From Cryobacterium aureum (GTDB taxonomy: Bacteria > Actinomycetota > Actinomycetes > Actinomycetales > Microbacteriaceae): a stretch of DNA of 64,000 bases. How positions within the stretch are numbered: the first letter of the stretch is position 1; every line of letters starts with the position of its first letter. The position numbers and the translations under genes are program-made. Positions 1 to 64,000 of this stretch are shown one piece after another. Under the pieces are notes generated by a model. The model had not been told where the DNA came from, ran no database searches, and saw only the letters and a program-made list of their open reading frames with translations. The DNA lies in contig NZ_PPTG01000025.1 of NCBI RefSeq assembly GCF_002954245.1, positions 124,001-188,000 on the forward strand, written 5' to 3'.

Positions 1-1178
1 GCGGTCGCGGCCATGCGATAACGCTCATCGTCGGCCGCAGCGGCGTAACTGAGCCGCTCGGACTGCGGCAGGTCGATGCGTACCTCGTAGCAGTTGGCCG
101 GGGAGATGAAGCCCTGGGCCTCGATCTCCTTCCACGGGGCGTCGAAGCGCTTCGGGCCGATCAGGCTGAACACGTCGCCCTCGCGGCCGTCCTCACGCAC
201 GAGCGTGGCGGTGAGGCCGAGGCGGCGGCGGGCCTGCAGCTCGGCGGTGAGCTTGAACACCGGCGCGGGCAGCAGGTGCACCTCGTCGTAGATCACCAGT
301 CCCCAGTCCATAGCGTCGAGCAGCTCGAGGTGGGCGTACTCGCCCTTACGCTTCGCGGTGAGGATTTGGTAGGTCGCAATGGTGACCGGCTTGACCTCTT
401 TCACCTGGCCGGAGTACTCGCCGATCTCGTCGGCGGTGAGGGTGGTGCGCTTGAGCAACTCGTCACGCCACTGGCGGGCTGACACCGTGTTGGTCACGAG
501 AATGAGCGTGTTCGTCTTCGCGGTGGCCATGGCTCCCGCGCCGACGAGGGTCTTGCCGGCGCCGCACGGCAGTACGACCACGCCGCTGCCGCCGTCGAAG
601 AAGCTCGCGACGGCCTTGTTCTGATAGTCGCGCAGCGCCCAGCCGTCCTCCTTCAAAGCGATGTCGTGCGGGGTCCCTGGGGTGTATCCGGCGAGGTCCT
701 CGGCGGGCCAGCCGAGTTTCACCAGCTCCTGCTTGAGCTGGCCGCGAGCCCACGGCCCAACCAGGTACGACTCCGGTGACGGATGCCCGATCAACAGTGG
801 CGCGATTCGCTTGGCTCCGGCGATTTCGGTGAGCACTGCCTGGTCACTGCTGTGCAGCACGAGCGCGCCCTCAGAGTCGCGCTCGATGACGAGTCGGCCG
901 TAGCGCCCGACGGTCTCGGTGATGTCCACGCTGACTGTCTGCGGTATGGCGAATTTGGAATATTTCTCGAGCGTCGCGAGCATGTCGGACGCATCGTGCC
1001 CGGCTGCACGGGCATTCCACAGGCCGAGCCGCGTAATGCGGTAGGTGTGGATGTGTTCGGGCGCGCGTTCCAGCTCGGCGAAAACGGCGAGGTCGTGACG
1101 AGCATCCTCGGCAAGAGGGTGGGCGACTTCGAGCAACACCGTGCGGTCACTTTGGACAATCAGGGGGCCATCAGACAT
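1..1178 (-). CDS. DNA repair helicase XPB (3' end outside window)
   Basis: An XPB/Rad25-type superfamily 2 DNA helicase; in bacteria this family is thought to act in DNA repair. The start is ATG at 1178, and 392 codons are read before the window edge removes the C-terminal helicase domain. An N-terminal DNA-damage-recognition-like part of about 180 residues is followed by Walker A LPCGAGKT near residue 206 and the DEVH box (IYDEVHLLP) near residue 298. DEVH rather than DEAD is typical of XPB. The helicase-associated gene just upstream on the same strand is the usual actinobacterial partner, so an operon reading right to left is likely. The family call is firm; substrate and role are inferred from the family. 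Confidence 0.9.
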   Translation of the reverse strand, partial: MSDGPLIVQSDRTVLLEVAHPLAEDARHDLAVFAELERAPEHIHTYRITRLGLWNARAAGHDASDMLATLEKYSKFAIPQTVSVDITETVGRYGRLVIERDSEGALVLHSSDQAVLTEIAGAKRIAPLLIGHPSPESYLVGPWARGQLKQELVKLGWPAEDLAGYTPGTPHDIALKEDGWALRDYQNKAVASFFDGGSGVVVLPCGAGKTLVGAGAMATAKTNTLILVTNTVSARQWRDELLKRTTLTADEIGEYSGQVKEVKPVTIATYQILTAKRKGEYAHLELLDAMDWGLVIYDEVHLLPAPVFKLTAELQARRRLGLTATLVREDGREGDVFSLIGPKRFDAPWKEIEAQGFISPANCYEVRIDLPQSERLSYAAAADDERYRMAAT

Positions 1179-1294
1179 AGCGCTCAATCCTACTCTCGTC
1201 CTTCCGCGGTCCTGTCCAGTGGATGCCATCGCGCACGCACTCATGACTCTCGTCTGTCTGTGGTCCTGTCCAGCGGCCAGCAGCAGCGCGGCCG

Positions 1295-3187
1295 TCAGGG
1301 GGCAGGGGTAATGCTGAGGATGCTCTTCAGCGGCAAGGTGCGCTCGATATCGGCGCGGCGGTCCCTAGCCCGAAAGCGTCCGTTGCTGACGCTAGCCGGT
1401 TCGAGCAGGTAGTCCACCACCGCGCCACCCGGCATCGCAATGCTGACCAGGATGGTCTGCTTGGCCTTGATGGCGGTGTCGAGTTGGCGGGCGAGCCAGG
1501 CATCCGCTACGGACACGCCGCTTTCGGCGCCGAGCCGCAGTTTCTGGACCAGGTTGAGGGCAGCATCGACAGTTGGCGTCAGCGTGACGTGCGCGATCTG
1601 GTGGCGGCGAAGGTGCACGATCTCGCCGAGGTCATCTTCGGCGGCGACCGGATACCGCGCGTCGCTGAGCGCCCAGAACACGGCGTCACCGGCGAAGCGA
1701 CTGAGCAAGTGTTCGTTGTCTCCGGCGCGCACGAGCGCGAGCGGCGCGAGAGTCTGGTCGACGGCGATGGTGCCGAGCAGCGCGGCATCCGCTGACCTGA
1801 CATAGCTCAGAAAAACTGTCTCATCTCCGGGCGCAGCGACCGGGGCGTTCGGCACGCCACTAAGGTCTCCGACTCGCACCCGACCGTACCGCGAGGCCGA
1901 CTCGTTGATGAGGTAGTCGACCGGCTGGGGAATGCCGGTGAGCGATATCGCCGCGAGAAAGGCCAGCAGCGAGTCGGCGTTCTCGCCTGCGGCCAGGGCG
2001 CGATTGACGGATGCCGCGGTGATGCGGTAACTCGACGCCAGCTCTCGGCTTTCCACGTCGGCCATCCCGCGCAGCCGGGAGTCGATGGACGGTGCGAGCG
2101 GACCCGGCGCGACGATCGAGAGGTCGTGCTGCAGATAGACGGCGCCGACCTCGGCTGGCAGTGCGGTCGCCATGGTGTCCACGGCCGCCTGGAGGTCGCC
2201 GCGCAGCACGCTCGCGCCGGCCGTACTGGTGGTGTCATGGGCGGTGATGCCGAGCAACTCGGCGTCGCGGGCGAACTCGGTGAGCTGGGCGAGCATCCAC
2301 TCGCCACCGGCCGGATACAGCCAAACGATGAACGCGGTGAGGCCGTCACCCCAGAGCAGCCCGGCCTGACGCGGCAGGATATCGGCTACGATCGGCGGGA
2401 GCGCCGCCTGCCAGGCCGCGGCCAGAGCCGCCCAGCGTGCGGTCGTACGCTCGAGCAGCCAGGCTTCGCCGGCCTCTGTCTCCATCCAATAACCGTTCGA
2501 GCGGGCGAGCAGGTCGGCCCGGGATGCCAAGGCCAGGATGGGGGCCACCAGATCGACGTCGACCGTCATTACGGCGGCCAGGCGTTTGGTGTCGGGCAGG
2601 CCGAGGCCGCCCCGGCTGAGCTGCCGGGCGGGCTCGCGGCTCAGCTCGTTGACCAGCTCGGCGATCGATGACACGACCGCGAAGGCGCGTTCGGCGGCGA
2701 GCTGGTCAATGAAGGCGAGCTCGCTGTCTGGCATTGCGGCGAGGGACGCCGGAGGCAGGGCGACGGCGAGGTCGGCGGCAGCAGGTAGACCCTGGGCCGG
2801 CCAGTGCGCCAGATGAGACGCGACGGCGTCGTAAGGAATGCAGCATCCGTCGGTGTGATCGGCGAGGAGCAGGGCGTGCAGGGCGTCGACCCGGCGGGTG
2901 ACGTCGGTCAGCGTGACCTCGGTCGAACCCAATTCGCCCAGTCGGCTGGTCACGGCCTGCAGGGTGGGTACGGAATTGCTGCTCGTGAGCTGTGCGGCCA
3001 CGGCCAGAACAGCGAGCGTCCCTCGGTCGAGGTGGCCCAAGGCTAGTTGCACATTGCCCGGGTCAAGCAGGGCTTCGGCCAGATCGAAGAAGTCACGGAT
3101 GCCGCTCGCAGAAACGCCGCGCACCCCGATAACATGCCGCAGCTCGGCATCGGGCATGGCCCGAAGTCTCGATGCGAGGCCGAGCAT
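1295..3187 (-). CDS. Helicase-associated (Helicase_C_3-type) protein
   Basis: A protein of about 630 residues found beside XPB in many Actinobacteria and annotated as a helicase-associated or helicase C-terminal domain protein. It has no Walker motifs. The C-terminal part (…LVSIAMPGGAVVDYLLEPASV…) resembles a WYL-like or DNA-contacting fold. An in-frame start further upstream (3307) would run into the neighbouring gene. The ATG at 3187 is preferred because it overlaps the stop codon of that gene in a TAATG arrangement, which suggests translational coupling. It is about 115 bp upstream of the XPB gene on the same strand. Its function is probably assistance or regulation of the XPB helicase; this is inferred from linkage only. 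Confidence 0.8.
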   Translation of the reverse strand: MLGLASRLRAMPDAELRHVIGVRGVSASGIRDFFDLAEALLDPGNVQLALGHLDRGTLAVLAVAAQLTSSNSVPTLQAVTSRLGELGSTEVTLTDVTRRVDALHALLLADHTDGCCIPYDAVASHLAHWPAQGLPAAADLAVALPPASLAAMPDSELAFIDQLAAERAFAVVSSIAELVNELSREPARQLSRGGLGLPDTKRLAAVMTVDVDLVAPILALASRADLLARSNGYWMETEAGEAWLLERTTARWAALAAAWQAALPPIVADILPRQAGLLWGDGLTAFIVWLYPAGGEWMLAQLTEFARDAELLGITAHDTTSTAGASVLRGDLQAAVDTMATALPAEVGAVYLQHDLSIVAPGPLAPSIDSRLRGMADVESRELASSYRITAASVNRALAAGENADSLLAFLAAISLTGIPQPVDYLINESASRYGRVRVGDLSGVPNAPVAAPGDETVFLSYVRSADAALLGTIAVDQTLAPLALVRAGDNEHLLSRFAGDAVFWALSDARYPVAAEDDLGEIVHLRRHQIAHVTLTPTVDAALNLVQKLRLGAESGVSVADAWLARQLDTAIKAKQTILVSIAMPGGAVVDYLLEPASVSNGRFRARDRRADIERTLPLKSILSITPAP

Positions 3188-3462
3188 TACTCGCGGTCTC
3201 GTCGAGCTTCGCGACTGCGGCGCACTCCCACAGAAATCATGAGCGCGATGATGAGCACGAACCCGACCGGCAGACCGAAGCGCAGCAGAATGAAGATCGG
3301 CGGCCAAATACCACGGCTGAATCCGTCATTGGCGCCGACGCCCATGGCGGTCGCGATGATCACCGCGAGGAACGCCAGAATTGACAGCCCCACCACGCTC
3401 GCCACCATATAGGCGAGAACCCGCTCAAGCCGGCTGACGGGATGTGGAGTTTGATTGGTCAC
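3187..3462 (-). CDS. Small two-TM membrane protein
   Basis: A 91-residue protein with two hydrophobic segments at roughly residues 15-40 and 52-80 and a basic C-terminus (RRSREARRDRE). It is probably an integral membrane protein with both ends inside the cell. Its stop codon overlaps the ATG of the helicase-associated gene, so the two are likely co-transcribed and coupled. Similar short proteins occur next to the XPB locus in Microbacteriaceae and are sometimes mislabelled as multidrug transporter components. No catalytic motif is visible and no function can be assigned. Confidence 0.7.
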   Translation of the reverse strand: MTNQTPHPVSRLERVLAYMVASVVGLSILAFLAVIIATAMGVGANDGFSRGIWPPIFILLRFGLPVGFVLIIALMISVGVRRSREARRDRE

Positions 3463-3555
3463 CCACTAAGGATACGGGCACGCCGGTGCCACAACCGAAT
3501 ATGCTGGGTTCACACCCCGCGCTCTTTTGTGCGCCCAAAACTCAGTGAGGTTCAG

Positions 3556-3936
3556 ATGCCCACCGGCAAGGTCAAGTTTTACGACGAAGAGAAAGGCTTT
3601 GGCTTCATCACATCCGATGACGGTCAAGAGGTCTTTCTCCACGCTTCCGCCCTGCCCTCCGGCGTAACCGTCAAGGCCGGCGCGAAGCTCGAATTCGGTA
3701 TCGCCGACGGCAAACGCGGCGCCCAGGCGCTCTCGGTACGAGTGATCGAGGCACCGCCGAGCCTGAGCAAGTTCAACCGCAAGCCGGCCGACGATATGGC
3801 CATCATCGTGGAAGACCTCGTGAAGCTGCTCGATGGTATCGGCACCAACCTCAAGCGCGGACGCTACCCCGAGTCGAGCCACAGCAAGAAGATCGCGGCG
3901 ATGCTGCGCAAGGTTGCCGAGGAACTGGATGCCTGA
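3556..3936 (+). CDS. Cold-shock domain protein with C-terminal extension
   Basis: A 126-residue RNA/DNA-binding protein. The first 66 residues are a cold-shock (OB-fold) domain with RNP1 KGFGFI near residues 12-18 and RNP2 VFLHAS near 26-31. The remaining 60 residues form a helical extension not present in the classic 67-residue CspA. The ATG at 3556 follows a GAGG ribosome-binding site at correct spacing; an earlier in-frame start at 3442 lacks one. It overlaps the start of the DUF3027 gene by 8 bp (3929-3936), so the two are probably translationally coupled. Likely role: RNA chaperone or transcription antiterminator. This long form with a DUF3027 neighbour is usual for Micrococcales. Confidence 0.9.
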   Translation: MPTGKVKFYDEEKGFGFITSDDGQEVFLHASALPSGVTVKAGAKLEFGIADGKRGAQALSVRVIEAPPSLSKFNRKPADDMAIIVEDLVKLLDGIGTNLKRGRYPESSHSKKIAAMLRKVAEELDA

Positions 3937-4510
3937 GCTGACCGACGCACAGCCCACCCGGCCGACCGACGCCACCCTGCTCGCGGCCGTTGAGCTGGCG
4001 CGCGCGGCGCTGCTGGAGATCACCACCGACGACACCATTGGCGAGGTCATCGGCCACATTGACGAGGGTGACCTCGTGGTGTCGTTGCTGTTCGACTGCC
4101 TGATGACCGGCTACCCGGGCTGGCGCTGGACCGTCAGCCTCGCGCGGGTCGACGAGAACTCTGAGCCGAAGGTGCTCGAAACGGAGCTCACGCCCGGCGA
4201 TGACTCGCTGCTCGCGCCCGAGTGGGTGCCGTGGTCGGATCGCCTCCTCGACGATGACGCGGATGCTGACGACACCGACGACGACGAGTCTGACGATGAC
4301 GAAGACGAGTCGGATGACGACTCGGACGAGGACGCAGAGGCGCTCGACGACGACGCGGATGATTCCCTCGACGCGCTCGACGGCATCGACTTCGACGAGG
4401 CGCTAGCGGCGGCGGAACTGAACCCAGGCGAGACCGACGAGGCCGAGGCCGACACCGATCACAGTGCACCACAGCCACCAACCCGCTCCCGGCGCGCTCG
4501 CCGACCCTGA
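3929..4510 (+). CDS. DUF3027 family protein with acidic tail
   Basis: A 193-residue protein of the actinobacterial DUF3027 family (function unknown). The conserved part is residues 1-105 (…TTDDTIGEVIGH…, …CLMTGYPGWRWTVSLAR…, …PEWVPWSDRL). It is followed by an Asp/Glu-dominated low-complexity stretch to about residue 150 and a basic Arg-rich end. The start ATG at 3929 sits inside the last codons of the cold-shock gene with GAGG upstream. The 3' end overlaps the convergent DUF2530 gene by 108 bp. The protein is shorter than many family members. The acidic tract may be disordered. Confidence 0.8.
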   Translation: MPELTDAQPTRPTDATLLAAVELARAALLEITTDDTIGEVIGHIDEGDLVVSLLFDCLMTGYPGWRWTVSLARVDENSEPKVLETELTPGDDSLLAPEWVPWSDRLLDDDADADDTDDDESDDDEDESDDDSDEDAEALDDDADDSLDALDGIDFDEALAAAELNPGETDEAEADTDHSAPQPPTRSRRARRP

Positions 4511-4663
4511 GTCTGACGCTGTCGGCGCCGTTACCTCAACGACGAGGGCGGCGCCGAGCGCGACCAGCCACAGCAGGGTACCGACGAACAGCGCCTTGCG
4601 GGCATCCGTTCGGGCGGGCAGCGGATCGGGCCGACGCTCGCTGTCTTTCAACCAGAGACGCAT
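4403..4663 (-). CDS. DUF2530-type small membrane protein
   Basis: An 86-residue protein beginning MRLWLKDSERRPDPLPARTD, the signature N-terminus of DUF2530 proteins. Two membrane segments follow at roughly 25-45 and 60-80, and the C-terminus is basic (QFRRR). It lies 18 bp downstream of serC on the same strand, which is the normal actinobacterial arrangement, so co-transcription is likely. It overlaps the tail of the convergent DUF3027 gene by 108 bp, meaning both strands code there. No biochemical role is known. Confidence 0.75.
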   Translation of the reverse strand: MRLWLKDSERRPDPLPARTDARKALFVGTLLWLVALGAALVVEVTAPTASDSGSASAPGAGWWLWCTVIGVGLGLVGLAWVQFRRR

Positions 4664-4681
4664 GCCCGATCCTTCCCTTCG

Positions 4682-5800
4682 CTAGTTCTCGAGGTGTCCG
4701 ACGACGTGCTCGATGGACGCCACGAGCTTCTTGACGTCCTCAGGGTCGATCGCAGTGAAGGTCGCGATGCGCAGCTGGTTGCGGCCGAGTTTGCGGTACG
4801 GCTCGGTGTCGACGATGCCGTTGGCGCGCAACGTCTTGCTGATGGCTGACGCGTCGATGGCGTCGTCGAAGTCGATCGTGACGACAACCTGTGAGCGGTG
4901 TGTCGGGTCGGCCACGAACGGGGTCGCGTAGTCGACGCCGGCTGCCCAGTCATACAAAACGGACGACGATGCCTGCGTTCGTGCCGACGCCCACGTCAGT
5001 CCGCCGCTCTGGTTGATCCAGTCGATCTGGTTTTCCATCAGCAGCAGCGTGCTGAGGGCCGGCGTGTTCAGCGTCTGGTTCAGGCGCGAGTTGTCGACGG
5101 CGTTCTTGAGGCTGAGGAACTCGGGAATGTACCGGCCGCTCGCATTGATGCGTTCAACGCGCTCGAGGGCGGCGGGGGAGAACAGGGCAATCCACAGGCC
5201 ACCGTCGGAGGCGAGGTTTTTCTGCGGGGCGAAGTAGTAGACATCCGCTTGGCTCGCGTCGAAGTCGATGCCGGCGGCGGCGCTCGTGGCGTCGATGACG
5301 GTGAGGGCGCCGGCATCGCCGTCGACCCGGGTAACCGAGGCCATGACGCCGGTTGAGGTTTCATTCTGGGGCCAGGCGTAGACGTCGATGCCATCGCGCA
5401 CGACGAAGTCGCTGCGTGAACCGGTACCGGCCTTGATCACGTCGGGGGCTTCGAGCCACGGGGCAGCGGCGGCTTTGGCGAACTTGCCGCCGAATTCCCC
5501 GAAGACCAGGTTTTGCGCGCGGTTTTCGATGAGGGAGAAGGCTGCGGCGTCCCAAAAGGCGGTCGAGCCGCCGTTGCCGAGCACAACTTCATAGCCGTCG
5601 GGAATGCGGAACAATTCGCCGAGGCCGCCGCGCACGCGACCGACGAGGTCTTTCACGGGTGCCTGGCGGTGCGAGGTGCCGAGCACTCCGGTGCCGAATC
5701 CGAGCAGGTGATCCAGCTGTTCGCGACGGATTTTCGATGGACCGCAGCCGAATCGTCCGTCGAGGGGGAGCAGATCGGTGGGTATTAGTAGGTCGGCCAT
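4682..5800 (-). CDS. serC: Phosphoserine aminotransferase
   Basis: A PLP-dependent class V aminotransferase of 372 residues that converts 3-phosphohydroxypyruvate and glutamate to phosphoserine and 2-oxoglutarate in serine biosynthesis. The start reads MADLLIPTDLLPLDGRFGCG, and the GPSKIRREQL segment is typical of the actinobacterial SerC branch. The PLP-binding lysine is in YYFAPQKNLASDGG near residue 195. The C-terminus ends in IEHVVGHLEN. Length matches the family. It is the first gene of a probable unit with DUF2530 and is divergent from the DtxR-family gene. Confidence 0.93.
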   Translation of the reverse strand: MADLLIPTDLLPLDGRFGCGPSKIRREQLDHLLGFGTGVLGTSHRQAPVKDLVGRVRGGLGELFRIPDGYEVVLGNGGSTAFWDAAAFSLIENRAQNLVFGEFGGKFAKAAAAPWLEAPDVIKAGTGSRSDFVVRDGIDVYAWPQNETSTGVMASVTRVDGDAGALTVIDATSAAAGIDFDASQADVYYFAPQKNLASDGGLWIALFSPAALERVERINASGRYIPEFLSLKNAVDNSRLNQTLNTPALSTLLLMENQIDWINQSGGLTWASARTQASSSVLYDWAAGVDYATPFVADPTHRSQVVVTIDFDDAIDASAISKTLRANGIVDTEPYRKLGRNQLRIATFTAIDPEDVKKLVASIEHVVGHLEN

Positions 5801-5931
5801 ACGGCGATTCTAGTTGCCCAGCCGCGGGCGGGTAGGCTTGTGACGCTGTGTGGGTCCGGCCGGGGCCGCCAACGAAGCACCTTTCACTTCTTGATGAACG
5901 GTGCGCGCACGAGCCGAATGAAGGGCTGCGG

Positions 5932-6651
5932 ATGAGCGATCTGATCGACACCACCGAAATGTATCTCCGCACGATCCTCGACCTGGAGGAAGAACAGATC
6001 GTGCCCCTGCGGGCACGCATCTCCGAGCGTCTCGGACACTCCGGCCCGACCGTGTCGCAGACCGTCGCGCGCATGGAACGTGACGGCCTCGTCATCGTGT
6101 CCGGCGATCGGCACCTCGAACTGACCCCGACCGGCCGCAGCAAGGCGGTGCACGTGATGCGCAAGCATCGCCTGGCCGAACGCCTACTCAGCGACGTGAT
6201 CGGACTCGAGTGGGAGTTCGTGCACGACGAAGCCTGCCGCTGGGAACACGTGATGAGCGAGCAGGTCGAACGCAAGATTCTGGAAATGCTGGGTCATCCG
6301 ACCGAGTCCCCATACGGCAACCCGATTCCGGGCCTCGACGAACTCGGTGATTCCCCGGCGGTCGCCTTCATGGCGGGCGTGACCAACGTGCTGTCGGTGG
6401 TGGCGAGTTCGACCGTGCCGGTGACCGCGGTCATCCGTCGTCTCGGTGAACCCGTGCAGTTCGATCCGGAGTTGCTGCTGCAGCTCAAGCAGAGCGGCGT
6501 GATGCCCGGCGCGACCGGGGTGTTTTCGACCGCCGGATCGTACGTTCTAGTACAGGTCGAAGGTTTTGGTGCCGGATTAGAACTGCCCAACGAGGTTGCC
6601 GGACACGTTTTCGTGACCACGCCGACCGGCTATAGCCCGGTCGCTCACTGA
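5932..6651 (+). CDS. DtxR/IdeR-family metal-dependent repressor
   Basis: A 239-residue iron- or manganese-dependent transcription regulator. It has an N-terminal winged helix (residues 1-75, with HSGPTVSQTVARMERDGLV as recognition helix), a dimerisation domain with metal ligands H79 and E83 (HRLAERLL) and H98-x3-C-x2-EH (HDEACRWEH), and a C-terminal SH3-like FeoA domain. All ligands of both DtxR metal sites appear present. The ATG at 5932 is preferred over an in-frame start at 5848, because MSDLIDTTEMYLRTI aligns with the family N-terminus. The SerC gene is divergent. Whether it senses Fe or Mn cannot be told from sequence. Confidence 0.9.
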   Translation: MSDLIDTTEMYLRTILDLEEEQIVPLRARISERLGHSGPTVSQTVARMERDGLVIVSGDRHLELTPTGRSKAVHVMRKHRLAERLLSDVIGLEWEFVHDEACRWEHVMSEQVERKILEMLGHPTESPYGNPIPGLDELGDSPAVAFMAGVTNVLSVVASSTVPVTAVIRRLGEPVQFDPELLLQLKQSGVMPGATGVFSTAGSYVLVQVEGFGAGLELPNEVAGHVFVTTPTGYSPVAH

Positions 6652-6745
6652 CATCGCGCGGGGTTCGCAGCTCGGCGAATCAAGCCAGTCGTCTCGACCT
6701 GTTGGCCGGTCCGTTACCAATCCGTTAGAAAAGTGCCGTTTCAGG

Positions 6746-6918
6746 GTGACAAATGGGCAAGCGTCTTGTAGCCTCGGGGATGTCCCACAGACCAGAAACG
6801 GTCGAAGGACTCTTGTCAAGACGCCTGCTCGCCCGTCTCTTGACTAGGAACACACCCGCGATTAGCGAAGTGGACGGGACAACGACCTAGTGTTGTCGAG
6901 GCGCCGGAGGTTGAAACT
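6746..6918 (+). promoter_or_regulatory. Promoter and structured 5' leader of the NlpC/P60 gene
   Basis: A sigma-70-like promoter is visible: -35 GTGACA at 6746-6751, a 17-bp spacer and -10 TAGCCT at 6769-6774, giving a transcript start near 6781 and a leader of about 138 nt. The leader contains two clean hairpins: GTCAAGA (6815-6821) with TCTTGAC (6838-6844), and GACAAC (6878-6883) with GTTGTC (6892-6897). The second lies just before the GGAGG site at 6906-6910 that serves the TTG start at 6919. Actinobacterial cell-wall hydrolase genes are often preceded by c-di-AMP (ydaO-type) riboswitches, but I could not match the ydaO consensus confidently. Confidence 0.5.
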
Positions 6919-7737
6919 TTGGCTGCATTAGGAACGAGAAGGTCCAAACGCGGGCTGAGCCGAGCATCCGATTCCCTGGAAAAAGTGGAATCGTCGGCAC
7001 ACTCCCACCGGGCACTGCCGCGCGCGACCCCGAAGAAGCGCCGTGGCGGCATCGCCAACATCGTTGTCATGACCCTCGCTACCGGCCTGGTTGCCACAAT
7101 GGCTCTCCCTGCATATGCCTTCGCTCCCGGTTCGAAGGACGCCTCCTTCAAAGCCACCGAGTCCACGGAGATGTCCAAGGCGCAGGCGCAGGCCGTTGAA
7201 GTGGATGCCCAAGCCGCCACAGTGAGCGTCGCTCGCGAAGGATTCACCGCGACCACCCCCGAAGAACTTGCCGCAGCCGTTGCTGCCGCCGCCGCGGAAA
7301 CCCGCCGTGTTGAGGTCGCCGCGCAGATGACCTCCTACGCCGCGAGCTACTCCGGACCGAGCGTTGCCGACTTCCTGGCTGACCCGACCTACCCGAATTT
7401 TGATCTCGCATCCGTTTTCAATGTGGCCTCGCAGTATCAGGGCACACCGTATGTTTACGGTGGAGCCACCCCGGCCGGCTTCGACTGCTCCGGCTTCATT
7501 ATGTACGTCTACGCGCAGTTCGGCATCAGCCTGCCGCACTCCTCGGTGGGCCAGGCAGCAGCCGGAACGAAGATCTCCATCGAAGACGCCGTACCCGGCG
7601 ACCTCGTGATCATGGACGGCCACGACGGCTTCTACGCGGGCAACGGAAACATTCTGCACGCGCCGTACACCGGCCAATCTGTACGGATCCAGCCCATCTG
7701 GACCAGCGACTACTACATCGTGCGGATTGGCATCTGA
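6919..7737 (+). CDS. Secreted NlpC/P60-family peptidoglycan hydrolase
   Basis: A 272-residue cell-wall hydrolase. A basic N-terminal segment (residues 1-45) precedes a membrane-spanning signal (IVVMTLATGLVATMALPAYA, about 50-70), an Ala-rich linker, and an NlpC/P60 domain from about residue 165. Catalytic Cys lies in FDCSGF near residue 190. The His is in the VIMDGHDGFY / ILHAPYTG part. Such enzymes cleave peptide stems of peptidoglycan. The start is TTG at 6919, chosen because GGAGG sits 8 nt upstream and no better start exists. An inverted repeat follows the gene. The long charged N-terminal tail before the signal is typical of Micrococcales homologues. Confidence 0.88.
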   Translation: MAALGTRRSKRGLSRASDSLEKVESSAHSHRALPRATPKKRRGGIANIVVMTLATGLVATMALPAYAFAPGSKDASFKATESTEMSKAQAQAVEVDAQAATVSVAREGFTATTPEELAAAVAAAAAETRRVEVAAQMTSYAASYSGPSVADFLADPTYPNFDLASVFNVASQYQGTPYVYGGATPAGFDCSGFIMYVYAQFGISLPHSSVGQAAAGTKISIEDAVPGDLVIMDGHDGFYAGNGNILHAPYTGQSVRIQPIWTSDYYIVRIGI

Positions 7738-7774
7738 TTCGCCTCCCGGCGGTGAACACTCGGTAACAGCTCAC

Positions 7775-7814
7775 ACAAATGGCGCATTCAGGTTCACCTG
7801 ATGCGCCATTTGTG
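7775..7814 (+). terminator. Terminator-like hairpin after the NlpC/P60 gene
   Basis: A perfect 14-bp inverted repeat: CACAAATGGCGCAT at 7775-7788 and its complement at 7801-7814. The 12-nt loop can itself pair (AGGT/ACCT). No T-run follows, so it may be a weak or bidirectional terminator. Confidence 0.7.
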
Positions 7815-7862
7815 GGTTAACCTAGTGCCCTGATGTAGTTTGTAGGGCCGTAAGGAGAGCCA

Positions 7863-7976
7863 ATGCATGAGCGACGCACTATCCACACCATGGATGTGCG
7901 CGGTCGCGAGTGCTTTCGGCATAGTTGTCAGAGCGAGAAGAGCTGCGTGAGCAGCCAGAAGGCGTTGTCATTGTGA
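7863..7976 (+). CDS. Possible 37-codon small ORF / small transcript
   Basis: Between two terminator-like hairpins lies a short unit with an AAGGAG ribosome-binding site (7852-7857) followed by ATG at 7863. It encodes 37 residues beginning MHERRTIHTMDVRGRECFRH and containing three cysteines. A second ATG at 7867 opens a 27-codon frame ending at 7950, before the terminator. The first frame runs into the terminator stem. The unit could be a small protein, a leader peptide for the HNH gene, or an sRNA. I do not recognise it. The RBS and terminator make it unlikely to be empty spacer. Confidence 0.4.
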   Translation: MHERRTIHTMDVRGRECFRHSCQSEKSCVSSQKALSL

Positions 7977-7990
7977 CGGCGCCTTTTTTT
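7959..7990 (+). terminator. Rho-independent terminator before the HNH gene
   Basis: AAGGCG (7959-7964) pairs with CGCCTT (7980-7985), and the inner GTCA (7967-7970) pairs with TGAC (7974-7977). A run of seven T follows (7984-7990). It ends whatever is transcribed from 7820 onward, upstream of the HNH gene. Confidence 0.8.
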
Positions 7991-8084
7991 GTAATATTTT
8001 TCGCCCTGCCACGCTCCTGTTCTTTACGCATCGGATGTAGTTCGAATGGCTGGAAGCCGTCCAGCCTCCTTCGAAAGGGAGCGC

Positions 8085-8582
8085 ATGCGCACACTGGTAC
8101 TCAATGCGGGGTATGAGCCCCTCGCCGTCGTCTCGTTCAAACGAGCGCTCATTCTGGTGATGAACCAGAAGGCGACGATCGTACAGTCCGATCAAAACCA
8201 CCCCGTCTTTGCGGCCTCGGGCTCGTGGGATCGCCCGAGCGTCATTCTGCTCACCCGATACGTGCGCATCCCCATGTCGCGCCTGGTTCCGGTGAGTCGC
8301 CGCGGGGTTTTGCGCCGCGACGAGCACCGGTGTTGCTACTGCGGCAAGTCGGCTGCCACGATCGACCACGTGCTGCCGCGGTCGCGCGGTGGCCGCGACA
8401 CCTGGGACAATCTCGCCGCCTGCTGCCTGCGCTGCAATAACCTCAAAAGCGACCACACCCCGGCCGAAATGGGCTGGGAGCTGCGATTCACCCCACGGAT
8501 GCCGCAGGGCACGACCTGGATCGTGCGCGGCGTCGAACGGCCCGAGCAGGAATGGGACGCCTACCTAGCTCCGGCCGCGTAG
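8085..8582 (+). CDS. HNH endonuclease
   Basis: A 165-residue protein of the widespread actinobacterial HNH family. The N-terminal half (MRTLVLNAGYEPLAVVSFKR…) is characteristic of the chromosomally conserved type. The zinc/HNH module is CCYCGK-x3-TIDHVLPRSRGG, then WDNLAACCLRCNNLKSDHTP, with the two CxxC pairs and the His-Asn-His core visible near residues 82-130. The ATG at 8085 has AAGGGAG upstream; an earlier in-frame ATG at 8046 does not. These genes are usually single-copy housekeeping nucleases of unproven role, not restriction or mobile functions. Confidence 0.88.
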   Translation: MRTLVLNAGYEPLAVVSFKRALILVMNQKATIVQSDQNHPVFAASGSWDRPSVILLTRYVRIPMSRLVPVSRRGVLRRDEHRCCYCGKSAATIDHVLPRSRGGRDTWDNLAACCLRCNNLKSDHTPAEMGWELRFTPRMPQGTTWIVRGVERPEQEWDAYLAPAA

Positions 8583-8692
8583 CTGCGCGTCTGTTTCTTG
8601 GCTGGCGATCGGCCTGGGCGCATGATCGATGATGCGTCCAGCGAGCAAACTCGCGCCCAGCCGCCGCGGGGCACTACAGAAGGAGGACCGAC

Positions 8693-9085
8693 ATGAGAAT
8701 CGCGATTACGAGCGTGTTCGTGGACGACCAGGCGAAGGCGCTGCGGTTCTACACGGAGGTGCTGGGCTTTGTGAAGAAGCACGACGTGCCGCTCGGCGGC
8801 ACCGATCGGTGGCTGACCGTTGTGTCCCCAGAATCCCCGGACGGCATCGAGCTGCTGCTCGAGCCCAGCGGTCACCCGGCTGCCAAGTCGTTCACAGACG
8901 CCCTATTTGCTGACGGAATCCCGTTCACGCAGTTTGCTGTCGACGACGTTGAGACGGAGTACGAGCGGCTTCTCGGCCATGGCGTGCGCTTCGCCCAGGA
9001 GCCCACTGTCATGGGCCCGGTGACCACTGCGGTTCTTGATGACACCTGCGGCAACCTCATTCAGATTGTGCACATGGCCAGGTAG
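8693..9085 (+). CDS. VOC-family (glyoxalase-like) protein
   Basis: A 130-residue single vicinal-oxygen-chelate protein: MRIAITSVFVDDQAKALRFY, FDT-like TVVSPESPDGIELLLEP, and a C-terminal GNLIQIVHM strand. Two beta-alpha-beta-beta-beta repeats are recognisable, with candidate metal-binding Glu residues at IELLLEP and the GNLIQI strand. An AAGGAGGACC ribosome-binding site precedes ATG 8693. Family members include glyoxalases, resistance proteins and extradiol dioxygenase-like folds. The subtype resembles general YqjC/PhnB-like VOC proteins and no substrate can be assigned. Confidence 0.8.
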   Translation: MRIAITSVFVDDQAKALRFYTEVLGFVKKHDVPLGGTDRWLTVVSPESPDGIELLLEPSGHPAAKSFTDALFADGIPFTQFAVDDVETEYERLLGHGVRFAQEPTVMGPVTTAVLDDTCGNLIQIVHMAR

Positions 9086-9210
9086 CGAAGTCGAAGGGGA
9101 ACTGGCCGGGTGGAGTGTGCCTTCGCGAGGTGAGGGGACCGCAGTGCGCTGTCGGCGATCGCGCTGGTCGGGCGAGCCGACCGGCGGGACCGGCTAAACT
9201 TGCGGGACCA

Positions 9211-9285
9211 GCCTCTGTAGCTCAGTGGAAGAGCAATTCCGTCCTAAGGAAATGGCCGGGGGTTCGAATCCCTCCAGGGGCACCA
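9211..9285 (+). tRNA. tRNA-Arg(CCT)
   Basis: A complete cloverleaf: acceptor stem GCCTCTG/CAGGGGC, D-arm GCTCAGTGGAAGAGC, anticodon stem TTCC/GGAA with loop GTCCTAA (anticodon CCT, arginine codon AGG), T-arm with GGTTCGAATCC, and encoded CCA at 9283-9285. A terminator and an integrase remnant follow directly, so its 3' end is a likely old integration site. Confidence 0.95.
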
Positions 9286-9295
9286 TACTATAAGG

Positions 9296-9333
9296 CCCTG
9301 CATCCCTTGTAAACACTGGGCTGTAGGGTTTTT
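9296..9333 (+). terminator. Terminator of tRNA-Arg
   Basis: CCCTGCA (9296-9302) pairs with TGTAGGG (9322-9328, one G-T pair), followed by five T (9329-9333). It is placed 11 bp after the tRNA. Confidence 0.75.
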
Positions 9334-9414
9334 GTCTTCTCAGGAATGGCCGTTTGCCCACATTTTGCCCACACTTCAAAAAATTTCGGTGTGATCTGAA
9401 GCAGCTGAAACGGC

Positions 9415-9792
9415 TCAATTCTGGCATTTCAGCTTGCCAAGGCGACGCCGCGCCAGTGGTTTGGAGGCCGCGTAGCCCTTGGGGGAGCCGATGACGATGT
9501 GGCGGCCGACGCGCACGGCATTCGTTTGCACGAGCACCCGCCGTTGCGCCAGGTCGAGGCTGTTCACGTGCAGTCCGACCGCTTCGCCCCAGCGCAGGCC
9601 GGTGTAGGCGAGCAGAAGCACCAGCGTTGCATTGTGGCGGGATTCGTCGGCCAGAATCTGCACCTGCGCGTGAGTGAGGTCATGCCGCTGTTTACCGACC
9701 TTGCGGGGTAGGTTTACGCCGCGCGCCGGGTTGGACGGTAGCCGGCGGTCGCGTACGAACGCCGCCACATAATACCGAAAGTCACAGGTCAC
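9415..9792 (-). pseudogene. Tyrosine recombinase (phage-type integrase) fragment
   Basis: A 125-residue frame that covers only the middle of a phage-type integrase. It has the end of the SAM-like core-binding domain (FVRDRRLPSNPARGVNLPRK) and the start of the catalytic domain with the box I arginine (LLAYTGLRWGEAVGL). It stops before the HxLRH box and the catalytic tyrosine; the last 12 residues look like unrelated sequence. The N-terminal domain is missing too. It lies 130 bp from tRNA-Arg and points toward it, as integrases of tRNA-inserted elements do. It is a remnant and cannot be active. Confidence 0.8.
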
Positions 9793-9856
9793 GGCCCGAG
9801 GCGGAGCGAAGCGGTCGCCTGTGGCGCGACAGGGGCTCGGACGTTTTCCGATCCCG

Positions 9857-10630
9857 TCAGGTTTCTGGAAGCCAAATGGTTACGCGTACCCCTTCGTCGG
9901 GGAGATGCAGCACTTCGTAGCGGCGGGCAATGGTCCCGCCGTCTTGGGTGCGTAGGTGCTTGAGCGAGGCTCGTCGGCGCTCGACGATGTGCCCGTCCCA
10001 CCACTCCCCGAATAGCGGGCTCTGCTCGCGTAGCTCAGCGACAAGCGCCTGCAACTCGGTGTCGTGAAGGTTGTCGGCGTTGGCCCCGCGGAGGTGGGCG
10101 ACGGCTCCGCGCGCAACTTCCTCCCATTCGACGAAGATCTCGCGCGCCCGATCTTCAGTCATGAGGTACCGACAGGTATTTCGCTCCCCGGGCGGGAGAT
10201 CGGCAAATCCGTCGTAGAGCGCCAGGCCCTCAGGATTCGCCGCGACCATGTTGCTCAGCCGGTCGAGTGCGTAGGCGGGGTTCGGCCGGACGGCCTCGAC
10301 CAGAGCCGCCATGCGTTGGCCGAGTATGAACTCATCTCCGCGCGCGCTCCGGGGAGGCGAGGTAGCCGCGCGGAGACGGTAGAGATGCTCGCTGGCATCG
10401 ACGCCTAGCTGGAGCGCGCGCGCGAGCGCATCTAGCACCGCGTCACTGGGACGTGTTTCTCGTCCTTGCTCAAGGCGCGTGTAATAGTCGACGCTGATGC
10501 CCGACGCGGTCGCCACTTCTTCGCGGCGCAATCCGGCTACCCGGCGGCGGTTCGCACCGGCGTTCGTCAGAGGCTCCAGTTCTGCGTCGCTTCGCCGTGC
10601 CCGAAGGAATTCGCCAAGCTCATTGTGCAT
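9857..10630 (-). CDS. XRE-family regulator with MmyB-like ligand domain
   Basis: A 257-residue regulator. Residues 1-90 form an HTH_31-type helix-turn-helix (AGLRREEVATASGISVDYYTR, LEQGRETRPS). Residues 105-257 form the MmyB-like PAS-type domain (ALDRLSNMVAANPEGLALYDG, …FGEWWDGHIVERR…). This architecture is very common in Actinobacteria and often sits divergent to the gene it controls. Here the divergent neighbour is a methyltransferase with only 124 bp between them, so it probably represses that gene and itself. The ligand is unknown. Confidence 0.88.
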   Translation of the reverse strand: MHNELGEFLRARRSDAELEPLTNAGANRRRVAGLRREEVATASGISVDYYTRLEQGRETRPSDAVLDALARALQLGVDASEHLYRLRAATSPPRSARGDEFILGQRMAALVEAVRPNPAYALDRLSNMVAANPEGLALYDGFADLPPGERNTCRYLMTEDRAREIFVEWEEVARGAVAHLRGANADNLHDTELQALVAELREQSPLFGEWWDGHIVERRRASLKHLRTQDGGTIARRYEVLHLPDEGVRVTIWLPET

Positions 10631-10754
10631 CAGTCGGTCTCCTCTGCATTCGCCAACAAGGGTGCGGCGCTCCTAGGAAGATTACGGCCTTCTCTCTCCC
10701 CGGTTGGCTGGCCAAGCTGAGACTGATGAGACCCGACAAGCTGAAGGAGCTTCC

Positions 10755-11561
10755 ATGACGATCTACACGCATGGTTACCACGATTCCGTTCTCCGATCGC
10801 ACCGTTCTCGCACGGCAGAGAACTCCGCCGCTTACCTGCTCCCGCTGCTCAAGCCCACGGACCATCTGCTTGACATCGGCGCCGGGGCCGGAACGATCAC
10901 GGCCGATCTCGCCGGCTTGGTCGCGCGCGTCACCGCGACCGAGATCGGCACCGACGAGCTCGATCTGACCCGGGTGACAGCGAACGAGCGAGGCGTGACC
11001 AATATCGATTTTTCGCCAGCAAACATCCACGCTCTTGAGTTCGACAACGCCACCTTCAACGTAGCCCACGCGCATCAAGTGCTGCAGCACGTCGCCGACC
11101 CCGTGCAAGCATTGCGCGAGATGGCGCGGGTGACCAAGCCTGGCGGCATCGTGGCGGTGCGCGACAGCGATTACGCCGGCTTCTGCTGGTGGCCGCAGAT
11201 CCCGGCCCTAGATACGTGGCTTGAGCTGTATCGCGCCGCCGCGCGAGCCAACGGTGGTGAGCCAGACGCTGGACGCCGCTTACTTTCGTGGGCTCACGCC
11301 GCTGGGCTCGAGGAAGTCACCGCTACCTCGAGCACCTGGTGCTACTCCACTCCCGCAGAGAGAGCCTGGTGGGGAGGCATGTGGGCCGACCGCATCCTCG
11401 ACTCGGCGATTGCAGGGCAACTCATCGAATCGGGACTAGCGACGTCAGAAGATCTCCAGGAGATCAGCGACGCGTGGAAAGAGTGGGCCGCAAGCAAAGA
11501 CGGCTGGATCTCTATCCTCCACGGCGAACTGATCTACCGTGTGATCCCCACCGCATACTGA
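10755..11561 (+). CDS. Class I SAM-dependent methyltransferase
   Basis: A 268-residue methyltransferase of the UbiE/Methyltransf_11 type. The SAM-binding motif I is LLDIGAGAGTITADLA near residues 38-53. Motif II/post-I (ATEIGTDELDL), HVLQHVADPVQALREMARV and KPGGIVAVRDSDY follow. The ATG at 10755 has AAGGAG 8 nt upstream; an upstream in-frame start at 10704 lacks a site. It is divergent from the XRE regulator and likely under its control. Substrate unknown; relatives methylate small molecules. Confidence 0.85.
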   Translation: MTIYTHGYHDSVLRSHRSRTAENSAAYLLPLLKPTDHLLDIGAGAGTITADLAGLVARVTATEIGTDELDLTRVTANERGVTNIDFSPANIHALEFDNATFNVAHAHQVLQHVADPVQALREMARVTKPGGIVAVRDSDYAGFCWWPQIPALDTWLELYRAAARANGGEPDAGRRLLSWAHAAGLEEVTATSSTWCYSTPAERAWWGGMWADRILDSAIAGQLIESGLATSEDLQEISDAWKEWAASKDGWISILHGELIYRVIPTAY

Positions 11562-11837
11562 GCCGTCGCACCGCGACCCTTTGATTCCAAAATCATCGTC
11601 GCGCGCCGCGAGGTGACATTCAGCGCTGAGCGAAACGGCCAGATATTGCGGCGATTCTCAGATGGGTTGCAAGACAATTTCCGCACTGGCGTCCGTTCCT
11701 GTCCTAGAGGGCACCACCGTGCGCAGAGACACCCGGATAAGGAAAAGTTCAGCCAGCCCTGCGACCGCGGCGCAGACCTGACGTGTCGCGTAACCTCGAT
11801 GTCTTGTAACCCATGGGATATGAGACATAACACCCGC

Positions 11838-11865
11838 TTGACGGAGTCGTGGGTCCGATTAAATT
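11838..11865 (+). promoter_or_regulatory. Promoter of the candidate Abi-associated ncRNA
   Basis: TTGACG (-35, 11838-11843), a 16-bp spacer and TAAATT (-10, 11860-11865) form a good vegetative promoter. The palindrome TCGAAATTCGA at 11869-11879 overlaps the expected start and could be an operator. Confidence 0.55.
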
Positions 11866-11871
11866 TGCTCG

Positions 11872-11997
11872 AAATTCGAAGGCCCATCCGCCGAAGGGGA
11901 GGGGCGCTGCTGTGATTCAAGGTGCGGAAGACCGGTTGTGGTACGCCAACTTCATCACGATCAGCCCGCTCGCCTCACGGCTCGGGCTGATTTTCTT
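11872..11997 (+). ncRNA. Candidate ncRNA upstream of an Abi_2 gene
   Basis: About 125 nt lie between a clear promoter and a clear terminator, with no credible coding frame. The terminator is ATCAGCCCG (11960-11968) paired with CGGGCTGAT (11983-11991) and then a T-rich run. It ends 15-20 nt before the ATG of an Abi_2 (AbiF/AbiD) relic. As I recall, Abi_2 HEPN proteins have been reported to pair with an upstream structured RNA that acts as antitoxin, and this layout fits. The 5' end is predicted from the promoter. Sequence conservation with known Abi-associated RNAs is untested here. The rest of 11562-12011 shows nothing else. Confidence 0.45.
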
Positions 11998-12011
11998 TGC
12001 TGGGGAGACTC

Positions 12012-12250
12012 ATGGCGGAGTACATGAAGAAGTGGTTATCGGTCGACGAGCAGGTAGTTAAGCTCAAGGCCCGTGGCGTTGAGGTGGGGACCTGCGAGAG
12101 CTTCCGCGGGTTGCTGCGAGCCGTCGCGTACTACCGGCTCACGGGCTATCTCTATCCCTTCAGGGAGTCGCAACCTTTTCTGGATGACGCCGGACGGAAC
12201 GAACGTTGTCCACGGTCGCCCAAGCGAGAGCAGTCGTGGCTGGACCCCTG
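12012..12250 (+). pseudogene. Truncated, frameshifted Abi_2 (AbiF/AbiD) family gene
   Basis: The first 60 residues from ATG 12012 match the N-terminus of Abi_2 abortive-infection proteins: KKWLSVDEQVVKLKARGVEV and AVAYYRLTGYLYPFRESQ. After FLDDAG near 12190 the frame loses similarity. A weak continuation (PDGTNVVHGR) is in another frame, and the C-terminal HEPN domain is missing. GGGGAG precedes the ATG. The original protein was a HEPN-type RNase used in phage defence; this copy is dead. The neighbouring ncRNA and promoter look more intact than the gene. Confidence 0.7.
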
Positions 12251-12251
12251 T

Positions 12252-12806
12252 TTATCTGCAGTTTTGTTCCGACTCGTTGAGAGTGTCTTCCATGGAATCC
12301 CAACGGTCCTGCGTTTGTGCGGCTCCCGAAACGACCAACTTTGCCTGATCCTGCGCCTCGGTTTGGTCTTCCGCGTTGGATGAGGGGGCTACAACCAGAT
12401 CACGGATGAGCTTGCATTCGTCGGCACCGAATAAGGAAGTTTGCGTGGACGTCTTCCACGCGGGACTGACATCGTCGACTCCTGCGGGAGACCACATTGA
12501 TAGTCTTCGCTCGATGACGATCAGTTCGGCCGTCGCCTCGGGTGATTCCACCGTGTAAATGCTGCTGGCACGAAGAATCAGCACCTACACGCCGGTCGTC
12601 AGAGGGGCGGCGGCGCGGCGCAGGGTCTCCGCGCCCGCCAAATCGCCGACCACTCCGGCTTCCGTGAGGAGCGCTGCAGCCTCTGTTTCGGCAGCGACCC
12701 TTGCTGTGCTGGCGACGGTGGGTTCAGCGCTGGACACCACGGCGCCGGGTGTCGCGCAACCGGAAATCACGAGAAGGATTGTGAGAGAACCGACCCACGA
12801 CCGCAC
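12252..12806 (-). pseudogene. Lipoprotein gene interrupted by an in-frame amber codon
   Basis: The frame opens at 12806 with a lipoprotein signal (MRSWVGSLTILLVISGCATP, lipobox VISG-C). It runs 73 residues to TAG at 12585-12587 and continues in the same frame for another 110 residues to 12252. The downstream part begins at GTG and reads smoothly (ILRASSIYTVESPEATAELI…). Both halves have normal actinobacterial codon use, so one 183-residue lipoprotein split by a recent nonsense mutation is the simplest reading. Two separate genes or a sequencing error are alternatives. No function recognised. Confidence 0.5.
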
Positions 12807-12895
12807 AATATTTCTGATCGTCTTTCGATTCTATGTGCGACCGGCGACCAGACCGGGGCGAGGCTGCAGAGGCCTGCCCGGCACCGATCGCGGGG

Positions 12896-13051
12896 TCAGG
12901 AATCCACGGGGCGTTGCACCGTGATCGGTGACGTCTCCGGATCGGCCACGGCTGCGCAGGCGTCCTGCGCAACGTGATGCAACTCGTCATAGAGGTGAAC
13001 GGCCGACTCTTCTTTCAGGCGCTCCCAGGTGGAGTTGGATACGTGTTTCAT
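12896..13051 (-). CDS. Possible 51-residue small protein
   Basis: ATG at 13051 opens a 51-codon frame: MKHVSNSTWERLKEESAVHL, then a His/Asp/Glu-rich helix and an acidic, Pro-containing end. GGAG lies about 10 nt upstream. It precedes the broken lipoprotein gene on the same strand, separated by 90 bp. The amphipathic first half looks like a short soluble helix. Nothing recognisable; it may be a small regulator or a chance frame in a decayed region. Confidence 0.35.
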   Translation of the reverse strand: MKHVSNSTWERLKEESAVHLYDELHHVAQDACAAVADPETSPITVQRPVDS

Positions 13052-13092
13052 GGTTTAGCGCTCCGTTCGTGTCCCGACGGGATCAACGCCTA

Positions 13093-13513
13093 TTATCCTG
13101 TGGCCCGGCAACGGGGATTGAGCACGTCACAGACGACCAGCGCCGCGCGTGGAAGCTTAGTGAAATCGCTCGGAAAGGCCGAAAAGGGTTTGTTGCAACT
13201 GCTGATCCGGGTGGAGGGGAAATTGGCGAGAGGATTGTGTTTGCGCGCATAGTCACCCGATCCGCAGCGCAAGATAATTCGGCTGGGACCGATGCGTGAC
13301 GCCGTGCGAATTGGTCATGACCGCCGACTTCGCGCGCAGGCTCGTGAGATACGGCTCGTTGGAGACCTGGCCGTAGGAATGGTTCTCGAGCACAACGATC
13401 ACGACGTGGGCGGGTCGCGGCGGAGTCGTGTCGAACGCGGCCTGCGGCTGGCCGGCGAAGAGGCCAACGCACAGCACCGCCAGCAGGGCAGCGAATGCGA
13501 ATGCGCGTTTCAT
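13093..13513 (-). pseudogene. Phosphoesterase (acid phosphatase-like) relic
   Basis: The N-terminal part from ATG 13513 is a signal peptide (MKRAFAFAALLAVLCVGLFA) followed by the start of a phosphoesterase-family domain: AHVVIVVLENHSYGQVSNEP, then THRSQPNYLAL. The frame ends at 13253. Immediately downstream another frame (from 13254) carries a later part of the same family, DYARKHNPLANF and NKPFSAFPSDFTKLPRAALV, to a stop at 13093. About 70 intermediate residues and the C-terminal half are missing. An internal deletion with frameshift therefore inactivated the gene. Confidence 0.7.
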
Positions 13514-13658
13514 GAAGGCTTCGCACCCAAATGCTACGCCCCTGCGGGGCCGATGCGCGGGGTGACCCTGCTGCACCGTTCACCCGCGCGTTACCCGCGA
13601 GTTCTAGACTGGTACTTTCGCGGCGTGCGGTACTGCCACGACCTGAACGAGGAGTCGT

Positions 13659-16600
13659 GTGAGCGAGCACCAGCATAGCCAAGCGGGCGCCAGCGGGTAC
13701 GCCCAATCTGTGCTCGCGGCGGGCCACCGGGCCAGGCCAGCCCGTACCCTGGCCGACATCCTTGCGGTAACCGCGGCGCAGCATCCGGATGCTTTGGCCC
13801 TCGAAGACGCGGCCGGCACGATCAGCTACCGCGGTCTGCTGCGGCGCGTGCAGGCGCAGGCCAACGCGCTGAGCCTGGCCGGTGTGCGCCGCGGCGACAC
13901 CGTGGGCATCCGCATTCCCTCGGGCACCCGCGACCTGTACGTGTCCATTCTGGCCACCCTGTTCGTGGGGGCCGCCTATGTTCCGGTTGACGCCGACGAC
14001 CCCGAGGAACGCGCCCGGCTGGTCTTCGCCGAGGCCCACGTGGTCGGTATCATCGGCGAGAGCAGCGTGTTCGCGCCGCGTGAGGGGCTCGACGTGCAGT
14101 CGCTGCGCTCTCGCCGCATTGAACAATTTGACGACCCGGCCCTGGTTTTTCCGAACGAGAACATTCCGACATCCGACGACGACGCCTGGGTCATCTTCAC
14201 CTCCGGCTCGACCGGCGTGCCCAAGGGCGTTGCCGTCACGCACCGCTCAGCGGCCGCCTTCGTCGACGCCGAGGCCGGCTTGTTTCTGCAGGGCGAGCCG
14301 ATCGGAACGGGAGACCGGGTGCTCGCCGGTCTGTCGGTAGCTTTTGACGCGAGCTGTGAGGAGATGTGGCTGGCCTGGCGTAACGGCGCCTGCCTGGTTC
14401 CGGCGCCACGCTCGCTGGTGCGCAGCGGCGCCGACCTGGGCCCGTGGCTGATCACTCATGGCATCACCGTCGTGTCGACCGTGCCGACCCTCGCCGCCCT
14501 GTGGCCGGAAGAATCGCTCGAAGCCGTGCGACTTCTCATCTTCGGCGGCGAAGCCTGCCCGCCCGAACTCGTCGCCCGCATCGCCACCCGCGGTCGTGAA
14601 GTCTGGAACACCTACGGCCCGACCGAGGCCACCGTCGTCGCCTGCGGCGCCCTCGTCGACGGCGTCGGCGAGATGCGCATCGGCCTGCCGCTCGACGGCT
14701 GGGACCTCGCAGTCGTCGACCCCGCCGGCCGTCGCGTCGCCGAGGGCGAGACCGGCGAACTCATCATCGGCGGCGTCGGCCTGGCCCGCTACCTCGACGC
14801 CGCGAAAGACGCCGAAAAGTACGCGCCGCACCCGCAGCTCGGCTGGGCACGCGCCTACCGCAGCGGCGACCTCGTACGCTTCGACCGGGCCGGGCTGGTG
14901 TTCGCCGGCCGCGCCGACGACCAGGTGAAACTCGGCGGCCGACGCATCGAACTCGGCGAAGTGGATGCCGCCCTCAGCGCTCTTCCCGGAGTGGCCGGCG
15001 GCGCCGCCGTGGTGCAGACCACCCCCGCCGGCAATCATGTTCTGGTCGGCTACATCGCGCTGTCCAACGCGAACGCTCCGTTCGACCGGCCGACCGCTCT
15101 AATCCGGCTGCGCGAAGTACTCCCCGCCGCGCTCGTGCCACTGCTCGCGATCGTTGACGCGCTGCCCACCCGCACCTCCGGCAAGGTCGACCGTGCAGCG
15201 CTGCCGTGGCCGCTTCCCGCCTCGGACGACGACGCGGCCGCGCTGTCCACGACGGCAGCGTGGCTGGCTGAGGCGTGGGCATCCATTTTGGGGGTGCCGG
15301 TGACCGGTCCCGACGACGATTTCTTTGCCCAGGGCGGCGGCTCGCTCTCGGCGGCGCAGTTCGTGTCGGCCGTGCGCGCCCGACACCCCGAAACCACCGT
15401 CGCCGACCTCTATGACCACCCTCGCATCGGATCGCTCGCCGAGGAGCTCGATGCGCGAACACCCGCCACGCCCACCGTGGTGCGGCAGGTGCTGCCGACA
15501 CCGGCCCGCAGTCAGTTTGCCCAGACGGTGCTCGGCATTCCGTTGCACGTGCTGAGCGGCGCCCGCTGGCTGGTCTATCTGGCCATCATTAACAATCTGC
15601 TGGGCCTGAATGGTGCCAGCTTCGCCCCGACGCTGTCGTGGTGGTGGGTGGCGCTCGGGTTTGTGCTGTTCGTGACCCCGCCCGGCAAGATGCTCATCGC
15701 CGTGATTGCCTCAAGGCTGCTGCTGCACGACGTGATGCCGGGCAACTATCCGCGCGGCGGTTCGGTGCACCTGCGGCTGTGGCTGGCCGAGCAGATCGCG
15801 CTGCTCGTCGACGCCGCGAGCCTCGCCGGCGCGCCCTGGATCAGCTATTACGCCCGGGCCCTCGGCGCGGAGATCGGCCCCGACGTCGACCTGCACTCGC
15901 TGCCGCCGGTGACCGGATTGATGACCATCGGCGCCCAGGCCTCGATTGAACCCGAGGTCGACCTGGCCGGGCACTGGATCGACGGCGACGTGCTGCGCAT
16001 CGGCCACCTGCACATTGGTGCGGATGCCCGCATCGGGTCCCGCAGCACCCTGCTCGGCGGCGCCCACGTGGGCAACGGCTCCGAGATTGAACCTGGTGCC
16101 GCCGTCTCGTCGCGGGTGCCGGCGGGGGAGCGGTGGGCCGGTTCCCCGGCGCGCCGGGTCGGGTCAGCTCGCCGACCGTGGCCGGCCGAACGCCCTGCAA
16201 GAGCCAGCCGCTGGCTCGGCGCCTTCGCTGCCGGGTCGGTCGCGATGACCGCCATCCCCACGATCGCCCTCGTGCTTGGCGCGATCATCGTGGGCGCCGT
16301 CGTCGGGCACGCCGACACCCTCGGCGCGGCCGTGCTGCGCGCCGCCCTAATCATGCCGGTCGCCGTCGTTGCGGGCGGCCTCGCCTACGCGCTGCTCGTG
16401 ATCGGCTTCGTGCGCGCCCTCGGATTGGGTTTGCGCGAGGGCTATTACCCGGTGCGCAGCCGCATCGGCTGGCAGGTCTGGATGACCGAACGCATCCTTG
16501 ACGGAGCCCGCACCGTGCTGTTCCCGCTGTACGCGAGCCTGCTCACACCCACCTGGCTGCGACTGCTGGGCGCCAGGGTGGGCGTCGACGTCGAGGCGTC

Positions 16601-17606
16601 GACCGTGCTCTTGCTGCCCTCGCTAACGACCATCGCGCCCGCCGCGTTTCTCGCCGACGACACCATGGTCGCCTGCTATGAACTCGGCGGTGGCTGGATG
16701 CACATCGGCCCGGCCAAGATCGGCCGCAAGGCCTTTCTCGGTAACAGCAGCATGGCCGGCCCCGGTCGCACCGTGCCGCGCAACGGGCTGGTCGCGGTGC
16801 TTTCGTCGACGCCGCGCAAGGCTAAGCGCGGGTCGAGCTGGCTCGGCAACCCGCCCTCGCGACTGCGCCGCAAACAAACGGATGCTGACGACTCGCGCAC
16901 GTTCCACCCTCCCGTTCGCCTGAAAGTCGCCAGATCGCTGTGGGAGCTGCTGCGCATCGTGGCCGGCTTCACCACCGCCTGGATCGCGCTGCTCGTGCTC
17001 GCCCTGCTCGACCTGCTCTGGCTGCAGCTCGGCCTCGGCGCGGCGATCGCCGTGTCGGGTGTGGTCATGCTCGCCGTCGGTGCGGTGGCCGCCGGGGTGA
17101 CGACGGTGGTCAAGTGGACGCTGGTGGGGCGAATCGATGCGTCGGAGCATCCGCTCTGGTCATCGTTCATCTGGCGCAACGAGGTGTCAGACAGTTTCGT
17201 CGAGATGGTCGCGCGCCCCTGGTTCGCCGAAAAGGCCTCCGGCACGCCGGCGCTCGCCGTGTGGCTGCGCACGCTGGGCGCATCGGTGGGGCGCGGCGTC
17301 TGGTGCGAGACGTACTGGCTGCCCGAAGCAGATCTGGTGCGGCTCGGCGACGGCAGCACCGTGAACCGCGGCTGTGTCGTGCAAACCCACCTCTTTCACG
17401 ATCGCGTCATGCAGCTCGACACGGTCAAACTCGCCGAGGGCGCAACACTCGGACCCAACGGTGTCATTTTGCCGGCCGCATCGATCGATGCTGGCGCGAC
17501 CGTTGGCCCGGGCTCGCTCGTGATGCGCGGCGAACAGGTGCCCGCGGGGGCTCTCTGGTCGGGCAACCCGATCACGCCCTGGCTCCAGCCGCCGTGGCAG
17601 CGGTGA
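13659..17606 (+). CDS. Pls/PosA-type single-module NRPS with acyltransferase-like membrane region
   Basis: A 1,315-residue synthetase. Residues 30-530 are an adenylation domain: A3 IFTSGSTGVPKGVAVTH near 178, A4 FDASCEEMW, A5 WNTYGPTEATVVACG near 320, A7 YRSGDLV, A10 PTRTSGKVDRAALPW. A peptidyl-carrier domain follows (DDDFFAQGGGSLSAAQFV near 555, Ser for phosphopantetheine). The rest has membrane segments (from about 640) and three left-handed-beta-helix acyltransferase-like parts (e.g. HIGADARIGSRSTLLGGAHV). This A-T-terminal-domain layout is that of Pls/PosA NRPSs such as epsilon-poly-lysine synthetase. There is no condensation or thioesterase domain. GTG start 13659 with GAGGAG upstream. 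Substrate and product not predictable. Confidence 0.88.
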   Translation: MSEHQHSQAGASGYAQSVLAAGHRARPARTLADILAVTAAQHPDALALEDAAGTISYRGLLRRVQAQANALSLAGVRRGDTVGIRIPSGTRDLYVSILATLFVGAAYVPVDADDPEERARLVFAEAHVVGIIGESSVFAPREGLDVQSLRSRRIEQFDDPALVFPNENIPTSDDDAWVIFTSGSTGVPKGVAVTHRSAAAFVDAEAGLFLQGEPIGTGDRVLAGLSVAFDASCEEMWLAWRNGACLVPAPRSLVRSGADLGPWLITHGITVVSTVPTLAALWPEESLEAVRLLIFGGEACPPELVARIATRGREVWNTYGPTEATVVACGALVDGVGEMRIGLPLDGWDLAVVDPAGRRVAEGETGELIIGGVGLARYLDAAKDAEKYAPHPQLGWARAYRSGDLVRFDRAGLVFAGRADDQVKLGGRRIELGEVDAALSALPGVAGGAAVVQTTPAGNHVLVGYIALSNANAPFDRPTALIRLREVLPAALVPLLAIVDALPTRTSGKVDRAALPWPLPASDDDAAALSTTAAWLAEAWASILGVPVTGPDDDFFAQGGGSLSAAQFVSAVRARHPETTVADLYDHPRIGSLAEELDARTPATPTVVRQVLPTPARSQFAQTVLGIPLHVLSGARWLVYLAIINNLLGLNGASFAPTLSWWWVALGFVLFVTPPGKMLIAVIASRLLLHDVMPGNYPRGGSVHLRLWLAEQIALLVDAASLAGAPWISYYARALGAEIGPDVDLHSLPPVTGLMTIGAQASIEPEVDLAGHWIDGDVLRIGHLHIGADARIGSRSTLLGGAHVGNGSEIEPGAAVSSRVPAGERWAGSPARRVGSARRPWPAERPARASRWLGAFAAGSVAMTAIPTIALVLGAIIVGAVVGHADTLGAAVLRAALIMPVAVVAGGLAYALLVIGFVRALGLGLREGYYPVRSRIGWQVWMTERILDGARTVLFPLYASLLTPTWLRLLGARVGVDVEASTVLLLPSLTTIAPAAFLADDTMVACYELGGGWMHIGPAKIGRKAFLGNSSMAGPGRTVPRNGLVAVLSSTPRKAKRGSSWLGNPPSRLRRKQTDADDSRTFHPPVRLKVARSLWELLRIVAGFTTAWIALLVLALLDLLWLQLGLGAAIAVSGVVMLAVGAVAAGVTTVVKWTLVGRIDASEHPLWSSFIWRNEVSDSFVEMVARPWFAEKASGTPALAVWLRTLGASVGRGVWCETYWLPEADLVRLGDGSTVNRGCVVQTHLFHDRVMQLDTVKLAEGATLGPNGVILPAASIDAGATVGPGSLVMRGEQVPAGALWSGNPITPWLQPPWQR

Positions 17607-17624
17607 ACGTGGAATAGTTGAACG

Positions 17625-18950
17625 ATGGCCACTGTGCAGACGACCCACGGCTCGGCCAGCGCTGGCGACCCCTACATTCCCACCGGCGGCAACGGCGGCT
17701 ACGTTGCCGAACACTACGATCTGAACTTGTCCTACCGGGTGGCGACCAACCGGCTGAACGCGACCGCCGTCATCACCGCGCAGGCCCTGACCCGTCTGGA
17801 CCGGTTCAGCCTCGACTTCGCCGGGCTGAGCGTGGAAAAGGTCACGGTCAACGGCGAGCGGCCGACCAAGGTCACGCATTCTTCGCGCAAACTCGTGATC
17901 AGCCTCGCCACCACGATTGAGGCCGGGGCGGTGTTCGCGGTGACGGTGCGCTATCGCGGGGCGCCACACCCGGTGCGCAGTGCCTGGGGCGATGTCGGCT
18001 GGGAAGAACTTGACGACGGCGTGCTCGTCTCCGGGCAGCCCTGCGGGGCCGCGTCCTGGTTTCCCTGCAACGATCACCCGAGCAACAAGGCCACCTATCG
18101 GATTGAGATCGCCTGCGAATCCGGCTACACCGTGGTGTCGAACGGGGTGTTGTCGGCGCGGTCGAGCCGGTCGGGCCGCACCAGCTGGACCTTCGATGTG
18201 CGCGAGCCGATGGCGACCTACCTCGCCACGGTGCTGATCGGCCGCTACCGCCGCCGCGACCTGGTCGCCGCTCCGGTCGCGCACAGCCTGTACTTTCCGA
18301 CCCGGCTTGCGAGCCGGGTCGGCACTGACTTTGCCAGCCTCACCGAGATGATCGCGTTCTTCACCGACCGGTTCGGCCCGTACCCGTTCGCGTCGTACTC
18401 GGTGGTCGTGACCGATGATGAACTGGAGATTCCGCTCGAGGCGCACGGCCTGGCCGTGTTCGGCAGCAACCACGTCGACGGGGAGCACGGCAGCGACCGC
18501 CTGATCGCCCACGAACTGGCGCACCAGTGGTACGGCAACAGCCTCACCGTGGCCCGCTGGCAGGACATCTGGCTGCAGGAGGGTTTCGCCTGCTATGCGG
18601 AATGGCTCTGGGAGGAGCAGCGCGGCGGTCGTACGGCAGACGCCCTCGCCGTGCTGCACCGCGGCAAGGTGGCGGCCCTGCCCTGCGACATCGTCGTCGG
18701 CGATCCCGGTCCACACGCCATGTTCGACGACCGCGTCTACAAGCGGGGCGCGCTCGCCCTCCACGCCATTCGCAAATCGCTCGGCGACGAGGCGTTCTTC
18801 TCGGCCCTGCGTGCCTACACCGCGGCCAGGCGGCACGGGCAGGTCTCCACCGACGACTTCGTGGAGTTCTTCTCCGAACACACCGGCAGCCGGGCGATTG
18901 GCGGGTTCGTGGCCCGCTGGGTGCAGCAGAGAGCGCTGCCGAGCCTTTAG
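17625..18950 (+). CDS. M1-family metallo-aminopeptidase, short form
   Basis: A 441-residue zinc peptidase. The N-terminal beta-rich domain (residues 1-200) precedes the thermolysin-like catalytic domain with LIAHELAHQWYGNSLT and WLQEGFACYAEWLWEE (HExxH-x18-E) near residues 290-330. The exopeptidase GxMEN motif is the variant PLEAHG, which keeps the Glu. It lacks the large C-terminal domain of PepN. It starts 18 bp after the NRPS, suggesting co-transcription, though such short M1 enzymes are common housekeeping proteins. The cytoplasmic location is inferred because no signal peptide is seen. Confidence 0.88.
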   Translation: MATVQTTHGSASAGDPYIPTGGNGGYVAEHYDLNLSYRVATNRLNATAVITAQALTRLDRFSLDFAGLSVEKVTVNGERPTKVTHSSRKLVISLATTIEAGAVFAVTVRYRGAPHPVRSAWGDVGWEELDDGVLVSGQPCGAASWFPCNDHPSNKATYRIEIACESGYTVVSNGVLSARSSRSGRTSWTFDVREPMATYLATVLIGRYRRRDLVAAPVAHSLYFPTRLASRVGTDFASLTEMIAFFTDRFGPYPFASYSVVVTDDELEIPLEAHGLAVFGSNHVDGEHGSDRLIAHELAHQWYGNSLTVARWQDIWLQEGFACYAEWLWEEQRGGRTADALAVLHRGKVAALPCDIVVGDPGPHAMFDDRVYKRGALALHAIRKSLGDEAFFSALRAYTAARRHGQVSTDDFVEFFSEHTGSRAIGGFVARWVQQRALPSL

Positions 18951-18959
18951 CCGAGCCTA

Positions 18960-19330
18960 GGGGAGCTCGACGTTGGGCCACTCGGCTGCCCGGCTGCCCG
19001 GCTGCCCGGCGGCGCGGCGCGTGACGTGCGCCAATACGCGGCAGTTCGATGTCGGCCCGCTTCGTGCTGGCGAGGTCTGGTGCGCGGGTATTGAGCCAGT
19101 GCGCGAGACGTGCGCCAGTGCGGGGGAGTTCGCCGTCGGGCCGCTCGGAGCCGCCCAGAGGTGCTGCGCGGGTATTGAGCCAGTGCGCGGGAGTTCGGGG
19201 GAGGCGGTGGCTCCGGCGGCCTCGGCTACGCAGGAGTTGCGCCAATGCGCGGGACTTCGTGCCTGGTCAGTACTCCCGCGTGATGTGACGGGCTGGACCT
19301 GCGCCAGTGCGCGGGTGTTTCCGCCTCCCA
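18960..19330. repeat. Intergenic imperfect repeats (GCGCCARTGCGCGG type)
   Basis: This 440-bp non-coding gap contains three exact 8-bp units CGGCTGCC (18983-19006). Four imperfect copies of a motif centred on TGCGCCARTRCGCGGSAGTT lie near 19026, 19111, 19237 and 19299. Two identical 24-bp copies at 19082-19105 and 19166-19189 are spaced 84 bp apart. The organisation suggests a family of short interspersed intergenic repeats. No gene seen on either strand. Confidence 0.6.
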
Positions 19331-19390
19331 CGCAGCGGCGTGCCTCCCGCACGGCGTGAACTGGACGGCTGCGAGCGGTCACACCGAGTT

Positions 19391-20077
19391 TTAGAGCACC
19401 GAAAGGCTCGGGGGTCGCGGGCCGAGCACGGCCAGGGTGCCCACCAGCCCGGGGCCAGCGTCGAAGCCCACAACGTGCACCCGGCTCAAATCGAGGGTTG
19501 CGGTCGGCCAACTCAGCAGAGCGGATGCCTCGGCTCCGGTTCCGGCAGAGGCAGAGCCAGAGCCAGAGGCTTCGGCTCCGGCGGACGCCCCGGCTCCCGC
19601 GGAGGCGCCCGCCTCGCCCAGCCCGACCGTCAGCTCCTGAGGGTCCACCGTCAGGCCCTGGCCCGAGAGCTTCAGCAGTGCCTCCTTCGTGGTCCAGAGC
19701 CGGGCGCGGGTCCGGTCGCGCTCGGCGGATGGCATCCGCTGCAGTGCAAAGCGCTCGTCGGCATTGAAGGCGACACCGTCGAACCCCGCCCGGGCCACGG
19801 CCGCCAGGCTCTCGATGTCGACCCCGATCGGCCCGGCGAGTGACACCGCGACGACCACGGCATCGCCGGCGCGGCTCAGGCTCACGAAAGCGCCCCGCGG
19901 CCGAAGTACCCGCGGACGCCCATGTGCGCCGCCGCAGCGTGAGCAGCGCTGCTCGATGGTGACCGCCGCCAGGTCAACGTCGCAGACCCGGGCAACAGCG
20001 GCGGCGAGCAGTGCACGGTCGGTCTCGGGAAGCGGCGCGCGCGGTTGTAAAAAGAGGGAAACATCCGTTTGCGGCAC
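19391..20077 (-). CDS. 4'-phosphopantetheinyl transferase (Sfp-type)
   Basis: A 228-residue enzyme that transfers phosphopantetheine from CoA to the Ser of carrier domains. Sfp-type motifs are GVDIESLAAVARAGF (magnesium Asp and Glu) near residue 85 and ARLWTTKEALLKLSGQGL near 125. An Ala/Gly/Ser low-complexity stretch of about 28 residues (from GEAGASAGAG) interrupts the C-terminal part. The gene is 1.8 kb from the carrier-domain NRPS, the only PCP-bearing gene in the window, and is convergent with the M1 gene. It probably activates that NRPS; this is inference from proximity. Confidence 0.85.
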   Translation of the reverse strand: MPQTDVSLFLQPRAPLPETDRALLAAAVARVCDVDLAAVTIEQRCSRCGGAHGRPRVLRPRGAFVSLSRAGDAVVVAVSLAGPIGVDIESLAAVARAGFDGVAFNADERFALQRMPSAERDRTRARLWTTKEALLKLSGQGLTVDPQELTVGLGEAGASAGAGASAGAEASGSGSASAGTGAEASALLSWPTATLDLSRVHVVGFDAGPGLVGTLAVLGPRPPSLSVL

Positions 20078-20127
20078 GACCTAACCGTACCCGGGTGGCA
20101 CACTGGAACATCGAGCAAGGAGAGCCA

Positions 20128-21144
20128 ATGGCGCTGGTGGACAACGCGGTCTACGTGGACGGGCACCGGGTTGCCACGCCGCCGAGCCTCGACGAGACCT
20201 TCGAAGTGATGAAAGAGAAGGAGGGTTTCGGCTGGATCGGGCTGTACCGGCCGAGCGAGGAAGAAGTGCGGGCCGTCGCGACCGAGTTCAGCCTGCACCA
20301 CCTGGCCGTGGAAGACGCCCTCAAGGGCCACCAACGCTCAAAGATCGAGCGGTACGCCGACATTCTGTTTATCGTGCTGCGCCCGGCGCGCTACATGGAC
20401 GACGAAGAACGCGTAGAATTCGGCGAACTGCACGTGTTCGTCGGCCCCGATTTCGTGGTGACCATTCGCCACGCCGAGTCGCCCGACCTCGCTCTGGTGC
20501 GCGAACGGATGGAGAGCACCCCTCATCTGCTCGCCCTCGGCCCGGAGGCCGTGCTCTACGCCATTCTCGACCAGGTCGTCGACGAATATGGGCCTGTCGT
20601 GGCCGGGCTCGAGAATGACATCGACGAGATCGAAGACCAGCTGTTCGACGGCGACCCGGAGGTGAGCCGGCGCATCTACGCCCTCTCCCGTGAGGTGATT
20701 GAGTTTCAGCGGGCCACCCAACCGCTCGTGAGCATGTTCGAGGCGATGCAGCGAGGCTTCGACAAATACAACGTGGACCTCGAACTGCACCGGCACCTGC
20801 GCGACGTGCTCGACCACACCCTGCGCATCGTGGAGCGCGGCGACGCGTTTCGGCAGCTGCTGCAGAACGCCCTCACCGTGCACAGCACCCTGGTGGGCCA
20901 ACGCCAGAACGATGAGATGCGGCACCTGTCGGAGACAAGCCTCGCGCAGAGCGAGGAAGTGAAGAAGATCTCCAGCTGGGCGGCCATTCTGTTTGCGCCA
21001 ACCCTGGTGGGAACTATCTACGGCATGAACTTCGACCACATGCCCGAGTTGCATTGGCCGCTGGGCTACCCGTTTGCGATCACCCTGATGCTGGCCATGG
21101 GAATCAGCCTTTACGCCGTTTTCAAACGACGGGGCTGGTTGTGA
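20128..21144 (+). CDS. corA: CorA-family magnesium/cobalt transporter
   Basis: A 338-residue CorA transporter. A soluble N-terminal alpha/beta domain and long stalk helices lead to two C-terminal membrane segments (ISSWAAILFAPTLVGTIYG and YPFAITLMLAMGISLYAVF). The signature YGMN (GMNFDHMPEL) lies between them, and the tail is basic (FKRRGWL). It forms a homopentameric Mg2+ channel in this family. The ATG at 20128 has AAGGAGAGCCA upstream; an in-frame start at 20011 would overlap the divergent PPTase gene. Confidence 0.9.
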   Translation: MALVDNAVYVDGHRVATPPSLDETFEVMKEKEGFGWIGLYRPSEEEVRAVATEFSLHHLAVEDALKGHQRSKIERYADILFIVLRPARYMDDEERVEFGELHVFVGPDFVVTIRHAESPDLALVRERMESTPHLLALGPEAVLYAILDQVVDEYGPVVAGLENDIDEIEDQLFDGDPEVSRRIYALSREVIEFQRATQPLVSMFEAMQRGFDKYNVDLELHRHLRDVLDHTLRIVERGDAFRQLLQNALTVHSTLVGQRQNDEMRHLSETSLAQSEEVKKISSWAAILFAPTLVGTIYGMNFDHMPELHWPLGYPFAITLMLAMGISLYAVFKRRGWL

Positions 21145-21223
21145 GCCTGCAGATTGCAGCAGAAACCCGCGAAACCCCGACCGCCTCAGGGCAAACCGGT
21201 GATTTGCCAATTAGGGTATCCCT

Positions 21224-24200
21224 GTGTGGCACCTCGATAAGAAACAAGATGACGACGACGTGCTTTCCAAGTACCTGGGCGCCGTCCCTGTCGACCCGCA
21301 AAACGTGACCAGCCCACACAACCTCAGTCTGGGCGACCCGGCCTTCATCGCCGGCAACATCGCCGAGCCGGTCTGGCAGCGCTGGCGCGACGAACTGGCA
21401 GCCCTCGGCGGACGCTCGCCCCTGCTGCACTTCACCGACGAAGCCCGCACCCGCATCGAGCTGAGCGCCACGCATCCCGGCGGCCTGCCTCAGTTCATCA
21501 TCGGCAAGACCACCCTGCTGTCCAACCTCATTCGCGATGAACTTGCGCTGCGTAACGCCCGCCTGGCCGCGAACGAGATCACCCAGAAGGGCATCGAACT
21601 GCGCTCCATGCGCGGCCTCGAATCGGTCAACCTCGCTATCGGTCTCGCCGAATGGCGCTATCAGGATGTGGATTACAGCGCTCCGGTGCTGCTGCGTCCC
21701 CTCGCCATTCGCCGGTACGGGCGCGATTACGAACTCAAGCTCAAGGGTCAGCCCTTTCTCAACCCCGAGCTCGCTCGCGCCCTGAAAGACCAGTTTCAGA
21801 TCGTGCTCGACGCCGACGCATTCGTGGCGCTCGCCGTGACCAACGGCGCGTTCAAACCTCAACCGGTGATCGACCGCCTGCGCGGGCTGACCTCGCACCT
21901 GCCCTGGTTCAACGTCGTGCCGCGTCTGGTGGTCTCGAGCTTCGCCGACGTGGGTCGGGCGCTCGCCGCCGATGCGTCGAACCTCGACCATCCGCTGCTC
22001 GACGCCGTCGCCGGCAACAAGACTGCCCGCCGCAACATCGAGACCGCCTACAACCCAGTGGTTCCGATCGGACAGGATGCCCGCCCGCCGGCCACCGACA
22101 CGCTGCTCGGCGACGCCGACTCGGAGCAGGAGAACGTCGTCGCGCAGATCGCGGCCGGCAATTCCCTCGTTGTGAAAACCCTGCCCGGTACCGGCGGCAC
22201 CCAGACGATCGTGAATGCGATCGGCTCACTCGTGGCGCAGCACAAGCGGGTGCTCGTGGTGAGCGCCCGCCGTTCGAGCCTCGACGGTATCCACGGTCGC
22301 CTGGTGCAGGTGGGCCTACCCGGCATCGCGGTCACCCCGCGCACCCTGCGCCGCGACCTGATCCAGTCAATCACCCGCAACGAGAAAGCCGCCCAGCCGC
22401 GGGTCGGCGACGTCGATGACGCCCTCGTGCGCCTGCGCAAGGTGCTGCTCGACTACCGATCGGCGCTCACCCGCCGCGACTCGGCACTCGGCGTCTCCGT
22501 ACTCGACGCGCTCGGCGAACTGGCCCGCCTCGCCCAGCTGCCCGAGCCGCCCTCGACCACGGCCCGCCTCGACCGGCACGCCCTCGAACTGCTCGCGCAC
22601 TCCCGGTCGGCCGCCGCCAACACCCTGATCAAGGCCGCCGTGCTCGGCGAATTCCGCTACGGCCCCGGCGACTCGCCCTGGTACGGCGCCTCGTTCACCT
22701 CCACAGCGGATGCCTCCAACAGCCACCAACTCGCCAAACGCATCAACCAGATTGAACTGCCGCGGCTGCTCGAACGAGCCAACGGCCTCATCGGCCAGAC
22801 CCGGCTGCGCCCATTCGAGACGATCAACGAACTCGGCATCTACCTGCGCCTGCTGCTGGACATTCGCGAAACCCTCGACAAGTTTCAGCCCGGCGTCTAC
22901 GACCGGTCACTGACCGAGCTGATATCCGCCACATCGTCGCGCCGCGAATCATCCGAGATGAGCTCGGCCAGCCGTAGGAGACTGCGGAAGCTCGCGGAGG
23001 AATACCAGCGACCGGGCGTGCGGGTCACCGACATGAACGAGAGCCTGCGCCGCATCCAAAGCCAGCGCACGCTCTGGCAGCGTTATGCGGCTGCCGGTGT
23101 CACCCCGGAGGTGCCGGTCGGCATCAATGATGTGCACGTCGCCTTTCAGCGTGTTTCTGAAGATCTCGGTCTGCTTGACGTGCCGCTCGGCACGATTGGC
23201 ACGACGCGCGCTCTCGCCGGGCGTCAGATCAATGAGCTCGTGTCGATGATCTCCGGCCTCGCCGCCGAAAGCGAGGTGCTCGCGAACCTGCACGAGCGCA
23301 CCGCACTGCTGGCGACCCTGCGCGAGCACAACCTCGACCCGCTGATGACCGACCTGTCCCAGCGGCACGTGTCGGAAGAGAACGTCGCCGCCGAGCTCGA
23401 GCTGGCCTGGTGGCAGTCCGTGCTCGAGATCATGCTCGCGAGCGACCGGGCGTTGCTCGGCGCCAACACGGGGGTACTTGACCGCCTCGAGGCCGATTTC
23501 AAACTCGTCGACGAGGCGCACGCATCCGCTACCGGCAAGCTGCTGGCCTGGCTGCTGGCCGAAACGTGGAAGATCGGCGTCGTCGACTTTCCCGAGGAAG
23601 CCGACCAGCTGCGCCGGCTGCTGCGCGCCGACCGCGCCACCCCTGCACGACTCAACGAGGTCGCCCCGCACCTCGGCCGCGTGCTCGCCCCGGTCTGGCT
23701 GGCCTCGCCCTATGAGATCGCCGGGATCAGCGACCAGATCACCTTCGACACCGTTCTGCTCGTCGACGCCGGAGCGACGACCCTCGCTGAAAACGTCGGC
23801 GCGATTCGTCGCGGCCGTCAGATCGTGGCGTTCGGCGACCCGGTCACCCAAACCCCGTCGGCCTTCGAGACCGGTATCGCCGCATCGGGCGAGGTGGCCG
23901 CGCCCGAGGTCTCCGTCGACGCCCTGCACGCCGACTCCGCCCTGGCCCGCCTCGGCGAGCTACTGCCGACCCTCACCCTTACCCGCAGCTACCGGGCCGG
24001 CGGCGAAGACCTCGCCGAGCTGGTCAATCACCGTTTCTACGGCGGACGCATCGACTCCCTGCCCTGGGCCGGCAGTTTTCTCGGCCATGGCAGCCTCACC
24101 ATCAACTATGTGGCCGGCGGCCGCGGCATGCCAGACGCCGACAGCGGCGCCATCGAGAGCGTTGACGCGGAGGTCGTGAAGGTCGTCGACCTGGTGCTCG

Positions 24201-24994
24201 ACCACGCCTCCAAACGCCCGCGCGAATCGCTCATGGTGATCACCGCGAGTACCCGGCACGCCGTGCGCGTTCAGCAGGCCGTACTCGCCGCCTTCGCCAA
24301 ACGCACCGACCTGTCGGACTTCATTCTGAAGGACCGCAGCGAACCGTTCACCGTGCTCACGCTGGAGCAGGCCGTTGCACAAAGCCGCGACCGGGTCATC
24401 TTCTCGATCGGTTACGGCCGTACCCCGCACGGACGACTGCTGTCGAACTTCGGTTCGCTCGGCGAGCCCGGCGGCGAACGCCTGCTCGCGATTGGCATGA
24501 CTCGCGCCCGCCGCGCACTCGACATCGTCTCCTGCTTCCGCCCCGCCGACATTGACGAGGACCGCCAGCGCCACGGCATCCTCGCGCTGTCGCAGGTGCT
24601 CAGCGAAACCGAAGCTCGCCGCGACGAAGTGCAGGTTCCCGACGCGAGCGAGGCCATGCTGGTCGACCTTGGCGGCCGCCTCGAGAAGCTCGGACTCAGC
24701 GTGCGCCTCGGCCACCGCAGCAAGCTCGCCCTCGCCGCCTCATACGGCACCCGCGCGATCGTCGTCGAAACGGATGCCGTTGTCAATCGTGCAAGCCTGC
24801 GCGAGTCCCTGCGGCTGCGGCCCGAGGTGCTGCGCCGCCTCGGCTGGCACTACCTGCGCGTGCACAGCTTCGAGCTGTTCAGCAATCCCGACGCGGTCGC
24901 GGCGCGCGTCGCCGCCATCGCCGGTGTGCCCAAAACGGATGCCTCACCCTTCTCCACCGGAGAACCCATCGCTCCGAAGCGTCCCGGCGCGTGA
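21224..24994 (+). CDS. Large SF1-helicase-like protein with degenerate ATP-binding motifs
   Basis: A 1,256-residue protein with the layout of Upf1-like superfamily 1 helicases. The N-terminal 300 residues contain LSATHPGGLPQFIIGKTT. A P-loop region VKTLPGTGGTQTIVNAIGSL lies near 325-345. A DExx-box region FDTVLLVDAGATTLAE lies near 845. C-terminal helicase motifs (TLTRSYRAGGEDLAELVNHRFY; IGMTRARRALDIVSCFRP) precede a DUF559-like end (LGWHYLRVHSFELFSNPDAV). The Walker A Lys is replaced by Gly (GTGGTQT for GTGKTQT) and the DEA of motif II by DAG, so ATPase activity is doubtful. GTG start 21224 is the best available. Function unknown; helicase ancestry clear. Confidence 0.8.
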   Translation: MWHLDKKQDDDDVLSKYLGAVPVDPQNVTSPHNLSLGDPAFIAGNIAEPVWQRWRDELAALGGRSPLLHFTDEARTRIELSATHPGGLPQFIIGKTTLLSNLIRDELALRNARLAANEITQKGIELRSMRGLESVNLAIGLAEWRYQDVDYSAPVLLRPLAIRRYGRDYELKLKGQPFLNPELARALKDQFQIVLDADAFVALAVTNGAFKPQPVIDRLRGLTSHLPWFNVVPRLVVSSFADVGRALAADASNLDHPLLDAVAGNKTARRNIETAYNPVVPIGQDARPPATDTLLGDADSEQENVVAQIAAGNSLVVKTLPGTGGTQTIVNAIGSLVAQHKRVLVVSARRSSLDGIHGRLVQVGLPGIAVTPRTLRRDLIQSITRNEKAAQPRVGDVDDALVRLRKVLLDYRSALTRRDSALGVSVLDALGELARLAQLPEPPSTTARLDRHALELLAHSRSAAANTLIKAAVLGEFRYGPGDSPWYGASFTSTADASNSHQLAKRINQIELPRLLERANGLIGQTRLRPFETINELGIYLRLLLDIRETLDKFQPGVYDRSLTELISATSSRRESSEMSSASRRRLRKLAEEYQRPGVRVTDMNESLRRIQSQRTLWQRYAAAGVTPEVPVGINDVHVAFQRVSEDLGLLDVPLGTIGTTRALAGRQINELVSMISGLAAESEVLANLHERTALLATLREHNLDPLMTDLSQRHVSEENVAAELELAWWQSVLEIMLASDRALLGANTGVLDRLEADFKLVDEAHASATGKLLAWLLAETWKIGVVDFPEEADQLRRLLRADRATPARLNEVAPHLGRVLAPVWLASPYEIAGISDQITFDTVLLVDAGATTLAENVGAIRRGRQIVAFGDPVTQTPSAFETGIAASGEVAAPEVSVDALHADSALARLGELLPTLTLTRSYRAGGEDLAELVNHRFYGGRIDSLPWAGSFLGHGSLTINYVAGGRGMPDADSGAIESVDAEVVKVVDLVLDHASKRPRESLMVITASTRHAVRVQQAVLAAFAKRTDLSDFILKDRSEPFTVLTLEQAVAQSRDRVIFSIGYGRTPHGRLLSNFGSLGEPGGERLLAIGMTRARRALDIVSCFRPADIDEDRQRHGILALSQVLSETEARRDEVQVPDASEAMLVDLGGRLEKLGLSVRLGHRSKLALAASYGTRAIVVETDAVVNRASLRESLRLRPEVLRRLGWHYLRVHSFELFSNPDAVAARVAAIAGVPKTDASPFSTGEPIAPKRPGA

Positions 24995-25224
24995 GCAGCC
25001 CTGACGGCGAGTCCCGCCAGGGCGCGGACCGCTTAGGTACCGAGCGTCAGCCCATAGTGAAGGTGGCGGGCAAGGCGCGGCGCGCCCGGCTATTGCCGGC
25101 GCCGGACACGGATCCGAACCCGCACCCGCCGGTGCTGCGCGAAGAGGGTGGCGTCGCGCACACCGGAAGCGCGCCCAGCGCGAACGAGGCGCAATTGCGG
25201 CAGGATCGTCCGCCGCACTGGTAG
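24991..25224 (+). CDS. Small conserved Pro/Arg-rich protein
   Basis: A 77-residue protein whose GTG start overlaps the stop of the helicase-like gene (GTGA), so it is co-translated with it. It is polar and probably disordered, with a basic centre (KVAGKARRARLLPAPD) and a tail NEAQLRQDRPPHW. The RPPHW-type ending recurs in small actinobacterial proteins at this locus. No domain recognised. It is convergent with mscL with no spacer between. Confidence 0.6.
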   Translation: MSSPDGESRQGADRLGTERQPIVKVAGKARRARLLPAPDTDPNPHPPVLREEGGVAHTGSAPSANEAQLRQDRPPHW

Positions 25225-25227
25225 TTG

Positions 25228-25662
25228 CTACTGTTTGGTGCCCTGGTCGGGCGCTGGGGCGGCGTTCTTGGCCAGCAGGTCGCGGATCTCGGTGAGCAGG
25301 TCGAGCTCGGTCGTTGGGTCGGCCACGACCTCGGACGGCACTCCGGCGGAGCGGCGACGGTCCTGGGCTTCCTTCAGCTTGTTCAGCGGCAGCACGATCA
25401 CGAAATAGACGACCGCGGCGATCAGCAGAAAGTTTATGAGCGCGCCGATGACGGCACCGAACAGGATGAAGTCGCCGCCGGGAAGCGGTACACGGAGGGT
25501 TTCGGCGAGCGACTCGGCCTTGAAGATACCGGCGATGAGCGGGTTGAAGATACTCGTGACGATGGCGGTGACGAGCGCGGTGAACGCTGTACCGATGACG
25601 ACGGCGACCGCAAGGTCGATGACGTTGCCGCGCATGATGAATTCTTTGAAACCGTTGATCAC
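25228..25662 (-). CDS. mscL: Large-conductance mechanosensitive channel
   Basis: A 144-residue MscL. The family N-terminus is recognisable as INGFKEFIMRGNVIDLAVAV, followed by TM1, a periplasmic loop (LAETLRVPLPGGDFILFGAV) and TM2, then a cytoplasmic helix (TTELDLLTEIRDLLAKN). The channel opens on hypo-osmotic membrane tension. GTG at 25662 is chosen because GGAG lies 6 nt upstream and the protein then begins where homologues do. An ATG at 25710, 4 nt after the FmdB stop, would add 16 residues and remains possible. It sits downstream of fmdB-like and 5-FCL genes on the same strand. Confidence 0.92.
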   Translation of the reverse strand: MINGFKEFIMRGNVIDLAVAVVIGTAFTALVTAIVTSIFNPLIAGIFKAESLAETLRVPLPGGDFILFGAVIGALINFLLIAAVVYFVIVLPLNKLKEAQDRRRSAGVPSEVVADPTTELDLLTEIRDLLAKNAAPAPDQGTKQ

Positions 25663-25714
25663 GGGGTGCTCCAAACGGATGACTTGGGCGACCGTCTTTG
25701 TCAGCGCCATCTAT

Positions 25715-26092
25715 CTAGGACGCCTTCGCGGCCGGGACGGAGGAGGAGGAGGAGGAGGAGGAAGAAGAAGACGCCGAGCTGACTTTCCTCGCCGGTGTAC
25801 TGTCGGACTTCTTCTCGGACTTGGTTTCGGCGGGTTTGCTCGCCGCAGAATCGGACTTGTCGGCTGATTTCTCGGCCGGCTTGCGGTCGAGATTCGGGTT
25901 GGACCGCTTTGCATCGGACTTGGAGTCGTTGCTATAGAAACCGGAGCCACTGAAGGTCACGCCGATCGACGAAAACACCTTGCGCAGCTTTCCCTGGCAG
26001 GTCGGGCACACCGTGAGCGAGTGGTCGGTGAAGGCCTGCTGGATATCGAAAGCGGTGTCGCACTCGGTGCAACGGTAAGAGTAGGTAGGCAC
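25715..26092 (-). CDS. FmdB-type zinc-ribbon protein with poly-Ser tail
   Basis: A 125-residue protein. Residues 1-45 are the FmdB/CxxC regulatory zinc ribbon (MPTYSYRCTECDTAFDIQQA, then CPTCQGKLRKVFSSIGV) with two CxxC pairs. The C-terminal 75 residues are Lys/Ser/Asp-rich and end in a run of serines, encoded by a GGA/AGA trinucleotide repeat at about 25739-25772 (plus strand). In Actinobacteria this gene stands between 5-FCL and MscL, as here. Role unknown; family members are putative regulators. The tail is likely disordered and variable in length. Confidence 0.85.
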   Translation of the reverse strand: MPTYSYRCTECDTAFDIQQAFTDHSLTVCPTCQGKLRKVFSSIGVTFSGSGFYSNDSKSDAKRSNPNLDRKPAEKSADKSDSAASKPAETKSEKKSDSTPARKVSSASSSSSSSSSSSVPAAKAS

Positions 26093-26199
26093 TGCATCTC
26101 CAGCTGGTTGAGCCGACAGGCAAACGCCTGCCAGTACTAAGGTTATGCGCGCCCAAGGGCCTGCACGTTCAGAATGCTGGACTTGAGCGATGAAAACGG

Positions 26200-26778
26200 T
26201 CAGAAAGCGATGATTCGGGTCGGCGTTACGAGGCCGTTGACCGGCTGATCGTGCACTTCCCGGGGAACTTCCTGCAGATATTCACTGTCGAACACCACGG
26301 CGTAGACCGGCGGGCACTTCTCCATCGATCCGAGGGTCTTGTCGAAATAGCCGCGACCCCAGCCCATGCGCAGGCCATCACCGCCGACCGCTGCCGCTGG
26401 CACGATGATGAGGTCGACATCGTTGATGGCTATCGGGCCGAGCAAGGTACCCACGGCCTCCGGTACCCCGGAAATTCCGGTAAATTCCTCGTCACCGTCG
26501 CCGACGGTCCAATCGAGCAGGCCGTCTTCGCGCGAAATCGGAAACAGAATACGGATGCCTTCTGCCGTGGCCCAATTGAGAAAGGGTCGGGTATCGGGTT
26601 CATTGCGGGCCGATAAATAGCAGGAGATCGACCGTGCCGACAGGTCGAGCACGAGACTTTGCAAGTTTTCGGTGAAGCCGGCCGTGGCCGCCTCGCGTTC
26701 CGATGAGGTCATGTTCTGGCGACGTTCGCGCAATTCCGCTCTCAGCGCACGCTTGTGATGACCTGTGTCGGAGTCCAT
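26200..26778 (-). CDS. 5-formyltetrahydrofolate cyclo-ligase
   Basis: A 192-residue enzyme that converts 5-formyl-THF to 5,10-methenyl-THF using ATP. The family motif GGDGLRMGWGRGYFDKTL is present near residue 145, with the N-terminal HHKRALRAELRERRQNMTSS helix. ATG 26778 is preferred with AGGA upstream; ATG 26787 is 9 bp earlier. In-frame starts further upstream would overlap the divergent galU. Only 34 bp separate its start from galU, so promoters of the two overlap. Length fits the family. Confidence 0.88.
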   Translation of the reverse strand: MDSDTGHHKRALRAELRERRQNMTSSEREAATAGFTENLQSLVLDLSARSISCYLSARNEPDTRPFLNWATAEGIRILFPISREDGLLDWTVGDGDEEFTGISGVPEAVGTLLGPIAINDVDLIIVPAAAVGGDGLRMGWGRGYFDKTLGSMEKCPPVYAVVFDSEYLQEVPREVHDQPVNGLVTPTRIIAF

Positions 26779-26812
26779 ATAAGGCATCCTACTTGCCACT
26801 AACCTAGTGCCC

Positions 26813-27706
26813 ATGGGTACCCCGATAACTAAAGCCGTCATTCCCGCAGCTGGACTGGGCACACGCTTCCTCCCAGCGACCAAGGCCATGCCGAAGGAGA
26901 TGTTGCCGGTCGTTGACAAGCCGGCGATTCAATATGTCGTCGAGGAAGCCGTCGCGGCCGGCCTCAGCGACGTGCTGATGGTCACCGGACGCAATAAGAA
27001 TGCCCTGGAGAACCACTTCGACCGCATGACCGAGCTGGAGGCGATGCTCGAACGCAAGGGCGACCAGACCCGGCTCGCCAAGGTGCGCGAATCCAACGAA
27101 CTCGCCGACATCCACTATGTGCGCCAGGGCGACCCGCGCGGACTCGGCCACGCCGTGCTGCGCGCACGCATGCACGTGGGTAACGAGCCGTTTGCTGTGC
27201 TACTCGGTGACGACATCATCGACGCCCGAGACCCCCTGCTGACCCGGATGCTCGAGGAACAGGTGAAGCGCGGCGCCAGCATCGTTGCCCTCCTCGAGGT
27301 CGATCCCTCGCAGATCCACATGTACGGTGCGGCCGCGGTGGAAACCACCGACGACCCCGACGTCGTACGCATCACCGGTCTGGTCGAGAAGCCCAGCACC
27401 GCCGATGCCCCCTCGAACCTTGCCATCATCGGCCGCTACGTGCTGCGCCCCGAAGTCTTCGATATTCTGGAACACACGGCGCCCGGCAAGGGCAATGAGA
27501 TTCAGCTCACCGACGCCCTGCAGGAGATGGCCGTCAATCCCGAGGCGACGGGCGGTGTGTATGGTCTGATCTTTCGCGGTCGGCGTTACGACACCGGTGA
27601 CCGGCTCGACTACATCAAGGCCATCGTGCAGCTCGCCGTCGATCGTGAAGATCTCGGAGCCGACCTCAAACCGTGGCTGCGCGAATTCGTCGCCACGCTC
27701 GAATAG
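26813..27706 (+). CDS. galU: UTP-glucose-1-phosphate uridylyltransferase
   Basis: A 297-residue nucleotidyltransferase that makes UDP-glucose from UTP and glucose-1-phosphate for envelope polysaccharides. The nucleotide-binding signature is VIPAAGLGTRFLPATKAMPK, followed by EMLPVVDKPAIQYVVEEAV. The active-site VEKP is present, and RGRRYDTGDRLDYIKAIVQL closes the fold. ATG 26813 lies 7 nt after TAACCT (26800-26805), a good -10 element, and has no ribosome-binding site, so the mRNA is probably leaderless. A GTG two codons earlier (26807) is possible. Confidence 0.92.
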   Translation: MGTPITKAVIPAAGLGTRFLPATKAMPKEMLPVVDKPAIQYVVEEAVAAGLSDVLMVTGRNKNALENHFDRMTELEAMLERKGDQTRLAKVRESNELADIHYVRQGDPRGLGHAVLRARMHVGNEPFAVLLGDDIIDARDPLLTRMLEEQVKRGASIVALLEVDPSQIHMYGAAAVETTDDPDVVRITGLVEKPSTADAPSNLAIIGRYVLRPEVFDILEHTAPGKGNEIQLTDALQEMAVNPEATGGVYGLIFRGRRYDTGDRLDYIKAIVQLAVDREDLGADLKPWLREFVATLE

Positions 27707-27746
27707 ATCATCACCCAGCTTCCATTCAATAACAGACAGGCGAACC

Positions 27747-28406
27747 GTGCCGATCGCAATTCCGACCCTTCGTGAGGGCGCCGTCTCTCTGCGCCCCATC
27801 CGCTTGCGCGATGCGCGCACCCTCGAGGGCGAATTGCTGGCCAACCGGTCCTGGCTGCGTAAATGGGAGGCGACGAATCCTTACGCGCCGATGTCCTTTG
27901 ACACGCGCGCGAGCATCCGAAGCCTGCTGACCCACTCGCGGTCGGGCAACGGTCTCCCGTTCATCGTGGAACAGAACGGTGAACTGGCCGGTCAGCTCAA
28001 CGTGTCGTCGATCACCTGGGGGTCGCTGTCGTCGGCGACGATTGGATATTGGGTGAGTGAGAAGTTCGCCGGCCAGTCGGTCACTCCAACGGCAGTGGCG
28101 CTCGCCACCGATTATTGCTTTTACCAGTTGGGCCTGCACCGCATGGAAATTTGCATCCGCCCCGAGAACAAGGCCAGCCTTCGCGTCGTTGAGAAACTCG
28201 GCTTTCGATATGAAGGTCTGCGCCGCCGCTACATCCACATCAACGGTGACTGGCGCGATCACTTTTGCTTCGGTCTGGTTGCCGAGGAACTCAGCCAGGG
28301 CGTTATGCGCCGCTGGCAAGACGGCCTGGTACCAGCGGATGCCGCGAGCGTCACCGCGGCAGATCTCGAGTCGGCCGCGCATCCGGTGCGTGTCATCACC
28401 CGATGA
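27747..28406 (+). CDS. RimJ/RimL-like GNAT N-acetyltransferase
   Basis: A 219-residue acetyltransferase. The fold starts SLRPIRLRDARTLEGELLAN. Further family parts are VSSITWGSLSSATIGYWVSE and FYQLGLHRMEICIRPENKAS, and RVVEKLGFRYEGLRRRYIHI is the acetyl-CoA-binding part. RimJ-type enzymes acetylate ribosomal-protein N-termini, but close relatives act on other substrates. GTG 27747 with AGG 7 nt upstream begins the conserved reading (MPIAIPTLREGAVSL). It follows galU by 40 bp and is probably co-transcribed; this gene pair is conserved in Micrococcales. Confidence 0.85.
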   Translation: MPIAIPTLREGAVSLRPIRLRDARTLEGELLANRSWLRKWEATNPYAPMSFDTRASIRSLLTHSRSGNGLPFIVEQNGELAGQLNVSSITWGSLSSATIGYWVSEKFAGQSVTPTAVALATDYCFYQLGLHRMEICIRPENKASLRVVEKLGFRYEGLRRRYIHINGDWRDHFCFGLVAEELSQGVMRRWQDGLVPADAASVTAADLESAAHPVRVITR

Positions 28407-28511
28407 CATTGAAGGATTTGCCTGTTCGGGGGCAGAATCAGTGCATTAAGTTGGGTGACACACCGAGAGTAATCCTCGGCGGATGCGCCCGCGCCTCTTA
28501 CCGTTGTCAAC

Positions 28512-29441
28512 ATGAGTAATGAGGCATTGGGTGGCGGGGTCATGGTGGCGGTGGCTGCTGTGCTCTGGGTCGCCTACCTGATGCCCACCTGGTCGCGTCG
28601 CAAGCAGTACCAGGCGACCGAACGAAATGCGGTGCGATTGCAGCAAACACTGCGTATTCTGGCGGAAACAGCCGAGGTTCCGCAGCAAGTGCGGCTCGAA
28701 GCGACGGCCCGCACCGTGGCCGAGCAGCAGCGCGTGCTGGCGCGGGTCGAACAGTCCGAGCGGGCTGAAGCGCAGACGATAGCGGATGCCGCCCGCGACG
28801 TTCGCCGCGCCGCCGCCGCGGTAGCCGCCGCGTCCACGCCGCGCCTGCCGGAGTCGCCGGGGAAGAAACTTCGGCGTCTTCGTCGCTTTCGGAGCATGGT
28901 GTCGCTGATTCTGCTGGCCGGCCTCGTGTTGGCCGGGTCTGGGATTGCACCCGCGCTGGCCGGCTCATTCACCACCCTGGTCAGCGGCGGAGTCGTCATG
29001 GTCGCCGCGTTCGGCATCCTGGGCCGACTGGCGACGGTCGCCCGCTCGGCCCGCATCGTGCGACTGGAAGCCCCGGTGGAGCTGCCCGTGTTGATCGGTC
29101 AGACCTTCGAACCCGTTCAGTTGGAAGAAAGTCCGGCCGTCGCGGCGACCTGGACTCCGCAACCGCTGCCACGAGCGCTGCACCTCTCCCGCGGATCCAT
29201 CGCGCAAACGGCGATGGCATCCGTTGAAGCGGCCAACCAGCTACGCAAGGCCGCCGCCGAGGCGGAGGTTGCCCGTCGTGCCGCCGCGCTTGCCGAGGAA
29301 GCCAATCGGGCGGTCACGCCGATCGCCCGACCTGCTGTTGCTGCGGTGCCGAGTCGATTTGCGTCGATGGGCATCGTCGGCGAGACAGAACCGGGCATGA
29401 CCGACCTCGACGCCGTGCTGCGTCGCCGTCGCGCGGTCTAA
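28512..29441 (+). CDS. Membrane protein with coiled-coil region
   Basis: A 309-residue protein. TM1 is near residues 8-25 (GVMVAVAAVLWVAYLMP), followed by an Arg/Gln/Ala-rich helical coiled coil (35-110). A paired hydrophobic region follows (SMVSLILLAGLVLAGSGIAP and SGGVVMVAAFGILGRLA, about 127-175), then a proline/alanine tail with another helical stretch. ATG 28512 lies 7 nt after TACCGT and lacks a ribosome-binding site, suggesting a leaderless transcript. Homologues occur downstream of GNAT genes in Microbacteriaceae, sometimes mislabelled large exoprotein. Function unknown. Confidence 0.75.
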   Translation: MSNEALGGGVMVAVAAVLWVAYLMPTWSRRKQYQATERNAVRLQQTLRILAETAEVPQQVRLEATARTVAEQQRVLARVEQSERAEAQTIADAARDVRRAAAAVAAASTPRLPESPGKKLRRLRRFRSMVSLILLAGLVLAGSGIAPALAGSFTTLVSGGVVMVAAFGILGRLATVARSARIVRLEAPVELPVLIGQTFEPVQLEESPAVAATWTPQPLPRALHLSRGSIAQTAMASVEAANQLRKAAAEAEVARRAAALAEEANRAVTPIARPAVAAVPSRFASMGIVGETEPGMTDLDAVLRRRRAV

Positions 29442-29506
29442 TTGACGCACCGCGCTCAAAACGGCAAAACTGTCGGCCAGCCCGTGATATTCTTCAAAGG
29501 CAGTTT

Positions 29507-29582
29507 GGGGCTATGGCGCAGTTGGTAGCGCGTCTCGTTCGCAATGAGAAGGTCAGGAGTTCGAATCTCCTTAGCTCCACCA
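29507..29582 (+). tRNA. tRNA-Ala(CGC); left attachment site
   Basis: A complete cloverleaf: acceptor GGGGCTA/TAGCTCC (one G-T), D-arm GCGCAGTTGGTAGCGC, anticodon stem TCTCG/TGAGA with loop TTCGCAA (anticodon CGC), T-arm GGAGTTCGAATCTCC, and encoded CCA at 29580-29582. Positions 29532-29581 recur at 45113-45162, so the tRNA 3' half is the attachment core of a genomic island and the integration kept this copy functional. Confidence 0.96.
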
Positions 29583-29590
29583 CACTAGAT

Positions 29591-29629
29591 ACCCGGTCAG
29601 AACCATTTTCGGTTCGACCGGGTATTTTT
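29591..29629 (+). terminator. Terminator after tRNA-Ala (island-borne)
   Basis: ACCCGGTC (29591-29598) pairs with GACCGGGT (29616-29623), extended inside by GAACC/GGTTC, followed by ATTTTT. It lies on the island side of the junction and replaces the original tRNA terminator, which now sits beyond the right repeat. Confidence 0.85.
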
Positions 29630-30174
29630 CGGTTTTCGGCGGCGTGCACAATTTCTTGCACAACCTGCCTACATTTGGCCGCTTTTCAGTCTCTCGGGGT
29701 CTGTCTCAATCCGACAAAGCCGACAAAGCCGACGAAGAGGCCGAGGTGAAGAGTGACCCCGAGGTCGTGTACGGCGTCGAATGGAGTATGAAGAAGTACA
29801 AGACGATCTACTCGGTGCCTGTCAAGGCGAATATGGTGCAGCTTGGTTTCCTGAGCGTCAATAATGCGAAGGTGGGTGCCATCGGCGGCCCGCAGCGTGC
29901 TGCGGTCCTCTGGACGTCGAGTTGACGAGAAGGCAGTACGGCGCAACGAACGCTTGACGAAGCGTTATTCAGACAACTCGGCTGAGCACGCCGCGGACTC
30001 GGCCCGCCAGCTCCACGAGCTGTCTGCAGAATTGGCTCGGAGCGATTGACCCACGTTCGAGCGATAACGCATTCGTTACAAAAAACGAGCGATGACACCG
30101 TTTAAGTCACGCCGATTCTAGATCAGGCCCGCCGCCGCGCCCGAAGCGACCAGATGGCCGGCGTGAATACTGTT
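29630..30174. other. Island left end, no supported gene
   Basis: A 545-bp stretch after the tRNA terminator. A 93-codon frame (29644-29925) has no ribosome-binding site and no recognisable family; part of it is a short repeat (GACAAAGCC, GACAAAGCC, GACGAAGAG). A 10-bp motif CGAGCGATRA occurs at 30057 and 30087. No integrase is detectable. I see nothing I would call a gene. Confidence 0.5.
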
Positions 30175-31527
30175 TCAGTCCTCCAGCGCTTCGCCCTGTT
30201 TCTCGGGGAGCCCGAAAGCGCCGAGGGCCGCAACCACAAAGAACACGGCGAAGACCGTGAATAGGAGGCCGGTCCCGCCCGTTTCGCGCAGCATCGGTAC
30301 GGCCAGCGGCGCCAGGATTGCGGCGATCCGCCCGATGCCGGCCGCCCATCCGGCTCCGGTGGCTCGAATGCGGGTGGGGTAGAGCTCGGGGGTCACGGCA
30401 TACAGCGCTCCCCACGCGCCGAGGTTGAAGAAGGAGAGCAGCATGCCAGCACCGATCACCTGGGTGGCGTCGCCGGCGACCCCGAAAAGCGCCGCCGAGA
30501 GTGCCGAGCCGGTGAGGAACACTGCGAGGGTCCGGCGCCGCCCCCACCGTTCGATCAGGTACGCCGAGGCAGCATATCCCGGCAGTTGGGCCACGGTGAT
30601 AATGAGCGTGTACGCGAAGGAGCGAACAAGGGAGAGTCCCGACGCGACCAGGATGGTCGGAAGCCAGATAAAGGCACCATAGTAGGAGAAGTTCACGCAG
30701 AACCAGACCAGCCACAACGCACCGGTTCGGCGACGCAGGCCGCGCGACCACAGCGCGGTGACGCGTGGCTTGGCGGCGGGAATAGTCGGCCCTGGACTCG
30801 TCGCCGCAGGCAGTGCCAAATCATCGGGTGCAGCGGTGACTCCGGCGGACTTTTCGAAGCGTCGGACGGTCGACTCCGCGTCCTGGAAGCGGTTGCGCGA
30901 TTCGAGGAAGCGAACCGACTCCGGCAGCCGCAGCCGCACGACCACCGCGTACAGGGCCGGAGCCGCTCCAATAGCCAGCGCCCAGCGCCAACCGTCGGCC
31001 GAAGACGGTACAACGAGAAACCCGATCACGGCGGAAAGGGTCCAGCCGATGGCCCAGAAGGATTCGAGGAAGACGATGATGCGGCCACGAATTCGTGGCG
31101 GCGCGAATTCGCTCACGAGCGTCGAGGCGACCGGAAGCTCACCGCCGAGACCGAGCCCAACGACGAATCGCCAGGCGATGAGTACGGCCACGGAACCGGA
31201 CAATGCCGACGCTCCCGTCGCGAGTCCGTAGACGAGCAGGGTGAGTGCGAAAACCTGGCGTCGACCGATGCGGTCTGCCAGCAAACCGCCGAGGACGGCG
31301 CCAACGGCCATGCCGATGAACCCGGCGGACGCGATCCAGGACAGTTCTGCGTCTGTGGTATTCCATTGCACCGCCAATTGGGCAAGGACGAAGGAGATGA
31401 GTCCAATGTCCATCGCATCCAGGGCCCAGCCCAGGCCGGAACCCACGAGCACGCTGCGGTGCTCCCGGGTAAACGGAAGCGCGTCCAATCGCTCAGATCG
31501 ACTGGAACGTGCGCGAACTTCAGCCAT
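30175..31527 (-). CDS. MFS transporter (aromatic acid/NiaP-like)
   Basis: A 450-residue major-facilitator permease with 12 predicted segments. The N-terminal family motifs are LGWALDAMDIGLISFVLAQL (charged Asp in TM1) and GGLLADRIGRRQVFALTLLV (motif A between TM2 and TM3). LIERWGRRRTLAVFLTGSAL is the duplicate motif between TM8 and TM9. This branch includes AAHS aromatic-acid:H+ symporters and NiaP-like nicotinate carriers. ATG 31527 is preferred over TTG 31530; it overlaps the stop of the upstream frame (TGATG). It is in the same island as the dioxygenase operon and could be a second uptake route for the aromatic substrate; this is inference. Confidence 0.85.
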   Translation of the reverse strand: MAEVRARSSRSERLDALPFTREHRSVLVGSGLGWALDAMDIGLISFVLAQLAVQWNTTDAELSWIASAGFIGMAVGAVLGGLLADRIGRRQVFALTLLVYGLATGASALSGSVAVLIAWRFVVGLGLGGELPVASTLVSEFAPPRIRGRIIVFLESFWAIGWTLSAVIGFLVVPSSADGWRWALAIGAAPALYAVVVRLRLPESVRFLESRNRFQDAESTVRRFEKSAGVTAAPDDLALPAATSPGPTIPAAKPRVTALWSRGLRRRTGALWLVWFCVNFSYYGAFIWLPTILVASGLSLVRSFAYTLIITVAQLPGYAASAYLIERWGRRRTLAVFLTGSALSAALFGVAGDATQVIGAGMLLSFFNLGAWGALYAVTPELYPTRIRATGAGWAAGIGRIAAILAPLAVPMLRETGGTGLLFTVFAVFFVVAALGAFGLPEKQGEALED

Positions 31528-31856
31528 CAAGTGTCCACTTCAGCGTTGGCGGCAATACGGCAAACTGAGGGTAAAGCGTCCACCGGATAACCGAACTCTA
31601 TTGCACGCCCCTCCCTCGCCTGCCGCGCGGCGGCGTTACGCCCTCGCGGGGCGGTGCGGGCCAGGTAGATTTCCCCAGGGATCGCACCGAACTGGGTGTG
31701 TCCACCCAGCACCCAGATCTGGAAAACAAGGTTCGTCGCGCCGCAACGCGGGCGCGTCGAATCCGTGAGCACGAAGTCAGGTTCATCGCTCTGGTCACCA
31801 TCGGATGCCGCCACCGAAAGTCCCATCGCCCTGGCCTTCCTCAACTCGACGGCCAC
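31527..31856 (-). CDS. Hypothetical protein coupled to the MFS gene
   Basis: A 109-residue frame starting at GTG 31856 behind a good GAGGGAGA ribosome-binding site. Its TGA overlaps the MFS start codon, so coupling is possible. The sequence (VAVELRKARAMGLSVAASDG … IWVLGGHTQFGAIPGEIYLA …) matches no family I know. It lies beside resolvase remnants and may be a chance or chimeric frame. Confidence 0.35.
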   Translation of the reverse strand: MAVELRKARAMGLSVAASDGDQSDEPDFVLTDSTRPRCGATNLVFQIWVLGGHTQFGAIPGEIYLARTAPRGRNAAARQAREGRAIEFGYPVDALPSVCRIAANAEVDT

Positions 31857-31895
31857 GAATTCTCCCTCTCCATCCGAAAGTAACCCACGAATGTG

Positions 31896-32137
31896 TCAGG
31901 CGAGCATGTTCTGCGTCGATCGACCCAGCCGATCCGGGGTCGTGATCACGAGGGTGTCGCTGTCTTGGAGTGCGTCGAGTGCACGGTCGAACTGGGGCGT
32001 GATGCTCGAGCACCGGAGATGCCGTGGTCGACGTAGAGGTCGTCACGCCGGACGCCAGCGGCGAGGATGTCGATCTGTTGGTGGTCGGTGGACTGCTGCC
32101 GCGTGGATACACGCGCGTCGCCGATCAGTTTCGTCAT
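31896..32137 (-). pseudogene. Serine resolvase remnant
   Basis: The N-terminus is a textbook resolvase/invertase start: MTKLIGDARVSTRQQSTDHQ, then LAAGVRRDDLYVDHGISGAR, with catalytic Ser10-type serine in RVSTRQQ. After SGARASRP a frameshift occurs. The other frame continues with FDRALDALQDSDTLVITT and PDRLGRSTQNMLA and then stops at 31896. The E-helix and DNA-binding domain are missing. It belongs to the Tn3-type resolvase/invertase family. Dead copy; a res-like repeat region precedes it. Confidence 0.82.
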
Positions 32138-32149
32138 TTCTGCTCTTGG

Positions 32150-32215
32150 GGTGTCTCATAACCAACGGCGAGTACCACAGTTATAAGCATGCGGTTATGC
32201 GACGTAGTTATGAAA
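32150..32215. repeat. Possible res site of the resolvase
   Basis: Four copies of the half-site GTTATR occur within 60 bp: inverted CATAAC (32157-32162), GTTATA (near 32180), GGTTATG (32193-32199) and AGTTATGA (32207-32214). They lie directly upstream of the resolvase start, where res sites are expected. Confidence 0.4.
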
Positions 32216-32902
32216 ATCGGCGCGCCGCAAGATTCCGGTGACTCTGAGGAAGCTCAGGTGGCGGACCGGTGACGTGGACCGAAAGAAGGTCGCCGAAGCC
32301 CCTGAGCCACGCGGGCGTCGAGCGTGGCTCGGGGGAACTGGAATACGACAGTTCAGAGCGTCGCGCAAGGTTCGCCGCGAGTCTTGAAGGCAAGGGAGAT
32401 CAGAAGACGATCAACGCGCGAATCCTCGCCGACGGTGAAAATGCCAAGCACCCGCGCAAAGCAGTCATGTCCCAGTCGGGGAAGACCGCCAGGCCACACC
32501 GCAGTAACAAGAACGGTGTGCAACAGCGGGACCACGGCGGCCTTTCCCGTTGACAACTCAGCTCAGCTGCCCCGCGTCGAGCAGGACCTCGGGCTGTTCT
32601 GGCGAGGCGACTCTGCTGCCACAAGGTCATGCCGGTAACTCTTGACCACCACACCCGGCCAGGGAAGAGGCCGCCTCGTGTTAAGAAAGTCGCGGTCACC
32701 GTCACCGTGCCGACCTACCCGGCCAAGATCAACGCGATGACTGCGGTCCGGACATTCGTCCGCGACCATTGCTGCTCGTCACGATGATGCCGCAGATATC
32801 GACAACCCCATCGTCACCGACCGCGACGCGCAACCCCCGCCTCATCGTCACCCACGGATCCGGCTTAGATTGCCCTGGTGGGTCCCAAATACCTTGACAT
32901 AA
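32216..32902. other. Degenerate stretch without supported genes
   Basis: About 690 bp between the resolvase remnant and the IclR gene. Short frames exist on both strands (for example 32269-32553 and 32353-32556) but none has a ribosome-binding site or a recognisable family. It may be eroded mobile-element sequence. Confidence 0.4.
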
Positions 32903-33742
32903 TCACACCAGCATGCCATGAAGTTTTTCCGCGGCGGCTTGGAGCAGGGCTCCGAGCTCGGCACGCAGTTTGTCTGACATCCGGTGGGCCGGCACCGAAA
33001 CATTCATGCCGAAGATCTCGCCGCTGGGGCTGGATACCGCGACGGCGACCGACATGACACCGTCTTCGCTCTCCTCTCGGCTGGTCGCGTAGCCGGTGTC
33101 CCGGATGGATTCCAGGGCTTGCTCCAACGCCGTTCGGGATGTAATTGAGCCTTGAGTGAGACCGGTGAGCTCTTCTTGGGGGTACAGGGTCCGCAGTTCA
33201 TCTGTGGTGAGACGGCTCATCATTGCTTTTCCTGTGGCAGTACAGTTGGCGGGCAGCGTGAGGCCCTGGCGGGAACCGACGCGTACGGCCCGTGAGCTTT
33301 CGATGGCATCAATGAAGCAGGTCTGGGCCCCTTCCAGCTTGGCGAAGTGAACCGTTTCGCCTGTTTCATTTGACAGTTGCTCTAATATGGGGCGAGTCAA
33401 GGATCGAATATCGACTTGACGTCTGATGGCGAAGGCAATGGAGCTTAGCGCCTGACCGGGCTCATAGGCTCGGGTGGACGGATTTTGCCGGACAAATCCG
33501 CGGTAAAGAAGCATCCCCATGAGCCGGTGGGCCGTGGACGACGCCACGCCGAGGTAGTTACTAGCGTCAGTTAGTCTGATACTTGGTCGCGTCTCGAATA
33601 ACAACAACAGGCGCAAGGCACTGTCAACAGATTCGATGCGATATTGCGGCGGCGGACCGTACCTGGACTGGGGTTCTGGCTCTACAGTGCTGATGCCACT
33701 TATCCTATCCCTTGGCCCAGTCTCGCGAGCTCGTGCCGCCAA
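32903..33742 (-). CDS. IclR-family regulator of the dioxygenase operon (PhtR-like)
   Basis: A regulator of up to 279 residues. The winged-helix domain contains YRIESVDSALRLLLLFETRP and RLTDASNYLGVASSTAHRLM, near residues 35-85. The IclR effector domain follows from about 110 (ETVHFAKLEGAQTCFIDAIE; ANCTATGKAMMSRLTTDELR). It is last in the catabolic operon and overlaps the aldolase gene by 43 bp if the TTG at 33742 is the start. No ribosome-binding site is visible there, so the true start is uncertain. The position after the decarboxylase gene corresponds to phtR in the Arthrobacter order. It probably binds the inverted repeats near 38357 and 43562. Confidence 0.82.
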   Translation of the reverse strand: MAARARETGPRDRISGISTVEPEPQSRYGPPPQYRIESVDSALRLLLLFETRPSIRLTDASNYLGVASSTAHRLMGMLLYRGFVRQNPSTRAYEPGQALSSIAFAIRRQVDIRSLTRPILEQLSNETGETVHFAKLEGAQTCFIDAIESSRAVRVGSRQGLTLPANCTATGKAMMSRLTTDELRTLYPQEELTGLTQGSITSRTALEQALESIRDTGYATSREESEDGVMSVAVAVSSPSGEIFGMNVSVPAHRMSDKLRAELGALLQAAAEKLHGMLV

Positions 33743-34452
33743 GCCGTAGCCGTATTAAAGGATCCGCCCAAGTCGGGCAGTTCCACCATGTCGCTTTCGG
33801 GAAGGTCGACGAGTTCGCCTCCGGCGGCACGTATCTGCAGTGAAAGCCGAGCCAAGTTGTCGACGCTGATGGCTTGGAGCACTGCCTGCTCGACTGTCGT
33901 TGCTGTGCTGGTAAGTCCATGCCCGCGAAGTACTAGGACGGGGCGTTCGCCCATGGCCGTGACCATTTCCTTGGCCAGCCGGCGGTTTCGGACCAATACT
34001 CCACGAGGGTAGACGGGCACTCCACCGGCGGCCAGGCGTGTACCGGGAATGTCGAAAGCTCCAACAATAGGTCGTATCGACAGTCCGGCGAGATCTGCCG
34101 CAACAACGTGAGGGGGATGGGCGTGGACGACGGCCCTCACATCAAGGCGAGAACGAAGGATTTCGGTATGGAGGGGCAGCTCATTGGGTACTGTGTACCC
34201 GCCGTCGAGCTCGCCATCGGCGGCGGGATTACCGTCGAGGTCGACCAGACGGATGTCTTCGGCCTCGGTGAAGGCAAGGCCGCGCTCCCGGTGCCCACGG
34301 CAGCGGATCAGCAGTGCATTCTTTTCGACCAGCAGACTGATGTGCCCTAGAACGCCGTCGGCCAAGCCCCGGTTTGCCAATACTCTGCAGGCCATCGCCA
34401 CGGCCTCCCTGCTGGCACCGAATGACACGGTATCGAGAGTCTGCCGCATCAC
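33700..34452 (-). CDS. phtC: Class II aldolase/adducin-family protein, probable dihydroxyphthalate decarboxylase
   Basis: A 250-residue class II aldolase-fold protein. Metal-binding HAH is in RAVVHAHPPHVVAADLAG near 108, a second His in RGHGLTSTATTVEQ near 180, and the acid/base Glu in ELPLHTEIL. In Gram-positive phthalate pathways the 3,4-dihydroxyphthalate decarboxylase PhtC belongs to this family, and here the gene directly follows the ferredoxin reductase (ATGA overlap at 34449-34452) as in phtAdC. The predicted reaction is loss of CO2 to give protocatechuate. Confident about family; the substrate is inferred from gene order. Confidence 0.75.
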   Translation of the reverse strand: MMRQTLDTVSFGASREAVAMACRVLANRGLADGVLGHISLLVEKNALLIRCRGHRERGLAFTEAEDIRLVDLDGNPAADGELDGGYTVPNELPLHTEILRSRLDVRAVVHAHPPHVVAADLAGLSIRPIVGAFDIPGTRLAAGGVPVYPRGVLVRNRRLAKEMVTAMGERPVLVLRGHGLTSTATTVEQAVLQAISVDNLARLSLQIRAAGGELVDLPESDMVELPDLGGSFNTATAWRHELARLGQGIG

Positions 34453-35681
34453 GGTACCGGCATCGCTTGTGAGGTCAGTTGAGTCTCAAGCGCGTCGCGC
34501 AGCTCGGCGACAGTAATGCCCGTTCCCATTCCGCGGCGGCAGGCGATGAGCGCCTTCGGCCAGTTGACTGTCGCTGCCCCATGCAGGTTGATCCCGTCTT
34601 TCGTGTAAAGGGCCGCGAACCTGCCGTGGGTCTCGGGGTGCCCGATCACGATGTGCTTCGCATTGTTTCCCACCCGACCGACAATCTGGATTTTCCAGTT
34701 GTACTGGTCACTCCAGACATACTCGACGGGACTATATTCACGTGGCTCGGCCGGATGGGTGATGTTGTATGCGACGCAGATGGCTTGCTCAACCGCATTG
34801 GTCCAATGCTCGATTCGGATGTCTTCACCGTGCCGCGGGTGATGCCAGCGTGCCACATCTCCGACGGCGTAGATGGATGGTGCGTGCACGGCGCGGCAAT
34901 ATTTGTCCAGCACGACCCCGTTGTCTACGAGCAACCCGGAGGACGAAAGCCAGGCGTCATTGGGAACGGCGCCGATGCCAACGAGGACTGTTGCTGCCGA
35001 CAGAACGCGGCCGTCGGTCAGGTGCACGCTGAAGGCGCCCTGGTCGCCGTCGATTGCGTCGACGCCGGTACCGAAAATCGTCGTGACGCCGTTATCTCGA
35101 TGCAGAGCGCCGAACCAGTGGCCGATCTCGGGATTGAAGATGCGGCTCATAGGAATCGTCTGCGGATCGATGACCGTGACTGTGAGGCCCAACGACCGCG
35201 CGGTTGCTGCCGCCTCGGCGCCAATGAAACCGGCGCCGATGACGACCAGGTCACCGCCGCCGAGGAGGCTAGCGCGCAGCCGGTGGGCGTCGTCTAGGGA
35301 GCGAAGCACGTGGATGCCCGCACGCTCGCCCCAGGGAGACGGGCGCGCGGCCGCTCCGGTCGCGATGACCAGGTTGTCGAAGTGAATGGGCTCGTGACCC
35401 TCTAATTCGAGGAGACCGTTGTTGATGTCGACACCGGTCGCGGTGTGCCCAAGCACTAACTGGATTCGCGCTTCATCGGCCTCTTCCTGCGTGAGGAGGC
35501 AGATAGACGATGCCTGTGCTGTGCCGGCCAGAACGGACTTGGACAGTGGCGGCTTGTCATAGGGAAGCTCTGATTCTGCACCAACGAGAACGATGTCGCC
35601 TTGGTATCCCTCCAGCCGAAGAGACTGTGCGGTGCGCACCCCGCCGATGGACGAGCCCACGATCACGGTGGTCGAGCTCAT
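34449..35681 (-). CDS. phtAd: Dioxygenase ferredoxin reductase (FAD)
   Basis: A 410-residue FAD- and NAD(P)H-dependent reductase passing electrons to the ferredoxin. The FAD-binding part reads MSSTTVIVGSSIGGVRTAQS (GxSxGG variant), followed by ELPYDKPPLSKSVLAG. The NAD-binding Rossmann motif is DLVVIGAGFIGAEAAATARS, near 145. The second FAD motif is IYAVGDVARWHHPRHGEDIR. It overlaps the ferredoxin gene (35678-35681) and the aldolase gene by ATGA-type junctions, so all three are tightly coupled. Subfamily as in benzene and biphenyl dioxygenase reductases. Confidence 0.85.
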   Translation of the reverse strand: MSSTTVIVGSSIGGVRTAQSLRLEGYQGDIVLVGAESELPYDKPPLSKSVLAGTAQASSICLLTQEEADEARIQLVLGHTATGVDINNGLLELEGHEPIHFDNLVIATGAAARPSPWGERAGIHVLRSLDDAHRLRASLLGGGDLVVIGAGFIGAEAAATARSLGLTVTVIDPQTIPMSRIFNPEIGHWFGALHRDNGVTTIFGTGVDAIDGDQGAFSVHLTDGRVLSAATVLVGIGAVPNDAWLSSSGLLVDNGVVLDKYCRAVHAPSIYAVGDVARWHHPRHGEDIRIEHWTNAVEQAICVAYNITHPAEPREYSPVEYVWSDQYNWKIQIVGRVGNNAKHIVIGHPETHGRFAALYTKDGINLHGAATVNWPKALIACRRGMGTGITVAELRDALETQLTSQAMPVP

Positions 35682-35872
35682 TCGCTCACCGTGAGGGCCG
35701 AAACCGGGCAGCTGCGGGCCGCTTCGGTGACACGGGATCGCTCCGACTCCGGAAACTCTCTCTTGATCATGACCACGTTGCCATCATCGTCGAGGTCGAA
35801 GTAATCCGGTGCGGCCATGACGCAGTTGGCATAGCCCTGACAGGCCTTTAGATCAGCGGTTACAACCGGCAT
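35678..35872 (-). CDS. phtAc: [3Fe-4S]/[4Fe-4S]-type ferredoxin of the dioxygenase
   Basis: A 64-residue ferredoxin beginning MPVVTADLKACQGYANCVMA. Cluster cysteines are C-x5-C (CQGYANC) and the distal CP (SCPVSALTVSE). The middle Cys position of a full [4Fe-4S] set is not filled, which suggests [3Fe-4S]. This type, rather than a Rieske ferredoxin, serves phthalate 3,4-dioxygenases of Gram-positive bacteria. ATG 35872 has GAGGAG at good spacing; TTG 35878 is less likely. The stop overlaps the reductase start. Confidence 0.85.
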   Translation of the reverse strand: MPVVTADLKACQGYANCVMAAPDYFDLDDDGNVVMIKREFPESERSRVTEAARSCPVSALTVSE

Positions 35873-35947
35873 GGTCAAGCTCCTCTGCTTTAATTATTCA
35901 TGTGTTGTTGGGTGCTACGGCAACGTCGTCAGCCGACGTTTCGACGG

Positions 35948-36253
35948 TTAGGCGTCCTCGGTGACCAGTGGTCCGAAGGGATGGCCGATCATGGCCGAGA
36001 AAGTAGCCGGCGACTGCCAGGTCAGGGCTTCGAGTTCGAACGGACAGAGCGCCACCCATTGGCCCGAACGCGGGGAGTGGATCATGAGCCGTGAACCATT
36101 GCGGGTCTCGACACGGCTGACCCGTATCTCGGAAAACTCGTTACCAAGAACGATCGGGGTACCCGTGGTGTGTGCCTCGAGCTGGGCTCGTTCTTCGCTC
36201 GCGTGACGCGCCGTCTGACGGTCTTCTGCCTCACCTTCCCATTCGAGCTTCAC
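35948..36253 (-). CDS. Small unknown protein in the dioxygenase operon
   Basis: A 101-residue protein whose GTG start (36253) overlaps the stop of the beta subunit gene (GTGA), indicating translational coupling. It begins VKLEWEGEAEDRQTARHASE. The middle has beta-strand-like parts (TPIVLGNEFSEIRVSRVETR, RLMIHSPRSGQWVALCPFEL) and the end reads PATFSAMIGHPFGPLVTEDA. No motif recognised and no cysteine pair. It is an extra gene relative to the core order Ab-Ac. It could aid assembly or stability of the oxygenase; this is a guess. Confidence 0.6.
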   Translation of the reverse strand: MKLEWEGEAEDRQTARHASEERAQLEAHTTGTPIVLGNEFSEIRVSRVETRNGSRLMIHSPRSGQWVALCPFELEALTWQSPATFSAMIGHPFGPLVTEDA

Positions 36254-36855
36254 AGGAATATCGCTAAGTTCTGCATGCGAATCACGGACTCGTCGACCAT
36301 GATCGTTCGGCGAGCAAGTTCCCAACCCGTTGCAGTTCGCCGCAGTAGATCTTCACGGCCGGCCGAAATGGTAGCGGCCTCGTTGATGTCCCCGCGACTT
36401 CTGAACAGCAGTACGGCGGAGTCCACGACGATTTCGTCTGGATTCTTGGTCCGAAAAGTGCGGACATTGGTGATGTAGTGGCGCAGGCGTGAGGGCGGGT
36501 CTTCGGTCCAGGCGTGTTCGGTCGCGAAGCGGGCCACGCGGCGACTGAGCGAGTACATGTTTTCGTCGAGATGGGCCATTCCCGGAGCAGTCGTATAACC
36601 GGCGCCGAGGGCGGTGGTGACGCGCACCGGCATCAGATAGTGAATATCTGATGCGAGTGTCGATAGCCAGGCCTCGTAATCCTGGGCATCCAGAAGGTAG
36701 GACTCGTCGACCAGCCACCGGTGGGCCTGGAGGTGCAGCTCGTCATTGAACGCCAGAGATTCACCCGTTCGCTGGGTGCGGGGGGCGTGGGCTCCCAAGG
36801 GAGACTGCTCCGATAATGTGCGGTCGGTGCGCACGTTTGCCGTTTCTACACTCAT
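36250..36855 (-). CDS. phtAb: Ring-hydroxylating dioxygenase beta subunit
   Basis: A 201-residue small subunit (SnoaL/NTF2-like fold) of an aromatic-ring dioxygenase. Family segments are FNDELHLQAHRWLVDESYLL and DAQDYEAWLSTLASDIHYLM. Further on are RLRHYITNVRTFRTKNPDEI and SAVLLFRSRGDINEAATISA. It forms the structural part of an alpha3beta3 hexamer. It starts 2 nt after the alpha-subunit stop codon and shares 4 bp with the next small gene. No catalytic residues are expected in this subunit. Confidence 0.88.
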   Translation of the reverse strand: MSVETANVRTDRTLSEQSPLGAHAPRTQRTGESLAFNDELHLQAHRWLVDESYLLDAQDYEAWLSTLASDIHYLMPVRVTTALGAGYTTAPGMAHLDENMYSLSRRVARFATEHAWTEDPPSRLRHYITNVRTFRTKNPDEIVVDSAVLLFRSRGDINEAATISAGREDLLRRTATGWELARRTIMVDESVIRMQNLAIFL

Positions 36856-36857
36856 GG

Positions 36858-38321
36858 CTAGGCGCCCAGCAATACGGTCTCGGCGGCTTCGTCGATGGGG
36901 GCCTCTGCTGCGACACAGGATGAAGCGCTGCCACTCTTGGACGTCTTCCTGACGGCGGTCATTCCGACCTTCAGCTGTGCCGCGGCCTCAATTGGGCGTT
37001 CCAGGTGGTCGGCCCAGCGAGTCAGCAGCTCCCGCTGGTTGTATTCGCTGTAGCCCACGCGAGTGGATCCCGGGCCCGAATACTGCTCGTTCGTCAGCGG
37101 CTCCACAACGTTCCCACCGTCTTCCAAAAGGCCCATCCGGCCGTTGAGGAGAAGCCGACGAGCCATGGAACCGGCGGCCGTGTTGGTCAGCGATACCCAA
37201 TTTTCAACGTCATCCTGCTCGAACATGCCGCCACTGCCGAAGCACATGAGATAAGCCTTATAGGAGAGTTCCTTGTATTCGTCGGTCGCGTTTTTGTCTA
37301 CAGCGAACCAGGACAGGACCTCGGTCTCATTTTCGCTGATCGGCTGCCACTGACGGATAGAGATGAAGGGGTGCACGTCGTCGGAGTCTTCCTCCACCCG
37401 CGGCCAGTTGTGGACGAAGCTCATGTTGGGGAACAGGGACGCTGCGGATATCATGAAGCCGTCCTGGCCGATGACATCCAGTTGCGCCTGGCTCCACTGC
37501 CCCTTCATCCTTTCGATCATGTCGTCCGGGTAGCCGACATAACGCAGACGGTCTTCGAGGCTTCCCTCGGGAAGCTTGTAGGTCGTGCCGCCACCGTTGC
37601 CGGCCCAATACGTGGTGCCATCCTTGCGTTTTTCCGCCTTGGGCTCGCGGAACAGACCGATTTCGACCACGGAGGCGTGCGTCTGAGGGGTGTGATACAT
37701 GTCACCGGCAAAGTTTTCGGCACCAATTTTCCAGTTGGCTTTGATGCGCCAACGCTGCGGTCCCCGCAGTTCAATGCCGCCCGCGCTCTGCTTCGTGTAG
37801 TAATCCAAGTAGAACTTGAAATCGCCGAGGAAGTCCTCGAGTGGCTCCGCATTCGGATCCAGGCTGATGAAGATGAGCCCGTTGTACACACCAAGGGACG
37901 GTGCGGGGAGAAGAGTCTGGCCCTTTTTCTTGAAGCCCTCTTCGCCGCCGAACGCTTCCTCGTGGAACGGCAGGCCGATGAGTCGGCCATCATTTCGGTA
38001 GGACCAGCCGTGGTAGGGGCAGCGGAAGTGTGATGCGTTGCCCATTTCCGCCCGGCAGACCTGCATGCCACGGTGCAGGCACATGTTGAACAAAGCTCGG
38101 ACCTCGCCTTTCTCGTCGCGCGAAATAATAAAGGAGTCCTCGAGGACGTGGCGGACGACATAGTCACCGGCCTGCGGCACTTCGGACTCATGCGCGACAA
38201 ACAACCAACTCCGACTAAAAAGACGCTCTTTCTCAAGATCGAACAGTTCTTTGTCGTTGTAGATGTGTGCCGGAATCATGCCCTGGCGTACGTCGTTCAG
38301 AACACCACTCTGGTCTGTCAT
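36858..38321 (-). CDS. phtAa: Ring-hydroxylating dioxygenase alpha subunit (phthalate 3,4-dioxygenase-like)
   Basis: A 487-residue catalytic subunit. The Rieske [2Fe-2S] site is CLHRGMQVCRAEMG … FRCPYHGWSYR (CxH-x17-CxxH), near 82-105. The mononuclear iron site is AENFAGDMYHTPQTH near 215 (Asp and two His). The C-terminal extension is larger than in naphthalene dioxygenase. ATG 38321 has AAGGAG 6 nt upstream. It probably adds O2 to the ring of a phthalate-like acid to give a cis-dihydrodiol. Gene order B-Aa-Ab-(x)-Ac-Ad-C-R supports phthalate; close paralogues attack PAHs, so the substrate needs testing. Confidence 0.82.
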   Translation of the reverse strand: MTDQSGVLNDVRQGMIPAHIYNDKELFDLEKERLFSRSWLFVAHESEVPQAGDYVVRHVLEDSFIISRDEKGEVRALFNMCLHRGMQVCRAEMGNASHFRCPYHGWSYRNDGRLIGLPFHEEAFGGEEGFKKKGQTLLPAPSLGVYNGLIFISLDPNAEPLEDFLGDFKFYLDYYTKQSAGGIELRGPQRWRIKANWKIGAENFAGDMYHTPQTHASVVEIGLFREPKAEKRKDGTTYWAGNGGGTTYKLPEGSLEDRLRYVGYPDDMIERMKGQWSQAQLDVIGQDGFMISAASLFPNMSFVHNWPRVEEDSDDVHPFISIRQWQPISENETEVLSWFAVDKNATDEYKELSYKAYLMCFGSGGMFEQDDVENWVSLTNTAAGSMARRLLLNGRMGLLEDGGNVVEPLTNEQYSGPGSTRVGYSEYNQRELLTRWADHLERPIEAAAQLKVGMTAVRKTSKSGSASSCVAAEAPIDEAAETVLLGA

Positions 38322-38356
38322 GGGAACTCCTTGTTTGATGGGGCGTGGGACTTTTA

Positions 38357-38387
38357 TTCTGCTAGTCAGAGATTAGTTCTGTACTAA
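38357..38387. promoter_or_regulatory. Inverted repeats upstream of the alpha-subunit gene (likely IclR sites)
   Basis: Two 15-bp palindromes lie side by side in the 165-bp gap before the dioxygenase gene: TTCTG-N5-CAGAG (38357-38371) and TTAGT-N5-ACTAA (38373-38387). The first matches TTCTG-N5-CAGAA before the ABC operon (43562-43576), which points to one shared regulator, presumably the operon's IclR protein. An internal promoter here is likely. Confidence 0.5.
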
Positions 38388-38486
38388 AGAGAATGTCGCA
38401 CTACTGATGGTTCGTCAAGCACCGGTTGCCCGGCTCTTTCCGGCTGGCCCACTGAGTGCGGGTGAGCGCCGAGCCGGTACGCAGAT

Positions 38487-39335
38487 TCAGTGCCCGTTTT
38501 CCGGGTTGTCTGAGTCGCGAGCGGCCGCTTCCCCTCGATCCAACTCGTGCAGGGCCTGCATGTCGGTGGCACTGAGCGCGAAATCGAAGACCGCGAGGTT
38601 TTCGGCCAAATACAGGGGGTTGGATGACTGGGGGATCGGTATGAGGCCCTGTTGGACGTGCCAACGGAGCAGGACCTGCGCGGGAGTTCTCTGCACCCGT
38701 TCCGCGATCGCTTTGACGATGGGCATGTCCCGCAGGCCGGAGGCTCGGCCGATCGGGCTCCAGGATTCGGTCAGGATTCCCAGCTCATCGTGGACCGCCC
38801 GCGCTTCACCGCGGGCCAGGTCAACACTCAATTGGATTTGATTGACATCGGGGACCACGCCGGTGGCATCAATAATTTTTTCCAAATGACTCGGCTTGAA
38901 ATTGGAGACGCCGATTGCTTTAACCCGACCCTCCTCTAGGAGCTTAACCAGGCCTTTCCATGCCTCGACGTAGCTGCCCTGTGCGGGCACGGGCCAGTGG
39001 CACAGGAACAGGTCGAGGTAGTCGACGTTGAGCGCGCGCAGGCTCTCGTCGTAGGCGCGCTGCACGCCATCGATGCTGTGGGATTCCTTGTTGAATTTGC
39101 TGGAAACAAAAAGATCATCCCGGTCGATGTCCGAGGATCTGATTGCTCGTCCGACCGCTGCTTCGTTCCGATACTGGAACGCGGTATCCAGCAATCGGTA
39201 CCCCACCCGAAGTGCATAACCGACAGCAGCTTCACATTCTTTGTCCAGAAGCGGCCACGTGCCCAGACCCAACAACGGAATGCTGTGCCCATGGAGCATC
39301 TTTCGTCGACGCGCGACTCCGGTTTCGCTGATCAT
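38487..39335 (-). CDS. Aldo/keto reductase in the position of the dihydrodiol dehydrogenase
   Basis: A 282-residue AKR (2,5-diketogluconate-reductase-like) with the full catalytic tetrad D50, Y55 ([11 protein letters not shown]), K80 (FVSSKFNKE) and H113 (LFLCHWPVP). The NADPH-binding end reads [20 protein letters not shown]. Its ATG overlaps the stop of the cysteine hydrolase gene. In the Arthrobacter order the first gene, phtB, encodes the cis-dihydrodiol dehydrogenase, and this gene stands in that position. Whether an AKR does that oxidation here, or reduces another intermediate, cannot be settled from sequence. Confidence 0.82.
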
Positions 39336-40003
39336 GTTTGCTCCGGACGTCGTACGTCCTCGAGATAGGTGAGGGTGTCGTCCAGAGTGACAACGTCACC
39401 GTATTTGCTATCGATGTCGAACAGGCTGGCTAGATGGGGCAGCTCGGCTCGGTCACCGACGCCTTCCTCAACAACGACGGTGTGGAAACCATATGAGCAG
39501 GCATCAACGGCCGTGGCGCGGATGCACCCGCTGGTGGTGCATCCGACCATGATCAGCGTGTCCACGCCCTTCGATATCAGACGCGTCGCCAAGTCCGTGC
39601 TAAAGAAGCAGGATGCGTATTTCTTGACCAGGAGCATTTCATTGCTCTGGCGCTGCAGCCTTGCGTCGAGTTCGACCCATTCGCTACCCTCCACGAGCCA
39701 GCTGTTGGACGGTATTTTGCGGATCCACTTACCGGCGTCCTGAAGATTGGAGTCATAAGCGACGGTAGAGAAAATTATCGGGATAGCTGCTGCCCGGGCA
39801 CTCGCCAGTAATTTCATCGTGGCTTCTAACTGCCGATCGAGATCCCCGGCTAGGGGCGATCGTGCATCGGTGAAACCACGGATGAAGTCGACGATAAGAA
39901 GAGCCGGACGTGTGCCGAAGCCGGTGCGGCTGCCCAGACCCTTTTGCCTGAATTCGGACCGGAGCTTCTCATACGCATCAACGATGATGGTGCTGGATGA
40001 CAT
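39332..40003 (-). CDS. Isochorismatase-like cysteine hydrolase (N-carbamoylsarcosine amidase-like)
   Basis: A 223-residue hydrolase with the Asp-Lys-Cys triad: D39 in [13 protein letters not shown], the Lys in [11 protein letters not shown], and the Cys in [20 protein letters not shown]. The cis-peptide region precedes the Cys as usual. Closest family by pattern is N-carbamoylsarcosine amidohydrolase, which splits C-N bonds of amides or carbamates. ATG 40003 has AAAGGA 5 nt upstream. It sits between the importer and the reductase, so it may release the aromatic acid from an amide such as phthalamate; this is speculation from context. Confidence 0.8.
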
Positions 40004-40022
40004 GATTTCCTTTCTCGAAGGA

Positions 40023-40039
40023 TCCGTTCCATGAACGGA
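40023..40039. promoter_or_regulatory. 17-bp inverted repeat between permease and hydrolase genes
   Basis: TCCGTT (40023-40028), N5, AACGGA (40034-40039) lies in the 55-bp gap before the hydrolase gene. It is spaced like the other palindromes of the operon but with different bases. It may be an operator or an mRNA-processing hairpin. Confidence 0.35.
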
Positions 40040-40058
40040 CACTCGACCGCAGCGCGGC

Positions 40059-40859
40059 TTAGGTGGTTTTACGCAAATGTCCCTCGATAGCCCAGAGCAC
40101 CAGATTGCCAACGAGCGCGATTAGGGTGAGCAACGTGATGAGGCCATACATCATGGGCAAATCCAGCTGCCCGTAGGCGCGCAGCGCCAGTAGTCCTAGG
40201 CCGGCGCGCGCGGCAAAGAACTCCGCGATGATGACGTTGATGAAGGCGATGCTGAATCCGATTCGGATACCGACCATCAGTGATGGGGCCATCGCCGGTA
40301 TATATATTTTCGTCACGGTCTGCAGCGGGTTCAGGCTGAGGGACCGTGCCAGCTTCGGCAGGAGTGGATTGATGGCGCGGACACCGGCTGCGGTGGAAAC
40401 CATGATCGGGAATACGGCCGCGAGAGCAGCCATGGCGGCCTGGGCTCCTACTCCCACGCCGAAAATCTGCAGCAAGATCGGAAAGAAGATGACGCGTGGC
40501 GTGGCGAACGCGCCCGCCACGATCGGATCGAACACGGCTCCCAGAAATTTGCTCCTTCCGATGTAGTAGCCAAGAGGAAAGCCCACAACGGCGGCAATCA
40601 GAAAACCAATGACTACCGCGTTCAGCGTGCTCCACAGGTGCCTATAGATCGACCCGTCCGCAAAGGCCTCCGCCAGCGCCAGGAAGGATGCGACGGGGGA
40701 GGAAACCAGATCGCTGATGGCCGACAAGAAACCCCAGATGAGGAAGACAGCCACGAGGACGACAGCGCGCCACACGTTGTCGATGAGGGCGGAGGATTTC
40801 TTCCCTCCCGACCGGTCGCTGTTCTTGGGCACGGCAAGAATTGTGACATCGGTGCTCAC
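40059..40859 (-). CDS. ABC transporter permease (SsuC/TauC type)
   Basis: A 266-residue inner-membrane permease with about six segments. The EAA-loop region is [20 protein letters not shown], followed by [20 protein letters not shown] and [20 protein letters not shown]. The GTG start at 40859 overlaps the stop of the preceding permease (GTGA); in-frame starts further upstream would lie inside that gene. With the neighbouring permease, ATPase and binding protein it forms a nitrate/sulfonate/taurine-class importer, likely for the aromatic substrate of the operon. Confidence 0.85.
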
Positions 40860-41656
40860 AACATGTCCCTTCTGATGCGCTTCTCGAGCCACGTGAGCAC
40901 GCCGTTGACGACAACGCTGACGACAACGACGACGACAATGTAAGCCCACATGTCCGATACATTGAGTTCCCGGTAATACAGGCCGGCGCGAAAGCCGATT
41001 CCTTGTGCCGCCAGAATGAATTCCATGGCGATGGTGCCGATTACGGCATAGATGAAACCGAGCCGGATACCGGGGAAGACCAGCGGTGTGGCGGCAGGAA
41101 ATAATACCTTCAGGTAATACTGTGCTGGAGAGGCATTCACGGAGTTTGCGAGCTTGTGAAGAATGGGCTTGATTGAGTTCAGCGCGATCATCGTGGTCAG
41201 CGCGATCGGAATCAGAGACATCGTTGCCGCGATCAAAATAATTGGCCCCGCGTTGAGTCCCATCACGGCCAGAAGTATGGGATAGAACAACAGCGTGGGC
41301 ATGGCGTAGCCCGTGACGATGAATGGCTCCAGGATTCGCCCGGCAGCCGGGATACGCCACAAGAACACGCCCAGTGGAATTCCCACGGCGACGCCGATCG
41401 CGAACGCGAAAAGAATCGTGGTCAGGGTTCGAGTCGCATCCTCCGCAAACTCGCTGGTCGGAACGATGGATGCGAGCCGGGTCAGAATTTCAGATGGCGG
41501 TACCATCAACGTGGGCACAATGAGCCCCGTCCTGGTGGCCGCTTCGAGGACGACGAGGAGAGCCACGATGATGAACCATTGGACGAAAGTCGGCCTACGC
41601 CAAACCGAGCCCGCACCGAGATGCTTCGTTTTGACCGCAATTTGTGGTGTGCTCAT
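40856..41656 (-). CDS. ABC transporter permease (SsuC/TauC type)
   Basis: A 266-residue permease paired with the next one as a heterodimer. The EAA region reads AATMSLIPIALTTMIALNSI, then KPILHKLANSVNASPAQYYL and PAATPLVFPGIRLGFIYAVI. ATG 41656 overlaps the ATPase stop codon (ATGA). About six membrane segments are visible, the first at WFIIVALLVVLEAATRTGLI. Co-translated with ATPase and partner permease. Confidence 0.85.
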   Translation of the reverse strand: MSTPQIAVKTKHLGAGSVWRRPTFVQWFIIVALLVVLEAATRTGLIVPTLMVPPSEILTRLASIVPTSEFAEDATRTLTTILFAFAIGVAVGIPLGVFLWRIPAAGRILEPFIVTGYAMPTLLFYPILLAVMGLNAGPIILIAATMSLIPIALTTMIALNSIKPILHKLANSVNASPAQYYLKVLFPAATPLVFPGIRLGFIYAVIGTIAMEFILAAQGIGFRAGLYYRELNVSDMWAYIVVVVVVSVVVNGVLTWLEKRIRRDML

Positions 41657-42480
41657 GCAAGCAGCGCCCCAGGGCCCAGTGTTTTCTCGGCTTCGACCTT
41701 CACTAGGTTCCATAGGTGCTCTTCCAGTTCCCTGAAGCGTGGAAGTGCGTGAGTACCTTCCGGCCGGGGACGTGGCAGATCAATATTGACGATCTCTTTG
41801 ACGATTGACGGTCGAGCCGACATGACCCACACCTCATCCGAGAGGTAAACGGCCTCCTGAATATCATGGGTAATGAAAAGCACCCGATTTTGGGTCCTCT
41901 CCCAGATGCGCAAGAGCTCCCGACCAATAAATTGGCGAGTTTGCTGGTCAAGCGCACCGAACGGTTCGTCCATGAGCAGAACTCGAGGCTCGACGGCCAG
42001 CGCTCGCGCAATAGCCACACGCTGCTTCATCCCCCCCGACAGCTGCCCGGGGCGGTGATCTTCAAATCCTCGCAACCCTACAAGATCGATCATGCGGCGT
42101 GCGCGGTCGTTGCGGTCGACTTTGGAAACGCCTTGGATCTCCAGGCCAAAGGCGACGTTGTCGAGGACGCTGCGCCAATGCAGAGTGGAGTCTTCCTGAA
42201 ACACCATTGCGGTGTCCCGGCGGGGACCGGTGACGAGCTCGCCGTCAATGCTGACGGAGCCCTGCGTGGGTTTCAGAATCCCGCCGACCATGTCTAACAG
42301 AGTGCTCTTCCCACAGCCGCTCGGACCTATTACGGAGACGAATTTGCCATCGGGAATTGTCCCCGAAACGTTGGCCACCGCCTGGGTAGCCCCGGCATCG
42401 GTTTGAAAAGTCATACCGATGCGGTCGAAAACAACATTGTTGTTCTGTTCGGTCGTACTCGTGCCCAGTACGTCGCTCAT
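41653..42480 (-). CDS. ABC transporter ATPase (SsuB/TauB type)
   Basis: A 275-residue ATP-binding subunit: Walker A VIGPSGCGKSTLLDMVGG near 50-66, Q-loop VFQEDSTLHW, signature LSGGMKQRVAIARAL near 145, Walker B VLLMDEPFGALD near 165, and switch His in LFITHDIQEAVYLSDEV. It belongs to the nitrate/sulfonate/taurine importer class. It overlaps the binding-protein gene and the first permease by 4 bp each. Energises uptake of the operon's substrate. Confidence 0.9.
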   Translation of the reverse strand: MSDVLGTSTTEQNNNVVFDRIGMTFQTDAGATQAVANVSGTIPDGKFVSVIGPSGCGKSTLLDMVGGILKPTQGSVSIDGELVTGPRRDTAMVFQEDSTLHWRSVLDNVAFGLEIQGVSKVDRNDRARRMIDLVGLRGFEDHRPGQLSGGMKQRVAIARALAVEPRVLLMDEPFGALDQQTRQFIGRELLRIWERTQNRVLFITHDIQEAVYLSDEVWVMSARPSIVKEIVNIDLPRPRPEGTHALPRFRELEEHLWNLVKVEAEKTLGPGALLA

Positions 42481-43478
42481 GACAGGACGTTTTTCAGGAC
42501 GATGGCGTCCATATCGGGCTCCCGAGTTAGTTGGCCCTGGTCGAGACCCGCAGCGACAACGGACTGCAACTGTGCATCCGTGAAATCGAGACTGTAAAAA
42601 CTTTGGGAATTCTTCAAGGCCTCAAAGGCGACTTCCGGTTCGTAATCGATCGCCTTGGCATAAATGGCTGCGGCCTTCTCTAGATCGGTCGTGATGAGGC
42701 CAATGCCCTTCTTGAGTGCCCTACCCCATCCTTTGAGAACCTCTGCGTTCTGGTCGATGAAGGCACCGGTAGCGCACAGGCAGGTATCTGACCAGTCGGT
42801 GACATAGTCGCGCGAGCGCCAGATGATCTTCGACTCACTCTCACTGGCAATTTTCTCTGACAAGGGTGAGGCCGTCCAAGCTACATCGACAACTCCCTGA
42901 GACAAGACAGTCCAGGAATCGCTGGCCGACCCGACGCTGACTAGTTCTACGTCTTTGCCGGGGATGATTCCGGCTTCCCGCAGCGTTCGCTCCGCAAAGT
43001 AGGTCGAGTTCGAACCGGGAGTACTGACGGCTACCTTCTTGCCGCGAACATCCTCAATGGATGTAATGGACGAACCGGAGGGTGCGATGAAATCTACCGA
43101 CGGGGAGGTGTAGACGTTGCCAAATATTTTGACGTCCATACCCTTCTCGGCCGCGATAAAGACCGGAATTGTGGAGGACGTGCCAAAACCGATACCGGAG
43201 TCAATCCCGCGCACCGTATCGAGGCCGCCAGGGAATTGGATGTGCTCAAGGGAGAGCCCCTCCTCTTCGTAATATCCGGCCGCTTGTGCGATGAAAAACG
43301 GGGCCGAATGAATTAGGCTCGCCAGCCCGGTGACCGCAACGTCACCGGAAAATCCGGCCTTCCCCGTGCTCCCGCTCGGCGCGCACGATGTTGTGGCCCC
43401 CAAGAGAGCCAGACCTCCCGCAGCGGCAGACAGCCTCATAAATCCTCGCCGGTCCATACGGCTTAATTTAAATTCCAT
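42477..43478 (-). CDS. Tat-type lipoprotein substrate-binding protein (NMT1/SsuA-like)
   Basis: A 333-residue solute-binding protein and first gene of the catabolic operon. The signal has a twin-arginine motif (SRMDRRGFMRLSAAAG) and a lipobox (LGATTSC), so it is probably exported folded and lipid-anchored. The mature fold belongs to the NMT1/SsuA class (HSAPFFIAQAAGYYEEEGLS near the ligand cleft; KKVAVSTPGSNSTYFAERTL). ATG 43478 has GAGGGAG upstream; an ATG at 43496 with AAGGGG is an alternative giving 339 residues. Ligand presumably the aromatic acid or a derivative. Confidence 0.85.
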   Translation of the reverse strand: MEFKLSRMDRRGFMRLSAAAGGLALLGATTSCAPSGSTGKAGFSGDVAVTGLASLIHSAPFFIAQAAGYYEEEGLSLEHIQFPGGLDTVRGIDSGIGFGTSSTIPVFIAAEKGMDVKIFGNVYTSPSVDFIAPSGSSITSIEDVRGKKVAVSTPGSNSTYFAERTLREAGIIPGKDVELVSVGSASDSWTVLSQGVVDVAWTASPLSEKIASESESKIIWRSRDYVTDWSDTCLCATGAFIDQNAEVLKGWGRALKKGIGLITTDLEKAAAIYAKAIDYEPEVAFEALKNSQSFYSLDFTDAQLQSVVAAGLDQGQLTREPDMDAIVLKNVLS

Positions 43479-43533
43479 CAAGTTCTCCCTCGCCATTGAG
43501 TGCCCCTTATGGGCGTTTGTCTGAATAAATCAC

Positions 43534-43576
43534 ATTATAGCTACTGCTGTGCAGATACTTGTTCTGTTACGCAGAA
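43534..43576 (-). promoter_or_regulatory. Promoter and operators of the ABC-importer/dioxygenase operon
   Basis: On the minus strand a perfect TATAAT -10 box (plus positions 43534-43539) has no recognisable -35 box. Instead a palindrome CTGC-N3-GCAG (43544-43554) and a perfect TTCTG-N5-CAGAA palindrome (43562-43576) lie upstream. This is what an activator-dependent promoter looks like. The latter repeat is shared with the site at 38357. Confidence 0.55.
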
Positions 43577-43795
43577 ATAACCGCGCGACCAGACGGGTAA
43601 ATTGATCGTAGGAGCACGTGCGTCGCGCACGTCCGAGTTGATCGACGTCGTGGGATGTGGTCGCTGCAGCGGGAAGCCATGCACGTGGCGCTGGCTCTAC
43701 CCGGCCATAACGTTAGTGACGTGAGGCCTTGAAAAGGGAGGACCTCCGGTGCTTGGTGGAGATGTTCAACGTCTCACTTCACAACAAAGGTCCTC

Positions 43796-44470
43796 ATGTC
43801 ACACATAAAAGCGAGATTGAACGTTCGCGGAAGGACCCTGCTGGTCGAAAGGGTTCTCGGCGGTCGACCGGCGGCGCACGTCGCCAAGAAACTCGGCATC
43901 TCCCGGCAGTGCGCCTACCGGTGTGTGCGTCGCTATCGAGCCGAGGGTGAAGCCGGTCTCAGCGACCGGTCGTCGCGGCCACACTCGATGCCATCCCCAA
44001 CCAGCCCGGGACGCGAAGCGGTCGGTCTGGAGGCCCGCATCCACTTATGCACCGGCCCGGCACGGATCGCCGCCGACACCGGCGTTCCCGCACGCACGGT
44101 CTCCCGGGTGCTGGCACGGCATCACGTCCCGGCGCTCTAGGAATGCGACCCGCCGACCGGCGAAAAGATCCGAGCTACCCGTGCCACAGCGACCCGGTAT
44201 AAACGCGCCCGCCCCGGCAATGTGGTGCACATCGACGTCAAGAAGCTCGGACGCATCCCCGACGGCGGCAGCTGGCGAGCCCAGGCCGGCCCAACTCGCA
44301 CCAACCACACCGCCGGTCACATTCGGGTCGGCTACGACTACGTGCACGCCGTCATCGACGACCGCACCCGTCTCGCTTATGCCGAGGTCCACCCCGACGA
44401 AAACGGCGCCACCGCCGCCGGCGTCCTCCTCCGCGCAGCCGCGTTCTTCGCCAGCTGCGGCATTCCCAAG
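43796..44470 (+). pseudogene. IS481-family transposase remnant with amber codon
   Basis: The frame starts MSHIKARLNVRGRTLLVERV with the IS481 helix-turn-helix (AAHVAKKLGISRQCAYRCVR; EAGLSDRSSRPH). It is interrupted by TAG at 44138-44140 and resumes in the same frame into the DDE domain (NVVHIDVKKLGRIPDGGSWR; DYVHAVIDDRTRLAYAEVHP). It breaks off after FFASCGIPK, before the last catalytic residue, where another element's end is joined. Not functional. Ends of the IS were not identified. Confidence 0.82.
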
Positions 44471-44471
44471 A

Positions 44472-44600
44472 CACGACGAATGGGAAGCCGGCGAACGCCG
44501 CTACTTCTCCGAAGCCTCGATGCTTGAGCTGACTACCATGAACAACCCAATCGAGGTCATCGACGAGGCGGTGATCCTTCCAGAACTTGCCGCCGCCTGA
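44472..44600 (+). pseudogene. C-terminal fragment of an IS256/mutator-like transposase
   Basis: Fused to the broken IS481 gene in a different frame are 42 codons: HDEWEAGERRYFSEASMLEL, then a Thr/Asn-rich linker and an acidic end. The HDEW…RRY…SE pattern resembles the C-termini of actinobacterial mutator-family transposases. The assignment rests on a short motif only. Confidence 0.4.
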
Positions 44601-44689
44601 ACTAAACCACCTGACCCGCACGGTGACGATGAGTTACACCACCCAGCGGGACGTGACCGCGCCGGTTTGACTTCGCGGTGAGACCGCAA

Positions 44690-44898
44690 TTAGTCAGCCG
44701 AGACGTAGCCCACATCTTCGTGCAGTGCAATGTACGCGGCGATGTGTGAGTCGGTGTATCGGATTGCGCGGCCGAAGCGTATGCAGTTCAGCGAGGCTGA
44801 ACGAGTTGCACGTCGAATTGTCTGTTCGCTGAGCCCGAGCTTCGTAGCGACTTCTGCGGGGGGTACGCGAGGCGGTTGGTTTTAGTGTTGGTGTCCAT
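44690..44898 (-). pseudogene. Excisionase-like HTH gene with frameshift
   Basis: ATG 44898 reads MDTNTKTNRLAYPP and then shifts at a run of six C (plus-strand G, near 44860-44865). In the next frame an HTH_17/Xis-type domain continues: PAEVATKLGLSEQTIRRATR, LNCIRFGRAIRYTDSHIAAY, ending EDVGYVSAD. Seven C instead of six would restore one 69-residue protein. It lies 215 bp from the right att repeat, where excisionases of actinobacterial integrative elements usually are. Confidence 0.65.
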
Positions 44899-45112
44899 AG
44901 GGGGTTCTATACGGTAACCCTGAAATCGGCTGGAAGCTTGCTGGCGCGTGATCTCTGAGGAAGCCAGTGCGGTAAAGGAATCCTCGTCAGAATGACGCTA
45001 ATGCACACTTTGAACCGCACAATTCTTACACAATCTCCAGTGCTTTCAAGGCCTGTCGAGGTTTATCAGATTCAATGTTTTACAAGGATCGAACGGCATT
45101 CAGCCACCATCT

Positions 45113-45162
45113 GTCTCGTTCGCAATGAGAAGGTCAGGAGGTCGAATCTCCTTAGCTCCACC
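45113..45162 (+). repeat. Right attachment site: partial tRNA-Ala copy
   Basis: Fifty bases match tRNA-Ala positions 29532-29581 with one difference (G at 45141 for T at 29560, in the T-arm). The copy lacks the acceptor and D-arms, so it is not a tRNA. The original tRNA terminator follows it directly. Confidence 0.9.
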
Positions 45163-45165
45163 CAG

Positions 45166-45194
45166 AAAAGCCCCGGCCTCGGTCGGGGCTTTTT
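45166..45194 (+). terminator. Original tRNA-Ala terminator
   Basis: AAAAGCCCCG (45166-45175) pairs with CGGGGCTTTT (45184-45193), followed by T. It lies 3 bp after the right att repeat and would have ended tRNA-Ala before insertion of the island. It now faces the convergent IclR gene. Confidence 0.85.
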
Positions 45195-45211
45195 CGTTCC
45201 CGTTCCGGCGG

Positions 45212-46051
45212 TTAGACGATCGGCGGGCGCTGCAGGGTCTGGGTGATGCGGCTGGCTTCGTCGAGCAGCAGCTGGCCGAGCACCTTCTGCCGCTCGGGCT
45301 TGAACCGCGGTTCGATGCCGGTGAGTGAGAGCGCCCAGCCCGGTCGGCCGTTGCGGTCGAAGATCGCGGCGCCCATGCCCCAGCTGCCCTCCAGGATCAG
45401 CCCGGGGTTCACGGCGTAGCCGGTTTCTCGAGTGCGCTCGAGATTGGCACGGATGCTGGCGGGGGAGTGCTGTGGGCCCCAGCGCGCCGCGATGGTCCCG
45501 GTGTCGCCGAGGAGAGCATCCACTTCGGCGTCGGGCAGGTAGGCCAGAATGGCCAGTCCAGCGGATGCGACCCCCAACGGAAAGCGCACCCCCTCGTGAA
45601 GCACGAAAGAGCGGATGGGAAAGCTGCCCTCCTCGCGGAGCAGGCACACGGCTTCGACGCCGCGCCGGATCGACAGGAACGCGCTCTCGCCGGTCTCCTC
45701 GGCGAGGCGCACGAGGCTCGGCCGGGCGAGCTCTTCGATCGGATAGCGAGCGGCGGCGACGGTTCCCATAACAAAGATTTCGGGACCGTAGTGCCAGGTG
45801 TGCCGCACTGCGTCGTGGTCGAGCAGGCCCTCGGCGGCGAGCGATGTGAGCAATCGGTGCACGGTGGGCCGGGTCAGTCCGGAGTCGCGCACAATCTCGG
45901 CCAGGGGTGTGCCGGCCGGATTGCGGCCGACCAGGCGCAACAGCAGGGCGATGCGGGCGACGACCTGGGCGCCCTGCACGGGCTGTGCCAGCGGAACCGG
46001 TTGGGTGCCAGGTGGCTTCTGGGCCCCAGTGATGGCTCGACGACCGATCAT
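45212..46051 (-). CDS. IclR-family regulator (PcaR-like position)
   Basis: A 279-residue regulator. The winged helix includes IALLLRLVGRNPAGTPLAEI and VRDSGLTRPTVHRLLTSLAA, near residues 35-75. The effector domain has GESAFLSIRRGVEAVCLLRE and RFPLGVASAGLAILAYLPDA. ATG 46051 has AGAAGG 8 nt upstream; the open frame extends much further upstream without a plausible start. It is divergent from the CoA-transferase pair. Matching palindromes lie before both genes, so it likely controls them and itself in response to an aromatic-pathway intermediate. Confidence 0.87.
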   Translation of the reverse strand: MIGRRAITGAQKPPGTQPVPLAQPVQGAQVVARIALLLRLVGRNPAGTPLAEIVRDSGLTRPTVHRLLTSLAAEGLLDHDAVRHTWHYGPEIFVMGTVAAARYPIEELARPSLVRLAEETGESAFLSIRRGVEAVCLLREEGSFPIRSFVLHEGVRFPLGVASAGLAILAYLPDAEVDALLGDTGTIAARWGPQHSPASIRANLERTRETGYAVNPGLILEGSWGMGAAIFDRNGRPGWALSLTGIEPRFKPERQKVLGQLLLDEASRITQTLQRPPIV

Positions 46052-46062
46052 TTCACACCTTC

Positions 46063-46187
46063 TGTCCATAATGTGGATGAACCAGAGCCTACTGTTCACG
46101 CTGTGGAATCTCAAGAGAATGACGATTGACAGGCCACTCCGGGCCTGAATACCATGACGTAACGACCTGATGTCCACAAGGTGGACA
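46063..46187. promoter_or_regulatory. Paired IclR operators between the regulator and CoA-transferase genes
   Basis: TGTCCA-N6-TGGATGA (46063-46080) lies just upstream of the regulator start, and TGTCCAC-AAG-GTGGACA (46171-46187) lies before the CoA-transferase start. Both follow TGTCCAYAANGTGGAYRA, so one dimeric protein probably binds both sites. Confidence 0.6.
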
Positions 46188-46222
46188 AGGCTGACCCGAC
46201 CCCCACTCAACGAGGAGACAGC

Positions 46223-46939
46223 ATGTCCAAAGTTCAGACCAGCGCGAGCGAGGCGCTGCACGATGTTCTGCGGGACGGGATGGTGCTCGCGGTCGGCGGA
46301 TTTGGCCTCAGCGGAATCCCGGCCGATCTCATCGACGCGGTGCGAGCATCCGGTGTGAAGGATCTCACCGTCGTGTCGAACAACATGGGCGTTGACGGCA
46401 AGGGCCTGGGCGTTCTGCTCGAAGCCGGCCAGGTGCGCAAGGTGATCGCGTCGTATGTCGGCGAGAACAGGCTCTTTGCCGAGCAGTTTCTGGCCGGCGT
46501 GCTCGAAGTGGAGTTCAGCCCCCAGGGCACCCTGGCGGAGCGGCTGCGGGCCGGCGGCGCAGGCATTCCCGCGTTTTATACCAAGACCGGCGTCGGCACA
46601 CTCATCGCTGAGGGCAAGCCGCTCGCCGACTTCGACGGTGAGACCTATCTGCAAGAGCGCGGCATCGTGGCCGACGTCGCACTGGTCAAAGCCTGGCGCG
46701 CCGACACCCTGGGTAATCTCGAGTACCGCTTCACCGCCCGCAACTTCAACCCGGTCGTCGCTACCGCGGGCCTCGTGACGATCGCCGAGGCCGAGCTGAT
46801 CGTCGAGCCCGGTGACATCGATCCTAATCACGTGATCACCCCTGGGGTGTACGTGCAGCGCCTGATCCAGGCCTCAGCCCGGGTCAAAGACATCGAACAG
46901 CGCACGGTGCGCAGCCGGCCCGTGCTGGCATCCGCTTAA
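46223..46939 (+). CDS. 3-oxoacid/3-oxoadipate CoA-transferase, subunit A
   Basis: A 238-residue alpha subunit of a family I CoA-transferase. Family parts: [20 protein letters not shown] (GxGGF CoA loop), [40 protein letters not shown] and [20 protein letters not shown]. It moves CoA from succinyl-CoA to a 3-oxoacid. ATG 46223 has GAGGAG upstream. With subunit B 11 bp downstream it forms an operon opposite an IclR regulator, the usual context of PcaIJ, but acetoacetate-type ScoAB is possible. Confidence 0.87.
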
Positions 46940-46950
46940 GGAGAATGACC

Positions 46951-47601
46951 ATGGCTTGGAGCAGAGACGAAATGGCCGCGATCGCGGCGCAGGAACTGAG
47001 CGACGGTGACTACGTGAACCTCGGGATCGGCATTCCGACGCTCGTGGCTAACAACCTGCCCGGGGGAATCCAGGTGACGCTGCAGAGTGAGAACGGGCTG
47101 CTCGGCATGGGGCCGTTCCCGTGGGAGGGCGAAGAAGACGCCGACCTCATCAACGCCGGCAAGCAGACCGTCACGGTACTGCCCGGAGCGTCGATTTTCG
47201 ACTCGGCGACCTCGTTCGGCATGATCCGCGGCGGCCACGTGAAGGTTGCTATTCTCGGCGCCATGCAGGTGTCAGGCGCGGGCGACCTCGCCAACTGGAC
47301 TATCCCCGGCAAAATGGTCAAGGGCATGGGCGGCGCGATGGACCTCGTCGCTGGTACCCCGCGCGTGGTCGTGCTCACCGAACACGTCGCGAAAGACGGT
47401 ACGCCGAAGATCGTCACCGAGTGCACCCTGCCGCTGACCGGCGTGCGTGTTGTGGATCGCATCATCACCGACGTGGCCGTCTTCGACGTGACGCCGGCCG
47501 GCCTGGTCCTGCGCCAGCGAGCCCCTGGCGTGAGCCTGCAGGACATCGAGGACACCACCGAGCCTGCGTTCACGGTCGAGGAGCTGGCTCCGACCGACTA
47601 A
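46951..47601 (+). CDS. 3-oxoacid/3-oxoadipate CoA-transferase, subunit B
   Basis: A 216-residue beta subunit containing the catalytic Glu in [16 protein letters not shown] near residue 50. Other family parts are [20 protein letters not shown] and [23 protein letters not shown] 46951 is chosen because AAGGAG is 7 nt upstream; an ATG at 46945 sits right on that site. Together with subunit A it would produce 3-oxoadipyl-CoA or acetoacetyl-CoA. No thiolase gene follows, so the next step is encoded elsewhere. Confidence 0.88.
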
Positions 47602-47701
47602 AGAGGATGCTGCACCCGGCCCGGGCAGACCAGCCGGGCCGGGCGGCAACACCGCTGTGCTGGTGCGCTCGACTGTCGGTGGCACCCGCCATACTGAGTT
47701 C

Positions 47702-49156
47702 ATGTTGGACCCGATCAGTGTGCGCGCGTGGCGACGAAGCCCGGCGTTGTCGGTGCGCGTGCGTATTCTGGCCGCAATTTTGCTCGTGACGGCGGCCGGA
47801 CTGGCGATCGCCGGAACCACAGCCTATGTGGTGCAGCGGGAACGCACGCTGAGTGAGATCAATGCGGTGCTTACCGACACCGTTGACGACGTGCGTATCG
47901 TCGCCGCGGACTCGTCAGCCGTCGATTTGCGCGGCGCACTGCGTGCCGTCATCGCTGGCGTGCGCCCGGCGACCAACGAGAGCACCCTAGCCGTCATCGA
48001 CGGTGCGGCGGCGCTGGAACCGCGGTCGGTTGATTTTCGATTGGCCGACGACGAGCTCGTGGCGCGCAGCGTGACCGAGACAGCCTCGGGTGAGGTCGTG
48101 CTCGGCACCGTCACGGCGTCGGGCCGGCTGCTGCGTTACGTCTTCGTACCGGTCTCTGTCGACGGCGACCCCGCCACGGGAACCTTCATCGCCGCGTTCG
48201 ATCTCAACGCCGAACTGCAGCCGGTGTCGGATGCGTCCCGCACCTACCTGCTCGTGGGCTTGGCGACCCTGATGGTGGTCGGGCTGGTCGGCTGGGTCGT
48301 GGCCGGGCGCCTGCTGCGCCCGATTCGCGGTCTGCGTGAGGCTGCCGCGCGCATCACGGCGTCGGATGTGAGCGAGCGCATTCCGGTCGTCGGTCACGAC
48401 GACGTGTCGGCGTTGACGGCGACCGTGAATGAGATGCTCGACCGCCTGCAGGGCGCGCTCACCGGGCAGCGCCAGCTGCTCGACGATGTCGGTCACGAGT
48501 TGAAGACGCCGATCACGATCGTGCGCGGGCACCTCGAGCTCATGAACCCCGACAGCGCGGCGGACGTGGAGGCCACCCGCGACCTCACGATCGATGAACT
48601 CGACCGCATGGGCGGTCTCGTGCGCGACATCTCGGCGCTCGCCCAGGTCGAACGGTCCGTCCTCGCGAACCGTCGCCCCACCGACATCGCCGCGCTCATC
48701 GAACGGGTGCGCCAGAAGGCGGCTGCGCTGTCGGAGCACAGCTGGGTCACGACAGCGACGGCCGATGTCGTGGTGCCCGTTGACGCCGACAAGCTGACCC
48801 AGGCACTGCTGCAACTCGCCGCGAACGCGGTGACCCACGGCCCACCGACCGGAGTGATCGAACTCGGCAGTGCCGTCACAGCGGATGCAGCCGGCCGGCC
48901 CCGCCTGCAGTTGTGGGTGCGCGATCACGGCCCGGGCATTAGTGACGAGCTGCTGCCGCGCATCTTCGACCGGTTTCAGCGCGGTACCCGCGGCCGCGGG
49001 CCCGCCGGTTCCGGCCTCGGCCTGGCGATCGTGGCGGCCATTGCGCAGGCCCATGGCGGCACGGCCCGGGTCGCCGCGACGCCGGGCGGCGGCGCCACGT
49101 TCACCATCGACCTCCCTGCTGATCAGGAACTCGACCCGAAGGAAATCCGCTCGTGA
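47702..49156 (+). CDS. Sensor histidine kinase
   Basis: A 484-residue membrane kinase. TM1 (VRILAAILLVTAAGLAIAGT, about 18-42) and TM2 (TYLLVGLATLMVVGLVGWVV, near 185) flank an extracytoplasmic sensor of about 135 residues. HAMP follows, then HisKA with the phosphorylated His in LLDDVGHELKTPITIVRGHL (near 264), and HATPase_c with N box (LQLAANAVTHG), G1 (VRDHGPGISDELLP) and G2 (GPAGSGLGLAIVAAIAQAHG). It overlaps the response regulator gene. The signal is unknown; two secreted acidic proteins encoded convergently may be targets. Confidence 0.9.
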   Translation: MLDPISVRAWRRSPALSVRVRILAAILLVTAAGLAIAGTTAYVVQRERTLSEINAVLTDTVDDVRIVAADSSAVDLRGALRAVIAGVRPATNESTLAVIDGAAALEPRSVDFRLADDELVARSVTETASGEVVLGTVTASGRLLRYVFVPVSVDGDPATGTFIAAFDLNAELQPVSDASRTYLLVGLATLMVVGLVGWVVAGRLLRPIRGLREAAARITASDVSERIPVVGHDDVSALTATVNEMLDRLQGALTGQRQLLDDVGHELKTPITIVRGHLELMNPDSAADVEATRDLTIDELDRMGGLVRDISALAQVERSVLANRRPTDIAALIERVRQKAAALSEHSWVTTATADVVVPVDADKLTQALLQLAANAVTHGPPTGVIELGSAVTADAAGRPRLQLWVRDHGPGISDELLPRIFDRFQRGTRGRGPAGSGLGLAIVAAIAQAHGGTARVAATPGGGATFTIDLPADQELDPKEIRS

Positions 49157-49809
49157 GCCGCATTCTGATCGCCGAAGATGAAGATCGCATTGCCAGTTTT
49201 GTCGAGAAGGGACTCGTTGCCGCCGGTTTCTCCACCGTGCTGGTGCGCACCGGAACGGATGCCCTCGACTACGCCATCACCGGCGGGTTCGACCTGCTGA
49301 TCCTCGACATCGGGCTGCCCGGGATCGACGGCTATGAGGTGTTGCGGCAGCTGCGGGCCGATGGGTCGAAGCTGCCGGTGATCGTGTTGACGGCCCGGGA
49401 TTCGGCCGAAGACACCCTCGCGAGCCTCGAGGGCGGCGCTAACGACTACATGTCCAAGCCGTTCCGGTTTGACGAACTGCTGGCCCGGGTGCGTCTGCGC
49501 ATGGCGGAAACCCCGCGCGAGACGAACGCCGTGCTCGGCGTCGACGGACTACAACTCGACCTGCGCACCCGACGCGCCACCGTCGCGGATCGCCAGGTTG
49601 ATCTCTCGGCCCGGGAGTTCGCGCTCGCCGAAGAATTTCTGCGCCACCCCGACCAGGTGCTGAGCCGGGAACAATTGCTCAGCCGGGTCTGGGGCTACTC
49701 CTGGGACCCTGGATCGAACATCGTCGACGTCTACGTGGGGTATCTACGCGCCAAGTTCGGTGCGGAACGCATTGAAACGGTACGCGGAATGGGCTACCGA
49801 CTCACCTGA
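49153..49809 (+). CDS. OmpR-family response regulator
   Basis: A 218-residue regulator. The receiver domain has acidic pocket EDED, phosphoacceptor D51 in LLILDIGLPGIDGYEVLRQL, Thr in VLTARDSAEDT and Lys in YMSKPFRFDELL. A winged-helix DNA-binding domain (LSAREFALAEEFLRHPDQVL, SNIVDVYVGYLRAKFG) occupies residues 125-218. GTG 49153 overlaps the kinase stop codon (GTGA), so kinase and regulator are coupled. Confidence 0.92.
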   Translation: MSRILIAEDEDRIASFVEKGLVAAGFSTVLVRTGTDALDYAITGGFDLLILDIGLPGIDGYEVLRQLRADGSKLPVIVLTARDSAEDTLASLEGGANDYMSKPFRFDELLARVRLRMAETPRETNAVLGVDGLQLDLRTRRATVADRQVDLSAREFALAEEFLRHPDQVLSREQLLSRVWGYSWDPGSNIVDVYVGYLRAKFGAERIETVRGMGYRLT

Positions 49810-49839
49810 GTCGATAGCCTATTCGTCGCGGCGGGCAGG

Positions 49840-50310
49840 CTACTCGTGATCGCTGCCGTGGCCCGATTCGTCACTGCCGTCGTCGCTGCCGGAGTTGGTG
49901 TTGTCTGCGTCGTCGTGTCCGGAGTTGCTGGACTCGTCGACCGTGGCCGCGCTACCGGGGCCGGAATTGCTGTCGACACGGCCATCGCTGTCGTCGGGCG
50001 CATCGTTCACGTCGTCGGCACCATGGCCGGAGCCGAGACGGCCGTCGCTGTCGTCGGAGGCATCGTTCACGTCGTTGCTGATCGAGTCATCGACCAGGTC
50101 GTCGATCCCGTTACCCGAACCGACGCGACCGTCGCTGTCGTCGGGGGCATCGGGCGAGTCGGTGGCGGCGGGAGTGCTGCTCGATGTGCTGGTCGGAGTC
50201 AGGAGGGTCGGGGCGGTGTTCGCTTGGGCGGCGATCACGCCCACCGACATCAATCCGGCGAGGCCGAGGGCTGCGAGGGTGAGGGTGCGCTTCTTCGTCG
50301 TCTGAAACAT
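49840..50310 (-). CDS. Secreted Asp/Ser-rich repeat protein
   Basis: A 156-residue exported protein. A signal peptide (KKRTLTLAALGLAGLMSVGV, cleavage near AAQA-N) leads into a disordered, strongly acidic region. Three copies of the unit DAPDDSDGRVGS (variants DASDDSDGRLGS, DAPDDSDGRVDS) occur with spacing near 34 and 20 residues, followed by an Asn/Ser/Asp tail ending SGHGSDHE. It may bind calcium or other cations. Convergent with the two-component system, 30 bp away. No homologue recognised. Confidence 0.7.
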   Translation of the reverse strand: MFQTTKKRTLTLAALGLAGLMSVGVIAAQANTAPTLLTPTSTSSSTPAATDSPDAPDDSDGRVGSGNGIDDLVDDSISNDVNDASDDSDGRLGSGHGADDVNDAPDDSDGRVDSNSGPGSAATVDESSNSGHDDADNTNSGSDDGSDESGHGSDHE

Positions 50311-50436
50311 GGGGTGACCTTTCGTCTGCGCCGAGCAAACGGCGGATGGATTCCGTGGTGTCTATCGCCACAAGATCAATCAACCGCACGCCGGTAAGAC
50401 AGACACGAGAGGTGCATGAGAGCACTCTCATGGGGA

Positions 50437-50826
50437 TCAGCCGTCGCTGCTGCCTGATCCCGTGCTGCCGCCCGAATCGTCAGGGCCGGAATCGTCATCG
50501 TGACCCGGGTTGTCTCCGCCATGATCGTCGACGACGATGGGATCCTGGGCGGGAACGACCTCCGGGGTGCTGCTCGGGGTGGTCCGGTCGGCCAGCGTCG
50601 GTTCAGGGCTCGGTGCTGGTGCCGGTGTCGCCGCCTCGGTGGATGCTCCGGTGGATTCCCCGGTCGGCTGCACCGACACGGCCGGAACCCCAGCGGATCG
50701 CCCCGGCTGTTCGGCGATGGCGAGCGAATCGGCCAGAGCACCCGTAAGGGCGATGAGCAGAACCGCCCCCACTCCGGCGCCGACGACCCCGAGCAACGGT
50801 CGTCTCCAGCGGCTGCGCACGTTCAT
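50437..50826 (-). CDS. Membrane-anchored disordered acidic protein
   Basis: A 129-residue protein. A basic N-terminus (MNVRSRWRRPLLGVVGAGVG) leads into a single hydrophobic anchor or uncleaved signal (about 10-32), then a Pro/Thr/Ser/Ala linker and an Asp/Gly/Ser tail (DDHGGDNPGHDDDSGPDDSG). Similar in style to the adjacent secreted protein, and both read away from the MarR gene. It may be a cell-surface polymer partner of the two-component system. No family recognised. Confidence 0.65.
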   Translation of the reverse strand: MNVRSRWRRPLLGVVGAGVGAVLLIALTGALADSLAIAEQPGRSAGVPAVSVQPTGESTGASTEAATPAPAPSPEPTLADRTTPSSTPEVVPAQDPIVVDDHGGDNPGHDDDSGPDDSGGSTGSGSSDG

Positions 50827-50940
50827 GATGCCTCCCGATCGACAATCCGTGCTCTTAGTGTGGGCCCCACGCGTGAGCCTCGAGTACGATCTGCGTGAGA
50901 ATTCTCTTAGATTCGCACCGAGCCAGGCACGGTGAACTAC

Positions 50941-51543
50941 TCAGGGGGACGGTTCAAAGGCGATGCGGCGGAGCAAGGAGCGCAGCTGCTCGCGCTCGGC
51001 GGGGTTCAGGGCTTGCAACGAACGGTCCTCGGCCTGCTGAATTACCGCGGCAGCCTGCCGAAAGAGGACCCGACCGGCCAAGGTGGCCACGATTACTTTG
51101 GAACGGCGATCGCGCGGATCCTGCTCGCGGGTGACCGCGCCGAGATCCTCCAAGTGGTCTACCAAGGCCACGATCTGGCTCGGGTCGAGGCTCAGAAAAC
51201 CGGCGAGTTCACGCTGGGAGGGGTTCTGCCCGCTGCAGGCGAGGGACAACACCGAATACGATCGCACGCGCAAATCGAGCTCGGCAAGCATCGTGTTCGC
51301 CCGACCTGAACCGACCGAGCGAGCACGCGCGGTCATGAACTCGATCTCATTAGCCAGGTCGGTGTCCCGCAGTCGGTCGGGGTCGCGTATGCGCTCAGTG
51401 GCTTGGCGGGCCGCCGCGACGGCAGCGCCGCCGCCAATTCCCGCAGGGGAACCCGTGGCCGGGTCAGGGGGCGCGCTTTCCGACGCATCGGGGTGAGAAA
51501 CCGCGGGCACTGTCGCGGCCGGAACGGACTCTGTCATTTCCAT
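50941..51543 (-). CDS. MarR-family regulator
   Basis: A 200-residue regulator. The N-terminal 70 residues are a Pro/Ala/Glu extension. The MarR fold follows from about 80: ELDLRVRSYSVLSLACSGQN, QRELAGFLSLDPSQIVALVD, HLEDLGAVTREQDPRDRRSK (wing). ATG 51543 lies 7 nt after a TATGGT -10 box (plus positions 51551-51556) that has TTGAAA at -35 with 16-bp spacing, so the transcript is probably leaderless. It is divergent from the SDR operon and likely represses it; ligands are usually aromatic acids or acyl-CoAs. Confidence 0.85.
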   Translation of the reverse strand: MEMTESVPAATVPAVSHPDASESAPPDPATGSPAGIGGGAAVAAARQATERIRDPDRLRDTDLANEIEFMTARARSVGSGRANTMLAELDLRVRSYSVLSLACSGQNPSQRELAGFLSLDPSQIVALVDHLEDLGAVTREQDPRDRRSKVIVATLAGRVLFRQAAAVIQQAEDRSLQALNPAEREQLRSLLRRIAFEPSP

Positions 51544-51549
51544 AGAATA

Positions 51550-51590
51550 AACCATACCGAATTAGTTGACATTTTCAACGGTATAGGTTT
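51550..51590. promoter_or_regulatory. MarR operator and divergent promoter
   Basis: An inverted repeat AAACCATACCG (51549-51559) against CGGTATAGGTTT (51579-51590) overlaps the -10 and -35 boxes of the MarR gene (TATGGT, TTGAAA on the minus strand). It faces the SDR operon, as expected for an autoregulatory MarR operator. Confidence 0.55.
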
Positions 51591-51649
51591 TCATTGGTTT
51601 TACCGAGACCAACCCCGTGGCGCTGACGCCACACCAGCGAGGAGTCACA

Positions 51650-52591
51650 ATGATGTTGACCAGCAAGACGTTGACCGGCAAAGTAGCAATCGTGACCGGC
51701 AGCGGTCGCGGCCTCGGACTGGCCTACGCGCAGGAATTGGCGCGGCAGGGGGCATCCGTGGTGATCAACGATGTCGACCAGCTGATCGCCGATGACGCCG
51801 TGGCGAGCATCGTCAGTGCGGGGGGCCGGGCCGTCGCCGTCGTCGCCCCGGTCGGTTCGACCGCCACCGCGCAGCAGCTCGTCGCCCAAGCCGTCGCGAG
51901 CTTCGGCCGCCTCGACATCCTCGTCACCAACGCCGGCGTGCTGCGTGACACCGTGGTTTGGAAGATGACCGACGACGACTTCGACACCGTCATCAACGTG
52001 CATCTGCGCGGTACGTTCACCTGTGTGCGTGAGGCGGCCATCCGCTTTCGCGAACAGGACGAGGGCGGCCGCATCATCTGCATCGGCTCGCCGACCGGCC
52101 AGCGCGGCAACTTCGGCCAGACCAACTACGCCGCAGCCAAGGCCGGCATCGTCGGCATGGTGCGCACCTGGGCGATGGAACTGGCTCGGGCCAACGTCAC
52201 CGTCAACGCCGTCGTTCCCGTCGCCGCGACCGCGATGACCGACACCGTTCCCTTCTTCAAAGCCTTCAACGACGCTGCCGCCCGCGGCGAGACCATGCCG
52301 CCCTTCGCCCGCCGGGTGCTCGGCTACGGCACCGCGCAGGACGTCGCCGGAGTCGTCGGCTTTCTCGCCTCCGATGCTGCGGCCAACATCACCGGCCAGG
52401 TCGTCGGGTCCGGCGGCGATCGCATCCAGCTCTGGTCGCACCCCGAGGTCGTCGCGACCGCGTTCGAAACCGGCGGCTGGACCGTCGAAACCCTCAGCGA
52501 AGATTTCTCCTCCCTGTTCGGTGACAAGTTGCAGAGCGTCGGCGAGAAGCTGCCGGAGCTGCCCGCCGAACTCCAGACCGTCGCACCGTAA
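51650..52591 (+). CDS. Short-chain dehydrogenase (3-hydroxyacyl-CoA type)
   Basis: A 313-residue SDR. NAD-binding TGSGRGLGLAYAQELARQGA near residue 18, NAG in ILVTNAGVLRDTVVWKMT, catalytic Ser in GSPTGQRGNFGQ and YxxxK in QTNYAAAKAGIVGMVRTWAM. The C-terminal extension of about 60 residues (…GWTVETLSEDFSSLFGDKLQ) resembles the HSD17B4/MFE-2 dehydrogenase branch. ATG 51650 has GGAG 7 nt upstream. It is the first gene of an operon with amidohydrolase, acyl-CoA dehydrogenase and MaoC hydratase, so a role in oxidising a hydroxyacyl-CoA is likely. Confidence 0.85.
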   Translation: MMLTSKTLTGKVAIVTGSGRGLGLAYAQELARQGASVVINDVDQLIADDAVASIVSAGGRAVAVVAPVGSTATAQQLVAQAVASFGRLDILVTNAGVLRDTVVWKMTDDDFDTVINVHLRGTFTCVREAAIRFREQDEGGRIICIGSPTGQRGNFGQTNYAAAKAGIVGMVRTWAMELARANVTVNAVVPVAATAMTDTVPFFKAFNDAAARGETMPPFARRVLGYGTAQDVAGVVGFLASDAAANITGQVVGSGGDRIQLWSHPEVVATAFETGGWTVETLSEDFSSLFGDKLQSVGEKLPELPAELQTVAP

Positions 52592-53475
52592 TGGTCTACG
52601 AACTCGGCCTCGACGTTGACGCGCTCACGGCCATCGACACGCACGTGCACATCGAGGTCGGCGACGACGGGCACAACGCCCTTCCACAGCCACTCGTCGA
52701 TGCCGCGAGCAAATATTTCAAGACGGATGCCCCGCGCCCCGGCCTCGACGAGATCGCCGACATGTACCGCGAACGCAGCATGGCCGCGGTCGTGTTCACC
52801 GTCGACGCCTCCAGAAACCTGAACCACCGCCCGAACAGCAGCGAGGAGATCGCACGCGGCGCCACCCGCAACAACGACGTGCTGATTCCGTTCGGCTCGG
52901 TCGACCCCACTCGGGGAACGGGTGCGATCACCCAGGCCGAGCGCCTGGCCAATGATTTCGGGGTGCGGGGCTTCAAATTTCACCCGACCGTGCAGAACTT
53001 CAACCCGAGCGACGAGCAGTTCTACCCGCTCTGGGCCGCGCTGCAGGACCTCGGTCTGCCCGCCCTGTTCCACACCGGGCAGACCGGGATCGGCTCTGGC
53101 CTGCCCGGCGGCTTCGGCCTCAAACTCGGCCTGTCGAACCCGATGCTGCTCGACAACGTCGCCGCCGACTTTCCCGAACTGGCGATCATCATGGCGCACC
53201 CGAGTGTGCCGTGGCAGGACGAAGCCCTCGCCGTCGCTACCCACAAACAGAACGTCTACATCGACCTCTCTGGCTGGTCTCCCAAGTATTTCCCCGAGAA
53301 CCTCGTGCGCCAAGCCAACTCTGTCCTGCAAGACAAGGTTCTGTTCGGAAGCGACTTTCCCCTGATCAGCCCGGACCGCTGGCTGAAAGACTTCGCCGAC
53401 CTCAACTTCAAAGACAGCGTGCGCCCGAAAATTCTCAAGGACAACGCCGTGCGTCTGCTTGGACTTCTCGCATGA
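52591..53475 (+). CDS. Amidohydrolase_2 (ACMSD-like) family protein
   Basis: A 294-residue metal-dependent TIM-barrel protein. Metal ligands: HxH in AIDTHVHIEVGDDGHNALPQ near residue 17, His in RGFKFHPTVQNFNP and LPALFHTGQTG, AIIMAHPSVPWQDEALAVAT, and the final Asp in LFGSDFPLISPDRW. The family contains decarboxylases (ACMSD, gamma-resorcylate) and ring-opening hydrolases. Its ATG overlaps the SDR stop (TAATG) and its stop overlaps the acyl-CoA dehydrogenase start (ATGA). In this acyl-CoA context a C-C or ring hydrolase is possible; not decidable from sequence. Confidence 0.82.
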   Translation: MVYELGLDVDALTAIDTHVHIEVGDDGHNALPQPLVDAASKYFKTDAPRPGLDEIADMYRERSMAAVVFTVDASRNLNHRPNSSEEIARGATRNNDVLIPFGSVDPTRGTGAITQAERLANDFGVRGFKFHPTVQNFNPSDEQFYPLWAALQDLGLPALFHTGQTGIGSGLPGGFGLKLGLSNPMLLDNVAADFPELAIIMAHPSVPWQDEALAVATHKQNVYIDLSGWSPKYFPENLVRQANSVLQDKVLFGSDFPLISPDRWLKDFADLNFKDSVRPKILKDNAVRLLGLLA

Positions 53476-54623
53476 CCGACTTCTACCCGAGCGACCAGTT
53501 CGGTTTTTCGACGCTGCTCACCGATAGCGAACTCGAGGTGCTCGCCCGACTGCGCGCCGTCCTCGACAGCGACGTGCAGCCGCTTCTCGCCGACCACTGG
53601 GAGGCGGGCGAGTTTCCGTTCGAGATCGTGCCGAAGCTTGTCGACCTAAACCTCATGAACCAGGGCGCAAGCGCGCTCTACGGCGGCTTTCGCAATTTTG
53701 AACTGGCCCGCACCGACGCATCCGTCGCCACCTTCTACAACGCGCAATCCGGACTGTTCCGCACCACAGTCAACCTGGGCGGCAGCCCGGAACAGGCTGC
53801 CGCGCTCGATGCGAAAATTGCGAGCTTCGAGTACACCGGTGTGTTCGCGCTGACCGAACCGGAACACGGCTCCGATATCGCCGGAGGGCTCGCCACCACC
53901 GCCCGTCGCACCGGCGACAGCTGGGTGATCAACGGGCAGAAGCGCTGGATCGGCGGCGCCACGAGTGCCGACGTGCTCGCCGTCTTCGCCCGCGACGAGG
54001 CCGACGGCTGTGTCAAGGCTTTTTTGGTGCCGACGGATGCCCCCGGCGTCACGCTGCAGAAGATCGAGCGCAAGACCAGCCTGCGCATCATGCAGAACGC
54101 CGACATCGACCTCGTCGACGTGCAGGTTCAAGAAAGTGACCGGCTGCAGCGCATCAACTCGTTCAAGGATGTCGCCGCCCTGCTGCGGTCGATGCGGTCC
54201 GATGTGGCCTGGATCGCGACCGGCCTGCAGGCCGGAGCCTACGAAGCGGCCCTGCGCTACGTGAAAACCCGCGAGCAGTTCGGCAAGCCGCTCGCCGCGT
54301 TTGCGCTCACCCAACAGAAACTCGCCACCATGCTCGGCAACGTCACTGCCTCGCTCGGCCTCGTCGTGCGGCTCACCCAGCAGCAAGAGGCCGGCCTGTT
54401 CACCGAGGAGAATTCGGCGCTGGCCAAGATGTTCTGCTGCGAGCGGATGCGCCACACCGTCGCGTTGGCCCGCGAGGTTGTTGGCGGTAACGGCATCACC
54501 CTCGACACCGACGTCGCCCGGTTTCACGCCGATGCCGAGGCCGTGTACTCCTACGAAGGCACCCACGAGATCAACAGCCTCATCGTCGGCCGAGCCGTCA
54601 CCGGGCACAGCGCCTTTCTCTAA
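53472..54623 (+). CDS. Acyl-CoA dehydrogenase
   Basis: A 383-residue flavoenzyme. FAD/substrate parts are VFALTEPEHGSDIAGGLATT and WVINGQKRWIGGATSADVLA. REQFGKPLAAFALTQQKLAT and VVGGNGITLDTDVARFHADA precede the catalytic-site region YSYEGTHEINSLIVGRAVTG near 360 (the Glu of YEGT aligns with the catalytic base). It resembles the glutaryl-CoA/acyl-CoA dehydrogenase group. Electrons go to ETF. Start ATG 53472 overlaps the amidohydrolase stop. Confidence 0.88.
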   Translation: MTDFYPSDQFGFSTLLTDSELEVLARLRAVLDSDVQPLLADHWEAGEFPFEIVPKLVDLNLMNQGASALYGGFRNFELARTDASVATFYNAQSGLFRTTVNLGGSPEQAAALDAKIASFEYTGVFALTEPEHGSDIAGGLATTARRTGDSWVINGQKRWIGGATSADVLAVFARDEADGCVKAFLVPTDAPGVTLQKIERKTSLRIMQNADIDLVDVQVQESDRLQRINSFKDVAALLRSMRSDVAWIATGLQAGAYEAALRYVKTREQFGKPLAAFALTQQKLATMLGNVTASLGLVVRLTQQQEAGLFTEENSALAKMFCCERMRHTVALAREVVGGNGITLDTDVARFHADAEAVYSYEGTHEINSLIVGRAVTGHSAFL

Positions 54624-54648
54624 GCGACCCATATATATAAGGAGCACC

Positions 54649-55104
54649 ATGAGTACCACTGTCACCACCTTCGCCGAACTGCCCGGCCTGGCCGGCACCG
54701 ACCTCGGTTATACCGACTACATCGAGGTCGACCAGACCCAGATCGACACTTTTGCCGACGCCACCGATGACCACCAGTGGCTGCACACCGACCCGGTCAA
54801 GGCGAAGGACGGCCCGTTCGGTACTACCGTCGCGCACGGTTTTCTCACCCTGTCGCTCGCGATTCCGTTCTGGACCGAACTGCTCGACGTGACCGATGTG
54901 ACCACCAAGGTCAACTACGGCCTCGACAAGGTGCGCTTCCCAGCGCCCGTCACCGTCGGCTCGAAGATTCGCATGCGCGCCACCATCGCGACGGTCACCG
55001 AGATCGCCGGAGGCGTGCAGCTCGGCGTCGACCAGACCATCGAGATCGAGGGCGGCACCAAACCTGCCGTCGTCGCGCACTCGCTGTACCGCTTTTACGT
55101 TTGA
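54649..55104 (+). CDS. MaoC-family (R)-specific enoyl-CoA hydratase
   Basis: A 151-residue hot-dog-fold hydratase. The active-site motif is FADATDDHQWLHTDPVKAKD (Asp and His of R-hydratases) followed by GTTVAHGFLTLSLAIPFWTE. ATG 54649 has AAGGAG 8 nt upstream. It adds water to enoyl-CoA made by the preceding dehydrogenase; the SDR of the operon could then oxidise the product, so three beta-oxidation-type steps are encoded together. Confidence 0.87.
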   Translation: MSTTVTTFAELPGLAGTDLGYTDYIEVDQTQIDTFADATDDHQWLHTDPVKAKDGPFGTTVAHGFLTLSLAIPFWTELLDVTDVTTKVNYGLDKVRFPAPVTVGSKIRMRATIATVTEIAGGVQLGVDQTIEIEGGTKPAVVAHSLYRFYV

Positions 55105-55154
55105 CCGCACATCCGCTCGACTGGGCAACACCTAACCCTCAAGGAAGAGGAACC

Positions 55155-56153
55155 ATGTTTCACAGCAACCTGACCCGCGTTCGCACCGTCACGGGCCTGA
55201 CCGGTCTCTTGGTCGCCGCCCTGGCCCTCACCGGCTGTGCCGCCGAGGCCCCGGCAGCCGACGTGACGGCCGACGCCGCCGACGGCGCCCTGACCAGCGT
55301 GACCGTGGGCGTGCTCGCGATCGCCCCTTCCGTCGCGATGCAGTACGGCATCGACGAGGGTATCTTCGAGAGCCACGGCCTCGACGTGCAACTGCAGACC
55401 GGCCAGGGCGGCGCCGCGATGCTGCCCGCCGTCTACGCCGGCAGCATGGACTTCGCCATCGGCAACCCGCTCTCGGTCATGGTCGCCGTCGACAAGGGCC
55501 TCGAGATGCAAATCGTCACCGGGTACAGCAACTCGAAGGCCGAGGGCGACGACATCAACGGTGTCGTCGTGCGCACCGACTCGGGCATCGACAGCTTCGC
55601 CGACCTCGAAAACCAGACCGTCTCCGTCAACGCGGTGAGCACCCAGGGCGATCTCACCATCAAGGAGAGCGCCGAGATCGACGGCGCAGACTCGTCCCTG
55701 ATCAAGTTCAACGAGATGCCGTTCCCCGACATGGAAGCCCAGCTCGCAGCCGGGAACACCGACGCCATCTGGCTGCCGGAGCCGTTCCTGAGCAAGGCCC
55801 TCGCGAGCAGCGACTTCAAGCTCATCGGCTATCCGAACCAGCAGGCCCTCCCCGGCCTGCCCACCATGGTCACCTTCACGAGCGCCAAGTACGCCACCGC
55901 CAACGCCGACACCCTGGTTAAATTTCGGGACGCCGTCGACGAGACCCTCGCCGCGGCCGAAGCGAACCTCGATGACGTGCGCGCCACTCTCCCCGCTTTC
56001 ATGGGTATGGACGCGGGAGTCGCCGAGAATATGAAAATGGAGACCTTCGACGGTGAGGTGCCCGCCGACGTGCTGGCCGACCTTGGAGACCTCATGCAGA
56101 AGTATCAGATCGTCGCCACGGCCCCCGACGTCTCTGCCATGATCGCCAGTTAG
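55155..56153 (+). CDS. Lipoprotein substrate-binding protein (NMT1/SsuA-like)
   Basis: A 332-residue solute-binding lipoprotein. The signal ends in LVAALALTGC. The ligand fold reads IAPSVAMQYGIDEGIFESHG, followed by LQTGQGGAAMLPAVYAGSMD and MDFAIGNPLSVMVAVDKGLE. It resembles in layout the binding protein at the right window end (PAVVSGDYQFGFSNLVSLM). No permease or ATPase is adjacent; the nearest are at 60726-63149, so two binding proteins may serve one transporter. ATG 55155 has GGAAGAGG upstream. An inverted repeat follows the gene. Confidence 0.85.
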   Translation: MFHSNLTRVRTVTGLTGLLVAALALTGCAAEAPAADVTADAADGALTSVTVGVLAIAPSVAMQYGIDEGIFESHGLDVQLQTGQGGAAMLPAVYAGSMDFAIGNPLSVMVAVDKGLEMQIVTGYSNSKAEGDDINGVVVRTDSGIDSFADLENQTVSVNAVSTQGDLTIKESAEIDGADSSLIKFNEMPFPDMEAQLAAGNTDAIWLPEPFLSKALASSDFKLIGYPNQQALPGLPTMVTFTSAKYATANADTLVKFRDAVDETLAAAEANLDDVRATLPAFMGMDAGVAENMKMETFDGEVPADVLADLGDLMQKYQIVATAPDVSAMIAS

Positions 56154-56164
56154 TCAGCAGTCAA

Positions 56165-56203
56165 TCAGGGGTGTGCTCTGTAGTACGGTGAGCACGCCCC
56201 TGA
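56165..56203 (+). terminator. Terminator-like hairpin
   Basis: TCAGGGGTGTGCTC (56165-56178) pairs with GAGCACGCCCCTGA (56190-56203), with one G-T pair. No T-run. It ends the first operon unit before the CoA-ligase gene, perhaps partially. Confidence 0.65.
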
Positions 56204-56258
56204 CCCATTCCGTGTCAGTGTCTCCGCCTGCGGAGACGTGTGAAAGGTACATGCAACG

Positions 56259-57812
56259 ATGCATAACCAAGGTCTCGGTTCCTGGATCCACCGCCGACGC
56301 GTGAAGTCGGCCGACCAGACGGCGCTGATCAGCGGCGACGATCGCCTCAGCTACGGCGAGTTCGCCGAGCGGGTTGACCGGCTGGCGAACGCATTCGATG
56401 CGCGCGGCATCCGTTCGGGTGATCGCGTGGCCTATCTCGGCGAGAATCATCCGGCGTTTCTTGAGACGCTCTTCGCCTGCGGTGTGCTCGGCGCCATCTT
56501 TGTGCCGCTCAACACCCGCCTGGCCGCTCCCGAGATCTCCTTCGCCCTGACGGATTCGGGCAGCCGCATCCTCGTTCATGCGGCGAGCCTGACCGACCTG
56601 GCCGTGCGCGGTTCCCGCGGCACGCAGGTCGTGCAGCGCATTCGGGTAGCGGATGCCGCCGCCCCAGCCGCCGAGACCGGCCCCGCCGGCCTTCTGGTCG
56701 AGAACCTCGAGGAGGTCATCGCCGGCGCCCCAGCCACGCACCGCGACGAGAACGTCAGCCTCGACGACCCCGCGCTGATTCTGTATACCTCTGGCACGAC
56801 CGGCCAGCCCAAGGGAGCCTTGCTCACCCACGGCAACATGACCTGGAACAGTTTCAATGTGCTCGTCGACTACGACTTCGTCAGCAGCGACGTCGCCCTC
56901 ATGATCGCACCCATGTTCCACGTCGCGTCGCTCGGCATGGGGGTGCTGCCGACCCTGCTGAAGGGCGGCTCCGTCGTGCTCGAGCCCAGGTTCGAGCCTG
57001 GCCGTACCCTGCACCTGATCGAGCAGCACAAAGCCACCGTGATCAGCGGCGTGCCCACCACCTACCAGCTTCTGTGCGAGCACCCCGATTGGGAGAGCAC
57101 CGACATTAGCTCGCTGCAAAAACTGACCTGTGGTGGTTCGGCGGTGCCGGTGCGGGTGCTCGAGGCCTACGAGAAACGCGGGCTGTCCTTCTCGGGCGGC
57201 TACGGCCTCACCGAGACGGCGCCGGGGGCGACGAGTCTCGCCCCGCACAAATCCCGCGAGAAGGCCGGGTCGGCCGGGCTACCGCACTTCTTCACCGACG
57301 TGCGCATCGTCGACGAGACCGGCGCCGAAGTGCCAGACGGCGAGGTCGGCGAGATTCAGATCTCCGGCCCGAACGTCATTCGTGAGTACTGGAACCGCGC
57401 AGAGGCCACCGCCGACAGCTACGCCGGCAACGTCTGGTTTCGCTCCGGCGACATGGGCTACACCGACGAAAACGGCTACCTGTTCATCTCTGACCGGCTG
57501 AAAGACATGATCATCTCCGGCGGCGAGAACATCTACCCGGCCGAGATCGAGCTGGCCATCTCCGAACTCGAAGCGGTCTCCAGCGTCGCCGTGATCGGGG
57601 TACCCGACGAGAAGTGGGGCGAGGTGCCCTGCGCCGTCGTCACCGTGCGCGATGGCTTCACCCTCGAGCCAGACGACATCCAGGCGCACCTGAGCGACCG
57701 GCTCGCCCGCTACAAGATTCCCAAACGCGTCGTGATCGTCGCCGAGATGCCGCGCACCGCGAGCGGTAAAATCCGTAAGGCCGACCTGCGCAAGGCTCAC
57801 GCGGTTTCGTGA
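56259..57812 (+). CDS. Acyl-CoA synthetase (AMP-binding)
   Basis: A 517-residue class I adenylate-forming CoA ligase. P-loop LYTSGTTGQPKGALLTHGN near 175, FSGGYGLTETAPGATSL near 310, RSGDMGYTDENGYLFISDRL near 395, hinge KDMIISGGENIYPAEIELAI, and terminal Lys in PRTASGKIRKADLRKAH. It activates a carboxylic acid as acyl-AMP and then acyl-CoA, giving the substrate for the dehydrogenase/hydratase/SDR set. GAAAGG lies upstream of ATG 56259. Chain type (fatty, aromatic or alicyclic) cannot be read off. Confidence 0.88.
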   Translation: MHNQGLGSWIHRRRVKSADQTALISGDDRLSYGEFAERVDRLANAFDARGIRSGDRVAYLGENHPAFLETLFACGVLGAIFVPLNTRLAAPEISFALTDSGSRILVHAASLTDLAVRGSRGTQVVQRIRVADAAAPAAETGPAGLLVENLEEVIAGAPATHRDENVSLDDPALILYTSGTTGQPKGALLTHGNMTWNSFNVLVDYDFVSSDVALMIAPMFHVASLGMGVLPTLLKGGSVVLEPRFEPGRTLHLIEQHKATVISGVPTTYQLLCEHPDWESTDISSLQKLTCGGSAVPVRVLEAYEKRGLSFSGGYGLTETAPGATSLAPHKSREKAGSAGLPHFFTDVRIVDETGAEVPDGEVGEIQISGPNVIREYWNRAEATADSYAGNVWFRSGDMGYTDENGYLFISDRLKDMIISGGENIYPAEIELAISELEAVSSVAVIGVPDEKWGEVPCAVVTVRDGFTLEPDDIQAHLSDRLARYKIPKRVVIVAEMPRTASGKIRKADLRKAHAVS

Positions 57813-57819
57813 GCACCGA

Positions 57820-58422
57820 TCAGGCTGGTGGCGGGGCATCCGTTCTATTGAGCTCATCGATGAGCGTGAGACCCCGCTCGGCCCACTGGATCTCGTGCTC
57901 GGCCCGCGCGATCAACCCCTCATAGGTGTAGCGCTTATAGGCGCGGATGGCGGCGTGCTCGCTCGCCGGCGCGTGGGCGAGGCGTTTTTCAAGCATGGTG
58001 CTCGTTCCGGTATCGATCTCGCGCACCTTCTCGAGCCACTCGGTGCGCTGTTCCTCGAAGTTCGCGATGTGCGCGCGCAGCTGCGCGCGGGCCGCGTCGG
58101 GCTCGGCCCACTCAAGGTAGGCGGCCTTGAGGTGGGCCGGGTCGCGCTCCCGGGTATAGCTGAGTGGCTCGTTCATCCAGGCGCGAAAGGCACCTCGGCC
58201 GGCCTCGGTCACGTGATATTCGCGCTTCATGCCGCGCGGCCCCCACGGAACCTCGGTGCCGACGAGCAGCCCGTCGGCCTCCATTCGGCGCAGTTCCGGG
58301 TAGATCTGCGAGTCGGGGGCATGCCAGACATGTGAAACGGATGCCTGGAACGCTTTCGACAGGTCGTAGCCGGTCATCCGCTCCACGGTGAGTAGCGCCA
58401 GCAGCGCGTGTCGAAGGCTCAC
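57820..58422 (-). CDS. PadR-family regulator (AphA-like C-terminus)
   Basis: A 200-residue regulator. The N-terminal winged helix (LRHALLALLTVERMTGYDLS; DSQIYPELRRMEADGLLVGT; KREYHVTEAGRGAFRAWMNE) covers residues 3-85, and a C-terminal coiled-coil dimerisation domain follows (HIANFEEQRTEWLEKVREID). GTG 58422 has GAAAGGGG upstream. Divergent from the Rieske oxygenase gene, with an ATAGATAG-type operator between them. PadR proteins often respond to phenolic acids. Confidence 0.87.
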   Translation of the reverse strand: MSLRHALLALLTVERMTGYDLSKAFQASVSHVWHAPDSQIYPELRRMEADGLLVGTEVPWGPRGMKREYHVTEAGRGAFRAWMNEPLSYTRERDPAHLKAAYLEWAEPDAARAQLRAHIANFEEQRTEWLEKVREIDTGTSTMLEKRLAHAPASEHAAIRAYKRYTYEGLIARAEHEIQWAERGLTLIDELNRTDAPPPA

Positions 58423-58440
58423 GGCGTTCCCCTTTCAGTC

Positions 58441-58502
58441 TTGTAAGTACCTACCAGCATAGATAGTCTGGACCTGCGCTAACTATCTATGGGGATAGAT
58501 AG
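58441..58502 (+). promoter_or_regulatory. PadR operator and oxygenase promoter
   Basis: A promoter reading right: TTGTAA (58441-58446), 17 bp, TAGTCT (58464-58469). An ATAGATAG half-site (58459-58466) overlaps the -10 box. A full palindrome CTATCTAT-N4-ATAGATAG (58483-58502) lies downstream of the expected start. PadR binding would block transcription. Confidence 0.65.
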
Positions 58503-58519
58503 CTGACCGGAGGTTTTCA

Positions 58520-59641
58520 ATGACGATTATCCAGACCAAGAGTTCGACCACGAACAAGGTGCTCAACTACCCCCTGAACGCCTGGTACGTCGCCGCCTGG
58601 GACCACGAGGTCACCCGCAAGCTGATCTCCCGCAAGGTCGCCGACAAGCCGCTCGCCATCTACCGCACCGAAGACGGCCGACCGGTGGCACTCGCCGATG
58701 CCTGCTGGCACCGCCTCGCCCCGCTGTCGCAGGGCAAACTGCTCGCCAAGGACGAAATCCAATGCCCGTATCACGGCATCGTCTACAACTCGGCCGGCCG
58801 CTGCGTGTCGATGCCGGCCCAGGAGACCATCAACCCGAGCGCGACCGTGCCCTCGTACCCGGTCGTCGAACGCCACCGCTTTCTCTGGGTCTGGCTCGGG
58901 GACGCGACCCTCGCCAACCCGGACACCATTCCAGACATGCACCAGATGGACCACCCCGAGTGGGCCGGCGACGGCCTCACTATTCCGGTCACCTGCAACT
59001 ACCAGCTCGTGCTCGACAACCTGATGGATCTCACCCACGAAGAATTTGTGCACGGCTCGAGCATCGGCCAGGCCGAGCTGAGCGATTCCGACTTCGAGGT
59101 TACCCACGACGACACGACCGTCACCGTCTCGCGCTGGATGCATAACATTGATGCCCCGCCGTTCTGGCTGAAGAACATGCGCGACAAGTTTCCGGGTTTC
59201 ACCGGCAAGGTCGACCGGTGGCAGATAATCCACTTTGAAGCGCCCTCGACCATCAACATCGATGTCGGAGTTGCCAAGGCCGGCACCGGAGCGCCCGAAG
59301 GTGATCGCAGCCAGGGCGTCAACGGCTACGTGATGAACACGATCACCCCGGAAACAGCCCGGAGCGCCCACTACTTCTGGGCCTTCATGCGCAACTACCG
59401 CCTGGAAAGCCAGCTGATCACCTCACAGCTGCGCGCCGGAGTCTCCGGCGTGTTCAAGGAAGATGAAGACATGCTCCTGGCCCAGCAGACCGCCATCGAC
59501 GCCAACCCCGACTACGAGTTCTACAACCTCAACATTGACGCCGGCGGTCTGTGGGTACGCCGCCTCATCGAGCGGATGCTCGAGGCCGAGGGCCGCACGG
59601 TCTCCGCTGGCCGCGCCGGCCGCGTTCGCGGCGCCAACTAG
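58520..59641 (+). CDS. Rieske non-heme iron oxygenase (VanA-like)
   Basis: A 373-residue one-subunit oxygenase. Rieske site CWHRLAPLSQG … IQCPYHGIVYN (CxH-x17-CxxH) near 62-86. Mononuclear iron ligands in LDNLMDLTHEEFVHGSS near 170 (Asp and two His). This is the vanillate O-demethylase/phthalate 4,5-dioxygenase class, which hydroxylates or demethylates aromatic acids with an FMN/[2Fe-2S] reductase. GGAGG lies before ATG 58520. It is 12 bp from the reductase gene. Substrate unknown. Confidence 0.87.
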   Translation: MTIIQTKSSTTNKVLNYPLNAWYVAAWDHEVTRKLISRKVADKPLAIYRTEDGRPVALADACWHRLAPLSQGKLLAKDEIQCPYHGIVYNSAGRCVSMPAQETINPSATVPSYPVVERHRFLWVWLGDATLANPDTIPDMHQMDHPEWAGDGLTIPVTCNYQLVLDNLMDLTHEEFVHGSSIGQAELSDSDFEVTHDDTTVTVSRWMHNIDAPPFWLKNMRDKFPGFTGKVDRWQIIHFEAPSTINIDVGVAKAGTGAPEGDRSQGVNGYVMNTITPETARSAHYFWAFMRNYRLESQLITSQLRAGVSGVFKEDEDMLLAQQTAIDANPDYEFYNLNIDAGGLWVRRLIERMLEAEGRTVSAGRAGRVRGAN

Positions 59642-59653
59642 GCGGGCCGAAGC

Positions 59654-60664
59654 ATGGCAGCAACCAATATTGAGGTGTGGCAGCAGGCGACGGTCATCGA
59701 GACCATGGCCGTCGCCACCAACATCCAACGCATCGTGCTGGCGCCGGCCTCACCGAAACGGGCCGAACCAGGTTCGCACCTCGACCTGTTTGTCACGATC
59801 AACGGGGAGCGGCACAAGCGCTCCTACTCCGTCGTCGACTCCACCGAAGACGGGTCCCGGGTGGGGATCAGCGTGCTGCAGGTGCCGCTGTCCCGCGGCG
59901 GCTCGATCTTCATGCACTCCTTGCAGCCGGGCGACACTCTCGAGATCACCCAGCCGCTGCAGAACTTTCCGCTGCGGGTCGGCGCGCCCAACTACGTGCT
60001 GCTGGCCGGCGGCATCGGTGTGACCGCGATCGTCAATATGGCGCGGGTACTGAGAAATCTCGGGGCCAATTACACGCTCGTCTACGCGGCGCGCAGCCGC
60101 GAGCGCATGGCCTACCTGCCCGAACTGCTCGCGCTGCACGGCGACAACCTGCGGGTACACATCGACGACGAGGGCACCGAATTGTCGGTGGCCGAGTTGG
60201 TCGGCAGTGTTGACTCGCAAGCGGAGCTCTACATGTGCGGGCCGATCCGCCTGATGGATGCGGTGCGTCGCGCCTGGCGCGAACGCGAGCTCAACGACCC
60301 CAACCTGCGGTTCGAAACCTTCGGGAACAGCGGTTGGTACGACCCGGAGGAGTTCATCGTGCGGGTGCCGCGTCTCGGCGTCGAAGCGCGCGTGCCGGCT
60401 GGTCGGTCAATGCTCGAAGCCCTCGAAGATGCCGGCGTCGAGATGATGTTCGACTGCCGCAAGGGGGAATGTGGCCTGTGCGAGGTCAAGGTGCTCGCCC
60501 TGGAGGGAGCCATCGACCACCGCGACGTGTTCTACAGCGAACGCCAGCAGCACGCCGCCGCCACAATGTGCTGCTGCGTCTCCCGCGCTGTCACCTCGCC
60601 CACCGGCCTGCAAGCGGATGCCGCGCGCGGCGGCCCCGCGATCGTCACGATCGCCGTCTCCTAG
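59654..60664 (+). CDS. Phthalate-dioxygenase-reductase-type electron-transfer protein (VanB-like)
   Basis: A 336-residue reductase: flavin-binding domain (HLDLFVTINGERHKRSYSVV), NAD domain (LLAGGIGVTAIVNMARVLRN; LYMCGPIRLMDAVRRAWRER), and C-terminal plant-type [2Fe-2S] domain with FDCRKGECGLCEVKVLALEG (C-x4-C-x2-C) and a later Cys in MCCCVSRA. Same layout as VanB and phthalate dioxygenase reductase. It supplies electrons to the oxygenase encoded 12 bp upstream. The C-terminus is about 20 residues longer than usual (DAARGGPAIVTIAVS). Confidence 0.87.
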   Translation: MAATNIEVWQQATVIETMAVATNIQRIVLAPASPKRAEPGSHLDLFVTINGERHKRSYSVVDSTEDGSRVGISVLQVPLSRGGSIFMHSLQPGDTLEITQPLQNFPLRVGAPNYVLLAGGIGVTAIVNMARVLRNLGANYTLVYAARSRERMAYLPELLALHGDNLRVHIDDEGTELSVAELVGSVDSQAELYMCGPIRLMDAVRRAWRERELNDPNLRFETFGNSGWYDPEEFIVRVPRLGVEARVPAGRSMLEALEDAGVEMMFDCRKGECGLCEVKVLALEGAIDHRDVFYSERQQHAAATMCCCVSRAVTSPTGLQADAARGGPAIVTIAVS

Positions 60665-60667
60665 CGG

Positions 60668-60720
60668 TCACAGAAAAGCGGATGCCCCGGTGATTGTCGC
60701 CGGGGCATCCGCTTTGTGTG
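60668..60720. terminator. Bidirectional terminator
   Basis: A 16-bp perfect stem: AAAGCGGATGCCCCGG (60675-60690) and its complement (60700-60715), flanked by CACA/TGTG. It lies between the convergent reductase and ABC ATPase genes and can serve both. Confidence 0.85.
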
Positions 60721-60725
60721 GGCTT

Positions 60726-61586
60726 CTACTTGAGCGACGCTCTGCGCTGCGCGGTGATCTGCTCGGTGACCGGGCCCAGCTTGGCGCGCTGGATCTCGGC
60801 GTAGACGTGCGAACGCAGCTCCATGAAGCGTGGGAGGGCGCGGGTGTTGAGCTGGTCGCGTTCGGCGGGCAGGTCGATTTTGAGGTCTTCCTGCACGACG
60901 GTGGGGGAGCTCGAGAGCACGATGACGCGCTCTCCGAGGTAGACGGACTCGTCGATGTCGTGGGTGACGAACAGAATCGTCACGCCGAGCTGCTTCCAGA
61001 TGGTGCGGATGAGGTCTTCGAGGTCGGCGCGGGTCTGCGCGTCGACGGCGGCGAACGGCTCGTCCATCAGCAGCACCTGCGGGCGGTAGGCGACGGCGCG
61101 GGCGATCGCCACACGCTGCTGCATGCCGCCGGACAGCTGCCAGGGGTAGCTTTTCGGCACGTGGTCCAGCCCGACCGACTTCAGGGCGGCATCCACCAGC
61201 GCGGCGCGTTCGTTCTTGGGCACCTTCTGGTTCTTCAGGGGCAGTTCCACGTTGGCGCGCACGGTCATCCAGGGGAACAGGCTGCGGCCGTATTCCTGAA
61301 AGACGACGGCCATCGACTTGGGCGGGCCGGTGACCTTGCTGCCATTGAGTTCGACGGTGCCGCTGGTCTGTTCCATGAGGCCGGAGATGCACTTGAGCAA
61401 AGTGGTCTTGCCCGATCCGGAGGGCCCGACGAGGCAGACCAGTTCGCCCTCGGCGAGGTCGAAGGTGAGGTCGCGCACGGCCTCGACCTCGCCGCCCGGC
61501 ACCTTGTAGATTTTCTGCAGGCCGCGCACCGAAAGCATCGGCACGGCCTGGACGGGCTGGTTCATGGTGGTCTCGCTAACTGTCAT
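60726..61586 (-). CDS. ABC transporter ATPase (SsuB/TauB type)
   Basis: A 286-residue ATPase: Walker A LVGPSGSGKTTLLKCISG near 53-70, Q-loop VFQEYGRSLFPWMTVR, signature LSGGMQQRVAIARAVA near 150, Walker B VLLMDEPFAAVDAQ near 172, switch His in LFVTHDIDESVYLGERV. Its start overlaps the first permease gene by 11 bp. It belongs to the nitrate/sulfonate/taurine importer class and probably imports the substrate of the neighbouring oxygenase or CoA pathway. Confidence 0.9.
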   Translation of the reverse strand: MTVSETTMNQPVQAVPMLSVRGLQKIYKVPGGEVEAVRDLTFDLAEGELVCLVGPSGSGKTTLLKCISGLMEQTSGTVELNGSKVTGPPKSMAVVFQEYGRSLFPWMTVRANVELPLKNQKVPKNERAALVDAALKSVGLDHVPKSYPWQLSGGMQQRVAIARAVAYRPQVLLMDEPFAAVDAQTRADLEDLIRTIWKQLGVTILFVTHDIDESVYLGERVIVLSSSPTVVQEDLKIDLPAERDQLNTRALPRFMELRSHVYAEIQRAKLGPVTEQITAQRRASLK

Positions 61587-62349
61587 GAGTGATTTCCTTC
61601 AGACCGTGGTACCAGTGCAGTACCCGTCGTTCGACGAATTGGAAGATGATGGCCAGGCCCAGGCCGATCAGGCCGAGTACGACGATGCCGCTCCACATTT
61701 CGGGGATGGCGAAGTTGCGTTGGAACTGAACGATCGTGAAGCCGAGGCCCGACGACGAGGCGAACATCTCGCTGATCACCATGAGAATCAGGCCGATCGA
61801 CAGCGACTGCCGCACACCGGCCATGATCTGTGGTGTCACTGCGGGGAGCACGAAATAGCGGATGCGTGCGAAGCCGGCAATACCGTAGCTGCGGCAGCTG
61901 TCGTTGAGTACGGAGTCGACGGCGCGAACACCCTCGACGGTGTTGAGCAGCACCGGCCAGATGGCGCCGGAGATGATGACGGCCACCTTCATGCTGTCGT
62001 TGACGCCGATGAGCAGCATGAGCAGCGGCACCAGCACCGGCGGTGGGATGGCGCGAAAGAATTCGAGCAGTGGTTCGAGCAGGTTGCGCAGCCAGCGGGT
62101 GGAGCCGATAAGCAGGCCGAGCACGATGCCGAGGGCGATCGCAAAGAATAGTCCGACCGCGAGGCGACCGAGGCTCGGTAGCACGTCGTCGAAGAAGCGG
62201 TCGCCGATCCAGGTGGTCCACAGGGTCTGGGCGAGTTCGATGGGCTTGGGTACGAAGAAGTTCGTGGAGCCGAAGGACAGCGCGTACCAGAGCACGATGA
62301 GCAGAATGGGAAGGCCGACGAAGTAGGTGACGCGTTTGAGGGGACTCAC
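61576..62349 (-). CDS. ABC transporter permease (SsuC/TauC type)
   Basis: A 257-residue permease with about six segments (GLPILLIVLWYALSFGSTNF first; FFRAIPPPVLVPLLMLLIGV central). The EAA-loop region reads AIWPVLLNTVEGVRAVDSVL and SCRSYGIAGFARIRYFVLPA. It overlaps both neighbours by a few bases, so it is co-translated with ATPase and the partner permease. Confidence 0.87.
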   Translation of the reverse strand: MSPLKRVTYFVGLPILLIVLWYALSFGSTNFFVPKPIELAQTLWTTWIGDRFFDDVLPSLGRLAVGLFFAIALGIVLGLLIGSTRWLRNLLEPLLEFFRAIPPPVLVPLLMLLIGVNDSMKVAVIISGAIWPVLLNTVEGVRAVDSVLNDSCRSYGIAGFARIRYFVLPAVTPQIMAGVRQSLSIGLILMVISEMFASSSGLGFTIVQFQRNFAIPEMWSGIVVLGLIGLGLAIIFQFVERRVLHWYHGLKEITHDS

Positions 62350-63149
62350 AGGACGACTTCTCCTCTCACGGAGGGATGCCAGGACAGCACGCGTTTTTCA
62401 ACGATGCGGGCGGCGAGGTTGATGAGCACGCCGATCATGCCGGTCGCCAGTACGAGGGCATACATCGACGAGATTGCGCCGCCCGCTTGGGTGAGGGCGA
62501 TCTGCTTGCCGAGGCCGGGGGTGCCGATGATGAGTTCGGCGGTGATCGCCAGAATCAGGGCGACGGCTGCGGCCAGGCGCAGCCCGGTCATCAGATACGG
62601 CAGGGCGGTGGGCCAGATCACGTAGCGCACCCGGGCGAGCCGGCCGAGGCCGTAACTTTTCGCGGTGTCGTTGGCGACGGCATCCACGTCGGCGATGCCG
62701 TAGAGCAGCTGTAGCAGCACCTGCCAGAAGGAGGCATAGACCACCAGCAGCAGGGTCGACTCGATGCTGGTGCCGAAGATCAGCACGGCGAGGGGGATGA
62801 GGGCGACCGAGGGGATCGGGCGCAGGAACTCGATCGTGGTGTGGGTGGCGCGGCGGAGGAACCGACTGGAGCCGATGATGAGGCCGACGACGATCGCAGC
62901 GACCGTGGCAATGAACAGGCCAAGCGCCCAGCTCGTCATGGTGTCGGCGACGTCGTTCCAGAATGCGGCCTCGGTCAGGTACTGGCCGAGGCGCACGAGC
63001 ACCTCGCTGGCCGGCGGCAGGTAGCGGTCGCTGACCAGTCCGAGGCGGGGAGCGGCTTCCCAGATCAGGAAGAACAGGATAATTCCGCTGATGCCCAGGC
63101 CCAAAGCTTTCGCTTTCGGCCCGGCAGCAGCGCTACGTTGTTTTCTCAT
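62346..63149 (-). CDS. ABC transporter permease (SsuC/TauC type)
   Basis: A 267-residue permease. TM1 ALGLGISGIILFFLIWEAAP, central FLRPIPSVALIPLAVLIFGT, EAA region YASFWQVLLQLLYGIADVDA and VANDTAKSYGLGRLARVRYV. It shares 4 bp with the next permease. It forms the second half of the heterodimeric channel. Confidence 0.87.
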   Translation of the reverse strand: MRKQRSAAAGPKAKALGLGISGIILFFLIWEAAPRLGLVSDRYLPPASEVLVRLGQYLTEAAFWNDVADTMTSWALGLFIATVAAIVVGLIIGSSRFLRRATHTTIEFLRPIPSVALIPLAVLIFGTSIESTLLLVVYASFWQVLLQLLYGIADVDAVANDTAKSYGLGRLARVRYVIWPTALPYLMTGLRLAAAVALILAITAELIIGTPGLGKQIALTQAGGAISSMYALVLATGMIGVLINLAARIVEKRVLSWHPSVRGEVVL

Positions 63150-63200
63150 TCTGGCAAGCCACTTCCTCGTGGTCGGTGCGATTGAAACGGATGCTGCGAA

Positions 63201-64000
63201 TTACGGCAGGAAGGTGCTCACGTCGGGCGCGGTCTCGACCACGCCGTACTTGAGGGCAGCTTCGCCGAGCGCAGTGACGGCATCCACGTTGAATTCGGTC
63301 GGGAACTTCGGGAGCACGATTTTCGCGAGCACTTCGGGCGGGGTCTTGGTGTAGGTCGCGATGATCGCGCGCACGGCGTCGGGGTTAGCCTCTGCGTATT
63401 CGAGCGACTTCTTCATCGCGGACTGGAACTTGGTTACGAGCTCCGGGTCGCCCTCAACGGTTGCGGCAGAGGAGAAGTACGCGGCGACGTCGAGGTTCAC
63501 ATCGAAGTCGGCGTAGCCGTAGGAGATGACGCGCTGGCCGCTTTCAATGGCGGCGGTGACGAACGGTTCAACGACGAACGCCGCATCGACCTGACCGTTT
63601 TCGACGGCCGCGCTGGCGTCCGGGAACGGAATTTCGACGAAGGAGATCGACGAGGAGTCGCCGCCGAGGCGGTCGATTGAGGCTCGCATGACCGTGTCGA
63701 CGATGTTGTTCAGGCTGTTGCCCGAGACGGTCTTGCCGTCGAGGTCGGCGAGCGTTTCGACGGGGGAGTCGCCCTTGACGATCACGGCGCCGAAGTCGCT
63801 CGTAACATCGCCGGTCGAGGCGACGGCCGAGTTGACGACCTTCAGCGGCAGACCCTTGTCGTTGGCGACCATGAGCGAGACCAGGTTGCTGAAGCCGAAC
63901 TGGTAGTCGCCGCTGACGACGGCCGGCACGATCGCGGCGCCGCCGGTCGCGGTCTCGATGGTGAGGTCAAGGCCTTCGTCTTTGAAGAAGCCCTGGTCGA
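63201..64000 (-). CDS. Substrate-binding protein of the ABC importer (5' end outside window)
   Basis: The C-terminal 265 residues or so of an NMT1/SsuA-like binding protein; the frame runs through the window edge, and the signal peptide is not seen. Visible parts: DQGFFKDEGLDLTIETATGG, PAVVSGDYQFGFSNLVSLMV, DLDGKTVSGNSLNNIVDTVM, ALKYGVVETAPDVSTFLP. It is similar in layout to the binding protein at 55155-56153 and is first gene of the importer operon. Ligand unknown. Confidence 0.87.
   Translation of the reverse strand, partial: DQGFFKDEGLDLTIETATGGAAIVPAVVSGDYQFGFSNLVSLMVANDKGLPLKVVNSAVASTGDVTSDFGAVIVKGDSPVETLADLDGKTVSGNSLNNIVDTVMRASIDRLGGDSSSISFVEIPFPDASAAVENGQVDAAFVVEPFVTAAIESGQRVISYGYADFDVNLDVAAYFSSAATVEGDPELVTKFQSAMKKSLEYAEANPDAVRAIIATYTKTPPEVLAKIVLPKFPTEFNVDAVTALGEAALKYGVVETAPDVSTFLP

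Follow-up and report, generated by a model that had tools for sequence, protein, structure and literature searches.

A tRNA-Ala(CGC) gene of Cryobacterium aureum has very probably served as the target of an integrase-type insertion, and the resulting island now carries a phthalate (pht) operon that would feed the host's own pca pathway, has lost its integrase and is most likely fixed. Phthalate is the core of common plasticisers, and the two junctions, together with empty sites in relatives, show the arrival of the operon in a chromosome contig near the pathway that would use its product. The window referred to below is the whole stretch of 64,000 nucleotides that was analysed; its features are collected in Table 1.

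The repeat pair and the empty sites

A sequence-only reading of the window had reported a 50-bp repeat of the tRNA 3' part with one mismatch, which is confirmed at 49 of 50 positions, the sole mismatch (T to G) being located in the right copy. The two copies are offset by 15,581 bp and enclose about 15.5 kb of DNA with a lower GC content (60.0% for the island versus 65.6% and 65.4% for the flanks). By our own arithmetic, a 50-mer with at most one mismatch would be expected by chance about 1e-23 times in 64 kb, and the pair is one of just two same-strand repeat pairs in the window that contain an exact 22-mer. The other such pair is local, with copies 84 bp apart, at 19081. All 76 bases of the tRNA are the same as in the tRNA of several relatives. 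The same reading had placed a new, island-borne terminator 3' of the intact tRNA and the original one 3' of the right copy; both hairpins are found, the former with a T run, and the latter is similar to the terminators directly 3' of the tRNA in relatives.

The empty sites that this reading had proposed to look for exist: in eight of 29 same-genus relatives the right flank of the window begins no more than 10 bp after the tRNA. Among the eight closest relatives, G018 resumes the flank after about 45 bp and only with a further insert, and the match of G026 is just about 220 bp long. The junction in the relatives is 6-9 bp longer than the window's right end. In eight further relatives 105-401 bp separate the tRNA from the right-flank match, and the remaining 13 have no such match in the DNA examined. 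Synteny with the relatives breaks at the left core and picks up directly after the right core. In G013, about 16 kb of other DNA occupies the same place; it was rejected as an island with a readable repeat because it contains no core copy of at least 30 of 50 positions besides the tRNA itself.

The tRNA-Ala core is present in 65 of 398 family genomes, only two of which contain two copies, namely the C. aureum genome and G050. The latter harbours a 33.3-kb prophage-like insertion (ORFs judged phage-like by eye) in the same tRNA-Ala, with an integrase beside the tRNA and a second core copy identical to the tRNA 3' end in 43 of 44 bp. The two core copies in G050 show that this tRNA serves as an attachment site. 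Unlike the island, with which it shares its target, this insertion has an integrase, and it gives no blastn DNA match to the island. As a parent of the island it was rejected, since blastn finds no DNA match apart from the tRNA and its integrase is only distantly related to the integrase loci of the C. aureum genome. Relatives with both repeats and no operon had been named beforehand as evidence against insertion. G050 literally fits this description (no alpha-subunit match at the cut-off), yet its repeats bound a different 33-kb insertion, so the insertion reading stands.

Table 1. Features of the island and its junctions, with positions in the window
Feature	Position	Strand	Evidence
Intact tRNA-Ala(CGC)	29507-29582	+	ARAGORN; 3' part = left att copy
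Left att copy (attL core), 50 bp	29532-29581	+	49/50 identity to 45113-45162
Island-borne terminator after intact tRNA	29587-29627	+	hairpin -26.9 kcal/mol, T run
Gene remnant and adjoining DNA, left end	29719-29994	+	about 92% DNA identity, two pieces, G050 contig C10
MFS transporter, outside pht operon	30175-31530	-	PF00083, PF07690
Decayed stretch	31531-32902	.	frames broken
Resolvase/recombinase remnant	31898-32237		plasmid stretches, up to 80-82% DNA identity
IclR-family regulator (phtR)	32903-33742	-	PF01614, PF09339; 78% to pRE1 protein
3,4-Dihydroxyphthalate decarboxylase (phtC)	33700-34452	-	NF053537 397.6 bits, cut-off 200; 77% to pRE1
Dioxygenase ferredoxin reductase (phtAd)	34449-35681	-	PF07992, PF14759; 74% to pRE1
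Ferredoxin (phtAc), 66 aa	35678-35878	-	PF13459; 73% to pRE1
Small operon gene, hypothetical protein	35948-36256	-	72% to pRE1 hypothetical protein; no Pfam match
Dioxygenase beta subunit (phtAb)	36250-36855	-	PF00866; 85% to pRE1
Phthalate 3,4-dioxygenase alpha subunit (phtAa)	36858-38321	-	PF00355, PF00848; 86% to pRE1
Aldo/keto reductase, place of dihydrodiol dehydrogenase phtB	38487-39335	-	PF00248; 74% to pRE1
Isochorismatase-family amidohydrolase	39332-40111	-	PF00857; 79% to pRE1 amidohydrolase
ABC importer permease	40059-40919	-	PF00528; 88% to pRE1
ABC importer permease	40856-41713	-	PF00528; 80% to pRE1
ABC importer ATPase	41653-42480	-	PF00005; 84% to pRE1
ABC importer substrate-binding protein	42477-43496	-	PF09084; 81% to shorter pRE1 protein, 78% to FB24
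IS481-family transposase remnant, broken	~43687-44658	+	PF13011; IS481 plasmid matches
Excisionase-like HTH gene, two frames	44693-44898	-	start codon 44898
Right att copy (attR core), 50 bp	45113-45162	+	genome's second-best match to tRNA region
Native-type tRNA terminator after right att copy	45165-45194	+	hairpin -23.5 kcal/mol

The phthalate operon and its neighbourhood

The cargo, described in the sequence-only reading as catabolic, can now be named as a phthalate pathway: the genes phtB-Aa-Ab-Ac-Ad-C and an IclR-type regulator are collinear with the operon carried by plasmid pRE1 of Arthrobacter keyseri 12B, whose pht genes are named in PMC12728591. The decarboxylase passes the curated PhtC model, and the true start of the amidohydrolase is probably further in. 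As predicted from these assignments, the operon should import phthalate and convert it to protocatechuate. A close relative of the alpha subunit is found in one of 57 genus genomes (own included), while two others have an alpha subunit at just 36-39% identity and at other places. The island thus combines a sporadic distribution with a foreign composition (GC about 5.5 points below the roughly 65.5% of its surroundings).

The host's protocatechuate (pca) operon is located about 21 kb beyond the right end of the island, and pcaHG, pobA-like, pcaB-like and pcaDC genes share its contig. In seven of the nine relatives that possess pcaH, pca is likewise downstream of the same tRNA. A bolder proposal, which we consider doubtful, is that the tRNA-Ala(CGC) beside pca is a docking site of the genus, where an upstream aromatic pathway plugs in next to the downstream one, and that the phthalate island is a catabolic module on an integrative element that once carried defence functions and has since been stripped, a type scarcely known from Gram-positive bacteria.

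The gene order from importer to regulator is the same on pRE1 (72-88% protein identity) and in the pht operon on plasmid 2 of Arthrobacter sp. FB24. These two operons reside on plasmids, whereas that of the island is chromosomal and lies between tRNA repeats. The plasmid operons also have an MFS gene between the amidohydrolase and the aldo/keto reductase that is missing from the island; the MFS transporter outside the island's operon is not matched in blastp by the MFS protein of pRE1 or of FB24. Near the FB24 operon, protocatechuate 4,5-dioxygenase genes are annotated that have no counterpart in the island, whereas the host of the island has pca genes for 3,4-cleavage. At 80-90% identity, the operon was also found in 22 plasmid records. 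The same gene block at another locus without the repeat had also been listed as speaking against insertion. This is literally the case on plasmids and further contigs from other genera, and it leaves the insertion reading standing; it indicates that the operon also travels by other vehicles. A position between tRNA repeats was considered for the other pht loci and rejected, with four tRNA predictions and no second 3' end in 80 loci, a weak result given flanks of at most 10 kb that are often cut by contig ends.

Decayed ends, mobility and rival origins

Both the resolvase and IS remnants inside the island and the frameshifted excisionase-like gene near its right end, reported earlier from the sequence, are recovered. 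The remnants have broken frames; the excisionase-like gene runs over two frames, its C-terminal piece (44693-44881) is open and matches HTH_17 (E 2.9e-7), and its start codon is 214 bp from the right repeat. Most of the listed plasmid matches of the resolvase remnant are annotated as recombinase family protein, and the 3' end of the IS481 remnant is also present on contig C42 of the same genome. The resolvase and IS481 remnants resemble Cryobacterium and Clavibacter plasmid DNA. The left-end remnant is 85% identical at the protein level to residues 257-323 of a 364-aa G050 protein, and the gene of this homologue adjoins a SIR2-type defence candidate (PDC-S65) and an integrase; that G050 element has no second tRNA-Phe 3' end in the 34.5 kb read. 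As a query, the left end matched 10 of 299 family genomes, with only matches of about 27-43 bases beyond its own genome and G050. The right end matched 22 of 299, and the non-self matches listed all fall within its first 64 bases, which are the end of the IS remnant.

The region homologous to other pht loci spans about 32903-43451 and goes no further, bordered by the resolvase and IS481 remnants, and the outermost DNA consists of the defence-partner remnant on the left and the excisionase-like gene on the right. This layout argues for a nested origin, to which we give somewhat less than an even chance: a defence-gene element or defective prophage would have come first to the tRNA-Ala, and a transposon or IS would later have brought the pht operon, so that the att repeats would belong to an older resident rather than to whatever delivered the operon. 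Against it, a non-systematic look around the operon found neither a target duplication nor any transposon end still intact, and the IS and resolvase remnants may equally have arrived later.

Continued mobility, with excision in trans by an integrase encoded elsewhere, would fit two readable repeats in a genome with 17 PF00589 matches (15 over the cut-off), and is nevertheless improbable. None of the 17 lies between the repeats, which upholds the earlier claim that the integrase is gone; tRNA-borne islands usually contain one, but decayed islands lose it. The integrase at the Ala site of G050 has no close relative among the integrase loci of the C. aureum genome (best match 31% identity over 276 residues), three of these integrases are located near other tRNAs (Gln, Pro and Met, at about 1 kb), the right core is mismatched and the excisionase-like gene is disrupted. 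Since no integrase is left in it, the island looks stranded; with the excisionase-like gene broken as well, it is, to judge from its genes, most likely fixed and immobile. An integrase-free history, in which a duplication left a stray tRNA fragment as the right copy, with ordinary variable DNA in between, would suit a place as variable as G013 suggests, but is very improbable in view of the synteny that ends and resumes at the two cores, the integrase-bearing insertion in the only other two-copy genome and the excisionase-like gene near the right end.

The best explanation remains an integrase-type insertion. An integrative element would have inserted itself into the tRNA-Ala(CGC) gene, in its 3' part, by site-specific recombination, through a recombinase that we can only infer because the island contains no integrase, and would have left the tRNA whole on the left side and a partial copy of 50 bp on the right. 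The element would now provide phthalate uptake and conversion to protocatechuate, which may then enter the host's own pca pathway. The integrase would have been lost and the excisionase-like gene broken, in an order that can only be conjectured, amid remnants of IS481, resolvase and defence genes.

Comparison with known integrative elements

As far as its sequence tells, the locus is a stranded integrative island with an operon that is also found on plasmids. Flanked on either side by a direct repeat of the tRNA's 3' end, it exemplifies well an established type of element. We do not classify it as an ICE, because Pfam scans of its long ORFs, and of part of the small ones, revealed no conjugation family. 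Among the titles and abstract openings listed from a literature collection with few subscription papers, none points to a phthalate island within a tRNA gene in Microbacteriaceae. The closest comparison is with the degradative ICEs of the ICEclc family, whose site, according to a review (PMC9960961), is the 3' end of tRNA-Gly. In contrast to them, the island lacks an integrase, and none of its scanned genes was recognised as a conjugation gene; like them, it joins a catabolic cargo to att repeats at a tRNA 3' end. The same review describes degradative ICEs as rarely found in Gram-positive bacteria, and for this reason a clear case with a named cargo may help to trace the spread of plasticiser degradation.

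A repeat-bounded insertion at tRNA-Ala(CGC)

The DNA between the tRNA-Ala gene and its partial copy is a stranded tRNA island carrying a phthalate (pht) operon, an element of an ordinary kind with clean evidence. It is noteworthy for its occurrence in an actinobacterium, for a cargo that can be named, for the neighbourhood of host protocatechuate (pca) genes and for a tRNA that another insertion has used as well. The two copies of the core are identical at 49 of 50 positions, with an offset of 15,581 bp, which agrees with the single-mismatch direct repeat of the tRNA 3' part described in the sequence-only reading. A genome-wide search with the tRNA region (4.31 Mb in 52 contigs, 98.5% complete) gave the right copy as the second-best match; both copies are carried by one 277-kb contig. 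Three further matches (77–81% identity) are presumably other tRNA genes. A pattern of 39 bases from the core, searched with a tolerance of 3 mismatches, is present in 65 of 398 family genomes, and two copies were seen only in this genome and in the same-genus relative G050. The island has a GC content of 60.0% versus 65.6% and 65.4% in the flanks, and GC3 averages 0.69 over 13 island genes versus 0.81 over 13 flank genes (hand-picked).

The tRNA region was matched in all 57 genus genomes, own included. The junction was compared in 29 relatives over loci of at most ~3.2 kb each, 27 further genus genomes lying outside this comparison. The empty site that the earlier reading had suggested looking for is found: in 8 of the 29, no more than 10 bp separate the tRNA end from the start of the window's right flank. 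Two of these eight are weaker, as the match in G018 is interrupted after ~45 bp and resumes past a further insert, and that in G026 is only ~220 bp long. The flank starts 105–175 bp from the tRNA end in five relatives and 204–401 bp in three; no right-flank match was found within the compared locus in 13. The junction in relatives is 6–9 bp longer than at the window's right end, a surplus for which small-scale drift is an unproven explanation. The terminator following the tRNA in relatives resembles that behind the right copy, and a different one follows the window's intact tRNA, in agreement with the sequence-only reading.

Two of the 13, G050 and G013, were followed into longer DNA. In G050, a second core copy lies 33.3 kb away and agrees with the tRNA 3' end at 43 of 44 bp; the long ORFs inside look phage-like, as judged by eye. 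No second core copy (30 of 50 or better) was found in the ~16 kb of other DNA that G013 has at this place.

Features of the locus and of related loci (window coordinates unless stated)
Feature	Position	Remark
tRNA-Arg(CCT)	9211-9285	
Integrase remnant	9472-9756, minus	adjoins tRNA-Arg(CCT)
tRNA-Ala(CGC)	29507-29582	
Left copy of core	29532-29581	
Left-end remnant	29719-29994	~92% DNA identity to part of G050 contig C10
Island MFS gene	30175-31530	
3,4-Dihydroxyphthalate decarboxylase	33700-34452	
Right copy of core	45113-45162	
Second Rieske-type oxygenase, then PaaE-like reductase	58520-60664	between island and pca operon
Protocatechuate 3,4-dioxygenase genes	contig 190614-191917	~21 kb past right repeat
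Prophage-like 33.3-kb insertion in tRNA-Ala	G050 contig C11, 254911-288250 (L133, L134)	integrase beside tRNA
~16 kb of other genes, tRNA-Ala to common right flank	G013 contig C26, ~113000-129000 (L135, L136)	
Integrase beside tRNA-Phe, then SIR2-type gene (PDC-S65 candidate) and 364-aa partner	L180, 10444-15141 (G050 contig C10)	

Decay and origin of the island

The signs of decay named in the sequence-only reading were all recovered. The stretch bounded by the repeats holds none of the 17 integrase-family matches of the genome, an HTH_17 gene near the right end (the excisionase-like gene) is split over two frames, and a broken resolvase and a broken IS481 transposase are found further inside. 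Three of the 17 are neighbours of tRNA-Gln, tRNA-Pro and tRNA-Met, at a distance of ~1 kb; the best-scoring match to the G050 Ala-site integrase among the genome's integrase loci has 31% identity over 276 residues. At the G050 counterpart of the left-end remnant, the intact gene has two neighbours, one matching PADLOC PDC-S65 (587.8 bits) and one that exceeds the cut-off for integrases. The SIR2-type gene and its partner may form a defence unit of two genes carried by an integrative element; the partner, whole or in pieces, occurs in 5 of 398 family genomes, own included.

In species genomes, the best 80 of 339 loci encoding a relative of the alpha subunit were considered, the closest (88% identity) being from Pseudarthrobacter, and 942 records of a plasmid collection match, 22 of them at 80–90% identity. 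Among the matches listed (16 of the 80 loci), the stretch with DNA homology to pht loci from elsewhere is ~32903–43451; outside this core, all 80 loci gave two short matches, both in the IS remnant. Because this extent fits an operon set in a separate skeleton, such a nested origin remains a strong competing account of the island's history. It does not conflict with an att-bounded, now stranded island, and confidence in one therefore does not exclude confidence in the other.

A second tRNA of the window, tRNA-Arg(CCT), adjoins a minus-strand match to PF00589 (27.0 bits, just below the cut-off of 27.1); the end of this tRNA is not repeated in the window as an exact 22-mer.

The protocatechuate neighbourhood

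The first genes of the right flank encode an IclR regulator and the two subunits of a 3-oxoacid CoA-transferase (named at subfamily level). The protocatechuate 3,4-dioxygenase genes are adjoined by a 4-hydroxybenzoate 3-monooxygenase gene (over the subfamily cut-off, below equivalog), a pcaB-like gene (321 bits, under the cut-off of 356) and a pcaDC fusion over its cut-off. In 9 of 14 relatives searched, pcaH exceeds its cut-off, and in seven of these nine it lies on the tRNA's contig, in its direction, 6.4–31 kb past the tRNA (G050 insertion subtracted); G018 and G025 have it at another place. The pca neighbourhood is therefore most likely older than the island. Landing near pca genes may be independent of the cargo, as an element targeting tRNA-Ala arrives there whatever its load. 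The oxygenase of the pair preceding the pca operon is a weak match to 4beta-methylsterol monooxygenase.

The phthalate operon and its plasmid counterparts

The decarboxylase is named by NCBIfam (397.6 bits, cut-off 200), and the only other scanned island protein over a curated cut-off is the beta subunit, under the subfamily name 3-phenylpropionate dioxygenase beta. The route runs from phthalate through the dihydrodiol and 3,4-dihydroxyphthalate to protocatechuate, according to PMC10434107. Plasmid pRE1 of Arthrobacter keyseri 12B gives sharper evidence for the predicted cargo than the NCBIfam matches do; its pht genes are listed in PMC12728591 as phtB, phtAa-Ad, phtC and an IclR-type phtR.

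On pRE1 and on plasmid 2 of Arthrobacter sp. FB24, an MFS gene sits between the amidohydrolase and the aldo/keto reductase; it is absent from the island, whose own MFS protein gave no blastp match to that of the plasmid operons. At its site the neighbouring genes overlap (39332-39335), and the Mycolicibacterium llatzerense locus likewise has too little room for it. Otherwise, gene order is the same as on pRE1, gene by gene. Protein identities are 80–88% for the importer genes, 79% for the amidohydrolase, 86% for the alpha and 85% for the beta subunit, 72% for the small gene, 73% for the ferredoxin, 74% for the reductase, 77% for the decarboxylase and 78% for the regulator; the aldo/keto reductase (74%) would act as PhtB, judging from its position and identity.
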